Of a stretch of 64,000 nt of DNA, positions 1 through 64,000 are shown piece by piece. Source of the DNA: Periplaneta americana (Eukaryota > Arthropoda > Insecta > Blattodea > Blattidae); contig NC_091130.1 of NCBI RefSeq assembly GCF_040183065.1, forward strand, positions 127,201,914 through 127,265,913, written 5' to 3'. The position numbers and the translations under genes are program-made. The notes beneath the pieces are model-generated. The model had not been told where the DNA came from, did no database searches, and saw only the letters and a list, made by a program, of their open reading frames with translations. The number at the start of each line of letters is the position of its first letter. The first letter of the stretch is position 1.

Positions 1-749
1 GGTATGAAGAATAAAGGATGAGAAATGAAGGAAGTAAGAAAGGAAGTATAATTTTATTGAAAGAGTTTCAACGAAAGGAAGAAATACAGAATGTCTGTTT
101 ACAATGTGACACGCCAAGCAAAGTTTGCGCATATCTGTGCACGTCATCACACTTGTCGGCACTCCCACACAAGCGATATTAAATGTTGAGCAACTGTCAT
201 GGTGACAGGTTTAAGATATTTGTTTCTAACACAGAGCAGTGTTGTTTCCACCATGTGCATTAAATTGTGAACAGAAGCCAGTATAAAATAATGTAAGAAG
301 TAAAAGAAAAAAAAACACGAATATTAGGCCTACTTTATAACACGTATAATTATAAAATTGAAATTTGACATAATTCAATAAAAATAATTATTCCGGAAGC
401 TGTAAATGTGTTAATACAATATTTTGTTCCGCTACATGCATTTGCAGTTACAGCAGAGTTATAGACATTTACATATACGATATTTTCGCAGATATGAGAT
501 TGGAAGAATGTTCCTGACAACAGAGCAATACAGATGAGAATTTTTTTTTATTTTTCTGCTTCACTGAGCACATTCCTTTTGTTAGAACAGACTTATTTGG
601 TAACACTGATGGACATCTAAAATTACAGTCAATAACAAACTCGTAATTTGAAAGCTGAACTACTATCATACTGAACTTGAATTTTAATTCATCTGCGACG
701 GCACCAAATTTGACTTTGAATTAAAAACGCGATAATATTAAATTAACTT
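1..749. other. AT-rich intergenic DNA, nothing recognised
   Basis: No convincing coding frame, tRNA-like box or repeat end is seen here. The short open frames have no recognisable domain and AT-rich composition. Confidence 0.5.
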
Positions 750-1275
750 AGATTCGGTTGAGAATCTTTTGTCATCGAGTCTGCTCTCAAAAAAGCTGAA
801 AGTTAGAATTTAAAAAACAGTTATATTACCGGTCCTTCTGTATGGTTGTGAAACTTGAGAGAGGGACAGAGGTTAAGGGTGTTTGAGAATAAGGTGCTTG
901 AGAAAATATTTGGCTCTAAGAAGGATGAAGTTACAGGAGAATGGAGAAAGTTACACAACGCAGAACTGCACGTATTGTATTCTTCACCTGACATAATTAG
1001 GAACATGAAATTCAGACATTTGAGATGGGCAGGGCATGTAGCAAGTATGGGTGGATCCAGAAATGCACATAGATTGTTAGTTGGGAGGCCGGAGGGAAAA
1101 ATACCTTTGGAGAAGCCGAGACGTAGATGGGAGGATAATATTAAAATGGATTTAAGGGAGGTGGGATATGATTGTAGAGACTGAATTAATGTTGCTCAAG
1201 ATAGGGACCAATGGCGGGCTTATGTTAGGGCGGCAATGAACCTCCGGATTCCTTAAAACCGTAAGTAAGTAAGTA
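750..1275 (+). mobile_element. RTE-like LINE, 5'-truncated copy 1
   Basis: This is the 3' end of the window's commonest LINE. The C-terminal reverse transcriptase tail is readable: [20 protein letters not shown], then WAGHVASMGGSRNA and GRPEGK. It is broken by a deletion of about 14 bp after the YGCET stretch near 850 and by a Trp codon turned into TGA near 1182. The element ends in a TAA stop followed almost at once by a short (TAAG)n tail. The very short 3' UTR and microsatellite tail are typical of the RTE clade. The clade is inferred from these and from the YADD motif in copy 2. Confidence 0.85.
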
Positions 1276-1309
1276 AATGATTGAGGGTCTAAGAAATGTC
1301 AATCGTTTA

Positions 1310-1510
1310 ATTTGTATTCACATAAATATAAAACCAAAAGATCAGACAACATATGCTTGACAAAACCTAAATGTACTACAACTTTAGCATATAATCACAG
1401 TAGCAACTTCGGTTCAAGGCTTTATAACAAGATAATAGCTAAATTTCCAAAAATACAATTTGTTAATGCTCCTTAATTTAAAAAATCAATTTAATAATTA
1501 CTGTTTAGAA
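1310..1510 (+). pseudogene. LINE reverse transcriptase C-terminus, remnant
   Basis: One frame reads SSNFGSRLYNKIIAKFPKIQ near 1400-1470. This matches the same C-terminal stretch in the fragments at 4629-4856 (SFGPRLYNTITNHFPKFEIF) and 48103-48564 (NYGPRLYNSIIKFHPEL). Stops surround it, so it is a dead fragment of a LINE family different from the RTE copies. The clade cannot be fixed from so short a piece. Confidence 0.6.
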
Positions 1511-1639
1511 AGAATATTTAAAGTTCCAATTATTGTGATATGTGCTTTTCTTTTTCTTCTTTAATTTTTATTCTGTTACTTAATAAAATATCTCGTATCG
1601 GCGTAATAGATCGACTATTGATCAGACTTTTTGTATTCG

Positions 1640-2797
1640 ACAGATAATGGAGAAAAATGAGAGTATAAGGGTACAGTACATCAGTTATTCATAGATTTCA
1701 AAAAGGCATATGACTCGGTTAAGAGGGAAGTATTTTATGATATTCTTATTGAATTTGGTATTCCCAAGAAACTAGTTTGATTAATTAAAATGTGTCTCAG
1801 TGAAACATACAGCAGAGTCCGTATAGGTCAGTTTCTATCTGATGTTTTTCCAATTCACTGCGGGCTAAAGCAGGGAGATGCACTATCACCTTTACTTTTT
1901 AACTTCGCTCTAGAATATGCCATTAGAAAAGTTCAGGATAACAGGCAGGGTTTGGAATTGAACGGGTTACATCAGCTTCTTGTCTATGCGGATGACGTGA
2001 ATATGTTAGGAGAAAATACACAAACGATTAGGGAAAACACGGAAATTTTACTTGAAGCAAGTAAAGCGATCGGTTTGGAAGTAAATCCCGAAAAGACAAA
2101 GTATATGATTATATCTCGTGACCAGAATATTGTACGAAATGGATATATAAAAATTGGAGATTTATCCTTCGAAGAGGTGGAAAAATTGAAATATCTTGGA
2201 GCAACAGTAACAAATATAAATGACACTCGGGAGGAAATTAAACGCAGAATAAATATGGGAAATGCGTGTTATTATTCGGTTGAGAAGCTCTTATCATCCA
2301 GTCTGCTGTCCAAAAATCTGAAAGTTAGAATTTATAAAACAGTTATATTACCGGTTCTTCTGTATGGTTGTGAAACTTGGACTCTCACTCTGAGAGAGGA
2401 ACAAAGGTTAAGGGTGTTTGAGAATAAGGTGCTTAGGAAAATATTTGGGGCTAAGCGGGATGAAGTTACAGGAGAATGGAGAAAGTTACACAACACAGAA
2501 CTGCACGCATTGCATTCTTCACCTGACATAATTAGGAACATTAAATCCAGACTTTTGAGATGGGCAGGGCATGTAGCACAGATGGGCGAATCCAGAAATG
2601 CATATAGAGTGTTAGTTGGGAGACCGGAGGGAAAAAACCTTTAGGGAGGCTGAGACGTAGGCGGGAGGATAATATTAAAATGGATTTGAGGGAGGTGGGA
2701 TATGATAGAGACTGGATTAATCTTGCACAGGATAGGGACCGCTGGCGGGCTTATATGAGGGTTCCTTAAAAGCCATTTGTAAGTAAGTAAGTAATAA
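1640..2797 (+). mobile_element. RTE-like LINE, longest copy (copy 2), with reverse transcriptase palm
   Basis: This is the longest copy in the window. Palm motif A reads FIDFKKAYDSV (about 1690-1722). The region [20 protein letters not shown] follows, then the catalytic YADD (about 1984-1995), the thumb, and the C-terminal [14 protein letters not shown] region. The endonuclease and N-terminus are missing. A TGA at 1778-1780 replaces the Trp of a LVWLIKM-type segment. A one-base deletion at about 2636 shifts the frame just before the GRPRRRW stretch, and about 18 bp are lost near 2758. It ends with TTCCTTAAAAGCC and a (TAAG)n tail. It is dead, but it is the best guide to the family in this window. 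Confidence 0.88.
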
Positions 2798-3239
2798 AAT
2801 GTCTTGAAATTATGTGAAATGCCCCTGAGCACGAGTATGTAATTTATTGTTTCTGTGGATGCTAGAGTGATTATTATATAAAAATAATATGGATCTATGT
2901 TCTAGCAATAAAGTATTATTATTAGATAAATTTATAGCAGAATGATTTACATTTCCTAAAGTAAAAAACAATATTGAAATACCGTATTCGGAAGTTTCAA
3001 AAGAGAGAAATAGTTGTACGTATTCTTCCAGAAAGCAGTGCCTAATGTGAAAGAGGTGAAGAAGACCAAGAACAAGAAAAATATAACGAAAAGTGACAGA
3101 CTTCAAGTTTATTCCTCAAAGAAGAGAAGGTAAATAGGGAAGAAAGCGCAGAGAAACAAAAAAGAAACAAATACATATCGGTAAACAAATAAAAGAAGAT
3201 AAACAAAGAAGTTAAAGAGAAGACTAAAGTAAGTAAGGA
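2798..3239. other. Intergenic, nothing recognised
   Basis: AT-rich sequence with no supported feature. Minus-strand frames are low complexity. Confidence 0.4.
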
Positions 3240-3244
3240 ATGAA

Positions 3245-3287
<43 letters not shown>

Positions 3288-3306
3288 ACAAACAAATAAA
3301 TAAAAA
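3240..3306. repeat. (TAAA)n microsatellite
   Basis: About fifteen tandem AAAT/TAAA units with a few C interruptions. They produce a spurious Phe/Tyr/Leu-rich open frame on the minus strand. Confidence 0.95.
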
Positions 3307-3404
3307 GAATGTGATGAGGGTGACATATACGAGTACTTTTTATTACACGTTTCACGCGTTAAATAACAATCAGTTTCTTTATCATGTTACGAATGATATT
3401 GTTG

Positions 3405-3665
3405 TTTGTAGCGTAGCTCAGTCGGATGAGGACCTTGCCTGTCGATCAGCAGTTCCGCTCGAACGTGGGTCCGATTCCGCTTTGGGCTGATTACCTGGTT
3501 GGGTTTTTTCCGAGGTTTTTCCCAACCGTAAGGCGAATGTCAGGTAATCTATGGCAAATTCTCGGTCTCATTTCACCAAATACTATCTCGCTATCATCAA
3601 TTCCATGGACGCTAAATAAGTTAGAAGTTGTTGATACAGCGTCGTTAAATAACCAAGTAAGAAGA
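3405..3665 (+). mobile_element. tRNA-derived SINE, family A, near complete
   Basis: The head carries a polymerase III A box (TAGCTCAGTCGG, 3414-3425) and a B box (GGGTCCGATTCC, about 3467). A non-tRNA body follows with CTGATTACCTGGTTGGG, TTTTTCCGAGGTTTTTCC and a 3' part ending near GCGTCGTTAAATAACCAA. The same body occurs at 5938-6185 (minus) and, in part, at 20765-20872, 31811-32030, 44171-44300 and 63224-63440. Confidence 0.88.
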
Positions 3666-3963
3666 GTATAAAATTTGTATTTTTACTGCTATTAAAAAGA
3701 AGTAGGCCTACATAAATCAAATAATTTAATATGTCTCGAAATAAGAAGATTGAAGAATAAGGCCTACGTTAGAAATTAGTAACAGGATAAGTTAGGTTAG
3801 GTGTACAGTATAGTCTTCCTTATAATTACGTTGTTGAAGTTAATACGACATTTTTCCATAGTTGGTGACACTGAAAAAAAAACTATCATTTCCTTCCTTA
3901 GGGCCTATATTACGTCACATTAGAAAATATGGCGGTCTTCTTCCTACACGCACAACAAATTTG
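3666..3963. other. Intergenic, nothing recognised
   Basis: AT-rich, with no supported feature. Confidence 0.4.
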
Positions 3964-3971
3964 GTGTATAC

Positions 3972-4209
3972 CAGGCTTGCAGAACGGGGCGACAATTGTG
4001 GCGTTACGTCACTCATCGGAATACGTCACTCACCCCATCCTTCCACCACCGCCTCATTGACTTGGTAAGGGAGGGGATCTGTATTTACTGTCTGTCTTAC
4101 GTGATTGTGTACGGGCGACAGATACGTCATTCAACGCCGATGGGCTGTGGACGGGGAACCAATGCTTTCCCCATGGTTTCCACCCCTCTCTCGCAGTTCT
4201 GTATCCCTG
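3972..4209. mobile_element. Small hAT-type MITE, GC-rich
   Basis: The ends are CAGGCTTGCAGAAC and, on the other strand, CAGGGATACAGAAC. The flanking 8-mers GTGTATAC (3964-3971) and GTATATAC (4210-4217) differ at one position. An 8-bp duplication with TA at its centre and CAGG ends fits hAT of the Buster kind. The 238-bp body is GC-rich compared with its surroundings and has no transposase. Confidence 0.72.
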
Positions 4210-4624
4210 GTATATACAGTAAGTGAGGTATGATATATGATATTTAACTAGCTAGCTAGCGAGTACAAATTAAAATTATAAAGCAAAAATGTTTCTAGCC
4301 ACTACCGTAAGAGCCAGGCTCGTGTAAGGCGTGGTCTTAGCCAATAATATAACATAAAATTTACAAGAATAGTTTACTAAATACAGAAGTAACTTAATTC
4401 ATATCAATAAATAACACACAAAAACAAAAAAAAAAAAATAAATAAATAAATAAAAGAAGAAAGAGGAAAAGAGAGAAAAAAACACATTTAATATAAATTG
4501 ACAGTCACACAGAAGCCAGTGATATTCAGTAAAAATATTTCTATAGTCGACAGAAATAAAAAAAAAACATTTGCTAATATTATATATCATGAATAATTTT
4601 ATAAATTTCTTTTTTAAAAGCTTC

Positions 4625-4960
4625 AATTTTAAAATATTTCAAATTTGGGAAAATGGTTTGTAATTGTATTATAAAGTCTTGGGCCGAAACTAGCACCATG
4701 TTTAAGAGCTGCACTTGTATGATATTTAGGCTCAATTAATGGGAAAGTAGACTTTTGTCTTCGAGTACGATATTCTTGTCGATTAGATTTATGTTTTATT
4801 TGATTTCTGTGGTAGTAAGTTAGTAACCTGTATTTATAAATTTCTTCAATAGTCAATACTTTAAAATCTGTATAAATTAAATTTGTTGGGTAGTCTATAT
4901 TTTTGGTTAGACAAATTTTTATTAATCTTCTATATAATAAAATTAATGGATTAAGTGCAG
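4625..4960 (-). pseudogene. LINE reverse transcriptase C-terminal remnant
   Basis: The minus strand from 4856 to 4629 reads EEIYKYRLLTYYHRNQIK, then NRQEYRTRRQKSTFPLIEPK, then SFGPRLYNTITNHFPKFEIF. This is the conserved tail after the reverse transcriptase thumb of a LINE. It shares the IYKY..K.YH..R and PRLYN stretches with the fragment at 47865-48660. It is a fragment without the catalytic part. Confidence 0.65.
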
Positions 4961-5066
4961 ATGATGATATGATATGATATGATATATGATATGATATGAT
5001 ATGATATGATATGATATGATATGATATGATATGATATGATATGATATGATATGGTATGATATGATA

Positions 5067-5110
<44 letters not shown>
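4957..5110. repeat. (GATAT)n passing into (AT)n microsatellite
   Basis: About twenty GATAT units followed by about twenty AT units. It abuts the LINE fragment above and may have grown from that element's tail. Confidence 0.93.
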
Positions 5111-5113
<3 letters not shown>

Positions 5114-5418
5114 CGTCACAGCATTTCTTTACATGTAATGGTGTACCTCACATTTCTCTGTATCCAGTGCCACCATTAACACATTATTAGCAGTACAAGT
5201 CTACACAAATACTCCAATTTACACTGTATCTTTTTATTACTCGGTCTAATCTACCCTTCAATATTTATCCTATATTTCCTTTGCTATTTTCTATCTGTTC
5301 ACTTATCCAAATATCTCTCAACTTTCAACCCCCCTTTTTTTTCTCTAACTAATATTCACTAAAATCTCAATTTAATTTTTTCCATGCATTATAAAATTCT
5401 ATTTGTATTTACCCTATT

Positions 5419-5575
5419 CTACTACTACTACTACCACCACCACCACCACCACCACCACCACCACCACCACCACCACCACCACGACTATTACTACTACTAC
5501 TACTACTACTACTACTATTTATTATTACTATTCTAATTTTTTATCATTATTATTATTATTATTATTATTATCATC
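5419..5575. repeat. Compound trinucleotide microsatellite (CTA/CCA/ATT)
   Basis: Successive runs of CTA, CCA, CTA and ATT units. They create a poly-Thr open frame (from 5403) that is not a gene. Confidence 0.93.
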
Positions 5576-5739
5576 ATCAATAATTGTCTTATTTTTTTAT
5601 ACTTTGTATGTCTCATTTATTTTGACCTGCTGTTCACATTTTATTATGCTTTTTCTTTCTTTCTGTATGATATATATTATGTCTGATTTCTACTTACTTG
5701 TTGTTTACATTTTATTATTATTATCTTATTCAGTTTTGT

Positions 5740-5851
5740 GTGTAAAATTGTAGTGTACTTTGTAAATTTGTAGTGTTTTTCGTAACGCAGTTTTACTCCT
5801 GGTTGAGTGTTAGAGAAGGCCGTATGGCCTTAACTCTGTCAGGTTAAATAA

Positions 5852-5898
<47 letters not shown>

Positions 5899-5900
5899 CA
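5740..5900 (+). mobile_element. Retroelement 3' end with AAGGCC hairpin and (ATT)n tail, copy 1
   Basis: It carries CTGGTTGAGTG followed by AAGGCCGTATGGCCTTAA, then AAATAA and a long (ATT)n tail. The same unit, in reverse, is at 30345-30550 and 43023-43155. The small stem AAGGCC/GGCCTT just upstream of the tail is kept in all three copies. It looks like the 3' terminus of a LINE. No coding part is attached. Confidence 0.65.
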
Positions 5901-5937
5901 TTTCCATTGACCTTTTCTCCTATATTTTTTTTAGTTC

Positions 5938-6185
5938 GTTATGTAACGATGCTGTATCAAGTACTAGGTTATTTAACGTCAATGAAATGGCGATAGCGGG
6001 ATGGTATTTGACGAGATGAGGCCGAGGATTCGCCATAGATTACCTGGCATTCACCTTACGGTTGGGGAAAACCTCGGAAAAAACTCAACCAGGTAATCAG
6101 CCCAAGCGGGGATCGAACCCGCTCCCGAGCGCAACTTCAGACCGGCAGGCAAGCGCCTCAACCGACCGAGCCACGCCGGTGGCGT
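5938..6185 (-). mobile_element. tRNA-derived SINE, family A, near complete
   Basis: Read on the minus strand, the tRNA-like head starts near 6183, the B box (GGGTTCGATCCC) lies near 6110-6122, and the CTGATTACCTGGTTGAG body and the AACGATGCTG-side 3' end follow. It is the same family as 3405-3665. Confidence 0.85.
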
Positions 6186-6933
6186 CCCCTAGCTTTCTGT
6201 TATATAATTTGCTGTAGTAAGTGAGGTATGTACTGTATTTTGGCGTGTTGGGTGGACACACAGCTCTTCTAATGATCATATCTAATCTCCACCTGCTCCA
6301 TACTACAAACGATAGCGATTTTTCAGGTATTTTAGGACTGTTTTCTAGTGGCGCAGACAAGTTCAACCTTTGCCATAATTTCTTTACAGTCCAACGAAAA
6401 ATATTAAGTACCTATGGAAAAAAAAACATTTATTCGAGACATAAACTTTGTATATAATTTGCCTTATATTTTAATGCTAACGCTAATAACAATTCGATAT
6501 GAATTATAATGTGTTCCTACTGTAATTAAAATAACTTAATTTTAAATTTACCTCATGAAAGATCACTTATAATGCATGAAGAAGAACCGTAGATGTCCGA
6601 AGCACATGGAACTTCTGAATATACTGAGATTCTCACTATTCTCGACAGATGGCGCTGTTTGAATAAAGATAAGCAGCGTTCTAGGAAGAGGTATGCTTAA
6701 CTTTGCAAACAGTTTTTACAACCGGGAAGTGTTGGCAAGTTTCATATGAGCCCATTGCAGCTTCCAGGAGTGTGACTAAACTGATGTTTCCCAATAAGGT
6801 TTAAACAAAGGAAACATTATATTTTTACATCTGCCCATTTTATCTCTCTGTCAAATATCAACATTGAAGGATATACCATTCCTGTCTAATCTTATAGCAA
6901 GAAAGATAGATTGACGCTATCTGGACTAGTTCG
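6186..6933. other. Intergenic, nothing recognised
   Basis: No supported feature. Short open frames show no domain. Confidence 0.4.
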
Positions 6934-7317
6934 TTACGCCTCATTCACATTTTTCAAGTAACTTGAATTCAAGTCACTTGAAAAACGAACTTGGAAAGTG
7001 TGAACTATGTTTCAAGTTCACTTGAAATCAATTAACGGCTTGAATTCAAGTTTCAAGTGAAGTTGGATCCTTTCTACTCTTTACTTGACTTGAAAGGACT
7101 CTTGAAAAGTGTGAACGTCACTGGATAACTTGAATTCAAGGAGAAAAGCGCGGGAATTCAAATTAACAACTGTTTTAAGAGCATTAAATTAACAGCAGAT
7201 TGTTTTTCTGTTCTACTGGGAATGTAAGTGAAATAATGACCAAATATTTGAATTTCTGAAGTTGTATAAAATTTACGAAGGCCTGCGGATTATAGAAACT
7301 GCAAAGTTTCGTAATAA

Positions 7318-8137
7318 AAATGCCAACGTACTATGGTAGGAACGATCATGATTTTAAAATCAAATGTAGGAAACAGAAAACGGATGTAGGTAAATTCTCA
7401 TTTTTAAATAGAACTATAAATATTGGAATGACCTACCTGCAGCGGTCTTTAAGGGCTGTCCTTCCTTAAGGAGATTCAAGAATAACTTAAAAAGTTGTGT
7501 ATAAAGTGCAAATTAAAATTAAGGTGACATTCAACATTTAATTTTTTAAGGTGACATGTATTTATCTAGCCTGACGAGTTACTTCCTTGGTTTGAATTAT
7601 AAATTATTTAAAAATAGTGTGTAAGAGGGCCTTAGACCAGAAATGTTTAGTTTAAATGTAGTTCTGTTTATAAGTATGCATAAGGATGTAATTATTTGAC
7701 TTATTTGAACTGTTGTATCAGTGAAGCGAGGTGAGTCAGTGAAGTTATGGTTTACAGTGCAGTGAACAGTTCCGATCAGTGATAATTTATAGCGTCAATG
7801 AAATGTGTTCTATAGTGTCAGTGAAATGTGTTACAGAGTGTCAGTGAAATGTGTGCTAAAGTGTCAGTGAAATGCGTCATAGTGCCACTACAGGGAATGA
7901 GATGAGAGTAAAGTGAAAGACTATTGAAACTTATATAGGGCCTATACATAATTATGTAGGTTATATTGTAAAATTAGGTATTTTATTTATGTTTTATTAT
8001 TATTGTGTTAAATTGTATTGTGTATTCTTATTGTATTGTGTATAAAATTGTATCATTTTATTGTGTATTGTTTATATTGTATATACCACTGCCACCAGGT
8101 GCTTGCCCACTTGCAGTGTAAATAAATACATACATAC
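7318..8137 (+). mobile_element. LINE 3' end (reverse transcriptase tail plus 3' UTR), nested
   Basis: The frame near 7320-7503 reads KFSFLNRTINIW and then, after a one-base deletion, NDLPAAVFKGCPSLRRFKNN and LKSCV with a stop. This F.NR.INIWN.LP pattern is the standard C-terminus of many non-LTR reverse transcriptases. The 3' UTR runs through TGTATTG-rich DNA to CCACTGCCACCAGG and ends in a (CATA)n-like tail at about 8137. It lies inside the TTA-flanked DNA element. Confidence 0.65.
7785..7880. repeat. Short tandem array of about 27-30 bp
   Basis: Three to four degenerate units built round GTGTCAGTGAAATG, within the LINE 3' UTR. Confidence 0.75.
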
Positions 8138-9150
8138 AAAGGAAGCTGCCAAGAAGCAAGAGTTCATTGTAGAACTGAACAGCAGAGATTTTAACGTGGA
8201 CACACGAGATAGCCTATGAAAGGCAATAATAAAAACCATTAAACTGTAGATAGAGAAGAAGTGAGGAAGATAAGAGATTAAGAAGAGAAGAGCGTTGCTT
8301 GAAGGGATGACATTTATCGGCCGAAACTGGCATGATTCAGTGTGGTTGATAGATTTTTTTTGGGAACTCTAACAGCTTCAAGATAATCATTTTCAATTAT
8401 GGTAAATCAGACTAGCTAATATTTTATTACATTTTCGATAAGGATTATTAAATCTGCTTGAAGATTTCACTTATTCTATTTGTAATAGTCAGTGGTCGTG
8501 TATTTCTCTTACTAATCTAATTCCTAACCTATACTGAACAACGCGTCTTCCATTTCCTCAATATATTTATCATTTCCCTGGCACGGAGGCTTTCTACTAA
8601 AGAAATTCCTAATTGCACAACTTCCATCGACGCCATTTTATCCTACTTCAAAACAAAATAACTTGAATATGTCTGAACTGAGACTTGAATTCAGGTTACT
8701 TGAAATCACGTGACTTGAATTCAAGTTACTTGAAAAGTGTGAACGAGGCTTTAGTGTGAGAGAATTAATGACATTAAATTAAATGTTTGTCACAAAAGAA
8801 ACGTATACTGTATATAAGTTTTATTAAGAAACTGCAGTTTTCCCCACTACTACTTCACATTTTCTTAAGTCATTATCATCATTTAATAAATCAAAATACA
8901 GCAAATCCGTCAAATAGAACGATCAACTGTCGTTTTATTCTGTAACGTTTATTTTTATCTTAAATTCATACATAAACCTTTTTTTAAAATTTGGCAAACT
9001 TATATCACAGTCTAGTACAGGGATGTCGAACAGCACTCTCAAACTGTGAAACGATTAATACTGTTTCCTACCGTAGCTGAGCTGAAACGACAGTCAGCTC
9101 GCTGTAGCTGTGTTCTGTACGTAGTGTGTTTATCAACTCTGGCGGCTGGT

Positions 9151-9849
9151 ATGGATATGGAACGACGATTCAATAGTGAGTGGACAGATAAATATTTATT
9201 TATCTTAAAGGACGGAAAGGCACATTGCTTAATATGTAGAAAAGAACTTGGATACATTAGCCATCATAATATTAAAAGGCATTTTAATTCTACACGTCAT
9301 GCTGAAGCTTAAGGATCAGAAAAGTTATCCGGTTTCACTCGTGAAAAGACTGTAGAAGAATTAAAATCAAGATTGAATTCAGAAAACCTCCCATCATCAT
9401 CGGGTGTTAGTAGAACGAGCTTGCTTCGTGCTAGCTACAAAATTTGTGAAATTATTGCAAAGGCTTCAAAGCTACTCGTATTTACTGACGGACAATTTGT
9501 GAAAGACTGTCTCACAGCTGTTGCAAAAGGGACATGTCCGGAAAACGTTGGTAATGATTTTAAATCTATATGTTTGTCTCGTAATATTTTTGCAGAGCAC
9601 TTATCATAAATGGGAGATAACTACCGACCGGAAAGATACGGCGCAGCTAGCTACAGTATATTCATAAGGAGTGTCGATTCAGATTTCAATGTTCATGGGA
9701 ATCTTGTAGATGTCTTTTCACTAAAGGTTCGAACTCGAGTAGAAGATATTTTTGAATCTGTAACAACAACTATGAACAGATCTCAAGTTACGCTGAAAGT
9801 AATTCATTTTATACATCAAACAGTTTACGTTTTTGAACTTGAAGTTTGA
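9151..9849 (+). pseudogene. hAT transposase, BED-finger N-terminus, two in-frame stops
   Basis: The frame opens with MDMERRFNSEWTDKYLF and then KAHCLICRKELG and NIKRHFNSTRH, a C2H2 BED-type zinc finger (about residues 20-50). LRASYKICEIIAKASK, DGQFVKDC and FIRSVDSDFNV follow, which are hallmarks of the hAT group that gave rise to GTF2IRD2 and ZBED-like proteins. TAA stops at 9310-9312 and 9607-9609 are in the same frame. About 60 residues seem to be missing round 9605. The catalytic DDE core beyond VEDIFESV and the dimerisation domain are absent, so it cannot act. The family is known from its motifs, and loss of function is inferred from the stops and truncation. Confidence 0.82.
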
Positions 9850-9900
9850 CTGCTGGAGCACATACAGACTAAGTTGATATTTTAAATATGATATTAACAA

Positions 9901-9901
<1 letters not shown>

Positions 9902-9948
<47 letters not shown>

Positions 9949-9960
9949 TATTATTATTTA
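9902..9960. repeat. (ATT)n microsatellite
   Basis: About nineteen ATT units inside the hAT element, just upstream of the SINE. Confidence 0.93.
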
Positions 9961-10007
9961 TTTCCGTCACTAATGAACAACATTTATGGAATGACCTAGT
10001 AGATAAA

Positions 10008-10267
10008 GGCGGCCGGGTAGCTCAGTTGGTAGAGCAACTGGCTACAGACTGGAAGGTCCGGGGTTCGATCCCAGGTGGTGACAGGATTTTTTCTCGTTGC
10101 CAAACTTTCAGAACAGCCCCGAGGTTCACTCAGCCTCCTATAAAATTAAGTACCGGGTCTTTCGCGGGGGTAAAAGGCGGCCAGAGCGTGGTGCCGAGGT
10201 CATGGAAAGCATGGGGCTCTACCTCCATGCCCCCCAAGTGCCTTCATGGCATGATACCTTTACCTTT
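10008..10267 (+). mobile_element. tRNA-derived SINE, family B, with 14-bp target duplication
   Basis: The A box TAGCTCAGTTGG is a perfect match and the B box is GGTTCGATCCC. The head is followed by a GC-rich body (TCTTTCGCGGGGGTAAAAGG, TGGGGCTCTACC) and a short TTTACC repeat tail. Flanks ACCTAGTAGATAAA (9994-10007) and ACCTAGTGGATAAA (10268-10281) differ by one base. It sits inside the hAT element, so it is the youngest layer of the nest. Confidence 0.9.
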
Positions 10268-10747
10268 ACCTAGTGGATAAAACTCTATTATTATTAGTAT
10301 TATTATCATCATCATCATCATAATTCATCCTCATGTAGGCTACATTCTTTGTTTATCAGAGTTCATCAAGTGCAAATCTAAACTGAGTTCCTAATCAATT
10401 GGTAAGATGTATAAAAGTTATGGAAGTACCAGCCGCCGCAGTTTCGCCTTTGTTTACGATCATTCGGCCGGTCTGCCTGCTACCTGTGTGCAACCGTTGC
10501 ACTGTAAGGGAGGAGTAGAGGCTCTGCAGTTTACAGCTCGAGAGCGCTGCTCGACTTCCCTGGTCTAGTATATACAGTCACGAAGCTCAATACGTAGGGA
10601 ATATGCAGCCGTAGATAGTTGCTAACCACTAGGATCGCTACTATCGCCTCATCACAGACAATGCGAAATAGTACTGGCACAGTCTATTGTTCCTTGTACC
10701 CTCACAACTCAATCTTCGTGACTGTATATACTAGACTGTGCTTATAT

Positions 10748-10884
10748 ACAGACACACAGAGATAACTCCTATGATGTGGTTCCTGCACGAAGTTCGCGCC
10801 AACGGTAGGTGCATAAAGTCTGTGTGATGTATCTTGTCTCACTGCGAAAAGAGAGAGAAAGGAGATATGTCTTACTTCGTCTGT
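10748..10884. other. Short spacer, nothing recognised
   Basis: No supported feature between the MITE and the composite repeat. Confidence 0.35.
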
Positions 10885-11060
10885 GTTGTTATGGCAAATG
10901 AAAGAAGGTTGTCCACAGTCACACACATTTTTCCGCACTTCTGCTGCGAAACAGATATCCTTCACATTCACAAACACTTCTCGTTCGTTTATCAATTTTT
11001 ACCACACATATTTCAACATGGCTTTGAATATAAGAACTGACAACTCAAAGTGAATTAAAC

Positions 11061-11116
<56 letters not shown>

Positions 11117-11395
11117 TCAAGCTTTAAAAAATGAGAAGGCATTAGAATTCGAACTCGGGTTGCCTGGATGACAACTCAGCATCCAACCACGTGAGCTACG
11201 CCCTTACGCAGTCTATTGCTTCCCTATTAGGCACCTAACGGAAGTATGTCATAAACAATAGCCAATATTTCCAAAACGAGGGATCATTGGCCACCCATAC
11301 CAAGTATGACTTTAAACAGTGTGTCTTGTACTTTCATGTCACAAAATCTGATTTAATTCGGTGATATACAGAGCGTGTCCTCTCCTTGTGAGTCC
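10885..11395 (-). repeat. Composite repeat with tRNA-like boxes and (AAT)n, copy 1
   Basis: It matches 28177-28705 over two blocks separated by an (AAT)n tract at about 11061-11116. On the minus strand the right block contains an A-box-like TAGCTCACGTGG and a B box GAGTTCGAATTC. It is followed by the (ATT)n tract and then a coding-looking block (FVNVKDICFAAEVRKNVCDC). A third, right-block-only copy is at 27385-27645 (plus). Confidence 0.75.
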
Positions 11396-11788
11396 AAGTT
11401 CGATGGCGGTCAGCAGCCGACTTTACATCGGAGCAAGCCCGAAACCTAGAAAACAAACTTAGATGATGATGAAAGAGGGGAAATGTAATTATGATGGCGA
11501 GATGAATCCGAGATCCAACGCCGATAAGTTTCATTAGAGAAAAATTGTTATATAATACGCAGTTTCAAAGATAGATTTGATTTGCAGTAAAAAAAACTTC
11601 ATTTTTTCACATACATCAGATCCCTTTATAAACATAAGGGGATTTCACATAAGTATAAGAACAATAACAAAACATCTCTTTCGACGGGCGAAGGGGTGTC
11701 CTTAAACTTCTGTTAGAACCTGTATTTATTCATTCGTTGTTCATACATTAACTTTATCTACCTACTTATCTAACTACTACATAAAGTA
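11396..11788. other. Intergenic, nothing recognised
   Basis: No supported feature. Confidence 0.4.
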
Positions 11789-11986
11789 CGATTATTTAGT
11801 CCTGACAGTCGCCGGAGATGTGCGCGTGGGCCAGGCCAGTCCATTTAGTTACGCCAAGGGGTGTTTGGTTTATTCACTCGCTTGCCTTTACCAACTGCTC
11901 GCCCTTACCTCTACTCCGGAACTCTCCCCACTCCTCCGAGTACTTCCCCTCTTTCGCGTCGCTGAGCTATCAGGACTAAATAATCG
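11789..11986. mobile_element. 198-bp MITE or foldback element
   Basis: The ends are inverted repeats: CGATTATTTAGTCCTGACAG at 11789 and, on the other strand at 11986, CGATTATTTAGTCCTGATAG. The interior is GC-rich and non-coding. No clear target duplication was found, so the superfamily is open. Confidence 0.68.
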
Positions 11987-12024
11987 GTCTGTACCTATCT
12001 ACCTATGCAATCATTCATCCGTCT

Positions 12025-12092
12025 AACTCTCCGTCAATCCATCCACCCGTCCACCCATCCACCCATACATCTGTCCATCCATCCATCCAATT
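12025..12092. repeat. Degenerate (CCAT)n microsatellite
   Basis: Runs of CCAT, CCGT and CCAC units. Confidence 0.85.
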
Positions 12093-12323
12093 ATTTATTA
12101 ATTTATTTGTGGATTAATTCCCAAACTTCCGCCATGTAGGCCTAAATCACGGTGCGGTGATTTTCATTTAGAATTTTTTCACTATGTCTTCCTTAGACAT
12201 TGATCTATCAATTTTAAAAAATTACAGCGCGATTGACTATCATAGGAGCTACGACATGATAAATGTTAAAGGAGCAGGAAATATCGTGTACTATAATTAT
12301 TGCGAAGTTTTACGAACGTAAAG

Positions 12324-13018
12324 ATAGGGCTAGGATTTTGATGACCTATAAATCATGAAAAAATGCCCTAAAACAATGCATTTATGACCTAAAAATCTTC
12401 CAAAAATGCCCTAAAAATTGATCTTATATAATTGTCTTAGTAGAAAAAGAGGTTTTGTACTACTTAGTATTTAGACTAGTAATTAAATTAAATTCTAGTA
12501 CCAACATTTAAGTTTATTTAATTTTACGTAATTTTTTCTAAGTAGTACACTTTAACTAATTATTTTATGTGATGTAGTGCCATGCCGTCCACCACAAGGC
12601 CACTCTTATCCGGAACTAGCAGATAGGCCTGTAGAGGAGTCTATATTGAAGGAGTGGTTGGACTGATCGATTACATGGGGTGTAGGCTACTACGTTAAAT
12701 TGACAATATGTGTGCAGAAAAACAATTAAAATATTATACAAAATAATGGGTATTAATGGACAAAATAAGTAGAGAAAATATCGAAGGATAAAATATTATT
12801 TCACATTAATAATGGGGATTTATGGCCAAAATTAAATGAAAATGCCTAAAAAATGACCGAATAAAACAAAAAATGCTCTTATGATTTGAAACAGGCAAAA
12901 AATGCCCTAATAAATATGTCTTAAAACACTCAGTTTATAACATAACATAAATACTAAAGCAGCTATGTTTCTGGCTTACTAGAAAAAAGAAGCAATTTCA
13001 TCAAAATCCTAGCCCTAT
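12324..13018. mobile_element. 695-bp non-autonomous DNA transposon with GCCCTAAAA subterminal repeats
   Basis: Perfect 21-bp terminal inverted repeats begin TAGGGCTAGGATTTTGATG (left at 12325, right ending at 13017). Several copies of AAATGCCCTAAAA lie just inside both ends, in opposite orientation. No transposase frame is seen. Flanking TA is present, but a longer duplication is not convincing. The subterminal repeats look like transposase binding sites (inference). Confidence 0.75.
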
Positions 13019-13094
13019 TCATTACTGACGTCAACATAGCGTTAACGTTTAGCGTACGACGAGGGTGCCAAACCCTCGATTACCTTCTTGCACA

Positions 13095-13270
13095 CACTCT
13101 AAATCAGGTATGTTTAGAGCGGGCATTTCTAGTCTTTACACGTGGCACAACAGTGACATCAAATCTCAGAATCTCATGCAGGCATACATTTAAAAGATAT
13201 TCTACGTCATTGTTGCACCTCGTTTAAGGGCTAGAAATGCCCGAGCTGAACATGCCTGCTCTAAATATTT
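13095..13270. mobile_element. Foldback MITE
   Basis: Two arms of about 36 bp are inverted: 13099-13136 with GAGCGGGCATTTCTAG and 13228-13265 with CTAGAAATGCCCGAGC. They share CTCTAAAT at the outer end. The loop is about 90 bp and there is no coding sequence. Confidence 0.6.
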
Positions 13271-13734
13271 TGCGCGACAGCTCATGGAGCATCAAGGACT
13301 AACCATTCTATTCCTACCTTCACGTCTACATACAATCTGTAGGTTCTCGTCGACGTGTTTCAAAAAAGAAGGTGGAAGAAATTCGAGCGGAATATTAGAG
13401 AAGCCCATTAAATCAATTCATCAAGCATACCACCAGTTTAAAGTTTTCCCATCAGGTGCATCTCCTCCATATTCTCTACGGTAATTTCTTTGCATGATTT
13501 ATTTTGTCTCTGCATACCAGAATAAAAATTGTGCGCACTGCTGCGGAGTCACACTTTTGCTTTATGCGATTGTGACGCAACATAGTGAGTGAACAATCAA
13601 CTTTAAATTCATTAAATAAAAATTCTTTGAATTTCTCTTTCTTTTCGTACCACTCGCATTCCATAATTTGGTATACCTTGTCAGTAATGACTAATTAAAA
13701 TTTGGGAGGTTTGAACGGAACATCTTAGCCTATA
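13271..13734. other. Intergenic, nothing recognised
   Basis: No supported feature. Confidence 0.4.
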
Positions 13735-14545
13735 TTCGCAGCTACCCTCCAACAACAACCAAATTTCTTGGCTTAAAAATCGATAATGTGTTAAATTGGA
13801 AAAATCATATTACAATAATTACCCCCAAACTAAATTCAGCATGTTTTGCTATTATATCTATGCAAAAGATAGTAATACCTTAAAAACAATATACTTTGCA
13901 TACTTACACTCGGTAATGAGTTTTGGAATAATATTCTGGGAAAATTCAACAGATATAACAGTATATAACTATTACAAAAAAGAGTAATTACAATAATAGT
14001 AGGTGCCAAATCTAGGGAATCTTATAGGACTATTTTCAAAAACTACAAATAATGCCCATGGCTTGTCAGTATATCTTTTCATTAATAATCTTCCTCTTAT
14101 GTAATCGTGAAACTTTGTAACTAATTCAACAGTTCATAGCAGAAATACACGTCAAAAAATGACTTTTATACTCCATCGGCAAGTCTATCATGCTATCAAA
14201 AAGGAGTGCGTTATATGGCAGTAAACATTTTTAATAGCCTCCCTATCGATATAAAAAATGAAACTCAAAACATAAGATTATTTAGGGCCAAATTGAAGAA
14301 GTACCTAATTTCTCACGCCTTCTATTCTGTAGGTGAATTCATGACATTCAATAACGCTTCATGAAATTGATACTAAAACTTTGAGTTGTACTAGTAGACT
14401 ATATTGTAAATCTCTTCTGTATGTATTTCATCTAGATTGTGACTATAAATTAAAACTTTATAATTGTATTAAGTTTTTTTGACTTGTTCCATATTCTAGC
14501 TGTGAAGCAATGTATGAATAGCATGGAATGTTATTAAATACAATA
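13735..14545 (+). pseudogene. LINE reverse transcriptase thumb and C-terminus plus 3' UTR, decayed
   Basis: Readable pieces in shifting frames are TKFLGLKIDNVLNWKNHI, then PKLNSACFAI, then SVMSFGIIFWENSTD, then NSTVHSRNTRQK. FLG..ID..L.W..HI and the SFGI.FW pattern are standard for the thumb of Jockey/CR1-type non-LTR reverse transcriptases. Many frameshifts separate the pieces. The 3' UTR carries TTGACTTGTTCCATATTCTA and ends in AATAC repeats near 14545. The catalytic palm is missing. Confidence 0.75.
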
Positions 14546-15470
14546 CAATATCTGGAGGCCGTCTTCTTTATCTGCAACCTGAGGACGCGTAATGCCGTGA
14601 TCATAGGGATCCACAATACATGGCGGACATTTTATCTTTATTTTCATTAATTGAAATATAAGGTTAAATTTTTTAGTTTGCCTAAAATACTGACTTTGAA
14701 AGTTAATTAAGAAATAATTTTATTACCATGAAAACCTAGAAGATTGCAGCGACATTTTATTAAATTATTGCTTGTGTAATTAAGTTAAGATTTACTTAGT
14801 TTAGTTCTAAATAAACACACAAAAGAAAGATAAAGTAAATGAAGATAAAGCAAATATATCTCATCTTGTTTGTTTAATTTAAGTTATGAATATAACTTTA
14901 TCTTAGATAAGAAAGAGCGAGAAATGTAATTAAATAACGCGATATTACGCAACATAGGACGATTTCTCTTATCTTTCAACCTATTATTATCTCATAAAAT
15001 GTGATTACCGATGCACCTACTAGTAGAACTATTATCCTGGGGTTTGTGGAAGAGAAGGTTGTAGATCAGTGGAGATGTATTGAATAAGCAATTACACAGA
15101 CAATACAATGGCAATCACGGTTGCATTTACCTACAAGGATAATTAGGTCATGCATATGTTCTGATGGCTTCGAGTGATGACGTTGATGGACCTTCACTTT
15201 GAATATGAAGAGAAGCTCTATGAATAGTTGGGACATGGTACATTATACAGAGACGTCATCTGAGTCAGATAATATAATAGCACACGAGCACCTTCAAATT
15301 ATATCCCCATTTGCCTGAATATACATTGCATTGTAACAGAATGGCGCTCAGGGATTAGCTATGAATTGCAGGGATACGTTACAAATGTAGCAGCAGTTTT
15401 CTTTCTGTAGTAACTGATTTTGTATTAATGACGTCGCAAGCTAAAAAAACACTAATAATTTGCTTCCAGG
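14546..15470. other. Intergenic, nothing recognised
   Basis: No coding or repeat feature is supported in about 0.9 kb. Confidence 0.4.
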
Positions 15471-15475
15471 ATGAT

Positions 15476-17180
15476 ACGTCCACAGCAGTATGTCCATCAG
15501 ACAATTTGTCCACTATCTCACGTCCACAGCTATTTTGTCCAAGGAAACTAGTCCAACAAACATTTCATCCACCAAAAAATTTCTCCATTAATATTTCGGT
15601 CAAGAATTATTCTGTTCATAATTTTTTCCCCAATTTTTCTTTGTCCATTAGTTTCTGTGCCAACTAAATGTTTTGTCCTGGAATATTTGGTTCATTAATA
15701 TTTCGGTCAAGAATTATTCTGTCCATAATTTTTTTCCCAATTTTTCTTTGTCCACTAGTTTCCTGTGCCAACTAAATATTTTATCCTCGAATATTTGATT
15801 AATTAATATTTCAGTCAAGAATTATTCTGTCCATATTTTTTTTCCCAATTTTTCTTTGTCCATTAGTTTCTGTGCCAACTAAATGTTTTGTCCTCGAATA
15901 TTTGGTTCATTAATATTTCGGTCAAGAATTATCCTGTCCATTTTTTTTTCCCAATTTTTCTTTGTCCGCTAATTTCTGTGCCAACTAAATGTTTTGTCCT
16001 GGAATATTTGGTTCATTAATATTTCGGTCAAGAATTATTCTGTTCACAATGTTTTTTTTCCAATTTTTCTTTGTCCACTAGTTTCCTGTGCCAAATAAAT
16101 GTTTTTTGTCCTCGAATATTTGGTTCATTAATATTTCGGTCAAGAATTATTCTGTCCATAATTTTTTCCCACTTTTTCTTTGTCCGCTAATTTCTGTGCC
16201 AACTAAATGTTTTGTCCTGGAATATTTGGTTCATTAATATTTCGGTCAAGAATTATCCTGTCCGTAATTTTTTTCCCAATTTTTCTTTGTCCGCTAATTT
16301 CTGTGCCAACTAAATGTTTTGTCCTGGAATATTTGGTTCATTAATATTTCGGTCAAGAATTGTTCTGTCCATAATTTTTTTCCCAATTTTTCTTTGTTCA
16401 CTAGTTTCCTGTGCCAACTAAATGTTTTGTCCTCGAATATTTGGTTCATTAATATTTCGGTCAAGAATTATTCTGTCCATAATTTTTTTTTCCCAATTTT
16501 TCTTTGTCTACTAGTTTCTGTGCCAACTAAATGTTTTTTGACCTCGAGTATTTGGTTAATTAATATTTCGGTCAAAAATTATTCTGTCCATAATTTTTTT
16601 CTCAATTTTTCTTTGTCCACTAGTTTCTGTGCCAACTAAATGTTTTGTCCTCGAATATTTGGTTCATTTTTGGATAACAGGTACTTCCAATATGCAATTT
16701 AAAAAAGAAGGGTTGCTATGGAAATGTATTTAATTATTTTGTAACATAATAATGTTCATTTCTATGGAAATATGCAGTTCATTGATTCAATATTAAATTT
16801 TGAAATAAATGGAAACATTTAAAATGGCTTATATGATAATAACCGTAAGAGGGTGGGACATGTGAGTCTACAACAATTTATTATATTTAGTAGTAATAGT
16901 GTACTGTATTAGTAGTTTTAGTTTTAAACCATTTATGCAAACGTACAATCAGGAATATTTGACTGGAGGAGACAATAAAATGGACAACTTAATAAAGAGA
17001 TGAAAGATAAATGTAGGACACAATAAAATGTGGACCAAACTTTCAGAGGACAAAAGAGCACAATGTCAATTTAAACTGTGGACGAAATAATAGTGGACAT
17101 AAAATACCATAGGACGAAAAAATATAGTGGACAGAATATCAAAGGGACGTACGAAACAGTGGACGAAATATCCGTGGACA
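15476..17180. repeat. Inverted arms of a 15-bp GTCCA monomer flanking a minisatellite
   Basis: The left arm (15476-15575) has GTCCA at about 15478, 15491, 15507, 15522, 15537 and 15551. The right arm (about 16975-17180) has GGAC at similar 14-17 bp steps in the opposite orientation (for example near 17075, 17092, 17111, 17125, 17143, 17158, 17173). Between them lies the 107-bp array. The mirror arrangement suggests a single foldback or transposon-like unit. No transposase is seen. Confidence 0.65.
15586..16670. repeat. Minisatellite, about ten 107-bp units
   Basis: The unit begins near ATTAATATTTCGGTCAAGAA and contains CTGTCCATAA, TTTCTTTGTCCACTAG, TGTGCCAACTAAATG and TTTTGTCCT. Starts lie near 15588, 15690, 15803, 15911, 16015, 16125, 16232, 16340, 16447 and 16560, so the unit length is 102-113 bp. 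The open frame at 16319-16639 is a by-product of the array. Confidence 0.92.
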
Positions 17181-17469
17181 TAGCGTTTGGGAACCAAAAA
17201 TTTTTATTTCAGATTTTATGCCATGAAGGTAAAGTTGTATTTTTTTATTCTGCAAGAATTTAATCAATATTCTGGTGAAATTGCGATTTTACAAAGATTC
17301 ATGTTCCAGAGATAAAACTACGTAAATTTCCATATGTGTTTCTAAATTACAAATCAAATGCAAACAGAAGAGCAGGGAGTTCGAGGAAAGACTGCAGTGT
17401 GACATGATACAATTTATTTTTAACACCTTCTGAAATGGAAGAAAATTTCTTTCAATCTCAGTCATTTAT
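17181..17469. other. Intergenic, nothing recognised
   Basis: No supported feature. Confidence 0.35.
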
Positions 17470-17475
17470 GATGGA

Positions 17476-17515
<40 letters not shown>

Positions 17516-17552
17516 GTGGTGGTGGTGGTGGTGGTGGTGATGACGATGACGA
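17470..17552. repeat. (GAT)n-(GGT)n microsatellite
   Basis: About fifteen GAT units followed by about nine GGT units. Confidence 0.93.
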
Positions 17553-17912
17553 CCACGGCCAGTTGTGTTTCAAGATATGGGAGAATATGAACTGCAAGCA
17601 TACAGTACTGTGGATGAAATAACATTAAAACTGGTAAAACGATATCAATTCCAAGAAAAATTGTAACAATTTCGCAAAGAAAGTATATGCGAGTCAATTT
17701 ACGCCGGATTGGTGCTCATAAAATAGAAAGAATTTTGTAAAAAATTTAAAATCAATAATGCATAATAGTCATTTACTCCAAATAAAATCCAACGATTCAA
17801 CTATTTTCTTCAAGATTGTTATATTACAAAGAATAAAGTGGCAAATAACTTAGTATAGTTTATTTCAAAAGAAATTCGAAAAAGGAATTACTTATTCATC
17901 TTGATTACACAA
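17553..17912. other. Intergenic, nothing recognised
   Basis: No supported feature. Confidence 0.35.
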
Positions 17913-18845
17913 CTTTTAACACTTATCACTTCGAAATAAGTATGATAATACTTTCTTGTGTTAAATTCTATCGTACCTGGTTTACACGTTTCGACCTATT
18001 ATGGGTCATCCTCAGAACTGGTCGTTGTTGGTCATGGCGCCTCTTGTTTTGTCTCCTGCGAGGGTGTGCTCGTGTGGTGTAATGCGGAGTCAAGGAGTGT
18101 GTGTGTTCTGAAATTGAGTGTGTTGAGAATTTCATTGGGGTGTGTTTTTGTGTGTCTGTATATTTCATATTGTTCTAGTGTATTTAGTTTCTGGCTTTTT
18201 GGTTGGATGTGTAGTATTTCCATGTCTGTGTTGATGTCTCTGTAGGTGTGGTTAGCATTTGTGATGTGTTCTGCATATGTGGAGATGTTTTGTAATTTTG
18301 TTATGGCTGTGGTGTGTTCTTTGTAACGTGTTTGAAATGATCTGTCTGTCTGTCCTATGTAGAAGTTGTTGCGGGTGTTACATTTGACTTTGTATACGCC
18401 TGTGTGGTAGTATTTGTTTGTTTGTGTGTTGAGATGTTTTTGTAGAGTGTTATTTGTTCTGTATGCGATGTTGTAATTTAATTTCTTGAATGAGGTTGCA
18501 ATCTTGTGTGTGTTTTTGTTTTCGTATGTTAGTGTGATGTATTTTTTGTGTTCTTGTGCTTATGTTGTATTCTTATGTTTTTTGTGATTATGTTTTGTCT
18601 TACGTATTATGTTGTCTATTATGTTAGGGTTGTATCCGTTTTCTTGTGCTATGTATTTGATTGTGTTTAGCTCTTCGTTGTAATCCTGTAGGATCATTGG
18701 TATGTTGAGTAGTCTGTGTACCATTGTTCGGAATGCAGCTTGTTTGTGTTGTATTGGGTGGTCGGATATGCTGTGTATGTGTTTTGTTGTTGTTGTTGTT
18801 GTTGTTGTGGGTTTTCTGCATACTTTGAATGTGTGTTTGTCGTCT
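17913..18845 (-). mobile_element. Penelope-like element, copy 1, GIY-YIG endonuclease end
   Basis: On the minus strand the region 18397-18200 reads YKVKCNTRNNFYIGQTDRSF, then QTRYKEHTTAITKLQNISTY, then AEHITNANHT. This has the GIY-YIG endonuclease pattern (FYIGQT...R..EH) preceded by a C-x2-[CR] pair, as in Penelope-like retroelements. The C-terminal KSQKLNTLEQYEIYRHTKTH follows. The reverse transcriptase is missing and stops and frameshifts are present. A (GTT)n run (18782-18815) lies within the element. The copy is cut at about 18846 by a hAT-type end. Copy 2 is at 30611-32150. Confidence 0.82.
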
Positions 18846-18950
18846 ACTGCAGTAGTTCCTAAAGTGGGGGTCGCGAACCCGTGAAGGGTCGTGTAAAGAG
18901 CTGAGGGGGGTCGCGAGATGATTTACAAAATAAAACAAAAAACGCCTTTT
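18846..18950. mobile_element. Single hAT-type terminus
   Basis: CAGTAGTTCCTAAAGTGGGG followed by GTCGCGAACC and a second GGGGTCGCGAG is the typical end of a widespread hAT group. The opposite end was not found in the window, so the element is truncated or its partner end has decayed. Confidence 0.5.
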
Positions 18951-19313
18951 AACATAAACATAAACAAGGTTGAACATAAAAAAGTTCAATAGGTCTTATA
19001 AAATAAAAAATAATTAGAGCGATAAATGCGCCCTTTTTTGAGAAAGTAGTTTCTGAAGTTTGAATTCCATATTTACATACTGTTATCATTTTCAATTTCT
19101 TGTTTTTGTTTTGATGGCAATTACAGACCAGAAACTTATTTTCCATAAATACAAATTTGCAAATATTGTTTAAAAAAAAATAGGAACTTTTTTTGCAAGC
19201 ACGGGGTATACTTGCATTCTTTTAATCCAAAACTGGTCTACTCCTTTTGCATTTACAGCCAGTTGAACCCAACTGTTTAAAAACCGGATTCAGTATCCAT
19301 CTGTGACTGTCGT
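18951..19313. other. Probable interior of the hAT remnant, nothing else recognised
   Basis: AT-rich, without readable coding sequence. Confidence 0.3.
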
Positions 19314-19777
19314 AATTGAAGGGTTCAGAGCCATAGTGGGCCAAGCGCCATTTATTAAAAAAAGAGAAAGCTAGGGCTAAAGTTAAATGAATACCATAGT
19401 TTAATGAAGATTGACATATTATTTAGTTTTAATGTGTAGGGTAAAGTTGCCTAACTCCGTGATACTCCTAATCCCGTGATACTTTATTTTTTAATTGAAT
19501 GTCGGTCAAAGTTTTGCCGTTCGAACATAGCGCTAGACATCTTTCTCAAAACAGTGTATCTTTCGCTTACTTTGAATTGTGGTAATAACTTCATTTTAAC
19601 CCTTGTTTTCTACGGTCTTAGTAAATGGCGCTTGGCCCACTATGGTTCTGAACCAGTAGCGGCCGGTGATCCAAATCCGGTGAGGCCAGATGCAACTAGT
19701 TTAAGTGCCTCCGATAGAAAATGTTTATTTATGATATTAATTATTATTGTTGTTATGTTATTAATAACATTATTACT

Positions 19778-19816
<39 letters not shown>

Positions 19817-20745
19817 GTCTATCATTATTACTAGTAATGAAAAATAATAATTTCACTCACCAAATAAGTTGTTATGCTGCGAGTTTCAGTGATTGTTTCA
19901 GTGTGATGAAGCAACCCATATTATGTGTTGAAATTTCCCTTTCTTTCTTTTATTTTTATTTTTTTCCTTTGACAGCAACAAACAAGGCCAACAGAGAAGT
20001 TTATTTTGCACCACATTACCACTTAACCATTTATGTTGCCCATACCAGGATGCAATAGATACTCGCGTCAGAAAAATTGTCAGCGATGTCGTAGGTATCT
20101 CGGTCGACTTTCTCTTTATTTAAAACTTCCTTTCTTTCAATATTATTTCTTCTCGAAAAAGGATACTCTAACAATGAATTAACTACACCAGCATTATTTC
20201 TGGCATTTGTTTCTGTTTATATTTTCCCGAAATACATAACAACATTGGCCCAGATTCACTACAACAACCTCGCTTAAGTCATAAACTAAGACATAAGAGG
20301 AGAGAATAGCGTGGGTCTCTGCCTGCCAAAGAGCTGGAATGTTTGTTATTTATGGCCTATTTAAGAAGACAAGTCACCCTATTCCCACCCCACTCTACCC
20401 TTGAGGCCGGCCCATGGTTGAGAGGAGTGAAACCTGACCAGGCCAGACGAATTGTGCCTCAGTTACAACGTTTAAAGCGTAACGTCAAAAGCCCGCGAAG
20501 ACAAACGAAAATCCAGAAGCAGACCCGGCCCGAGCGATTCTGGCCTCATGAACAAATTTTACTGCAAAACAGGTCTATTTAGGCTACATCACAAAATTTT
20601 CAAATGCTTCTACAGCGATATATGCTTCATTCAAATAACTAATACATTACATAAAAACAAATTTGATTTCAGTTAAGCCAATTGACTGAGGCCCGGCCTC
20701 ACTTGCCTCAGTCAATCTGCCGCCACTGTTCTGAACCCTTCAATT
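19314..20745. mobile_element. MITE with GGGTTCAGA ends, split near its right end by a hAT element
   Basis: The left end reads GAAGGGTTCAGAGCCATAGT then GGGCCAAGCGCCATTTA. The right end is its inverse, CACTATGGTTCTGAAC at 19638-19653, continued by CCTTCAATT at 20737-20745 on the far side of the inserted element. Joined, the inverted repeat is about 40 bp with one difference. The MITE itself is about 350 bp and non-coding. Confidence 0.78.
19654..20728. mobile_element. Non-autonomous hAT element, 8-bp duplication TTCTGAAC
   Basis: The ends are CAGTAGCGGCCG and, inverted, CAGTGGCGGCAG. The perfect 8-bp duplication TTCTGAAC is at 19646-19653 and 20729-20736. It contains an (ATT)n run at about 19775-19815 and no recognisable transposase. 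The open frame at 20343-20582 has no known domain. Confidence 0.82.
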
Positions 20746-20764
20746 CTTTTGCGTTTCTTCCAGA

Positions 20765-20872
20765 AAAAAACCTACAGGTAATCAGCTCTAATGGGATTCG
20801 AACCCACTTCTGAACGCAGCCTCGAAGCAAGAGTCCCGCTCACTTTTCAGTTACGCCGATGGTCTATATTTC
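20765..20872 (-). mobile_element. tRNA-derived SINE head, family A fragment
   Basis: On the minus strand it has a GTAACTGAAAAGTGAGCGGG head, a B box GGGTTCGAATCCC, and then CTGATTACCTGTAGG, which is the start of the family A body. The 3' part is missing. Confidence 0.7.
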
Positions 20873-23864
20873 ATTTTAGTTTTCAAATACAATGAATGAA
20901 AATATGATAGGAAAACTGTTGATATGATTGTCTTCTGTAGTCAGTTATCATTGTGTGAAAGAGGCTATATTGATTTTCAAGCTCTACAAACAGGAGCATT
21001 CTCCACAACATATGAGTAAGCATTTATGTTATCTTATCATGGAGATCTGGCAATACCGCGGGTAGATATGACAGCTGTGCGCCTCATGCGTAATAAAACT
21101 CTTATCTATTTCTGAAAGGACTTTACTTACTGACGCATCAGACATTATGAAAAACACGGTTAGTTCGTAAGATGCAAGCGAGCTGTAGCATACCAACAAT
21201 CAAGACCAAAATGTGTTATGTTGATAAATAACTATGGTTACGAGTTTCAGTAAATGCTGCAGAAATTTCCAGAATACTAATCGCAGTCGTGTGACAGATT
21301 AGGTAAGCACAAATTTATTTGTTTTCTGAAGTTCAGTTAGGTTGGATTAAAAAAGGACAAGTGAACGAAAGGACAAGTGAACGAAACAACAGAGAAGTTA
21401 ACTAAGGATTTACTATTTCCTACATTCTGATGAATGTTAAATCTACGTATGCGCTGAACAGGACTTCTTCATAACCAGTTTGTGTCAAAAATAAATGTAT
21501 TAAGAACTCGCTCAGAAAGGCCTGGGGTAAAATTGAGGCATTGTTGAGAGAAATTTAATTAAAATACTGTAAATGTAAACGTACTGAGTATTAGTGATGA
21601 CTTACGTACTTCCAACAGTGTAGATACAGAACGGAGATTAGTATGAAAACCATATGAAAGTTTCGATTGCACAATGATAGAACCTTCTTGAACACCTAAC
21701 TAGTTTAATTAAATGTAGAAAATAGTGTAATGGAGATTTATGTCACTATTTAATAGCTTAGGTGTAAGTTTCTTGTTCTCTGACAGTGCTATTTTGTTTC
21801 AAGAGGTGATCTTGTAGTCATATAAATTTTCTGGCAAATGAGTAACCAAAATTCTAAATGTCTACAGCAGTGATCGGCAAGGATTAGATTATAACAAAAT
21901 GCAGACCGCAGTACACAGTAAAGAGGAACGTAGGAGGGGAGGGTATCCAAACTGCTTAAGGGGACACATATGACTTTATAAACGTCCACAATTTTCATCC
22001 AAAATTTGTGGAATTTAAAGTTCATAAACAGGCCTACAATATTATCACCTGTGCAAAATTTGGTGCCATTAGAGCTAATAGTTCCGACATTATATCTTTT
22101 AAATATATTTTATATTGACGTCACTAAAAAAGCTCCTTGCGTCAAAGTTTTCAAATTTTTTGGTTCATATTTGCTCAGTCTAAATAGAAAGTCACAATAA
22201 ATCTTTAAATTTCGAATTTACCATTACAGCATATTTTAATCTAAGTGCAATATGAATATGCCCTGATGGAGCTTAATATTAATACTTCATACAAATGCTA
22301 ATTAAATTTTATTTATCAATATTTAATTGATTTCTCTGAGCAGTTTCAGACCAATCTGACAATAACATTTATATTCAATAAACTGTTTAAAATTTTAAAG
22401 TCGAGAAAGCAGAATTAAAAAAAAAAAACAACAAATAGAACAAAAAATATTTCTCTCAACTCACACACCGTCCGTTTGGTCACGCTTGATTACATGGCTA
22501 GATCATTTAAAACAGTTTAAAATATAATTACAATCATAAAAACAAAAAAGTGGATTTTCTTAATTTATCAACAGTAATCTCACTAGAGGTTTTGATTTAT
22601 CTAGAAAAAATCAAAACTCGAGTGGGATTTAAGGGGGACTATAGAGAATATGAATTGTTTTTCCAGTTTCTAAGATAGAACTTATGTATCATATCAATGT
22701 AAAAGGACTGTCAATGTTTCGGTATTCCATCATACCCTTATTTTTTTTAGTTATTCAATTTTTATGAAAATATAAATGCAAACTTTGAAAATTCTACTCT
22801 TAATGTCAATTTCATTCAATATATCTAAGAATTTTTATATGGCACCACTTCTATAATAGGAAGAGAAATATGCATCGATTTTTGTATTATAGCATTAAGG
22901 AGAAGGAAAATATTTTGTAACATAACCGTCAAATTACTTTAAATTAATTTGTTGATGCGACACACAAATTTTTTCTGATAAAATCTAGAGACTTACAAGG
23001 GAAATCGAAACATAACTACGTTTAGCATGATATAGTGACTATACAGAAAATAATTTAGCTTCATAGTTATAAAATTGTAGAATCCTTAGCAATTTTAATG
23101 AAGAGAAATGCATAAATTTGTATAACAGAGGAAAACGACTTTGAAGTTTGGTATGAAAAATGATTACAAACTGTTATAAAAAAACCTTATATGAAGTTTC
23201 CAGCCATATATGTGGGTCCTTCCTTGTAGGCCCAATGTTACAATTATGTTCTATATCCTAATGCCTAAGATTTCTAATTTTATTGGTGTGTTTTCTTGGT
23301 CATTATGATAATTTGAATTTAGACCTACTTCTTCAGAGTTTCTGGAATTATTTAGACCTACATCACTATTTACATCATTCTTTTTTCCACTTTTTATTAA
23401 CTATTTCTAAGCAATGTTTTCTTACCGTTATCTTCCTGGGTATGTTGACACACAATTTACACTAAATATATATTATGAAAACGCTATCTGACTATATTAC
23501 ACTAATTTATGTACACAGAAAGTTTATTTACATAGTAAGAAAGCTAAATGCGTAATTCACAACTGAAACAGGAATTATACTGTTCATTCGAAAAAGAAAC
23601 ACGCATTTCACATTGAAGCAAAACAACAACATAGGAGGTGATTTTAAAAACTCATATCTAACAGGTATATCACTTTGAAACACAAAAAGATTACATCACG
23701 GACCTTTAATTATGACGTCATTACTAAGGGTTTCAATCGACTTTGGCCATTGAAACTTTGAAACTCGTAGAGTAGATTATTGGGAACCACTTTCAGAAGA
23801 AATTGAAAAATAGATTTCCATCACAAATGTCGTTTTTGCTCTATAGGCTTCCTTAATTGACTAT
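20873..23864. other. Three kilobases of AT-rich DNA, nothing recognised
   Basis: No coding frame with a domain, no tRNA-like box and no repeat end could be supported. It is the longest unannotated stretch in the window. Confidence 0.5.
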
Positions 23865-25690
23865 TACTGGTATTTTTAATTTTTGTCATTATTTTTAATT
23901 ATTGACATTATTTATAATTTTTTCATTATTGTCATTATTTGTAATTTTTGTCATTATTTTTAATTATTGACATTATTTGTAATTTTTGTCATTATTGTCA
24001 TTATTTGTAATTTTTGTCATTATTTTTCATTATTGACATTATTTGTAATTTTGTCATTATTTTTAATTATTGACATTATTTGTAATTTTTGTCATTATAG
24101 TCATTATTTATAATTTTTGTCATTATTTTTAATTATTGACATTATTTATAATTTTTGTCATTGTCATTATTTGTAATTTTTGTCATTATTGTCATTCTTT
24201 GTAATTTTGTCATTATTTTTAATTATTGACATTATTTGTAATTTTTGTCATTGTCATTATTTGTAATTTTTGTCATTATTTTTAATTATTGACATTATTT
24301 GTAATTTTTGTCATTATTGTCATCATTTGTAATTTTTATCATTATTGTCATTATTTGTAATTTTCGTCGTTATTTGTAATTTTTGTCATTATTTGTAATT
24401 TTTGTCATTATTTGTCATTATTGTCATTAATTTTTGTCATTATTTTGTAATTATTGACATTATTTGTAATATTTGTCATTATTGTCATTCTTTGTAATTT
24501 TGTCATTATTTTTAATTATTGACATTATTTGTAATTTTTGTCATTGTCATTATTTGTAATTTTTGTCATTATTTTTAATTATTGACATTATTTGTAATTT
24601 TTGTCATTATGATCATTATTTGTAATTTTCGTCATTATTTTTAATTATTGACATTATTTGTATTTTTTGTCATTATTTGTAATTTTTGTCATTATTTGTC
24701 ATTATTGTCATTATTTGTAATTTTTGTCATTATTTTGTAATTATTGACATTATTTGTAATTTTTGTCATTATTGTCATTATTTGTAATTTTGTCATTATT
24801 TTTAATTATTGACATTATTTGTAATTTTTGTCATTATTTGTAATTTCTGTCATTATTTGTAATTTTTGTAATTTGTAATTTTTGTCATTACCGGTAATTG
24901 TAATTTTTGTCATTATTTATAATTATTGACATTATTTATAATTTTTTTCATTATTTGTAATTATTGTCATTATTTGTAATTATTGTCATTATTTATAATT
25001 TTTGTCATTTTTAAATATTGTCATCATTTGTAATTTTTGTCATTATTTGTAATTTTTGTCATTTGTGATTTTTATCATTATTTGTAATTATTGTCATTAT
25101 TTGTAATTTTTGTCAGTATTTTTAATTATTGTCATTATTTGTAATTTTTTGTCAATACCGGTATTTGTAATTTTTGTCTTTATTTGTAATTTTTGTCAGT
25201 ATTTTCAATTATTGACATTATTTGTAATTTTTGTCATTTATAATTATTGTCATTATTTGTAATTTTTGTCAGTATTTTTAATTATTGTCATTATTTGTAA
25301 TTTTGGTGATTATTTTTAATTTTTGTCGTGTGTAATTTTTGTCAATACCGGTATCTGTAATTTTTGTCATTATTTGTAATTTTTGTCAGTATTTTTAATT
25401 ATTGACATTACTTGTAATTTTTGTCATTATTTGTAATTTTTGTCATTATTTGTAAGTTTTGTCAATATTTGTAATTTTTGTCATTATTTGTAATTATTGT
25501 CATTATTTGTAATTTTTGTCAGTATTTTTCATTATTGACATTATTTGTAATTTTTGTCATTATTTGTAATTATTGTCATTATTTGTAATGTTTTATTATT
25601 TTTAAATATTGTCATTGTTTGTAATTTCTGTCATTATTTGTAATTTCTGTCATTATTTGTAATTTCTGTCATTTGTGCTGAACTATTATT
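23865..25690. repeat. 1.8-kb AT minisatellite, about 19-bp unit
   Basis: About ninety to one hundred units of ATTTGTAATTTTTGTCATT alternate with the variant ATTTTTAATTATTGACATT, so in places the array behaves as a 38-bp dimer. ACCGGT variants occur at about 24888, 25157 and 25346. It ends about 200 bp upstream of the first LRR gene. Confidence 0.95.
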
Positions 25691-25737
25691 GGCCTCTGGC
25701 TGTTGTACAGCACACTAAAATATTAGTGAATAAATAA

Positions 25738-25797
<60 letters not shown>
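25676..25797 (+). mobile_element. Retroelement 3' end with (ATT)n tail
   Basis: GTGCTGAACTATTATTGGCC, CTGTTGTACAGCACAC and GTGAATAAATAAA precede about twenty ATT units (25738-25797). This layout matches a LINE 3' UTR with a microsatellite tail. The 19-bp array may have expanded inside that UTR (inference). Confidence 0.5.
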
Positions 25798-25878
25798 GTA
25801 CCATACCTTCCTGAAAAATACCGACGCTAAAGAGTTGGCACTAGGTGTGAGTAGAATTTCCTGAAAATATCTGGACAA

Positions 25879-25894
25879 ATTCTTTTCATTTCAG
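25879..25894 (+). promoter_or_regulatory. 3' splice site upstream of LRR gene 1
   Basis: TTCTTTTCATTTCAG ends at 25894, with a clear pyrimidine tract and CAG. The next ATG is at 25911. It predicts a non-coding first exon further upstream. The donor was not identified. Confidence 0.55.
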
Positions 25895-25910
25895 GTAGAC
25901 CTATTCCTTG

Positions 25911-27164
25911 ATGAGAATGGAAACGAGATGGATGCTCTTCGTCGTCCTCATGCTCTTCCAATTAAGAAGAGTGACGTCGTGCCCCACCACGTGCAACTGT
26001 TACAGATGGAAAACCAACTGCAGAAATGCATCCCTGAATGCAGTGCCTTCCAACATCTCAGAGAGCGTAAGGATTTTCGACGTCGCTTCTAACAACATCT
26101 CCACATTACACAACAGAGACCTTATCAGCCTGAAGAACCTGGGAATAATATTCCTGGATAATAATGGTATAGTAAAACTAGAGCCGTACATTTTCAAGGA
26201 GACAAGTGAACTTCGTCACATATACCTGAACAACAACAAACTTATCAGTATTAATTTAAATGTGTTTCAGTTTACTAAAAAGTTGAGATATCTTTATTTA
26301 CAAAACAACGAAATTCGATATATCAGTCCTAACCTTTTCGCTCATAACAAAGATCTCGTAATGTTAGATATAAGTGGAAATCAAATTCAAAACTTCGAAC
26401 CGGACACTTTTCATAATAATCCTATTCTCTCTTGGGTACACGTTAAAAGCAACCCCCTCAAACTTCCGCTTGAGTGGCAAACACTGTTAAACAATTCCCT
26501 CAATGTTTTGGAAATGGATTTTTGTTCTGAACCTGGTCCAACTCTTAGTGCCATCTTGAACGTACCAAGCCTTAAGCATATACAGGCAATACAAAGATCA
26601 AATGTAAGTTTAGACGAATTTACATCTTATCAAACAGTTCACGGTCTGGATCATAACGAAATAGAGTACATAAAATACAAAATATTTCACGATTTGTACA
26701 GCATGAGTTACGGCATGACAAGTGTGCTCACAATTGGAGAAGAACGGAATGTTTTCACTTTGGAAGATGACTCTGTTTTGTGTTACTGTGGGCAGCATTC
26801 TGTGTGGTTTTGGTGTGACGAACAGCAAACAAATTGCGCGAAAACTGTTACAAAATCAGATAAATATAAGTTTTTATCATGCGACGCTCAACATGAGGAT
26901 GTGCTTTTGACATCACGAGACAACGAGGGAACTACAGATAGTGACAGAAGACGTAAGTCGTTGTGGTCAACGCTGAATCGCTCTGTAAGCGCGAAAACGA
27001 TCAGAAACACGCTGCTGTATGCTTCGATACCTGGGTGCATCATCATCATAGTGGCCAGCGCATCCGTAGTAAGATTCATAAAGCGTCGCAGAGCTAAAGA
27101 ACGAGAACGAATCAGAAATTCTCTTGTTTATTCCGAACTCTCAAGCATATCTCCAAACAGTTAG
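25911..27164 (+). CDS. Leucine-rich repeat type I membrane protein, 417 aa (LRR gene 1)
   Basis: Residues 1-22 are a signal peptide. C24, C28, C30 and C37 form an LRR N-terminal cap. Six leucine-rich repeats follow (about 53-185) with the LxxLxLxxNxI pattern, for example LRYLYLQNNEIRYISPNLF. There is no classical C-terminal cap. Instead C205 is followed by C291, C293, C302, C309 and C324 with CxCx3SxWFxCx6C spacing. A membrane helix covers about 368-390, followed by a 27-residue tail that starts with KRRRAKERER. Several N-x-S/T sites fit an extracellular domain. I chose ATG 25911, with ATG 25917 also possible. The coding part has no intron. Its paralogue is at 50168-51751. Location at the cell surface is inferred. 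The ligand and role are unknown. LRR receptors of this shape act in adhesion, axon guidance or recognition. The frame is intact amid decayed transposons, which argues that it is under selection. Confidence 0.9.
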   Translation: MRMETRWMLFVVLMLFQLRRVTSCPTTCNCYRWKTNCRNASLNAVPSNISESVRIFDVASNNISTLHNRDLISLKNLGIIFLDNNGIVKLEPYIFKETSELRHIYLNNNKLISINLNVFQFTKKLRYLYLQNNEIRYISPNLFAHNKDLVMLDISGNQIQNFEPDTFHNNPILSWVHVKSNPLKLPLEWQTLLNNSLNVLEMDFCSEPGPTLSAILNVPSLKHIQAIQRSNVSLDEFTSYQTVHGLDHNEIEYIKYKIFHDLYSMSYGMTSVLTIGEERNVFTLEDDSVLCYCGQHSVWFWCDEQQTNCAKTVTKSDKYKFLSCDAQHEDVLLTSRDNEGTTDSDRRRKSLWSTLNRSVSAKTIRNTLLYASIPGCIIIIVASASVVRFIKRRRAKERERIRNSLVYSELSSISPNS

Positions 27165-27384
27165 TTCCCACACAATTAAATAATACTTTCTGCCATATAT
27201 TTTTAACTTCAATGAATGAAGAACAATTAAATCCCATAATTTCTAAGGATAGTTTCAAACATTAATCTCTCTGTGAACGTATTATTACTAATACTGTGAT
27301 CGAAGACTGTTGAAGATGTATTATTAAATGGAAAATAACTGTCACAGCTTAGAAAATTAATTTTTCGAATGTCTAAAACTAACA
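27165..27384. other. Probable 3' UTR of LRR gene 1
   Basis: ATTAAA occurs at 27175-27180 and again near 27224 and 27321. None can be singled out as the polyadenylation signal. Confidence 0.35.
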
Positions 27385-27645
27385 AGGAGAGGACACGCTC
27401 TGTATATCACCGAATGGAATAAGATTGTGTGAGATGAAAGTACAAGACGTACTGTTTAAAGTCATACCTGGTATGGGTGGCCAATGACCCCTCGTTTTGA
27501 AAATATTGGCTATTGTTTGTGACATACTTCCGCTAGGTGCTTAATAGGGAAGCATTAGACTGTGTAACAGCATAGCCCATATGGTTGAATTCTGAGTTGT
27601 TATCCAGGCAACATAAGTTCGAATTTTAACTGGTCCTATTTTTTT
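27385..27645 (+). repeat. Composite repeat, right block only, copy 3
   Basis: It begins AGAGGACACGCTCTGTATAT and matches 28440-28705 and 11130-11395 in the opposite orientation. It ends with a tRNA-like section: CATAGCCCATATGGTTG (A-box-like) and AAGTTCGAATTT (B-box-like). It lacks the (ATT)n tract and the coding-like block. Confidence 0.75.
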
Positions 27646-28090
27646 TCTTTTAATAATGATTAATATTGCGATCACAGTAATCTATTCACATATCGACCTT
27701 CACAAGTACTAACATTGTAACTCACTTTCTTACATTTTCAGGAGATGAAAATTAAGTTTTAAAATGATCGTGTAAATTAGTGTATACACATATGTAGAGC
27801 AACAATAAGATTTTACATACAATTGGGGAGGTTTAGAGTTACAATGATAGTACTGGGAGAAAAACGAAACAATTTAAGACCATATTAACTAGGACAACTC
27901 AAAACCACAAATAATTGAGTTACAATGTTAGTACTTGGAAGAGTCGATATATCATATTTCTCAATGTATTGAACGCTTCATCATGTTTTAAACAAATTAT
28001 AATTAGCTAACATTGTATTGTAAAGGATAAGCAATGAAACATTGCTCATGTAGGCAGGTAAGATGTGTCACTGGTGTCTGTTCTGTTTCT
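27646..28090. other. Intergenic, nothing recognised
   Basis: No supported feature. Confidence 0.4.
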
Positions 28091-28097
28091 GTAGCAG

Positions 28098-28337
28098 CTA
28101 TTCCACTTCATTGTGTCCCGATTCGTTATGATAAATGTCATAAAAACACACAAAACATACATATTTCCTGCACCATGCACAGCAAATGAAAGAAGGTTGT
28201 CCACAGTCACACACATTTTTCCGCACTTCTACTGCGAAACAGATATCATTCACATTCACAAACACTTCTAATTCGTTTATTAATTTTGATGCATACCACG
28301 CATATTTCAACATGGCTTTGAATATAGGAACTGACAA
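28098..28337 (-). pseudogene. Possible piggyBac-type transposase C-terminus
   Basis: A 79-codon minus-strand frame ends FICCAWCRKYVCFVCFYDIY plus H. The CxxCx3-VCxxCFxxxYH arrangement resembles the cysteine-rich C-terminus of piggyBac-family transposases. Upstream residues (INELEVFVNVNDICFAVEVR) are repeated, with differences, at 10890-11040 (minus). No catalytic core is nearby. The family call is tentative. Confidence 0.35.
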
Positions 28338-28363
28338 CTGAAAGTGAATAAAGAAATTAAAAA

Positions 28364-28428
<65 letters not shown>

Positions 28429-28705
28429 GCTTTAAAAAATGAGAAGACGTTAGGATTCGAACTCAAGTTGCCTGGATGACAAATCAGTATCCAACCAGAT
28501 GGGCTAGGCCGTTACACAGTCTAATGCTTCCCTATTAGACACCTAACGGAAGTATGTCACAAACAATAGCCAATATTTTCAAAACGAGGGGTCATTGGCC
28601 ACCCATACCAGGTATGACTTTAAACAGTACGTCTTATACTTTCATGTCACAAAATCTTATTTAATTCTGTGATATACAGAGCGTGTCCTCTCCTTGTAAG
28701 TTATA
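28177..28705 (-). repeat. Composite repeat with tRNA-like boxes and (AAT)n, copy 2
   Basis: It has the same order as 10885-11395: coding-like block, (AAT)n (28366-28428), then a block with TAGCCCATCTGG and GAGTTCGAATCC on the minus strand and AGAGCGTGTCCTCTCCTTGT at the far end. Sharing of both blocks and the tract position shows that copies 1 and 2 moved or were copied as one unit. Confidence 0.78.
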
Positions 28706-29458
28706 GTTTATAAATGTAAGGCATCACAAATTCATTATCAACAATGATTGATTCTATTGTAGTAATTGATGTAGTAGATTGAGCCTGAGATCGATATGTT
28801 GTAGACAAAGCTAAATAATAATAAGCTTATGCTTGAAGAACCAAATTCATAAAGTATAAAGATAGATTAACAAGCAAAATGATCTAACGTGGTACGAATA
28901 GTACATACTACTTCAGGACAATTTGTCCACTCAAAAACTCCTATGTTTGCATTTGATCTATGCAAAATTGTCCAAGATATTTCGTTCTGTCAGGATCGTC
29001 CATAGAGTAACTTGAGCCTTACTGAATGATCCATAGTTTGTAAAAGTCTACGTGTAAGTTTTGTTCATAAATAGAGAAAGATTATAGTTTATTTAAAACT
29101 CTTGAGTATTTGGTACATATTTCATAAAAATAGACGTGTGTATTTGGTGCATAGTTTATTAAAAACCATGAGTATTTCGTGCATGACTTCAGATTTGTTC
29201 ATCTTCTTCCTTGTCTCTTATTTCGGCGGGATTAGTCTTCTTCAGTCGATAGAAATTATTTTCAGGAAATTTCGAGGACAAGCATGGTGAAAGATGGATT
29301 CAGTGTATCAGTTGTGATCAATGGTTTCATGGTCATATCAGTACCTTTCAAAACATAAAAAGAACTTTAATTACTTGGGTTGTATGTATAAATCTAACTA
29401 AGGAATTTTACTGAATATGCCTACATATTTTGAATTTAAGGACAATCACGAAAATATC
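28706..29458. other. Intergenic with a weak GTCCA-rich patch
   Basis: Between about 28915 and 29030, GGACAATTTGTCCAC, AATTGTCCAAG and GATCGTCCATAG recall the arms of the 15.5-17.2 kb repeat. Otherwise nothing is recognised. Confidence 0.35.
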
Positions 29459-29655
29459 TTTGTACCACAGTCTACTATATACAGTCACGAAGCTTGAGTT
29501 TTGAGGGTGCTATAAATAATAGACTGTGACGGTAATATTTTGCATTGCCTGTAATAAGGCGATATTAGCGATCCTAGTGGTGAGCAACTATCTAATGTTT
29601 GCATATTTACTACGTATTGAGCTTCGCGACTGTATATACTAGACTGTGCATGTAC
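29459..29655. mobile_element. MITE with 7-bp target duplications, copy 2
   Basis: The element is at 29466-29648, in opposite orientation to copy 1. The ends are CACAGTCTACTATATACAG and, inverted, CACAGTCTAGTATATACAG. The flanks TTTGTAC and CATGTAC agree at five of seven positions, consistent with an old insertion. Confidence 0.8.
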
Positions 29656-30344
29656 TATGACGAAATTACACCAACCCTTCTAGAGTGCTAAGTATTTTTA
29701 TTTATATATATATTGCTTGTTTGTAATTATTGTATAAATTTATTTGAGGTAAAAATGGTGACATGTAACTTCTCAAACCTAATAATTTATGTACATTAAA
29801 AACACATTTTTTTTAATTTGAACCATATTTTTTGCACCAAAACCTTAGTATCACGAAACTAGCCGAGTCTTCCCTAAAAAGAGTAAAAAATATATTGCTT
29901 ATGAGAGTGATGAAGTACCAAATAGTGTCTTCATGTACCAGCCGCAAGAAGAAATTATTTCAAAGTAATATAATAAATTTTGAAACAAAGTAGGCTGACT
30001 AAGTATATTGTAATAACCAAAATTAATCAACTGGTATTGATATGAAACAAGAATACCGAAATTTATTATAGAGTTTTATAAGCAGTTACAGGTACAAGCA
30101 TTTTCAATACCGGTGATTCCAAACCCTCCACAACCGTTGTTAACTCCAAAATCCTAAAGATTCATATTTCACCACAAAATAAACATTACATCGAATTCTT
30201 TTTATTACAAACATATATTCTAATCCCTAATCCTACTAACAATAAGAAATTAAAATGAAACACTAATAACATTTTTTTTTTTCTTTTCGACTTTTCTCTA
30301 ACAGTTACTTACCATTCAGATGTCGAGTTTTGAAGTTGTTCATA
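29656..30344. other. Intergenic, nothing recognised
   Basis: No supported feature. Confidence 0.4.
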
Positions 30345-30390
<46 letters not shown>

Positions 30391-30501
30391 TAATTGGTTT
30401 AATTTTACTGGGAGGGTTAAGGCCAAACGGCCTTCGCTTCCACTCAACCAGTATAAAAGTACATGGCAAATATAAATAACAGAAGTACAGAGAACAATTA
30501 A

Positions 30502-30550
<49 letters not shown>
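30345..30550 (-). mobile_element. Retroelement 3' end with AAGGCC hairpin and (ATT)n tail, copy 2
   Basis: On the minus strand CTGGTTGAGTGG and AAGGCCGTTTGGCCTTAA are followed by a long (ATT)n tail (30345-30390). A second (AAT)n run lies at 30504-30550. It is the same family as 5740-5900. Confidence 0.65.
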
Positions 30551-30551
<1 letters not shown>

Positions 30552-31624
30552 TCACAATGATAATAGCAGTAAGAGCAATAGAAGATAAGTTGAGTTTCAT
30601 GTTGTTCTAACTAGAATTAAACACTTATAATTTCGGAATACGTATTATATGTCTTTCTCGTGTTAAATTTTACCGTACCTGGTTACATGTTTCGGCCTGT
30701 TATTGGCTTCTTCAGAACTGGTTGTTGCTGGTCTTGGCGCCTTTTGTTTTGTTTCCTGTGGGGGTGTGTTTGTGTAGTGTAATGTGGAGTCAAAGAGTGT
30801 GTGTGTTCTGAAATTAAGTTGTGTGTTGAGAATTTCATTTGGATGTGTTTTTGTGTGTCTGTATATTTCGTATTGTTCTAGTGTGTTTAGTTTCTGGCTT
30901 TTTGGTTGGATGTGTAGAATTTCCATGTCTGTGTTTATGTCTCTGTGGGTATGGTTAGCATTTGTGATGTGTTCTGCATATGTGGAAGTGTTTTGTAATT
31001 TTGTTATGGCTGTGATGTGTTCTTTGTAACGTGTTTGAAATGAACTGCCTGTCTGTCCTATGTAGAAGTTGTTGCAGGTGTTACATTTGAGTTTGTATAC
31101 GTCTGTGTGGTTGTATTTGTTTGTTTGCGTGTTGAGATGTTTTTGTAAAGTATTATTTGTTCTGTATGCGATGTTGTAATTTAATTTCTTGAATGAGGTT
31201 GCAATCTTGTATGTGTTTTTGTTTTCGTATGTTAGTGTGATATATTTTTTTCTGTTCTTGTGTTTGTGTTGTATTCTTATGTTTTTGTGATTATGTTTTG
31301 TATTTCGAATTAATTTGTCTATTATGTTGGAGTTATATCCGTTTTCTTATGCTATGTATTTGATTGTGTCTAGCTCCTCTTTGTAATCTTGTTGGTTCAC
31401 TGATATGTTGAGTAGTCTGTGTACCATTGTTTGGAATGCAGCTTGTTTGTGTTGTGTTGGGTGGTTGGATGTGTTGTGTATGTGTGTTGTTGTTGTGGGT
31501 TTTCTGTAGACTTTGAATGTGTGTTTGTTGTCGACTTTTGTTATTGTAATGTCTAGAAAATTTATGGATTTGTTGTTTCTTTGTATAGTATTAGTATGTC
31601 ATCTACGTATCTGTGCCAATATAT

Positions 31625-31810
31625 GATGTTGTCTTTCATTCATTCATTTATTTTATTCCATAGATCTTACATGAGCAAAGAAGCTTTAAGATGTGGAACA
31701 AGTCAAAATTTTACAATATTACAATTACAATTTTTACAAATTTTTATACTTTTACAATTTAGTAATTTTCTACAATTTTTACAATTTTGTGCAATTTTTT
31801 ACAATATTTT
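31625..31810 (-). mobile_element. LINE 3' UTR inserted in the Penelope element
   Basis: The minus strand reads TTTTGACTTGTTCCACATCT, CATGTAAGATCTATGGAAT and AAAATAAATGAATGAATG. It resembles the 3' UTR at 14470-14545 (TTGACTTGTTCCATATTC) and ends in an ATGA repeat tail. The upstream part is a run of ACAATTTTT-type repeats. Confidence 0.55.
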
Positions 31811-32030
31811 GGCGAGATGTAGTGAGATGAGGTGAGGTCCGAGGATTCGCCAAAATATTACCAGGCATTTGCCTTTTGGTTTGGGGAAAACCTCGGAAAA
31901 ACCCAACCAGGTATTCAAATCAAAGGGGGGTAATCTAATCAAAGGAGTTGATGTCAAGGACTCGCCATAGACCATCTGGCTTCAGTCCCACGGCTGTGAA
32001 AATCCTCGGAAGAAACCAAAGACCAAAGGA
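31811..32030 (-). mobile_element. tRNA-derived SINE family A, broken body fragments
   Basis: GGCGAATCC, CCTGGTTGGG and TTTTTCCGAGGTTTTCCCC are recognisable on the minus strand. A second partial stretch lies near 31955-32010. The head is lost. It belongs to the insertion that separates the two Penelope parts. Confidence 0.55.
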
Positions 32031-32173
32031 TGTATGTATGTCTCTTCTATGTGGTGTATGAATATTTCTGCTAGTATGCTGGAAATGGGTGGTCCCATGG
32101 GTAGGCCTTCGGTTTGAGTGTAATTTGGTGTTAAGTAAGAAAATATGGATCAAAGGAACGATTGAACAAATAG

Positions 32174-32195
32174 AGTATTATTATTATTATTATTG

Positions 32196-32255
<60 letters not shown>
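32174..32255. repeat. (ATT)n microsatellite
   Basis: About 27 ATT units with one GTT interruption. Confidence 0.93.
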
Positions 32256-32849
32256 TCAGTGTTGAATAAATAAGTAATTTTTAACTTGTGAATCAGTAAT
32301 TAACAAACTCTATTTTAAAAATTATTCTGCCATTAATCAGAAGATGAACGTTTGGTTCGTAGATTGAGAATGTAGAAGTCGTCCGCTATCGTACCATATC
32401 TCATTTTACTTATCGACGTTTTATCTAAGCGGGTGAAGCAATGTTTGAAGCTATTGCTTGAAGAGGGTGATGAAACATGGAAATGGGTGGGACGATATAG
32501 TCGACCATGCTCCAGCAATGAGACGCTCGGGTGGTTCTCATTTGCCTTTACTTGCAGATGTGACTCAGTGAGCCATGGTGGACTAACCAGCGAGCAGCTG
32601 TTTACATGCTGGCTGCTAGGGACTCAAGAACCACATGTACTTCGGTTTCTCCTATCAGTTTATACACTGGTAGACATGCTAAGTGTTTGTGGTTACAAAC
32701 TATCTTGACTCTACCAACAGAATAAGCAGCAAATTTTCTTCAAATATCTCAGATTCACTAACCACGTGATATAGAGAATGCAAGTGAAATAATCCTGCAG
32801 ATTTTCAGAGAGAATAACTCATGTTATATTTAACGAAAAAGTTTAATAC
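32256..32849. other. Intergenic; a fragment of a MITE end near 32785
   Basis: CAAGTGAAATAATCCTGCAG at about 32784-32803 matches the end of the MITE at 33617-34354. Nothing else is recognised. Confidence 0.35.
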
Positions 32850-33505
32850 CATACTTACTTACTTAATGGCTTTTAAGGAACCCAAGGTTCATTACCGCCC
32901 TCACATAAGCCCGCCATTGGTCCCTATCCTGAGCAAGATTAATCCAATCTCTGCCACCATATTCCACCTCCCTCAAATCCATTTTAATATTATCCTCCCA
33001 TCTACGTCTCGGCCTCCCAAAGGTCTTTTTCCCTCCGGCCTCCCAACTAACATTCTATATGCATTTCTGGATTCGCCCATACGTGCTACATGCCCTGCCG
33101 ATCTCAAACGTCTGGATTTAATGTTCCTAATTATATCAGGTGAAGAATGCAATGCATGCAGTTCTGCGTTGCGTAACTTTCTCCATTCTCCTGTAACTTC
33201 ATCCCTCTTAGCCCCAAATATTTTCCTAAGCACCTTATTCTCAAACACCCTTAACCTATGTTCCTCTCTCAAAGTGAGAGCTCAAGTTTCACAACTATAA
33301 AGAATAACCGATAATATAACTGTTTTATAAATTCTAACTTTCAGATTTTTTGACAGCAGACTGGATGATAGAAAGCTTCTCAGGCATTTCCCTTATTTAT
33401 TCTGTGTTTAATTTCCTCCCGAGTATCTTTCATATCTGTTACTGTTGCACCAAGATATTTGAATTTTTCCACCTTTTCAAAGGATAAATTTCCAAATTTT
33501 ATATT
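32850..33505 (-). mobile_element. RTE-like LINE, 5'-truncated copy 3
   Basis: The minus strand reads [20 protein letters not shown], then [10 protein letters not shown], up to the TTCCTTAAAAGCC end and a short TAAG tail at about 32852. The upstream part (33300-33505) keeps LSFEKVEKFKYLGATV-like sequence with a deletion near 33380. Reading frames are broken. Confidence 0.85.
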
Positions 33506-33526
33506 TAATAAATTATGTATTTGTGT

Positions 33527-34450
33527 TATTATATTTTAAGTAATTTCTATATCCAGTAACGTGTTCATATTCTATGTATTTTATATACACATTGTGTTTT
33601 CTTGTTACTTTTACAAGGTGGAAGTGAAATAATCATGCAGACGTAAAGGGACGATAAATTCTACAGGCAAAATATGAATACGTTACTGGTTATAGAAATG
33701 GCTTGAAATGTAAGACAAATACTTGTATCAATAATGAACACACACAAAAATAATACACATGTAGAATATGAACACGTTACTGATTAAAGAAATTACTTGA
33801 AATATAATAAGACTGATACATGTATCAATAAATATAATAAATTTATTTAATTTTAATATAATACCATATTGGTCGAAAGTCCACAGTTTTCTCAGAAAAG
33901 AAAATGTTTCTTTCCCAAATGTTTAAAATCCTATTTATTCGTTAACTATTGCGAGTAGAATCATTATTCTTGTCCATATCGATAGAAAATCTAATAGAGA
34001 ATCATTTACCTCTCTGGCGTATTTCAATAACATGGACGGTTTTCATGTAAATTTAATTTAAAAACCATTAATTTGAAGTCACTGACCGATGCAACCAGCT
34101 TGCAAAAATGTAGCCAGAAAGGAAGATGGGAGGTAGTTCAATAATGCAGACAGACTTGAGTTCGTTGATCTTTTACATCAGTATTACGAGAAACAAGAGC
34201 AGTGTGTTAGCGGCGATGTTGCCAGACTGCTGAAACTTCCAACTCAATTTTGTAATTAACCGTGCATTTAGTCACAAAACGTAATATAGATTTTGTATTT
34301 ATTTTAAGTGTATCCTACTGTCCCTTTCGGTTTGCAGGATTATTTCACTTCCACCATGTATAAGTAACATGAAAACACAATGTGTATATAAAATACATTG
34401 TTAGAATATGAACACGTTACTGGATATAGAAATTACTTAAAATACAATAA
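33527..34450. mobile_element. MITE with GGTGGAAGTGAAATAAT ends and inverted flanks
   Basis: The element proper (33617-34354) has ends GGTGGAAGTGAAATAATC in inverted orientation. About 90 bp outside each end are also inverted copies of each other (33527-33616 and 34355-34447, sharing CCAGTAACGTGTTCATATTC). Further copies of the same 95-bp unit occur inside at 33668-33840. A relative is at 59057-59430. Confidence 0.65.
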
Positions 34451-34690
34451 CACAAATATATGTATCAATAATGAACACACAGAATACAATATGCAGGTAG
34501 AATATGAACAAGTTACTGGATGTAGAAATTGCTTAAAATATAATAGCACAAATAGATATATCAATAATGAACACACAGAATACAATGTACGGGTAGAATA
34601 TGAATAAGTTACTGGATGTAGAAATGACTAGAAATATAATAACACAAATACAAATATCAATAATGAACACACAATACAATATACAATATT
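34395..34690. repeat. Tandem array, three 95-bp units
   Basis: Each unit begins TAGAATATGAACACGTTACT or a close variant and ends AATAATGAACACACAGAATA. Two more degenerate units lie at 33668-33840 and an inverted one at 33527-33590. Confidence 0.85.
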
Positions 34691-34779
34691 CAGTTCAAAG
34701 TTGTATTTGTGTTTTCCTCGCATATTTTTAGTTACGTACTCGTTATTATTTACGATACTAATGTCGTAACGTTTAATTT
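34691..34779. other. Short spacer
   Basis: Nothing recognised. Confidence 0.3.
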
Positions 34780-34848
34780 TACAATACTAGACTGGAAATT
34801 TATCAAACGAGGCCGCAGGTCGAGTTTGATAACCAGTCGAGTATTGTA
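34780..34848. repeat. 69-bp near-perfect hairpin
   Basis: Arms TACAATACTAGACTGG and CCAGTCGAGTATTGTA pair with one mismatch. Inside, TTATCAAACGAGGCC pairs with GGTCGAGTTTGATAA with two or three mismatches, leaving a very small loop. Confidence 0.75.
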
Positions 34849-35062
34849 ATATGAAGTTATAACATGTGTATCGTATGCAGTTTTATCCGCTTTGAAAAAA
34901 AAAATGATGTAAAATTGAATATTATCCAAATGTAAAATTGTTATGGCCGGCTATATACATGTGCTTTTGTAGCTGATCTAGTCATGTAGAGGGCCTTGTA
35001 CGAGAAACATTTGAAGAATGTTATTATTGTCGGTATTGTTACCGTAACTAGTCAATATGAAT
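34849..35062. other. Spacer, nothing recognised
   Basis: No supported feature. Confidence 0.3.
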
Positions 35063-35312
35063 GAAGGGTACACGGGAAAAACGATCAAGGTCCACCAAAA
35101 ATCGAAATAGAGTTAATAATGCTAACTTATAGTGGAAAGGAAGTAATATCATGTGGTCTAGCTAGTAATAAGAAATCATCATTCTTGACATTCCACTACG
35201 TCAATTTCTATTAAATACACACATAACAAAGTATTAAGTGCTTAAACTTTAAAATTCGTTTTTCTCGAAACTTTCTAAAATGGACCTTGATCGTTATTCC
35301 CGTGTACCCTTC
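35063..35312. mobile_element. 250-bp MITE with 33-bp inverted repeats
   Basis: The ends are GAAGGGTACACGGGAA and, after one differing base, AACGATCAAGGTCCA. The right copy is inverted with a single difference. The interior is AT-rich and non-coding. No convincing target duplication was found. Confidence 0.78.
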
Positions 35313-35606
35313 AAATATTACTAATATGAGTGTTAATGCTATTGAATTAGCAGCAAAAGCTGCTACTGATTTATTAATTCCAACAATCGCAACAGAGGTA
35401 TGTAGAGAATATGAGGAGTTTGAACAGTAGTGTAAAGGTTATGCTGGTATATTTTGCAATGAAAGGTCAAAAGGAGAAATCAAGTTCTCTATGGACTCAT
35501 TATTCTATGCTGCGGTGTACGATTACATTGAAGAGAAAAGCAGAAAGTAGGAAAGATTGGAGAATGCTGGGTTTGCAATGAAAGACCTGCCCATGGGCAG
35601 ATCACT

Positions 35607-35662
35607 TATGTATGTATGTATGTATGTATGTATGTATGTATGTATGTATGTATGTATGTATC
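35607..35662. repeat. (GTAT)n microsatellite
   Basis: About fourteen units. The Met-Tyr-Val-Cys open frame here is an artefact of the repeat. Confidence 0.95.
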
Positions 35663-36714
35663 TTTTAGTCAATTCGGGAGGAATGACAGTATGTTAAAAG
35701 GCGAAAGGGTCCATGGGACAAAAAGTTTGAGAAGAGAAACAAATACACATTATTCACAAATAGAACTAACACAATTTTTGTATTTTTATTTTAAGTTTAT
35801 GATAGAATAACTCAGGGGCGAATGCTAGTCACGAAAGTTAGGCTTGCTCTTTTATTCATAGGGGAAGATGGGAGGATATAATAATTCATAATATAAAAAT
35901 AATCAGACCCACATAAATAATTTATTTTATAATTATGAAATCATTATGAGTCATGGATCATATTCGCTTATCAGATGTAGAAGTTCGATATAATATAACA
36001 AACATGGCCAACAAAAGAGTTCATTTAGTTTTTTCGACCCTGCCAACCAATGCGTAGTGTTGTATTGAGCACATATTCTCTATAATGTTTGTATTCTCTT
36101 GAATAGTCCTTCGGGAAAATGGATTTAATAATAAGGTTTCAATAACACACAATTCCGAACTCATTGCAATACTTCAAATTAATAATACATGCAGCAGCTA
36201 ACACATGCATTCCGCTCATACAATTACATTGCACTCGCAAATCACAGCACATTCCCGCTGTCAATACTGCTCTGTGTAACGTTAAATTGTCGTTGGTGTA
36301 GCTCTCGGACCAGAGCTTCAAACAACACATAACAGAAGCATGTGCGCCTAGGACGGACAGGCACTTGCGCGCGCATCATATTCTCGCTATTTCTACGTCT
36401 TTCATGTAGCTCTGAGAAACGAGCAAGCGTTGCGATACTTGCGGTGTGCAATCTGCGGATAATAATACGCCTATAAAGTATTTAAAAAATCAAAATAAAT
36501 TTTAATGTACGTAACGCCATTTTGAGAAATACACATTCTACGAAAATATTGGGCTTGCGCAGCAAGCATAGCATGTCCTGAGAAATCGCCCCTGGAATAA
36601 CTGGTTCTGTTATGTCCTATAAGTGCTGTTATGAGTTGTAATAGTTTCTCTAGCAACCAGTCCGCATGTTGTGAACCAACTTATGAGGCCTGTCAACAAT
36701 AGCGCTAAGTACAT
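35663..36714. other. One kilobase with nothing recognised
   Basis: A GC-richer patch at about 36200-36470 has minus-strand open frames with no known domain. Confidence 0.4.
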
Positions 36715-37066
36715 TTTTTTTTTATTGAGTATGCCCCAACGAGTATAACTCATATGTAGGGGCTATACAAGAACACATACATAATGTAATTGAAAAGTCA
36801 TGAAACTACAGTCTGTGAAAACAAACAATACAAACAATAACACAGGAATTTATGAAATAAAGAAAGCAAAATAAGAACAAATAGTAAGATAACAAAGTTT
36901 TGGGCACAAAGAAGAAAAATTTTGAAACCATGCAATAAATAAATCAACTGAGAACTAAAATAAATAATCTTCCCAAAAACGTATTTTTAAACAATTCTTA
37001 AAACACCGGCAATTTGGTAAAAGTCTGTATTCTAAAGGAAGTTGGTTAAAAGTTGTTAAAAATGCT
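36715..37066 (-). pseudogene. LINE C-terminus and 3' UTR
   Basis: On the minus strand, 37056-36965 reads FNQLPLEYRLLPNCRCFKNC, then LKIRFWEDYLF and a stop. F..LP.EYR.L.....FK..LK is the end of a non-LTR reverse transcriptase. The 3' UTR runs down to GGGGCATACTCAATAAA and an A-run at about 36715. It abuts the R2-like ORF on the other strand. Confidence 0.6.
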
Positions 37067-37126
37067 TAAGTTCTTTCGTTCCATAAGTTACTGAGCTATG
37101 CTGAGAAAAATATATATTGTCTTTTG

Positions 37127-37615
37127 TCTTTAGCACACGTCTTGGGATTCTGTGAACAGGGATTGCTCTTGAGGAACTCTAGACATCATCTTATAAGATC
37201 CAAAATTGCTGCCGCATTAAGAAATAAGGGCCGGATAGTAGAAGAAGAAATCTCCTGTCTAGCTGAAAATGGGTCAACGAGACGAGTAGATATTTTAGAG
37301 TACAATGCTGACACTAAACAGGGCATCATTGTGGACCCCACGATACGTTTTGAAGTAGAATGTCATCAGTCAGCCGAGGTCCACCTTGAGAAGAAGTCGA
37401 TCTATAAGCCTACAGTCAACTATTTCAAGCTGAAATATGCCTTAATTCACGTTGAGGTATTCGGCTTGCTCATAGGGGCTCGAGGGACTATACCAGCTTT
37501 TTTTGAAGAATTTCGACTGCAGTTTGCTCTGCCAACATCTCTGAGGGATGACATTGTGATGATTGCATTAAAAAAATCCTGCCAAATCCTAATTAATCAC
37601 ATGGTGCCACATTAA
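37127..37615 (+). pseudogene. C-terminal endonuclease end of an R2-like LINE, 163-codon open frame
   Basis: The frame begins AHVLGFCEQG, matching the second half of the CCHC knuckle (HxxxxC) that precedes the restriction-like endonuclease in R2, NeSL and related LINEs. LRNSRHHLIRSKIAAALR follows, and then RRVDILEYNADTKQGIIVD, which fits the (P)D...D of the endonuclease active site with Val in place of Pro. VNYFKLKYALIHVEVFGLLI and SLRDDIVMIALKKSCQI are the usual helical tail. There are no stops, but the reverse transcriptase and the first cysteines are missing, so this is a 5'-truncated insertion. The apparent start is not a real one. The clade is inferred from motif order. A second possibility is another endonuclease-type clade such as CRE or R4. 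Confidence 0.7.
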
Positions 37616-37739
37616 TAGCAATTGTAATTTTTCACGCCCTTTTATTTGTTTCCCTTCTTTAAAATTTAATATCTATGTTTACATATTATATTAATTTTTT
37701 TTGAGGATATAGTGAGTCCGTAAGGGCTACCCTCAATGG

Positions 37740-37748
37740 GGGCAGTTT

Positions 37749-37787
<39 letters not shown>

Positions 37788-38110
37788 TCTTTATTAAACT
37801 GAAATGTAATATTACTATGTATTAAATTGTTAATAACTTTGTACATGAAAATAGCAGCACCTAATTTAATAATTGATTTAACTGGTAGAACGAAAGAAAA
37901 TTGATATAGATATTTAACTGGAGTCAAATAATGAAAACCCAATAAATTTCTTAAAGCTCTATTTTGAATAATTTGTAAAGGTCTCAAAGCAGTTTTCTTA
38001 TTATGTCCCCAAATAAATGACATATACATTAAATGAGAATGGATAAAAGCATAATTTACATTCAAGAGACAAGATATAGGCAAAGATCTTTTAAGCCTTT
38101 TCATTAAGAA
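37740..38110 (-). pseudogene. LINE reverse transcriptase thumb remnant with (AT)n run
   Basis: The minus-strand frame 38104-37733 reads LNVNYAFIHSHLMYMSFIWG, HNKKTALRPLQIIQNRALRN and KYLYQFSFVLPVKSI. YAFIHSHL.Y...WG and LQ..QNRA.R are the thumb region of Jockey-type LINEs. It runs into an (AT)n tract at 37751-37782. Confidence 0.7.
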
Positions 38111-38222
38111 ACACGATCGTGTAAAAAATAATTTTGGAAAATAGAGACATAGGCTTGCACTTACGTAAACAGCGTGGTGATTTTACAACTTTAATTTATC
38201 TTTCATTTCAAGGAAAATTATA

Positions 38223-39651
38223 GGGTAAGGTTGCGTATATCGCACCACTTTAGCATTTATAATTTTTATTGAAAAATACAATTTTTATTTTCTGCATTCC
38301 TTTACAGAAATACATTCCCAGAACATTTACCTTTCATGTAAAAAAGAATCCTTGAATTTGATTTAATATTTTTGAAGTAGAATGACATTTTCGAAACATT
38401 TATCAATGGTGCCATTTAGGCATCCAGTTTCCTAAATAGCACCTGCGGTTTCTTAAATCGCACCTCTTTAACTGCAGGGAACAGGATGAAGGAAAGCTTT
38501 TAATATTGAACATATTGAACAGTATTTAATATGAATAATGTAATAAATGCAAATTACAAGTTTATTGAAATTAATGAAAGAGATTAACGTATCTTCAAAT
38601 GAAATTGAAATAATAGAGCATAAATTACCTAACATTTAAACTTCCTGAATGCGTTTTTTATTGTTACACATTTGTCATGTGCTTCACCAGACAGTTCAAA
38701 CTGTAAACTGCGTTACCTTTTCTCCACGATTATCCCGAAGCCACCTAAGAACTGTTTCGTGATTTAGCTGTCTGAAATGGTGTGAAGGTAGAAACATCTA
38801 AAAGCTGGGCCTCTGAGTATTATGACGAGGAAGCTGAAATAGGAGCACATCATTTTCCCGAGATAATCTAGCTTCTAAATTTTTGGAATGGTTCGTATAG
38901 GTGGACATGCAGAAGCAGCACTTTTTTCTATAGGAGGTTTGAGTGGCAAATAAAATGTTTGAGCTATTCGACAAATAGTTCACCGTTGATGTAACCTGAC
39001 TCAGAGGAAACAAATAATGATCCTGGATAAGCACCAGCTGATAATTTAGGATGCACTGTTTGACGTTTAAAAATTTTCATAGGTGGCACAAAATATCTGA
39101 TGCGCTTGTACAATACACACTTGTTGTATTAATGCGCTTTTCACCACTTGATATTGCACCCACCTGATGCATTCCTCGTTCAGTTAAAAATTTTGGGCCT
39201 TCATTTGAACGGCTAGAATTGGTACAGTTGCTCATATCGCACCGGTGCGAATTAGGCACCTATAAAGTGGTGCGAATTAAGAAACTACGTCATAAGTTAT
39301 TATTTCTTTCATTCTAGCCTATAATCTCCACATGTTCGAAAATCGTATTAAGTTAAATGTTCTTTAATATTTCTTTTAACCAATAACATCTTAAGATTAT
39401 GAATTCCTTTGCATACAAATCCGTTATTTAGTTACAAAATGTTAGCTAAATATACATCCACCTGAGCGATTATATTAAATACTCTTATCACCACGTTGCT
39501 AGCACAAAGAAGTGGTAGAAATCAAGTGACATGGTGGAAGTTCATATGGTAGATTGTAACAATACCACTAGATGCTACACTACTACAGTAACTTGTTTTA
39601 AACTAGCAGTGGTACCATTTAGGAAGCGGTGCGATTTATGCTACTCTACCC
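38223..39651 (-). mobile_element. pogo-type DNA transposon, decayed, TA target
   Basis: The ends are GGGTAAGGTTGCGTATATCG and, inverted, GGGTAGAGTAGCATAAATCG, both continued by CACC. Each end is flanked by TA (38221-38222, 39652-39653). The core ATCGCACC recurs inside at about 38455, 39236, 39245 (inverted) and 39275 (inverted). The element carries transposase remnants at 38798-39259. Confidence 0.8.
38798..39259 (-). pseudogene. pogo/Tigger-type transposase fragments
   Basis: On the minus strand, FLTERGMHQVGAISSGEKRI and NTTSVYCTSASDI match the DDE_1 region (G.kQVG.isS.ER...T...C.SA). TNHSKNLEARLSRENDVLLF and QLPRHNTQ match the second catalytic block (D.H.SH...LA....V.LL.LPPH.TH). The catalytic Asp of the second block is Thr here and a stop separates the two pieces, so the enzyme is dead. 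Confidence 0.72.
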
Positions 39652-39659
39652 TACTAAGA

Positions 39660-40594
39660 TGATTTTCTTTGTAAACGATTGCTACCTCCTTGGAAAATTA
39701 TCGGACATAAAAAACTCATCTTACGTGCTTTATTTTTGGAAGTTCAAATAGCAGAATCAGCGCCAATCAATTACTGCTATTATACAATCCGCTAACTCTG
39801 AAACATTTCTTTTTAAATGTAGTATTCCAATTTTATACACTGACTGTGAGAAGATACAATAATTTTATTATATTTTAATATCCTCGCAAACAGTTGAAGT
39901 TACTGTGTAATAAAGACGAATGAATAAAAATGAATGAAATCGAAGTTTTACGTCTTACACATTGTTCTCAATATGGCTGAAATAAGAGTATTGGCATGTT
40001 ACAAGAAGTTCTCCACTTTTTCTCTAGCTGATAGTGTATACGTAGCCAAGATAAGAATGTTGTTATCTCTTTTTCAAACACGTCCAATTCGAAGCTCATC
40101 CCACAAATACTTGTAGCCTACTTCGCGATTGATGGATGAGGAAAAGCACTTCTCTAGCAACAAGTTGCTTCGTACATCAAATAACATTCGCTACAGTCGT
40201 TTCTCCTGGTTACAAGTTAACTAGAGTAAGTACAAACTTCAAACTTCTTCTGTATAAGCATTTGTTACTATTGAAATAGTTTTTAATATATTTAGTGATG
40301 TTTATAAGTAAGTGTTATTTGTAATTTATAAGAGACATTTAATATTATTTCTGTTTTGCTATAACTGAAAGTTTTGAGTCTCGTAATATGAAGAAGTGTA
40401 TAATGACTAACTACATACTGTAGTTCAATAAAATCGGATTATTTTATTACATTTCAAAGTTGCAAAATATCAACCACTGAGACAACAATTTGTTTTGTTT
40501 ATCTTGAACTACAATTTTGCATAAGGTTCGAAAATAGGGTTGCCAAGTTGAACTATCGCCAAACCCGGAGATTTACTGTCTATAAAATTAATTA
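39660..40594. other. Intergenic, nothing recognised
   Basis: No supported feature in about 0.9 kb. Confidence 0.4.
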
Positions 40595-40607
40595 TTATTA
40601 CTTGGGC

Positions 40608-40645
<38 letters not shown>
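40595..40645. repeat. (ATT)n microsatellite
   Basis: About fourteen ATT units directly before RTE copy 4. Confidence 0.9.
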
Positions 40646-41486
40646 GTTACATCAGCTTCTTGTCTATGCGGATGACGTGAATATGTTAGGAGAAAATACA
40701 CAAACGATTAGGGAAAACACGGAAATATTACTTGAAGCAAATAAAGCGATCGGTTTGGAAGTTAATCCCGAAAAGACAAAGTACATGATTATGTCTCGTG
40801 ACCAGAATATTGCACGAAATGGAAATATAAAAATTGGATATTTATCCTTCGAAGAGATGGAAAAATTCAAATATCTTGGAGCAACAGTAACAAATATAAA
40901 TGACACTCGGGAGGAAATTAAACACAGAATAAATATGGGAAATGCGTGTTATTATTCGGTTGAGAAGCTCTTATCATCCAGTCTGTTGTCAAAAAATCTG
41001 AAAGTTAGAATTTATAAAACAGTTATATTACCGGTTCTTCTGTATGGTTGTGAAACTTGGACTCTCACTTTGAGAAAGGAACATAGGTTAAGGGTGTTTG
41101 AGAATACGGTGCTTAGGAAAATATTTGGGGCTAAGCGGGATGAAGTTACAGGAGAATGGAGAAAGTTACACAACGCAGAACTGCATGCATTGTATTCTTC
41201 ACCTGATATAATTAGGAACATTAAATCCAGACGTTTGAGATGGGCAGAGCATGTAGCACGTATGGGCGAATCCAGAAATGCATATAGAATGTTAGTTGGG
41301 AGACCGGAGGGAAAAAGACCTTTAGGGAGGCCGAGACGTAGATGGGAGGATAATAAAATGGATTTGAGGGAGGTGGGATATGATGATAGAGACTGGATTA
41401 ATCTTGCACAGGATAGGGACCGATGGCGGGCTTATGTGAGGGCGGCAATGAACCTTCGGGTTCCTTAAAAGCCATTCGTAAGTAGG

Positions 41487-41490
<4 letters not shown>
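40646..41490 (+). mobile_element. RTE-like LINE, copy 4, best-preserved reading frame
   Basis: From [20 protein letters not shown] to the terminal AAMNLRVP the frame is open (about 273 codons, stop 41466-41468). It covers the catalytic YADD, thumb and C-terminal region. One codon is missing in WEDN-KMDL compared with the other copies. The N-terminal endonuclease and first palm motifs are lost, so it cannot be active. A short TAAG tail is followed by another (ATT)n run. The upstream part of the open frame (40548-40640) is flanking sequence. Confidence 0.88.
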
Positions 41491-41521
<31 letters not shown>

Positions 41522-41601
41522 ATACCTATTATAATTAATTATTACTGTACTTCATTATTTTGTATTACAAGTTAAAGGATCGGTTAAAAATTCAACACTG
41601 T

Positions 41602-41947
41602 CCGATTTGATTTTTTTTTTCGTTGTTAGTAACTCTATAGCATCTATTAGATGCTTTATGGTTGTGCTAACAGATGGAGTTACTTGTCAACAAAATGACG
41701 CTGAAACATGTGTTCATGTTACTGCCCAGCGAAAGTCCTGATGCATTTTTATATTTGTGATGATTGGTTAATTAATATTAACCTGGCACACTCACAATCG
41801 CACTCACATTCATACAAATTTTCAGACTCTAGACGCCCAGGAATTACTCTTCTTCAAGAAAAATTCCCGGGAATCGAACCCGGGACCTCCTGATCTGGAA
41901 GCCAGCATGCTGACCAACAGACCACGGAGGCAGTCCCGATTTGATTT
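41602..41947 (-). mobile_element. tRNA-Gly-derived SINE, family C, copy 1, with 12-bp duplication
   Basis: On the minus strand the head reads CCTCCGTGGTCTGTTGGTCA, GCTGGCTTCCAGATCAGGAG and GTCCCGGGTTCGATTCCCGG, clearly derived from tRNA-Gly (TCC anticodon region). The body runs to a T-run. The perfect duplication CCGATTTGATTT lies at 41602-41613 and 41936-41947. Confidence 0.9.
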
Positions 41948-42939
41948 GACAGATAAATTAATATTTGAAATCGTGAAAAAAATCGTTTTCAACAATTTCC
42001 TTAATTCTAAACTTAGATTTGCAGATTTTAGGAATTTATTTCTCCGACAAATAAAATCCAATTATAGTGAAATTTTTAGACATGGGACAGAAGAATATGT
42101 TCTCTTAAATGCATATCAGTTAATTTTTTCACAGCCTCACACAAAAAAAAGTTGTAAAATTGTTAAAAATTCAGCAATAATTAAATCTTTACTGTAGATA
42201 TTAAGATTAGACAGAGGACAACATTAAAATTTGTATTTCTTGGAGCTTCTTGCAGAATCCAGAAGTGTCTTGTTTTCTAAGGCTATTTTGTAGAATTCCT
42301 GACACCTTACAATCAAGTTCATTTTAATACAAATTTCCGCTTTCATCACTACTGTCGACATTCTGTTCCTGTCATCTATCCACAAACCATTCGTACCATT
42401 TGGCTAGATATTACAACAATCTGTCATTACATAGTGGTGAACTATTTCATTACAGTTTGTTTTTCGGCCTCTGTGAGATTTTCAAGCGACATATTCACTT
42501 CAAAACCGAAAAATGAGTCCTTTTTATGACTTTCTATTTGAGTTTTTATTCCGAACATGATTTTGTGAACCTTGGTTGAAAGCGTATTTTCATTTATCAC
42601 ATATAGAAATAAAGTATCTTTTTGCTGGATTCATACTGAACACACAAAAAAAAAAAACACGCACAAATTCTCGCACTTCGCATAAACACAATGACGTGCA
42701 CTATAAAGCTATAAGAACTGACTTCTGAAGGATCAAGGAAGTGAATATTGAGTCTTAAATTTGAAATTGCTCCATTGTTACGCATTCAGGTTTCGTTAAA
42801 ATACTGCTACAAAACTTTATTAATGACAAAAGTTAATTGAAAATGGTTGATTGAAGTCATATTTCAGAAATATATTATCATCATAGCAAAATTCTCTGTT
42901 TTAATTTCCCAGTTACGTCATCTTTCATTGTTGGTGATT
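41948..42939. other. One kilobase with nothing recognised
   Basis: No supported coding or repeat feature. Confidence 0.4.
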
Positions 42940-43022
42940 GTTGGCGTCAGTGACGTAGCCAGGGGGTGGGCCAGATGGGCCCAGGCCCACCCAAAACATT
43001 TGCGAATTTTTGCGTTTCTTTT

Positions 43023-43036
43023 ATAATAATAATAAT

Positions 43037-43099
<63 letters not shown>

Positions 43100-43155
43100 T
43101 TATTTTAGCTGGCAGAGTTAAGGCCGTAAGGCCTTCTCTTCCACTCAACCAGCAA
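43023..43155 (-). mobile_element. Retroelement 3' end with AAGGCC hairpin and (ATT)n tail, copy 3
   Basis: On the minus strand CTGGTTGAGTGG and AAGGCCTTACGGCCTTAA are followed by AAATAAA and about 25 ATT units. It is nested in the hAT element. Confidence 0.65.
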
Positions 43156-43549
43156 AAAGTATACAAACATATGTATGAACTTACAAAGAATTCAACAATT
43201 TGATTTAGATAAGAGTTTCATGTATACAAGAAAACACTCAACATTAAAAACATTAAAAATAAACCATGTATCCAGAGTAATAGTTACAATCAATAGAATT
43301 AAGATAAGAAGTCAAAAAAGCTTTCATTTCTTCAAGAGTCAATTTAACTGTATTAGATTGGGCCTAAAAATTTGTCTGGAAGCGATAAAAAGTAGGAAGC
43401 TGTGGAGGCTACTGGATTGTTACATCAGCTAGAAAAATTTGACATACTATTTTATCTGGTATGTTTAGACGGTATTCTTGCTCTTGCAAAGCCATTATCG
43501 GAAGCACTTCATTCTCCAAAAATGGATATTAGTAATATCCCTCATTAAG

Positions 43550-43725
43550 GCAACGATAGATAGTTTTTCAAAGCTCCGAAACGGAGAAAAATTCGAAGAA
43601 TTTCATTCCAATGCTGCATCCGCAGAAAGGACTTTTTCTGCTTTACGACGAATAAAAACTTACACCAGGATAACCGTGTCAAACACCACGCTGTATAATC
43701 TAGCAAGTTTATCCATCAAGAGGTA
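43550..43725 (+). pseudogene. hAT transposase C-terminal dimerisation segment
   Basis: The frame contains NAASAERTFSALRRIKTYTR and then NTTLYNLASLSIKR. (S)AER.FSALRRIKTY.R is the signature of the hAT dimerisation domain of the ZMYM1-like group. The DDE core is absent. It matches the CAGTGACGTAGCCAG ends, which are common in that group. Confidence 0.78.
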
Positions 43726-43995
43726 GAAAAGTTGGAATTTGTTGAAGGACTCATGATCAATGATCATCAGATTCGTTGCTAGGAAATCTCGACGGCCCCA
43801 GCTTCACCTTATGAAGAGTTTGTGTAGATATGCCTTGCATGATTGTTTATCATAATTTGACATGTTATTAAACAAGACTTCCGAGAATGAGTTTCAAGAG
43901 AGTTGACGGCAGCGGCGTTTTCAGGAGATGGGTCAGGTACTTTCTAAACCCTGCATACCCAAAATAATTAGTCTGGCTACATCACTGGTTGGCGT

Positions 43996-44170
43996 AGTGT
44001 GAGAGACTAGTGTCTGATTGGCGAAAAGAGAAGCGCGCTGAAACTTAAGCACTACCTCAGACGCTCATTTGTAAAGTTACATGCCTGACACAGATCTCAC
44101 AAAGTTAGGTGTAATCGTTGGACAGTGAATTTTCACTACAACCGTTACTGTTAATACAATAATACATTTT
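43996..44170. other. Spacer, nothing recognised
   Basis: No supported feature. Confidence 0.3.
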
Positions 44171-44300
44171 ACCGTAAGGTGAATGTCAGGTAATCTATGG
44201 CGAATCCTTGGTCTCATCTCACCAAATATCATCTCCCTATCACCAATTCCATCAACGCTAAATAACCTCGTAGTTGATACAGCATCGTTAAATAACGAAG
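44171..44300 (+). mobile_element. SINE family A, 3' half
   Basis: ACCGTAAGGTGAATGTCAGG to GATACAGCATCGTTAAATAA matches the 3' body of 3405-3665. The tRNA-like head is missing. Confidence 0.8.
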
Positions 44301-44347
44301 CAAAAAATTTGAGGCGGTAGCTGGAAAATGGGTCCATAGGTCTATAG

Positions 44348-44530
44348 CAGTGGTCGTCAGCATTCGCTGAAGTGTGCAAAGGGTACGCGGTGCTGTCCGA
44401 TGTGCACCATCGTGCAACAGGGAGAGATGGAGAGCACACCCGCTAGCAGCTATGGAGTGCACCCTAGTGCACTGCTTTTTCCGCGGGTAAGAAACTCTAG
44501 CCCCAGCGTGCTCTGTGCTGACGATCCCTG
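44348..44530. mobile_element. 183-bp hAT-type MITE, GC-rich
   Basis: The ends are CAGTGGTCGTCAGCATTC and, inverted, CAGGGATCGTCAGCAC. The perfect 8-bp duplication GTCTATAG lies at 44340-44347 and 44531-44538. No coding capacity. Confidence 0.85.
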
Positions 44531-44538
44531 GTCTATAG

Positions 44539-44887
44539 GCTCTTTTTCGGGAGAATGTTTAATTCGATTCTCCGTTTTAAAATACACTTGTTTACGTATC
44601 CTGTAAACAGAGGGCAGGGTAGCTAATTGAATGAATCCATGCACTCTTGTGTAGTTTTGGAACTCAGCAAACATCAGTGAAAATGATCCTCAAAGTAGAG
44701 TGTGAGTCCATCCAGGATTTGCACTAAAGTGTAAACTGCACTCTGAAGATAAACTTTGAAGTGAGTGTGAATCCATTCTAGATTAATACTAAACACGATC
44801 TGTATTCTGTACCCAATAGATATTCTTGATTTTTACGTTTTCTGTACAATTTATGACGTAACTATGAGATATATGTAAGAAATATAC
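44539..44887. other. Spacer, nothing recognised
   Basis: No supported feature. Confidence 0.35.
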
Positions 44888-45735
44888 TTATTTACTTACT
44901 TACTGGCTTTTAAGGAACCCGTAGGTTCATTGCCGCCCTCACATAAGCCCGCCATTGGTCCCTATCCTGAGCAAGATTAATCCAGTCTCTACCATCATAT
45001 CCTATTTCCCTCAAATCCATTTTAATATTATCTTCCCATCTACGTCTCGGCCTCCCCAAAGGTCTTTTTCCCTCCGGCCTCCCAACTAACACTCTATATG
45101 CATTTCTGGATTCGCCCATACGTGCTACATGTCCTGCCCATCTCAAACGTCTGGATTTTATGTTCCTAATTATGTCAGGTGAAGTATACAATGCGTGCAG
45201 CTCTGCGTTGTGTGACTTTCTCCATTCTCCTGTAACTTCATCCCTCTTAGCCCCAAATATTTTCCTAAGAACCTTATTCTCAAACACCCTTAATCTCTGT
45301 TCCTCTCTCAAAGTGAGAGAGTCCAAGTTTCACAACCATAAAGAACAACCGGTAATATAACTGTTTTATAAATTCTAACTTTCAGACTTTTTGACAGAAG
45401 ACTAGATGACAAAAGCTTCTCAACCGAATAATAACAGGCATTTCCCATATTTATTCTGCGTTTAATTTCCTCCCGAGTGTCATTTAGATTTGTTACTGTT
45501 GCTCCAAGATATTTGAATTTTTCCACCTCTTCGAAGGATAAATCTCCAATTTTTATAGTTCCATTTCGTACAATATTCTGGTCACGAGACATAATCATAT
45601 ACTTAGTCTTTTCGGGATTTACTTCCAACCCTATCGCTCTACTTGCTTCAAAAAGAATTTCCGCGTTTTCCCTAATTGTTTGTGGATTTTCTCCTAGCAT
45701 ATTCACGTCATCCGCATAGACAAGAAGCTGATATG
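44888..45735 (-). mobile_element. RTE-like LINE, 5'-truncated copy 5
   Basis: The minus strand starts at [20 protein letters not shown] (45733) and runs to AAMNLRVP and a TTAC-repeat tail at about 44890. A 2-bp insertion in the CTCTCT run near 45318 shifts the frame between two long open segments (153 and 138 codons). The 5' break lies within about 10 nt of that in copy 4. Confidence 0.87.
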
Positions 45736-46238
45736 TAAGAAATATAATTGTACTAAAATGATGTTCCATACTGATGTTTAGTTTAATGTTAACATATAAT
45801 CATATTGAAAGTATTTTGATAAAATAAACATGTTCTCTGGAAAAAGGCCTACAAAACGCTCTAATGAAATACATACATTTATAACACTATTAAAGTCGGA
45901 ATGCTTTATTTAAGAAAAAGCTATTATTATTTTGATAAAAGTGCATTCAAATCGCAATTAATAAAAATAAATCTTTCAATCTTTGACATGACTTTTGTTT
46001 ATGGGCCCTTTTTCTGGCTACCGCCTCAATTGTAAATCATTCCCTCTCCCAAATGTTGTATGAACTGTCTCTACTTATCGCTTGTGACAACCCTAACGGG
46101 AAATATATTTATGTGCCTAATGTTGACATTAAAATAATTTACAGTTAATATTAATTATTATATTAATATATTTAATGTAATTTATTACTTAAACTAAGAA
46201 AAGTATACAGTGAGAATTCCCTCTTCCTTTTGTTTAGT
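45736..46238. other. Intergenic, nothing recognised
   Basis: No supported feature. Confidence 0.4.
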
Positions 46239-46246
46239 ATACCTAC

Positions 46247-47158
46247 TAGAGATGAACAAAACTAACTGCCGCTCTCGCTCGCTGTGTTCGTTGCATTTGT
46301 CTTTCGAGTCTCGTCTCGTCATTCTCGTGCGCTTCTAGTCTCGCTCATCATTCTCGAAATAGCATTTGGTCGGGGAGGAAAGATTTCGTAACTTTGAATA
46401 ACATACATAATTGAAATAAATAACATTATAAATGTTTAACTGAGACAAACAGACAAAGCAGAACAGTACCGGTAACTTAGTTATCAAAATGTTCTGGTTC
46501 TATTATATGATATTACCTATGGTTATATAAATAGAAAAAAAAAACAATTCTCAAATAAATTTGCATTTCTAAGAAACATAAAGCATAACGTTAATATCTT
46601 TTTACTTGAGATTGTGCACTTGATCTCAAACATATGAAAAGAAAATTCCTAGGATGCTATGCATAGACATTTCGCTAACCCGCGCTACGAGCGTGCTAAA
46701 CTAGCCCCGGCTATCGACTGATTACTTGTACAGGATTCATATCATATCACATCGCTAACACTGGTTTATGAATACGGAAAACGTTAGTTCGCTCATCATC
46801 CACTGGAAGCCCGCGTTAAGAATATCTATGACTTTTAATAAGGATCTAGTAATTAAATAAATATTGGGGAACGGATTATTGTACACTGAAAGGTAGAGAT
46901 GATGTTTCAAATAGGCTACTTGATTGTATATACATGTATAACAGTTGCCAAAGTAAATAAAAGTTCAGTCGGGTATGAACAACTGTGGCGATTCAAGGCT
47001 GCTTGACGCTCAGGACTTCGGGAGTGATCAATCTCGGCGTCTCGAAACACTCACAAGCAGTCTTTACGTCAACGACGCGACGTATACAACATTGTCGTGC
47101 GGGTTTTCGGCTTTGCGGGCGCTGTTAGTCTTGCTTTCTCGATCGTTGTTCATCTCTA
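46247..47158. mobile_element. Non-autonomous hAT element with TAGAGATGAACAA ends
   Basis: The ends are TAGAGATGAACAAAAC and, inverted, TAGAGATGAACAACG. The perfect 8-bp duplication ATACCTAC is at 46239-46246 and 47159-47166. Both subterminal regions are GC-rich and full of CTCG/CGAG. No transposase was found. Confidence 0.82.
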
Positions 47159-47192
47159 ATACCTACATACTTCTGGCGACATTGGTGATCAG

Positions 47193-48953
47193 CAGGCTTC
47201 GAGACTTTAGACCCGATACAATAAGTTTACTGTGCATGCACTATAGGTTGTTGACTCGCTGCAGGTAGATAGAGATGTGTTGAGGTAACAACGTTGCTAT
47301 TTAGAGTAGAGTACGGTAGTATGGGGAAGCACACATATGTACATTCTGAAAGTAAATATACATGACACAATGATTGATAATGTCAAAAGAATGTGAAAAG
47401 TATTTATTCTTCTGTCTTTTATAAGCATTTGTGCTTAATTATACACAGTGTTAATGGTGGAAATAAGCATGTAGCAATTTTAATTTTTTCATTTATCCTA
47501 TTGGTCGTCTTTAGGAAGTGCAGTTACAGTACCGAATTGCAATGTACCTAGTACAAGATACATTCTCAGTGTCTCAAACGTAAATCTTTTTCGGTTATCT
47601 GCCAAAGTTTGTACTGCAGTTTGTACGTCGCATGATGTGATAGGAGCAAAACGAAAAAACCTAACATCATTGCAGTCTCTAAGAGACAGTCCTTTATTCT
47701 CAGGTGACTCTATGTCCACTAATTTGCTGTTTATGTTACACAGTGATCCATATCCGTTATTTTTACATAAAATTGATTTCCACTTCTGTTTTACACATTC
47801 AGTAACCGGTGTACTTGATGTCTAATTAATTCTCTGCATCATTTTCTAATTAATTTGAGCGCTTCCGACTGTAGATGTGAAATACCTGGGAATTATTGTT
47901 GATCAGCACTTGAAATGGGATAGACAAATCACCTTTTTATGTAACAGGATACGTAAAACAATTTAAAAATTTGTAAACCTTCGCCATTACTTGCCTACTC
48001 ATGTATTACGTTTGGTTTATTTGGCTATAGTTGAATCTGTTATCCAATATGGCATAACTGGATGGGGAGGCATTAAGAAAAACTGCTCTTTTTCCTCTAA
48101 TTATGTTGCAAAAACGTATCATCAAAATTTGTTTGAAAAGGGGACTGGATTATCCAACAAATTTGATCCATTCCGAATTGAATGTTTTTAGAATTGACCA
48201 AATTTATAAATACTTTTTAATGAAATTATATCATAAAAATAGAATGAAATTTGTAGCTCAGCCACATGCTCATAATACAAGACGAAATGAAATTCTTAAG
48301 TTAGTTGAACCTAAATATTTCACATCTGCTGCTTTACTACACAGTACAAATTATGGTCCACGTCTATATAATTCGATAATAAAATTTCATCCAGAATTGA
48401 CTACTTTAAACAATGAAATTTTCAGATCCAGAATTAAAAAAATTATATTACAGACTTCCCAGTATATATATTATGTACTACGTATTGCAAAACAAGTTTA
48501 TTTCTATCCCAAATATATTTTTTCTATCTTATCTTGGTTACTATATCAACATGACCTGTACTAATTATACTACTAATAATAATTTAATATTAATCCATCA
48601 ATCTCAACATCGTCTCCTTTTTCACTCAGTTATTACTAGTATTATTATTTATTAATTTTATCATCATCTTTATGTGAGCTTTTTTCTTAAGTATTTTGTC
48701 TACAAAGTATGTGTATCTATGTAACGGAACTGTCCCCGAACACGAGCTAGTTTCAGACGCAGTTTTAAAACAGGTTTGTATGAAAACCAAATTATTCGTC
48801 AGAACCTTCAAACCCAGAGCCTTTCCTTTGCGTATTTGTTGGCATCCATTCTACAGTACCCCAACCCACTGTACGCTTTACCACTATACTCAGTACGCCA
48901 TTATGCGGATTTCCCACTGAACTGTTCTATTGGGCCCGAAGTCTCGAAGCCTG
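47193..48953. mobile_element. Non-autonomous hAT element, 8-bp duplication GTGATCAG, with nested LINE
   Basis: The ends are CAGGCTTCGAGACTTTAG and, inverted, CAGGCTTCGAGACTTCGG. The duplication is at 47185-47192 and 48954-48961. It is only 26 bp from the preceding hAT element's duplication. A LINE fragment occupies 47865-48660. Confidence 0.85.
47865..48660 (+). pseudogene. LINE reverse transcriptase thumb and C-terminus
   Basis: Pieces in three frames read VKYLGIIVDQHLKWDRQI, HYLPTHVLRLVYLAIVESVI, QYGITGWGG, LQKRIIKICLKRGLDYPTN and KLVEPKYFTSAALLHSTNYG. They match the usual order of thumb and tail in Jockey/CR1-type LINEs. An early stop (RKTI-stop) and at least one frameshift inactivate it. 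It is homologous in the tail to 4625-4960 and 1310-1510. Confidence 0.78.
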
Positions 48954-48961
48954 GTGATCAG

Positions 48962-49224
48962 TAGACTTCTTGGAATTGCCACGAGAATCGCAAGGTTTAC
49001 TGCGCACGCGGTATAGACTGTATGAGAAAGGGGGCGTGCAAAGGATAGAGTATGCCTCTAATGTAAACACTGAGCAGTATACTGCGGTTACAATAAAACC
49101 TGTATCCTGCATTCAAGAAATATAATGAATGATCATTGAAGTAGGAAATGTCTAAACATGTAAATATACAATTATTTTACAGTGAGATATATTAACTCTT
49201 AAAATTTAATGTAAGATGCTCACA
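48962..49224. other. Spacer, nothing recognised
   Basis: No supported feature. Confidence 0.35.
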
Positions 49225-49840
49225 TCATCCTTGAATATGTGCATTGCGGTGAAGAGTTACGTACATTTTGAGCGACTGCAAAGTAACTTCCTCCGATGGT
49301 CACTTAAACAGTTTTTATTTTGTGAAAATGTACGTTCGACATCACACGATGTAATACGTACATATTTGAAGAACGGAAAGTCACTACTTTTAGTACACAA
49401 ACTTCAGATGTCTTGTCATGACCTGATAGTACATCATTTATAATACGAAGTTGTGAATAGGCAGAATTTTTAGCAATAATGTTTCTCAACTTACATTTCA
49501 CTTTTTCTGAGATTAGTGAATTGTTATTTTGGATAACGGTTTGTGTTACTTTATCCACTATATTAAGGACTTCTGAGAGTTGTAGTTTAGACGATTCTAA
49601 CAGGATGATGCTTTTGGACATGATTTTAAAATTAGAATCAATGAACAGAATATCTTCCAATAGCTGTTCAGAAGACAAGGATTTTACAGCTGCAACAGCG
49701 GAGCTGTCTGTCCTATCCAATGCATCAATTACCTCCATTATTTTGACGTAATGTTATTATTACCAGCATCCAACCACGTTCCCCAACGGGTCAAGACTGG
49801 CTGCGGGGGTAAGGGTATTCCAGGGGCGATTATTTGGAAC
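49225..49840 (-). pseudogene. hAT-like transposase remnant, C-terminal half
   Basis: Read on the minus strand from 49840, PVLTRWGTWLDA gives the TRWGTWL..A signature of a hAT transposase subgroup. A long open segment (49738-49304) follows with VIDALDRTDSSAVAAVKSLS, LLEDILFIDSNFKI and KCKLRNIIAKNSAYSQLRII. In that subgroup this part is the all-helical region before the C-terminus. The N-terminal half and the transposon ends were not found. The long uninterrupted segment suggests that it is relatively young, or only recently broken. Confidence 0.6.
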
Positions 49841-50140
49841 AGCAACAATCTCATGTTTGATTGAATTCTTGTCTGCACTGAACAAATGTTAAACTTTGAC
49901 TATTCCAACCACAGTGATGCAAAAACAAGTGCTTACATAGGTATACATTAGCTGTAGCTGCTCTATCTATTTGGACCGGACACAACTCTTAACATGAACT
50001 GCTTATACTACGAAACCGGGCGGTCGCTCACCTCTTCTATACTACATACATCGGCAACCTGATTGCATGCTGCGTGTGGCAATTCAACGAAGTCTAATGA
50101 TCAGTATCTGCAACGACTCGTGTATTTCTGCTGATTTATT
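49841..50140. other. Upstream of LRR gene 2, nothing recognised
   Basis: No clear promoter element could be picked out. Confidence 0.35.
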
Positions 50141-50153
50141 GAATTTGTTACAG
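50136..50153 (+). promoter_or_regulatory. 3' splice site upstream of LRR gene 2
   Basis: TTATTGAATTTGTTACAG ends at 50153, and the ATG follows at 50168. The arrangement is the same as in LRR gene 1, so a non-coding first exon is likely. Confidence 0.5.
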
Positions 50154-50167
50154 CTCAGAGGAGCGCT

Positions 50168-51751
50168 ATGACAGAGGGATTTCTCTGCCAAGTGGTTCTC
50201 TTTCTCAGCTTGCTGGCTTGTACAGTCGCTTCGTGTCCGGCGACTTGTGTGTGCGGTTCTCAACAGGTCAACTGCAACAATGCTACTCTCACGTCCGTGC
50301 CGAAGCTTAGGAAAGACACCGTCAGCATCGACCTGTCTTTCAACTGGATCAACACACTCCGCGACTCTGATTTCAGACACTTGCAGCGCGTCACACAACT
50401 CTTCGTCAATGACAATGGCCTGGTAGTGATAGAGGAGAATTCCTTAAGCCCGTTCAAAAGGTTGATGTGGTTATATTTGCATGACAACAACATTTCACAT
50501 TTAACTTGCAAGACTTTCAGATACCTAAAAGAACTAAGGTACTTATTCCTCCAAAACAACAAAATAGGTAGCTTGGACAATTGTCTATTCAGTCAAACGA
50601 AGAAGCTGACCAAACTCAACTTGAGTAGGAATCAAATTAAGATACTGGAGGCCACTATCTTTCGAAGCAATCCGCTTTTGCTTTTCTTTGACATTAAGAG
50701 TAACCCTTTGGAGACTAATTGGTTCGATCTTTTCAGGAAATCTTTCAATATGTCAGAAATTCCGTCTTGTGGAGAAAAACTCTCATTGTCTGAGGTATCT
50801 TCTAATAGAGGCGAAACTCCTAATAGTAAATACGTTGCAAATTCTGAAATACAGCAAATGATCGTCACAAATATTACTGCTTCTGTTTATGAAGCAAATG
50901 GTGTAACAAGGTACTTATTTCGTAAATTAGATAACATGAATCTTAATCACTACGATGTTTTTATAAAAACTGTAGCGTATGATGAATACAATACATTCAT
51001 AACCGGAAAGAACTTTAATATTACAATATTAACAGACTTTCCGATATTTTGTTTTTGCAAAAGTCTTTCTTTGTGGTTTATGTGTCAAGACTTGGAAGCA
51101 ATTTGCTCCAAATATATGTCAATGTTGGTTTTGACTTCATCCTTAAAATGCAATATTCTCTCAGGTAGAAGTGGAAAAGTATTGAATATACAAAATGAAG
51201 ATTACGATTATGACGTAGAAGAAGATTCCAAAGAAATTCGTGAAAATAACAGTGAAAACGATATGTTCACAGTGATGTGTGTAGCAGTGGTGTGTGTCAT
51301 AATCATCAGCATTGTGCTGATCATGGTTGTAGTGTACGTTAGGAAACAGAGGAACCCGCAGCACATATCTGAAAATCCAGTTCACTTCTTCGACCCAAAC
51401 AATTTGCATTTTAAGCCGAATAATAGCAATGAACTGCAGAACCAATGTCCTACGATTAACAAAACGCGTGATGAATTGCATTATCGACGCAAAAATGTAA
51501 TTGAACCTTCACATTCTAATACTAGCGCGCTGGAATCGACGGACAACGCTCTGGAGATAGATAATTTCTCTGATAACAGAGGAACATATCCGTCACTGAG
51601 GCAACATCAATCATTTACGTCAAATATCGAATCGACTGTGCCATCTATCGGGATCCCATCAGAAGTCGAGGCTGATAACCAAGCGATACATTTACGACAC
51701 GAAAATGATGGTACACATGCGCCGCTATTACACGGCCAACAAGAAAACTAA
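50168..51751 (+). CDS. Leucine-rich repeat type I membrane protein, 527 aa (LRR gene 2)
   Basis: The signal peptide ends near TVA-SC (residues 20-22). C23, C27, C29 and C36 form the N-terminal LRR cap with the same CxxxCxCx6C spacing as gene 1. Six repeats follow (about 52-190), for example LRYLFLQNNKIGSLDNCLF. C201, then C295, C297, C306, C313 and C328, form the same CxCx3SxWFxCx6Cx14C module as gene 1. An acidic stretch (EDYDYDVEEDSKE) precedes a membrane helix at about 366-389. The cytoplasmic tail is about 138 residues, rich in Asn and Ser with no known domain. It ends HAPLLHGQQEN. Many N-x-S/T sites are seen. There is one coding exon and ATG 50168 is the natural start. The gene is a paralogue of 25911-27164, and the long tail is its main difference, suggesting different intracellular partners (inference). 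The function is not known. Confidence 0.9.
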   Translation: MTEGFLCQVVLFLSLLACTVASCPATCVCGSQQVNCNNATLTSVPKLRKDTVSIDLSFNWINTLRDSDFRHLQRVTQLFVNDNGLVVIEENSLSPFKRLMWLYLHDNNISHLTCKTFRYLKELRYLFLQNNKIGSLDNCLFSQTKKLTKLNLSRNQIKILEATIFRSNPLLLFFDIKSNPLETNWFDLFRKSFNMSEIPSCGEKLSLSEVSSNRGETPNSKYVANSEIQQMIVTNITASVYEANGVTRYLFRKLDNMNLNHYDVFIKTVAYDEYNTFITGKNFNITILTDFPIFCFCKSLSLWFMCQDLEAICSKYMSMLVLTSSLKCNILSGRSGKVLNIQNEDYDYDVEEDSKEIRENNSENDMFTVMCVAVVCVIIISIVLIMVVVYVRKQRNPQHISENPVHFFDPNNLHFKPNNSNELQNQCPTINKTRDELHYRRKNVIEPSHSNTSALESTDNALEIDNFSDNRGTYPSLRQHQSFTSNIESTVPSIGIPSEVEADNQAIHLRHENDGTHAPLLHGQQEN

Positions 51752-51831
51752 TTTATTACACACAAATGTGAGAAAAAAAATTGGAATGCATTTTATGTCG
51801 TAAAATTCAAAACTTGACTATAAAATTGCAT

Positions 51832-51837
51832 AATAAA
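51832..51837 (+). terminator. Candidate polyadenylation signal for LRR gene 2
   Basis: AATAAA lies 81 bp after the stop codon. No other candidate lies closer. Confidence 0.45.
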
Positions 51838-52009
51838 AGATATAAATTTCTCTTAAATGGTTTACTTGTACCTTACAAATGACCAACGACCGCAGAAAGC
51901 TAATGTTTTATACTTCAAGTCTTATATTGCACTTTTTCATCGAAATATGCCCAAAAAGTGCCGCAAAATTCTACTTACACCTCAGCTTAACCCTATAAAA
52001 TGTTATTTT

Positions 52010-52510
52010 AGGATTCTTTCACTATTAAAGTTTCATGTTTTAGGTCAATCGTTTGTTTTTTTAAACCAAATGTCAATTGATTATTTTTGTTTTGCTAAAA
52101 GCGTTTCATATTTTAGGTCTTACTTGTTAATATTTTAATTGAGACGTGTCAATTGTTTATATTTTTATTGATAATAGCCTGTCGTATTTTAGGTCTGAAC
52201 TGTTCTTATTTTAAATCGAAAAGTGTTAATTGTTTGCGTCTAATTTGATAAAAGTGTTTCATATTTTAGGTCTTAACTGTTCGTATGTTAAATCGAAACG
52301 GTCAATTCTTTATGTTTGTTTTACTACTAGAGTTTGATATTTTAAGCCTTACCTGTTCCTATTTCAAATCAAAGGTGTCAACTTTTTAAGTTTGTTTTAC
52401 TAAAGACGTTTTATATTTTGTTGCTATTTTAGATCGAGACTTGTCAATATAGTTTACGTTTGTTTTATTACTAGCGTTTTGAATTTCAGGTCTTAGCTGT
52501 TTCTATTTTA
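52010..52510. repeat. Degenerate tandem array, about six 80-bp units
   Basis: Each unit carries variants of TTTCATATTTTAGGTCTTA, then TATTTTAAATCGAAA, GTGTCAATTGTTTA and TTTGTTTTACTA. Units are old and differ by many substitutions. The array begins about 260 bp after the stop of LRR gene 2. Confidence 0.75.
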
Positions 52511-52516
52511 AATCTA

Positions 52517-53245
52517 CGGTCTGATCCGTTTGGGTATGGTTAATATTAGTTTATTACTATAAAGCTATTATGATAGGAAAAATTTCTTGCTGGTTATATT
52601 ATGATTAAAAGATGGGAGTTTTTATATATGACAATCAACAATGCATGATCTGAAAGGACAAATGAAAATCGTAATGATTAAAATTACTACTACAAATCAA
52701 CAGCGAGCACAATGTGTTCTTTGGTATGCTAAATTTGAGAGTGTTAAAAGAGTTCAAAGGGAATTTCGACGTGAGTATAGTGTACGTAATGTATCTAAAT
52801 ACGATTCCATAATGCTGTGATATGGAACATTTGTAGGAACATGTTGTGTTAAAAAAAACATGCAGGAGGTCGCAGGCGAAATCAAGTACGAGAAGCAGCT
52901 ATTTCTTGGCTTGGTCCCCAAACTCCCTAGATCTAACCCCTCCTGACTTCTTCGTGAAAGGTTTTGTTAAAGATATTATCTAGTCACAAAAACCCAGGAA
53001 CATTGATGATCTGAGAGTACAAATTAATCAAGCTTTTCAACAAATCACCCCTCTTATGTTACAACGGACATGGGCTGAATTTCATCATCGTTATGAGTTG
53101 TGCAGGGTGCACAATGGGGGTCATGTTGAGCTCTGAGGAATCTTTCATCTTTCAGTGTTGTATGTACAAAGTTCCAACAAATAAAGTTCAGTAGTAAATG
53201 TTTTACGGTGTTTTAATTTTATCCATACCCAAACGGATCACCCTG
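52517..53245 (+). mobile_element. Internally deleted Tc1/mariner-type element
   Basis: The ends share CTGATCCGTTTGGGTATGG (left) and CAGGGTGATCCGTTTGGGTA (right, inverted), flanked by TA. The N-terminal piece near 52690-52810 reads NQQRAQCVLWYAKFESVKRV and QREFRREYSVRNV, the helix-turn-helix region called DUF4817 in insect mariner relatives. The C-terminal piece near 52920-53140 reads RSPDLTPPDFFVKGFVKDII and AFQQITPLMLQRTWAEFHHR. The catalytic middle is gone. Confidence 0.82.
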
Positions 53246-53249
53246 TATA

Positions 53250-53924
53250 CGCGTCCATTTGTTTTACTCCTAACGTAAAGCACCCCATAGTGAAAGCTTA
53301 GGCTCTAGATAATACTTGATTGCATTATTAGTCTGCATATGAATTAACGCGATTCTGCGTTGTGTCATTTAATTAATTACGGCCGAATCATTTTTTCAGT
53401 ACACAAAATAAAACCATATATTTAATAGAAAAAAATATCACAAAACTACGAAATTCTTTAATTCCGTCATGGATAATATAAATGAACAAGAATATAGCTT
53501 AATTATATAGGTGTTGTATATTCTTTTAATAAAACTCACGTCTACCATCGACCAAGTAACAGGCAAGAAGCAATAAAACGGATGGCTCCTGAAACACAGA
53601 AAAACAGATATTAGACTCTGATTAAATGGAGTCTTTATGAAGCGACTTTTCACATATGATTTAGTTAAAACCAAGCAACAGGGCCAACCAGCAGGCTACG
53701 TAACACATAAAAAATAAAGACTTTGGTAAAGTAATGTTCTCTTCATTTTCTTTCAAAAGTATAACTGTGCAGTAATGAACAGCAAAAAAAAAAAAGGATA
53801 AATTAAAAAAAAATAACGGCGTTGACAACTCAGATGTGTTCAGGCCCGCAAGTTTTCGACAATTCTTAAAGTCCATTTACAATGAAATTTAAACATAACA
53901 TAAGCGTTACAAGAATGTCAACGT
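53250..53924. other. Intergenic, nothing recognised
   Basis: No supported feature. Confidence 0.4.
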
Positions 53925-53926
53925 TA

Positions 53927-55203
53927 CCGTAGAAGCGGGTAAAGTCAATCAGTGGGTGTAAAATCGATCACTTGCGATTTTTATTGAAAATTATGTATTT
54001 TCTCAGTTACTTGTTAAAATTTTGTTACGCTGACTTCATTGCCTTACATTGTAAATGTAAGCGAGAGGGACAACAAAAAGCCTGCGAATGCCAACAATGG
54101 GAACACTGTGTAATTACCGTTGAAGTGAAAATTGTTCTCAACTTTTTCTCTTAAATGAAAACAAAGTCTTACAAATTCTAAATTATAATCAGCAGTGAAA
54201 GGAGACAGGAAGTATACGTAAGTACTTTTCGTTGAGATTGTATCCTGAAATAATAGTTTTGCAGTTCGTGAATGTTAGTATTGAAACTTATTATTTTAAG
54301 AAAACTTGTACCTTTGTAGGGTTAAGTCGATCATGCCATCGACCTACTCGAAACAGATAGGACCAGCAGAAAGAATAAATTGTTCACCGAAATACCTCCA
54401 ACTAACACTTATAAACAGAAAAGTGTCACAGTATAGCTTATATTGATGGGATAGTGGGGAAAGAGGAAGACGAAATTATGGTGAATTTCTTGTGTAAGAG
54501 AAGCACTGACAAAGAAACATATTTTGTACATCCCTCTGTACCTGACTATGGGAACAATGTAGTTTCTAAAGTGACAAGAGGAGAGGAAGATTTCAAATAA
54601 CATCTGATATAAACCTAAGCAATGTTGAATTGCATTTTAGATTATAATTGAAGGGTGGTATTTCTATGTAAATTTTGAATTCTTAAATCTTTTTTTGTTG
54701 GTATGTGAAGTATTAAAATGTGTTTTTATGTTTTATAAGTTGGCAATCATAGTCACGATTGTACAGTGGAGACTTATAGGCCTAATTGTATCAAATAATA
54801 TGATCACAGTAACAAAAGATACTCTATATAATGCTATAGGCATATATTGAAGATTATTATTGGTTTTACACCCCTTATAATAAATAAAATATATGTAATA
54901 CACTTAATTTGTTTTTTAAAAATATAAACAGTGATCGACTTTACTATGCAATATTTCAAAATCGATCTTAAACTAAAAATTCAATGGTGATCGACTTTAC
55001 CCTATTTAATCAGGTAACTTCGATCACAAGTCAAATAAAAAAAAACAATTTTTTATAGATTGTAATTCAATTCTTGTAATTTATCTTCATAAGTGAAGGA
55101 TATGACGACAAAATGCTATTTTCTGAGGAATTTCGCTCCATTGCATAACCTCAATATCATTAAAAAATTGCAAAATTTTGATCGACTTTACCCTCTTCTA
55201 TGG
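53927..55203. mobile_element. pogo-like DNA element with repeated GATCGACTTTACCC
   Basis: The ends read TAGAAGCGGGTAAAGTCAAT and, inverted, TAGAAGAGGGTAAAGTCGAT, with TA flanks at 53925-53926 and 55204-55205. Internal copies of the core lie near 54320, 54930, 54985 and 55180. Its build (TA target, short ends, core repeated inside) is like the element at 38223-39651, but the sequence differs. No transposase was recognised. Confidence 0.68.
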
Positions 55204-55396
55204 TAATACCACAATCTAGTATAATACAGTCACGAAGCTCAATATGTAGGAAATATGCATCCATACATAGTTGCTAACCACTAGGATCGCTACTATCGCC
55301 TCATCACAATGCGAAATAGTACCGGCACAGTCTATTGTTCCTAGCACCCTCAACAACTCAAGCTTCGTGACTGTATATACTAGACTGTGGTAATAC
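55203..55396. mobile_element. MITE with 7-bp target duplications, copy 3
   Basis: The element is at 55210-55389. The perfect duplication GTAATAC is at 55203-55209 and 55390-55396. The ends are CACAATCTAGTATAATACAG and, inverted, CACAGTCTAGTATATACAG. It is in the same orientation as copy 1 and inserted beside the end of the pogo-like element. Confidence 0.88.
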
Positions 55397-55399
55397 CAT

Positions 55400-55702
55400 C
55401 ATTCACGATGGGAACATAAACATAACCGCAAATATATTTGGTATCTATGGAAACATAACAATGACGTCATTTCGTCATATTCTGTTGTATACTTCAGCGC
55501 TCTACGATTGTGTATTGATTCCAAGTCACGTAAGCATAAACATGAAAGTTTGGTGTTTGTAAGCTTTCATGTTAAAGCCTAACGATAATGTTAATGTCAG
55601 TGTTCATGTGAATCATTGTGAATGATCCCATTTGGTAACTTGACCGCAAACTTCTGTGTTTATGTTACGTTTATGTTTAATTTTCAATGTGAATGGGCCT
55701 TT
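55400..55702. mobile_element. Possible foldback element with AACATAAAC repeats
   Basis: CATTCACGATGGGAACATAA at the left is roughly inverted at the right (TTTATGTTTAATTTTCAATG and TGAATGGGCC). AACATAAAC recurs inside. The ends are diverged, so the limits are approximate. Confidence 0.42.
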
Positions 55703-56842
55703 ATAATAGTTATTTTATTTGTGCGATAAAAGAATGCAGTAGCCTACTTATAGATGAATTGTTTATTTTAGAAAGGGCACAAGTCACATTTTCCCAATTT
55801 TACAGGAGACACAAAAAGATATTTAAATTAAAGATTTGTTTTCAATTCTGTGTATTACATCTTGAAAAGGATACTAAAATAGGCTTTACACACCAGTTTC
55901 AGATTTTTTATAATGAAAAGGGTTGTTTCTATGGAATTTTTTTTGTCTCGGACATGTGTTCTTTGTAAACTAAACAAGGAACAATAAGAGTGCAAAAATT
56001 GGACATAATTACAAATCAATGCTTTAAGGCTATGAATCTGCGAAATTTCTAACTTCTACACTTTTACACCAAATAATCTGAAACGTTTACCACACATTAC
56101 TGACTATATGAACATGCAATACACAAATTGTCACTTTGATATTCTAATTAATTTACTTATAATTATTTTTTTCTAATACTGAATTACAATTGTCCCAATT
56201 TTCAAAATTTACATAACTTTTCTTTAAATGTATAACTAATTAATTATTGACACATGTATGTAAAATATGACACATGCTTTTTACATTCTTCCAATTAATT
56301 TTTGATAAAAATATTTACCCTTTGAGTTGTTAATTTTTCAATTTTTTTTTAACTTATCATATACTCAACACAGGATGATTTTAATATTAATAGCAGAAGA
56401 AAACAGTGTCAGTTTACTTCACATACTTTTATGGACTTCCGTGCAAAATTTCACTGAGACTGGAGAAAAACTACATTCATTAGAGCAATAATTTGAATGT
56501 TACAAAATGTTGAAAATTGGAAAATCGAGAAAACGGATATCAGCGTACAGCATGTCCTATATGATATACACTGTCGATATCCTCCTTTCCTATACAGGTT
56601 ACCACACACAATTTTTCTCTTACATAACAGCGCAAAACTTGAATTGAATGAAAAGGAAATCAGAATGAACGAAGTCTGTCAGAATAACAGCTGAGTGTCA
56701 GTTTAAAGGGCTGTAGCTCCAAGCACGCGCTGGTTTCTTAAATTCGTCCCGAGGGGCTTTAAATTGTCATAGGGCCAAAATAAGCACATTTTTAAAAAGT
56801 GAAACATTATTTTATTTTTTAGAGTTAAAAGCAAAATTCTCG
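55703..56842. other. Intergenic, nothing recognised
   Basis: No supported feature in about 1.1 kb. Confidence 0.4.
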
Positions 56843-57260
56843 GTTGTGAAACTTTGAGAGAGGAACATAGGTTAAGGGTGTTTGAGAATAAGGTGCTTAG
56901 GAAAATATTTGGGGCTGAGAGGGATAAAGTGACAGGAGAATGGAGAAAGTTACAGAACACAGAACTGCACGCATTGTATTCTTCACCTGACATAATTAGG
57001 AACATTAAATCCAGACGTTTGAGATGGGCAGGGCATGTAGCACGTATGGGCGAATCCAGAAATGCATATGGAGTGTTAGTTGGGAGGCCGGAGGGAAAAA
57101 GACCTTGAGGGAGGCCGAGACGTAGGTGGGAGGATAATATTAAAATGGATTTGAGGGAGGTGGGATATGATAATAGAGACTGGATTAATCTTGCTCAGGA
57201 TAGGGACCAATGGCGGGCTTATGTGAGGGCGGCAATAAACCTCCGGGTTACATAAAAGCC

Positions 57261-57314
<54 letters not shown>

Positions 57315-57330
57315 TAAGTAAGTAAGTAAA
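56843..57330 (+). mobile_element. RTE-like LINE, 5'-truncated copy 6, long TAAG tail
   Basis: [20 protein letters not shown] to GRPEGKRP is open and is then stopped by TGA at 57106-57108, where other copies have TTA. An 11-bp deletion lies at the start, after GTGAAACT. The (TAAG)n tail (57258-57330) is the longest in the window, with about seventeen units. Confidence 0.87.
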
Positions 57331-59056
57331 AGCAAAATTTCCATTTTTAATGTTTTTTTTTTTCGTTATTTTCACCGATTTACCTTTTCTAAAAAAACCG
57401 ATTCAACTATTGCCAGTACATGTTTATTGTTAACAGACTGAACTGCGGTGAAACAAAAGTTAATATCAATATTACTTCTATCTAGTTTTTACAGAAAAAA
57501 CTGACATCGTAAGTTGTAATATACACAATGAGCTGCTAATATTTCAGTAGAGTACATTTCTAATAATTAAATATGTTTAGTTCGGTAGTTCCTTTTAAGG
57601 AATAAATAGTCTAAAAATAAAACTTTTCTAATTTCAACACTGCGAATCAGTTTCTGTCCCTTACTGCTCTAGACACAGACGACGGACTGCGGGACTCCCA
57701 CAGTGTGGCTTACATCTATCACATGACAAACACATGACGGCACAATCAGAAGCGAAGCACAATGCCCATGCCTGTAGTGACATTGGAAACCACAACCCTC
57801 GAATTTATACTGGTTGGTCGGGGACAACAGACGTCCTGACAGATACAAATATACAGTATATATGTATAGCCTGTATATAAAAATACTTAACACTTCCTCA
57901 TTGCTTCTAATCTACAAAGCTACATTTCAGTGTCCGAAATGCAAAACGAACATGTCCTAGCAAAGAGAAACTTTCTAAAAATTTCTAAAAAGACTTGCAT
58001 CACCGACGAATGCCAATATACAGTATTTTGTAAATGTTGTATAGACTGTAGAAAAATATATGTAACTGTACCAAATATTTTGTCGGTTTACAAGCAAAGT
58101 ACATGAAGTCAAAAATATTACTTACATAAGAAAGGCGTATATAATGTAGGTCTACATAACGTATGTGTATAAAATTAGATTTGAAAAATTAAATACACAA
58201 ACAACTTACTAAAAATAATATTTTTAAGATTAAGTTTTATTTTTGACTTAATGTTTTTTTAATCGTAAACCGACGATATGTAGCTAAAAACTATCCTGTA
58301 GTTAAAAAAAAATTATCACAACGATTACTGAGGCACAGCACAGTTTACATTATGTGACCACTTTTAAGAACTGAACTAAGAAGATAAAGTAACATTATAC
58401 TGTATTAAGGAAGTAATCTGTGATAAATCACATATGGATGGACACTGAGAACGAAGAAACATGAAGAAGCACTTATTGTCAAGTACAGTATTTGATTTGT
58501 ATTTCACTATTAATAAAATTAAAATAGTTGTTTTTGTGCCGTTTGGAAAAAGAACGAAATCGTATGCACAATGATACGGCAAAAACTATCATTACAATAC
58601 AATATAATTTCAGTGAATTTAATTATTAAGTACACAAATATCTTAAAAGTCATATGACTTTAAAGAAAGATTCATACAAATTCAAAATTCAATTGTCAAT
58701 CTTCAGACATTCAGAATATGTGTACCACTGTTACAATCAGCAGTACGGTGAGAAGTTTTAACCAAGGATGCAGTGATAAAAGCATAATAGATAAATTGAC
58801 TGTCAAATTGTATTACGAAGGACTTACGTCCTTCCATTCGAAGATAAGAAAATGAAACAAAACATACTGTAACTCATTTTCAACATTAATGATAAAACAT
58901 CTTTGTAAATAGTTTATTTTGTAAATACAATACAATTTTTAAAAAGGTTGTTTGTAAATAAAAATATATTTCTGTAAATAAATGATCACTGATAAATAAT
59001 GATTTTCTTCTACTTTAGTGTCCATACTTTCCTCTTCATTTATCATACACACTGAG
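57331..59056. other. 1.7 kb with nothing recognised
   Basis: AT-rich, with no supported gene or repeat. Confidence 0.45.
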
Positions 59057-59430
59057 GGTGGAAGTGAAATAACTATGCAGATTGAAGGGCACAATAAAAT
59101 ACATTAAAGTAAATAAAAATCTTATTATGCGTTACGTATTTAAGTGCAGGGTTACTTAAAAATTCAGGCTGGAAGTCTGGTAGTTTGGCAACAGCGCATC
59201 ACCGGTTCACCTATGAATACACACGAGAACTCGGTCTGAATAGCAGCATTCCGTCCCATAGTCATTGCAGTAGGGTTCCAGACTTAAGACAGAAAATAAC
59301 GATACGTCATGTTAATCTTTTTATTTAAATTGCAAGAAAACCGTCCATTTTATTTAAAAACAGCAAAAAGTGTAAATCATTCCTTAACAGTTTCTCTAAA
59401 GACAAGAGTAAAAAATCAGGATTTTATGGA
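59057..59430. mobile_element. MITE fragment related to 33617-34354
   Basis: GGTGGAAGTGAAATAACTAT followed by GGGCACAATAAAATACA, and later GTCTGGTAGTTTGGCAACA, match the right part of the element at 33617-34354 read in reverse. The second end was not found. Confidence 0.6.
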
Positions 59431-59667
59431 TAGTACTAATTAAGTAAAAGAGTGTTAAGACGAGTTGGTAGTTATCGCATGCAAAATAATGAAAAAAAAA
59501 TAGCCTATCTTCAAGCAGTCATAAATATAATACTATTTATCAGAGCTCTTTCATTTTTTAGTAACATGTGTACACACATTAAGCTTTAAAATAAAAAAAA
59601 GAATGGTTATTCTGGAGTAAATCTTTACTCTTAAATTAATTTTTGAAACAAAGCCATTTGGTCTTCT
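59431..59667. other. Spacer, nothing recognised
   Basis: No supported feature. Confidence 0.3.
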
Positions 59668-59998
59668 TATATTTTGTAGCGAACTGCACGCATTGTATTC
59701 TTCACCTGACATAATTAGGAACATTAAATCCAGACGTTCGAGATGGGCAGGACATGTAGCACGTATGGGCGAATCCAGAAATGCATACAGAGTGTTAGTT
59801 GGGAGGCCGGAGGGAAAAAGACCTTTGGGGAGGCCGAGACGTAGATGGGAAGATAGTATTAAAATGGATTTGAGGGAGGTGAGATATGATGGTAGAGACT
59901 GGAGTAATCTTGCTCAGGATAGGGACCAATGGCGGGCTTATGTGAGGGCGGTAATGAACCTCCGGGTTCCTTAAAAGCCAGTAAGTATATTTTGTAGC
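59668..59998 (+). mobile_element. RTE-like LINE, copy 7, with perfect 13-bp target duplication
   Basis: The 305-bp insertion (59681-59985) starts in the C-terminal coding part ([14 protein letters not shown]) and reads in frame to VMNLRVP. It ends TTCCTTAAAAGCCAGTAAG. TATATTTTGTAGC is duplicated at 59668-59680 and 59986-59998. The tail is a single repeat unit. The clean duplication makes this the youngest-looking RTE copy here. Confidence 0.92.
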
Positions 59999-60095
59999 AA
60001 GGAGGCCGTAACACAATTTCTTCTTCATCCATTGTTTCTAACTAACCAAGAAATTCTGTAGAATCACTTTCAATATACATGCTACGTGTATAACA

Positions 60096-60423
60096 GCCAT
60101 TCCAGTTTTTTTCTTTTCGCTGTTGGTAACTCTACAGCATTCTATTAGATGCTTTATGGTTGTGTTAACAGATGGAGTTACTTGTCAACAATGTGACGCT
60201 GAAACGTGTGTTCAGGTTACTGCCCAGCGACAGTCCTGATGTATTTTTATATTTTTGATAATTGGTTAATTAATATTAACCCGGCACACTCACAATCACA
60301 TTCATACAAATTTCCAGAAGAAAAATTCACCGAGAGCTGAGCTCGGGAATCGAACCCGGGACCTCCTGATCTGGAAACCAGCATGCTGACCAACAGACCA
60401 CGGAGGCAATCGCCATTCCAGTT
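60096..60423 (-). mobile_element. tRNA-Gly-derived SINE, family C, copy 2, with 12-bp duplication
   Basis: It has the same head and body as 41614-41935, with the B box GGGTTCGATTCCCG on the minus strand. The perfect duplication GCCATTCCAGTT is at 60096-60107 and 60412-60423. Confidence 0.9.
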
Positions 60424-61828
60424 GTCACGAATGTTACATTTTTACTATTTTAAAACTCTATACAATGAAATGAAATTACTTTTATTATTAGAATCAATTT
60501 AAAAGATCAGCATCATGATTTAAAGGAAAACGTTGTTGAATAAAATTAATTATTATTGCAGAAAATAAAGAAGAGATACCGTCACGGATATTACAAGATT
60601 TGTGAACTCACTTCACACCTTATTAACAATGAGTGTGAAACTCAGGTGTCTGCCTCAAGCAAAAAGAGATTCACTCTCATTGTGTTCATGTGAGACCTAT
60701 GCAAATCTCATTGATATAGGAACGACGTAATTAATAATTATTAGTTAATACAGTCACAGTTCATTAGTATATCAAATGATACATAAGAAACAATATAAAT
60801 TGGCTCACTAAAGAGAGTAATATGCATTATATTCATTTTCAAACAAATGTTGATTGTGTTATATTTAAAAAAGAATTGTAGACAAACATTTCTTGGGACA
60901 ATTTTGTGTAAATATATATTATTTATGTTGATAATTCGATAAACAGCCATTGGTAACAGTTAAATAAAGTAATCCACCACTGCCACACTTTGTGATTTGT
61001 ATCAGCTACTTCTCTATCCCCACTCCTCAAACGTAGACTGAAGTATTGCGGGCTGCATTCAGCAGTGATTCAGGCTTTCCATTGCTTTGAACATGCCTGA
61101 TTTAAGGAATTACTACTACATCGTCTTTTCGCGCATTGGAGTCCAACTACAGGTTAGAATGGTGGAGGACAAGGGCGGTGTTAGGGAAGGTTATTAGTCT
61201 GTTAAAAACACCATATGTTCACTGTGTCTACTATCCATATCTGACCAGCTGCTTCAGTCGAGTACTGATAAAAAGGGAACTTACTTTTTTCTGCTTAATT
61301 AGTACGCTGTGTGAAATGTTTTTGCTATACATTTTTAGACGACTTTAAAAATGAGAATGTAAATTTAGAAAATGGAAAATAGCATCCAAAACGATTCAAG
61401 AGATACTAAGGAAATTTTCTCACAGCTGTTTTCTTTGGTTGAGAAGTTATCATTCCTTAGATAAGAAAACAACACATACAGCAGAGTTGTAATACGATGA
61501 ATTTTAAGTACGCCTTAGTTTTTCTTAATTCTTGAGAAATCAGTTACCGTCTTCGGAGAAGAGACTAGTCAGAGGCCTAATGGTAGTAAGAATAAGATGG
61601 ATAAATGGAGTGAGTAGAAAAAGAAGGGAAGTGAAACAGAGATGAGAGAAGTGGTAGGGAATTAATTAGAGTTATTTAGGCCTATATGTAATAGCCGGAT
61701 GTTAAAGAAAAAAAACCGTAAGCAGAATATGTATCCAAGGGAGTGATGACACTGTAAGCTTATACAGAAATGTGAAGGGCCATCACGACCGATGTAAGCT
61801 GATGGAAAAATAGTACATTATGCAACGA
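60424..61828. other. 1.4 kb with nothing recognised
   Basis: No supported gene or repeat. Confidence 0.4.
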
Positions 61829-61930
61829 GCCTATAATGAAGGTAATTAAGAAGTGAGTATGGATATTTATGAAACAAGCGCAAGCGAGTTTCATAATTTT
61901 CATACGAGCTTCTTAATTACCATTATAGGC
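61829..61930. repeat. 102-bp long hairpin
   Basis: GCCTATAATGAAGGTAATTA with AGAAG pairs with CTTCTTAATTACCATTATAG with GC, allowing one mismatch. The inner arms GTATGGATATTTATGAAAC and GTTTCATAATTTTCATAC pair less well. The loop is about 10 nt. Confidence 0.75.
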
Positions 61931-61945
61931 GAGTTTCATACGAAT

Positions 61946-62466
61946 TTTTATGCTCGACCATATTTATAACTTGATATTATTAATTTTCTTTGTATCTGAC
62001 CTTGGCCAATGTCCCGTATGTTGTGAGATGTGCGCAGACGCGAAAGTATTGATTTTTTCCGAGTAACAGATGTTCACAATGACCTTGCCAGGCCATAAGA
62101 ACCTACTGAGATAACATTAAAAATAAATTAGACATTGAAAAACGAGATGACAAATTGAATTTATTTGAATATTATTTACAATTAACGCTAATTATTATAG
62201 TAACAGAACATAACCTTCTGCGACAGTTTGATTTCCAGCCTCCGTGACTTTTCGCTAATTCTCTTTCGATTGCATATCCGAGAATAATCGATACTTGCGG
62301 TTTTATAACGGTACAAAGCAGACCTGTCAGTGGCTGAACAGTTGTAACCTGAGTCGTCATTGGCTGAAAGACCTGACCTTTAATGAGTACGTGTACTTTA
62401 ATGAGGTCCATTAAGGTCTGCTACCAGGTGTATAATTACTACATTTCGGCATGGTCGAGCATAAAA
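61946..62466. mobile_element. About 520-bp element with TTTTATGCTCGACCAT ends
   Basis: TTTTATGCTCGACCAT at 61946-61961 is perfectly inverted at 62451-62466. No transposase and no clear duplication were found. It lies next to the hairpin at 61829-61930, and the two may belong to one element. Confidence 0.55.
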
Positions 62467-62754
62467 TATCATATCATATCATTATTGCAATTCTAAGGTA
62501 TAAAATTCAAATAAAATATTATTTGTTTTATGTGATAATATAACTAAGTTCTTTTATTAAGTGATGTACCGTTCAAGGGAATGTTTTGTTTAAATTTATA
62601 AGAAAAGTTGTGTAGGTAATAGGAGCTGTTACTTCATAAGTGTAAATAAGATCTGCTAATAGTTTCAAGAATAACTTGTAGAAGGAATTCGTTTTCTTTT
62701 CTCCCACCCCCTACATAACTGTGGTAGTGGACTGGAATTGAAATGGAATTTAAC
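62467..62754. other. Spacer, nothing recognised
   Basis: No supported feature. Confidence 0.3.
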
Positions 62755-63080
62755 TGAGGGGGGCACGGATGGCCCAGCACTGCGACCTGTTGAGATCTAT
62801 TGCGCTAACCCTCGATATGGAATGAGTTGCATGCCACAGATCCCCTACGCGCACCGCCCTAATCACATGACTCCATAACGACCGGTCCCTACAGCCGACA
62901 GAAATCCATATACCATTCCTGCTTCGGCAACTTCCCCCAAGGTCCCCCTGTCGGTCGGAGGCGAAACTCCTCCCCCGAGTAGGTCCGCCTCGGGTGTTCG
63001 TTGCAGGAGCCATCCAACTAAATTCCACGGAGGCCGGTCGAGAGAGCCAGTAGCTCCGGGAGGCCGCCTGTAGAGTGATC
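62755..63080. other. GC-rich island, probable repeat
   Basis: The GC content is far above the surroundings, with runs such as GGGGGGCACGGATGGCCCAG and CCACGGAGGCCGGTCGAGAG. The minus-strand open frame (62750-63157) has no known domain. It may be an uncharacterised repeat family, with only one copy in this window. Confidence 0.4.
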
Positions 63081-63223
63081 TGAAAAACCAGAAACGGGAT
63101 GATGAGGAAAGGGTGATGGGGGAGGAAAGGAAGTGGCGAAGATGAGTGGGGTTCCAATCGCCTGATAAAGTTACTTGGTATCTTATTTCAAGACAATTGT
63201 TTTGCTTGTTTTTCTATAACAAT

Positions 63224-63440
63224 TATCGTCCACCGCTGTGGAGTGACGGTTAGCTCGTCTGACCGTGAAACGAACGGAACCAGGTTCAAATCCTGGTTGG
63301 GGCAAGTTACCTGGTTGAGGTTTTTCCGAGGTTTTTCCTCAACCAATCGAAGCAGAGTTACTTGGTAACTTTCGAAGTCATTTCGCCATCATACGAGTAA
63401 TTCCACTTCCTCTTTTTCATCATCATCTCCGTTTCTCTCT
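63224..63440 (+). mobile_element. tRNA-derived SINE related to family A
   Basis: The head has GACGGTTAGCTCGTCTGACC and the B box AGGTTCAAATCC. The body has TACCTGGTTGAGGTTTTTCC and GAGGTTTTTCC, shared with family A. The 3' part differs (TTACTTGGTAACTTTCG), so it is a subfamily. Confidence 0.78.
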
Positions 63441-63822
63441 TAGGTTCCGGGCTTGTGGTCAAAATTATTAGTGATAGCGATACGCATCGGAATCATGGTA
63501 ACTCGTGGGACCGGGTTTGAGAGACCGCGGTGAGGCCTACGCGGAATGGTAAAGGGATCATGTAGAAGTCTTGCTGGATGAACAGGAATCAAATGAGTAG
63601 GCGGTTACTCAACTGTCGTGCACCATGAAGTCAGACATATGTCAATAATCATGAACGCATCAGGGAAATGGTTATACGGTATGAAGACTACAAGAACGAC
63701 TTCCAAAAACTTCCAAATGCTGGGATGATGAACAACCATGACTAGACCATAAAACAATATGAAAGTAAATAATGAAAGTTGGATAAGTAATGTTAGTGAG
63801 ACAATAATAAACACTGGTAAAA

Positions 63823-63824
<2 letters not shown>
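63441..63824. other. Intergenic, nothing recognised
   Basis: No supported feature. Confidence 0.35.
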
Positions 63825-63864
<40 letters not shown>

Positions 63865-63870
63865 TAATAA
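63825..63870. repeat. (AAT)n microsatellite
   Basis: About fifteen units with one GAT interruption. Confidence 0.92.
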
Positions 63871-63900
63871 TGGGATAATTTAAATATTTATTCTGTGATA

Positions 63901-64000
63901 TTACTTACTTACTTACTTACAAATGGCTTTTAAGGAACCCGAAGGTTCATTACCTCCCTCACATAAGCCCGCCAGCGGTCCCTATCCTGTGCAAGATTAA
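63901..64000 (-). mobile_element. RTE-like LINE, copy 8, cut by the window end
   Basis: A TTAC-repeat tail followed by GGCTTTTAAGGAACCCGAAG and CCCTCACATAAGCCCGCCAG is the 3' end of the same family, minus strand. It continues beyond 64000. Confidence 0.9.

What the first reader, a model, noticed from the sequence alone, without database searches (positions are those of the whole stretch)
25911..51751. Paralogous intronless LRR receptors with a cysteine module of identical spacing
Both proteins share the N-terminal cap spacing, six repeats, and in place of an ordinary LRR C-terminal cap a module spaced CxCx3SxWFxCx6Cx14C with one further Cys about 90 residues upstream. Outside the cysteines and WF the module is very different between them, so the spacing is under constraint while the surface has diverged, as in recognition families. 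The cytoplasmic tails differ fivefold in length (27 and 138 residues). I do not recognise this module in a named LRR family.
Basis: partly seen in the sequence, partly recalled or inferred. Interest (0 to 1): 0.8.

Follow-up and report, generated by a model that had tools for sequence, protein, structure and literature searches.

The report
Cockroach LRR receptors with LRRCT-like caps
Two neighbouring cockroach genes encode cell-surface leucine-rich-repeat proteins, and their puzzling cysteine module turns out to be a drifted version of the ordinary end cap of such proteins, so this is a divergent local gene family rather than a new kind of domain.

Summary
Window 25911-27164 (417 aa) and 50168-51751 (527 aa) are open single-pass LRR proteins; both carry CxCx3SxWFxCx6Cx14C exactly, with another Cys 86 and 94 residues upstream. 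The assembly (3.23 Gb, 91 contigs) fits Periplaneta americana. Three more intact paralogues lie nearby on the same chromosome (127.09-127.34 Mb), so the family has at least five genes.

A profile of the five caps aligns in register with 19 ordinary caps of the same genome; none of 150 cysteine-preserving shuffles reaches that score. The cap is not specially diverged: mean identity 39.7%, against 35.4% in the repeats and 19.8% in the linker.

Against: single-sequence tests are weak, P0002's fails, and Pfam's LRRCT model hits no module. Part of the linker has no assigned fold. Ligand, expression and orthologues are untested.

The parts
25911..27164 (+). Coding sequence of P0001 (417 aa), single open frame with stop
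25878..25894 (+). Acceptor-like site, AG 16 bases before the ATG of P0001 (probable 5'-UTR intron)
   Evidence: sequence score only
25980..26048 (+). P0001 LRRNT region, residues 24-46 (CPxxCxC...C)
   Evidence: letters
26049..26462 (+). P0001 six consensus LRRs, residues 47-184
26463..26780 (+). P0001 linker, residues 185-290: first part resembles decayed LRRs, rest unassigned
26523..26525 (+). P0001 upstream Cys205, at an LRR ladder position (LNVLEMDFC)
26781..26882 (+). P0001 LRRCT-derived cap, residues 291-324
27000..27080 (+). P0001 hydrophobic (transmembrane) segment, about residues 364-390
27081..27161 (+). P0001 cytoplasmic tail, about 27 residues, basic, with YSEL at 407-410
50168..51751 (+). 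Coding sequence of P0002 (527 aa), single open frame with stop
50137..50153 (+). Acceptor-like site, AG 14 bases before the ATG of P0002 (probable 5'-UTR intron)
   Evidence: sequence score only
50234..50302 (+). P0002 LRRNT region, residues 23-45
   Evidence: PF01462 below its cut-off, 17.8 against 25.8 bits
50303..50713 (+). P0002 LRRs, residues 46-182
50714..51049 (+). P0002 linker, residues 183-294
50768..50770 (+). P0002 upstream Cys201
51050..51151 (+). P0002 LRRCT-derived cap, residues 295-328 (most diverged of the five)
51260..51334 (+). P0002 hydrophobic (transmembrane) segment, about residues 365-389
51335..51748 (+). P0002 cytoplasmic tail, about 138 residues

Best explanation
These are two members of an old tandem cluster of single-pass (type I) LRR surface proteins in a cockroach. 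Each ectodomain is an LRR solenoid: an LRRNT cap, six consensus repeats, about two repeats that have drifted off consensus, a stretch of roughly 50-60 residues without assigned fold, and an LRRCT-derived disulphide cap (CxC, a Trp-rich segment ending in a Cys, two more Cys). Supported by sequence: homology of the cap to ordinary LRRCT caps, the upstream Cys falling on a ladder position, paralogy, and open frames under purifying selection. Inferred: the LRR face together with the variable linker binds an extracellular partner; the cap closes the solenoid next to the membrane, perhaps with one extra disulphide from the cap to the ladder Cys; and the very different tails couple the paralogues to different partners (P0004 has practically no tail; P0001 and P0003 share a basic tail with a YxxL motif). 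Which ligand, and whether the role is immune, neural or developmental, is not shown.
For: Profile of 5 caps against 19 ordinary caps of the genome: probability 92.2, score 33.4, in register; 0 of 150 cysteine-preserving column shuffles (best 21.7), 0 of 150 full shuffles (best 17.8), the family's own LRRNT 9.8; 34.2 with the cluster neighbour L039 left out. Linker plus cap of P0003 against the genome: an ordinary LRR gene with a canonical LRRCT, L056 at C14:135.130 Mb, E 2.0e-6, collinear through NNPIIL/NNPLIL, FC/YC and PVLCYCDSKAVWFWC/PLICDCHLKEVWLWC. A ladder-position Cys within 130 residues of the cap in 11 of 19 ordinary proteins. First 36 columns of the linker match pre-cap LRRs, 24.8, 0 of 100 shuffles (best 14.2). 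Intact frames and codon-position pattern. PMC2637281 (passages) gives the usual LRRCT start as NPWxCxCx3Wx3W with four Cys, Trp packing the cap.
Against: Single-sequence LRRCT profile: best stretch on the module in 4 of 5 proteins, but only P0004 is convincing (14.7 bits; 0 of 2,069 cysteine-preserving shuffle rows as high). P0005 7.1 (68 of 2,077), P0001 5.2 (104 of 2,057), P0003 4.6 (157 of 2,091), P0002 -2.5 at the module (2,057 of 2,100) with two repeat segments higher. With P0006 and L039 removed from the profile the counts are 2, 87, 215, 177 and 1,207. Pfam LRRCT hits none of the five modules. The linker-plus-cap profile finds no solved structure; best E 1, unrelated. The linker does not match interior LRRs (15.4, 1 of 100 shuffles as high), and strict ladder consensus at the upstream Cys is met by 3 of 5 (P0005 and P0002 each miss one position; by eye). 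The usual NP before CxC is not kept. No structure model could be made.
Confidence: 0.72

Rival explanations
1. The stretch between repeat 6 and the cap is an inserted island domain with its own fold and binding role, not decayed repeats, between the LRRs and an LRRCT cap.
For: The last 50-60 residues before the cap have no match to LRRs; the linker fails against interior LRRs (15.4, 1 of 100 shuffles as high). It shares a weak pattern of its own in P0003 and P0004 (GYxLxDYxxYNxTxxAVTT, by eye).
Against: Its first 36 columns match pre-cap LRRs (24.8, 0 of 100 shuffles), and P0003 aligns with an ordinary LRR gene across the whole linker with gaps.
Confidence: 0.3
2. The module is a new disulphide domain unrelated to LRRCT; the resemblance is convergent.
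For: No Pfam LRRCT hit; weak single-sequence scores, P0002 none; no solved relative of the linker-plus-cap profile.
Against: 0 of 150 cysteine-preserving shuffles reach the profile score; collinear significant match to an ordinary LRR gene. Pfam also misses the cap of P0006, which sits in the ordinary place.
Confidence: 0.07
3. The segment right after repeat 6 (NPLKLPLEWQTLL...FCSEP in P0001) is the remnant of the original LRRCT that lost its CxC, so the upstream Cys is an old cap Cys and the module is a second cap.
For: In the best PDB hit (LRRC15) one stretch carries P0001 97-211 over LRRC15's last repeats and what looks like its cap, ending near a Cys.
Against: P0003 and P0004 read as LRR with a ladder Cys here (FNVLDINFC, LDVIDVDFC), and L056 has a true repeat with Cys at the same place (SVESLDLGYC) before its only cap in the aligned region.
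Confidence: 0.07
4. The genes are decaying, unexpressed copies.
For: No expression evidence was reachable; retroelement fragments and tandem arrays lie around them.
Against: Five frames of 360-553 codons open at 23-39% pairwise identity. In simulation at most 3 of 300 copies stay open after 10% neutral substitution and none after 20%. Second codon positions are the most conserved in all ten pairs.
Confidence: 0.04

Closest known systems
LRRCT C-terminal cap (Pfam PF01463, SMART SM00082; CF1 class of Kajava and Kobe as cited in PMC2637281, passages)
   Same: CxC start, Trp-rich segment after it, further Cys closing the cap, position before the transmembrane segment; profile match to 19 caps of the same genome
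   Different: Five Cys instead of four; no NP before CxC; separated from the last consensus repeat by about 80-110 residues; no Pfam LRRCT hit
Ordinary LRR gene of the same genome at C14:135.130 Mb (L056)
   Same: Collinear through the ladder Cys and into the cap (E 2.0e-6)
   Different: Open frame of 852 aa; canonical repeats up to the cap, NPLICDCHLKEVWLWC
Cluster neighbours P0006 (C14:126.840 Mb) and L039 (C14:127.184 Mb)
   Same: Cx8Cx6C part of the cap spacing; acceptor-like site before the ATG
   Different: Cap directly after the last repeat; P0006 lacks the first Cys of CxC, L039 has CSDC
Solved LRR ectodomains (LRRC15, IGFALS, LRIG1)
   Same: Repeat region, and LRRNT in part
   Different: No stretch shown covers the module; one LRRC15 stretch runs to P0001 residue 211

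Membership tests
LRRCT cap | CxC followed by two further Cys closing the cap | tested here: met
   All five have CxC...C...C plus one extra Cys after WFx
LRRCT cap | Trp-rich segment after CxC, residue match beyond the cysteines | tested here: met
   Profile score 33.4 against at most 21.7 in 150 cysteine-preserving shuffles; WF invariant in 5 of 5
LRRCT cap | NP before CxC | tested here: not met
   DDSVLC, DFPIFC, NIPVLC, GMSVLC, DSLFLC. Hence filed as LRRCT-derived, not as a standard LRRCT
LRRCT cap | Match to Pfam PF01463 above its cut-off | tested here: not met
   No hit for the five modules; P0006's cap, in the ordinary place, is missed too, so the test is insensitive
LRRCT cap | Directly follows the last repeat | tested here: inconclusive
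   80-94 residues between the ladder Cys and the cap, partly LRR-like
LRRCT cap | Two disulphides and a helix over the end of the LRR core | not tested
   Structure prediction never available (20 attempts)
Extracellular LRR transmembrane proteins | LRRs, single transmembrane segment, extracellular N-terminus | tested here: met
   Pfam LRR_8 in 5 of 5; hydrophobic segment computed for P0001 and P0002, by eye for the other three; signal peptide judged by eye only
Toll-like receptors | Cytoplasmic TIR domain | tested here: not met
   No TIR in Pfam scans of the five
LRR-Ig receptors (kekkon, LRIG type; definition recalled) | Ig domain after the LRR cap | tested here: not met
   No Ig family in Pfam scans of the five

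The most novel reading that the evidence does not exclude
The five-gene cluster is a lineage-specific receptor family in which the terminal repeats of an LRR solenoid have been remodelled into a fast-evolving ligand-binding island, held by an extra disulphide between a ladder Cys and a five-cysteine LRRCT, with different tails giving signalling and tail-less (decoy or GPI-like) versions.
Probability: 0.2. Interest if true: 0.45.

Novelty: new variant of a known kind. Interest (0 to 1): 0.22.

Why it matters
It settles what the module most likely is, and shows that a cap missed by a database descriptor can still be recognised by comparison with the caps of its own genome. If the linker proves to be a binding island, the cluster would be a small, tractable insect receptor family with natural variants of ectodomain and tail.

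Tried and rejected
Rejected or lowered: module as a new domain; pseudogenes; Toll or LRR-Ig membership. NCBIfam gave only hits far below cut-off, nearly all in the repeats. A search of the phage collection with P0002 gave no match. dN/dS was dropped because third positions are near saturation. A tree of 30 LRRNT-plus-repeat segments joins P0001-P0004 (95/91) but puts P0005 with P0006 on long branches (84/63), and 0% of 200 bootstrap trees make the five one group; P0005 is included because its linker and cap match (blastp E 1.1e-11 against P0001; E 3.9e-12). The linker-plus-cap profile found no solved relative. Tyrosine tail motifs (YSEL in P0001, YKDL in P0003) were only seen by regex or eye. 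P0007 (C9:61.695 Mb) has CxCx8Cx6C and a weak match (E 1.6e-4) and is left out of the family. The output was cut; I saw its head and tail. Papers: searches (listings), passages of PMC12774602 and PMC2637281; no paper on this cluster was seen, in an open-licence library only.
Full report
What was checked. Both ORFs exist as described. P0001 (window 25911-27164) and P0002 (50168-51751) share 30% identity over 326 residues (E 4e-40). The spacing CxCx3SxWFxCx6Cx14C is present exactly once in each, with the nearest Cys 86 and 94 residues upstream, one hydrophobic segment near residues 364-390, and tails of about 27 and 138 residues. At E up to 1, Pfam sees LRRs in both, an LRRNT below its cut-off in P0002, and a few sub-threshold hits, mostly on P0002's transmembrane stretch.

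Where it is. The window is C14:127201914-127265913 of a genome of 3,231,669,367 bases in 91 contigs. The published P. americana assembly PAMFEO1_priV1 has 3.23 Gb and 91 scaffolds (PMC12774602, passages), so the species is inferred. The paper says that chromosome 10 and part of 14, missing from the other P. americana annotations, include leucine-rich repeat proteins; whether these genes are meant is not known.

The family is larger. Whole-genome searches with P0002 (90 matches) and P0004 (132 matches) give the same five cluster genes: P0003 at C14:127.093 Mb (minus), P0004 at 127.113 (minus), P0001 at 127.228 (plus), P0002 at 127.252 (plus) and P0005 at 127.335 (plus). Two LRR genes with caps in the ordinary place lie among or near them: L039 at 127.184 Mb and P0006 at 126.840 Mb. 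The tool scores only its best candidates, so counts are lower bounds. Across the five, CxCx5WFxCx6C is invariant, the last gap is 14 in four and 11 in P0004, and the S is not fixed. An acceptor-like site lies 7-16 bases before the ATG in all five, and also before P0006 and L039, but not P0007; 18.2% of 2,481 background ATGs score as high. So the genes are probably not retrocopies, although relatives are not independent trials.

What the module is. Ordinary LRR proteins of this genome end in caps such as NPLECDCQLQPLWYW and NPLHCDCQMLKLWKWC. The modules fall on this in register: DDSVLCYCGQHSVWFW on GNPLECDCQLQPLWYW. Profile-profile comparison of the five (25 residues before the cap to its last Cys) with 19 ordinary caps gives probability 92.2, score 33.4, over 28 columns covering CxC to the fourth Cys; interior LRR segments as template give 15.5. 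With cysteine columns fixed the best of 150 column shuffles scores 21.7; with all columns shuffled, 17.8; the family's own LRRNT 9.8; without L039 in the template 34.2. So residues other than cysteine carry the match.

Results against. A single-sequence LRRCT profile has its best stretch on the module in 4 of 5 proteins, with low scores: P0004 14.7 (0 of 2,069 cysteine-preserving shuffle rows as high), P0005 7.1 (68 of 2,077), P0001 5.2 (104 of 2,057), P0003 4.6 (157 of 2,091). In P0002 the module scores -2.5 (2,057 of 2,100 as high) and two repeat segments score higher. With P0006 and L039 out of the profile, P0004 has 2 shuffle rows as high, P0005 87, P0001 215, P0003 177, P0002 1,207. Pfam's LRRCT model hits none of the five modules, nor the caps of P0006 and P0007. 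The linker-plus-cap profile has no credible solved relative.

The clinching comparison. Residues 165-329 of P0003 (linker plus cap) searched against the genome give 27 matches at E up to 10: itself, P0004 (5.0e-23), P0001 (2.7e-13), P0005 (3.9e-12), then the ordinary LRR gene at C14:135.130 Mb (L056, 2.0e-6); P0002 appears at 1.46. Of the 22 non-family matches 13 end at query 136-141, just behind WFWC (132-135), 12 of them in frames over 500 aa; apart from L056 none is significant alone. Aligned with L056, NNPIIL falls on NNPLIL, the FC of the upstream Cys on the YC of a ladder repeat, and PVLCYCDSKAVWFWC on PLICDCHLKEVWLWC. A ladder-position Cys within 130 residues of the cap is found in 11 of 19 ordinary proteins, six at 52 residues and one each at 75, 79, 90, 93 and 102; in the family the distance is 80-94. 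Strict ladder consensus at the family's Cys is met in P0001, P0003 and P0004; P0005 and P0002 each miss one position (by eye).

The linker. From 20 residues before the ladder Cys to 7 before the cap, its first part (36 columns) matches pre-cap LRRs (24.8; 100 shuffles reach at most 14.2), but it does not match interior LRRs (15.4; 1 of 100 shuffles as high). Roughly 50-60 residues before the cap stay unassigned. I read it as about two decayed repeats plus a short insert; an inserted island is a live rival.

Divergence. Mean identity over ten pairs: LRRNT 45.7, repeats 35.4, linker 19.8, cap 39.7 (28.8 without shared cysteines), juxtamembrane 15.3; for P0001-P0002 alone cap 29.4, repeats 33.8. 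The module is about as conserved as the repeats. Third codon positions differ at 0.61-0.69 and second positions least, 0.34-0.51: the frames are under purifying selection, and dN/dS between paralogues is not usable.

Function. That type I LRR surface proteins usually bind protein partners is general knowledge. Tails range from almost none (P0004), through a basic tail with YxxL in P0001 and P0003, to about 138 residues (P0002) and a longer one (P0005) (tails of P0003-P0005 by eye). Different couplings are suggested, not tested.

Noticed in passing
L011 (P0004), residues about 335-360: P0004 ends within or just after its hydrophobic segment (..FFIIVLHHN stop), so it has no real cytoplasmic tail and might be tail-less or GPI-anchored.
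   Followed up: no
window 23871-25673: A 19-base tandem array (about 96 copies, 76% matches) lies just upstream of P0001, within 250 bases of its ATG.
   Followed up: no
window 15586-16668 and 52071-52419: A 107-base tandem array (10 copies) and a 76-base array (4.6 copies) that begins about 320 bases after the stop of P0002.
   Followed up: no
window 1790-2644, 40548-41468, 45308-45769: Three reverse-transcriptase fragments (Pfam RVT_1) of similar sequence; like stretches also appear in L041 and L043.
   Followed up: no
C9:61.694-61.697 Mb (L016, P0007): A single-frame LRR protein whose cap also reads CxCx8Cx6C; it matches P0001's linker plus cap weakly (E 1.6e-4 among the fetched ORFs) and may be an outlying relative.
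   Followed up: partly
C11:164.04-164.30 Mb: Many LRR matches in frames mostly of about 680-740 aa in one stretch, apparently another tandem LRR array of this genome.
   Followed up: no
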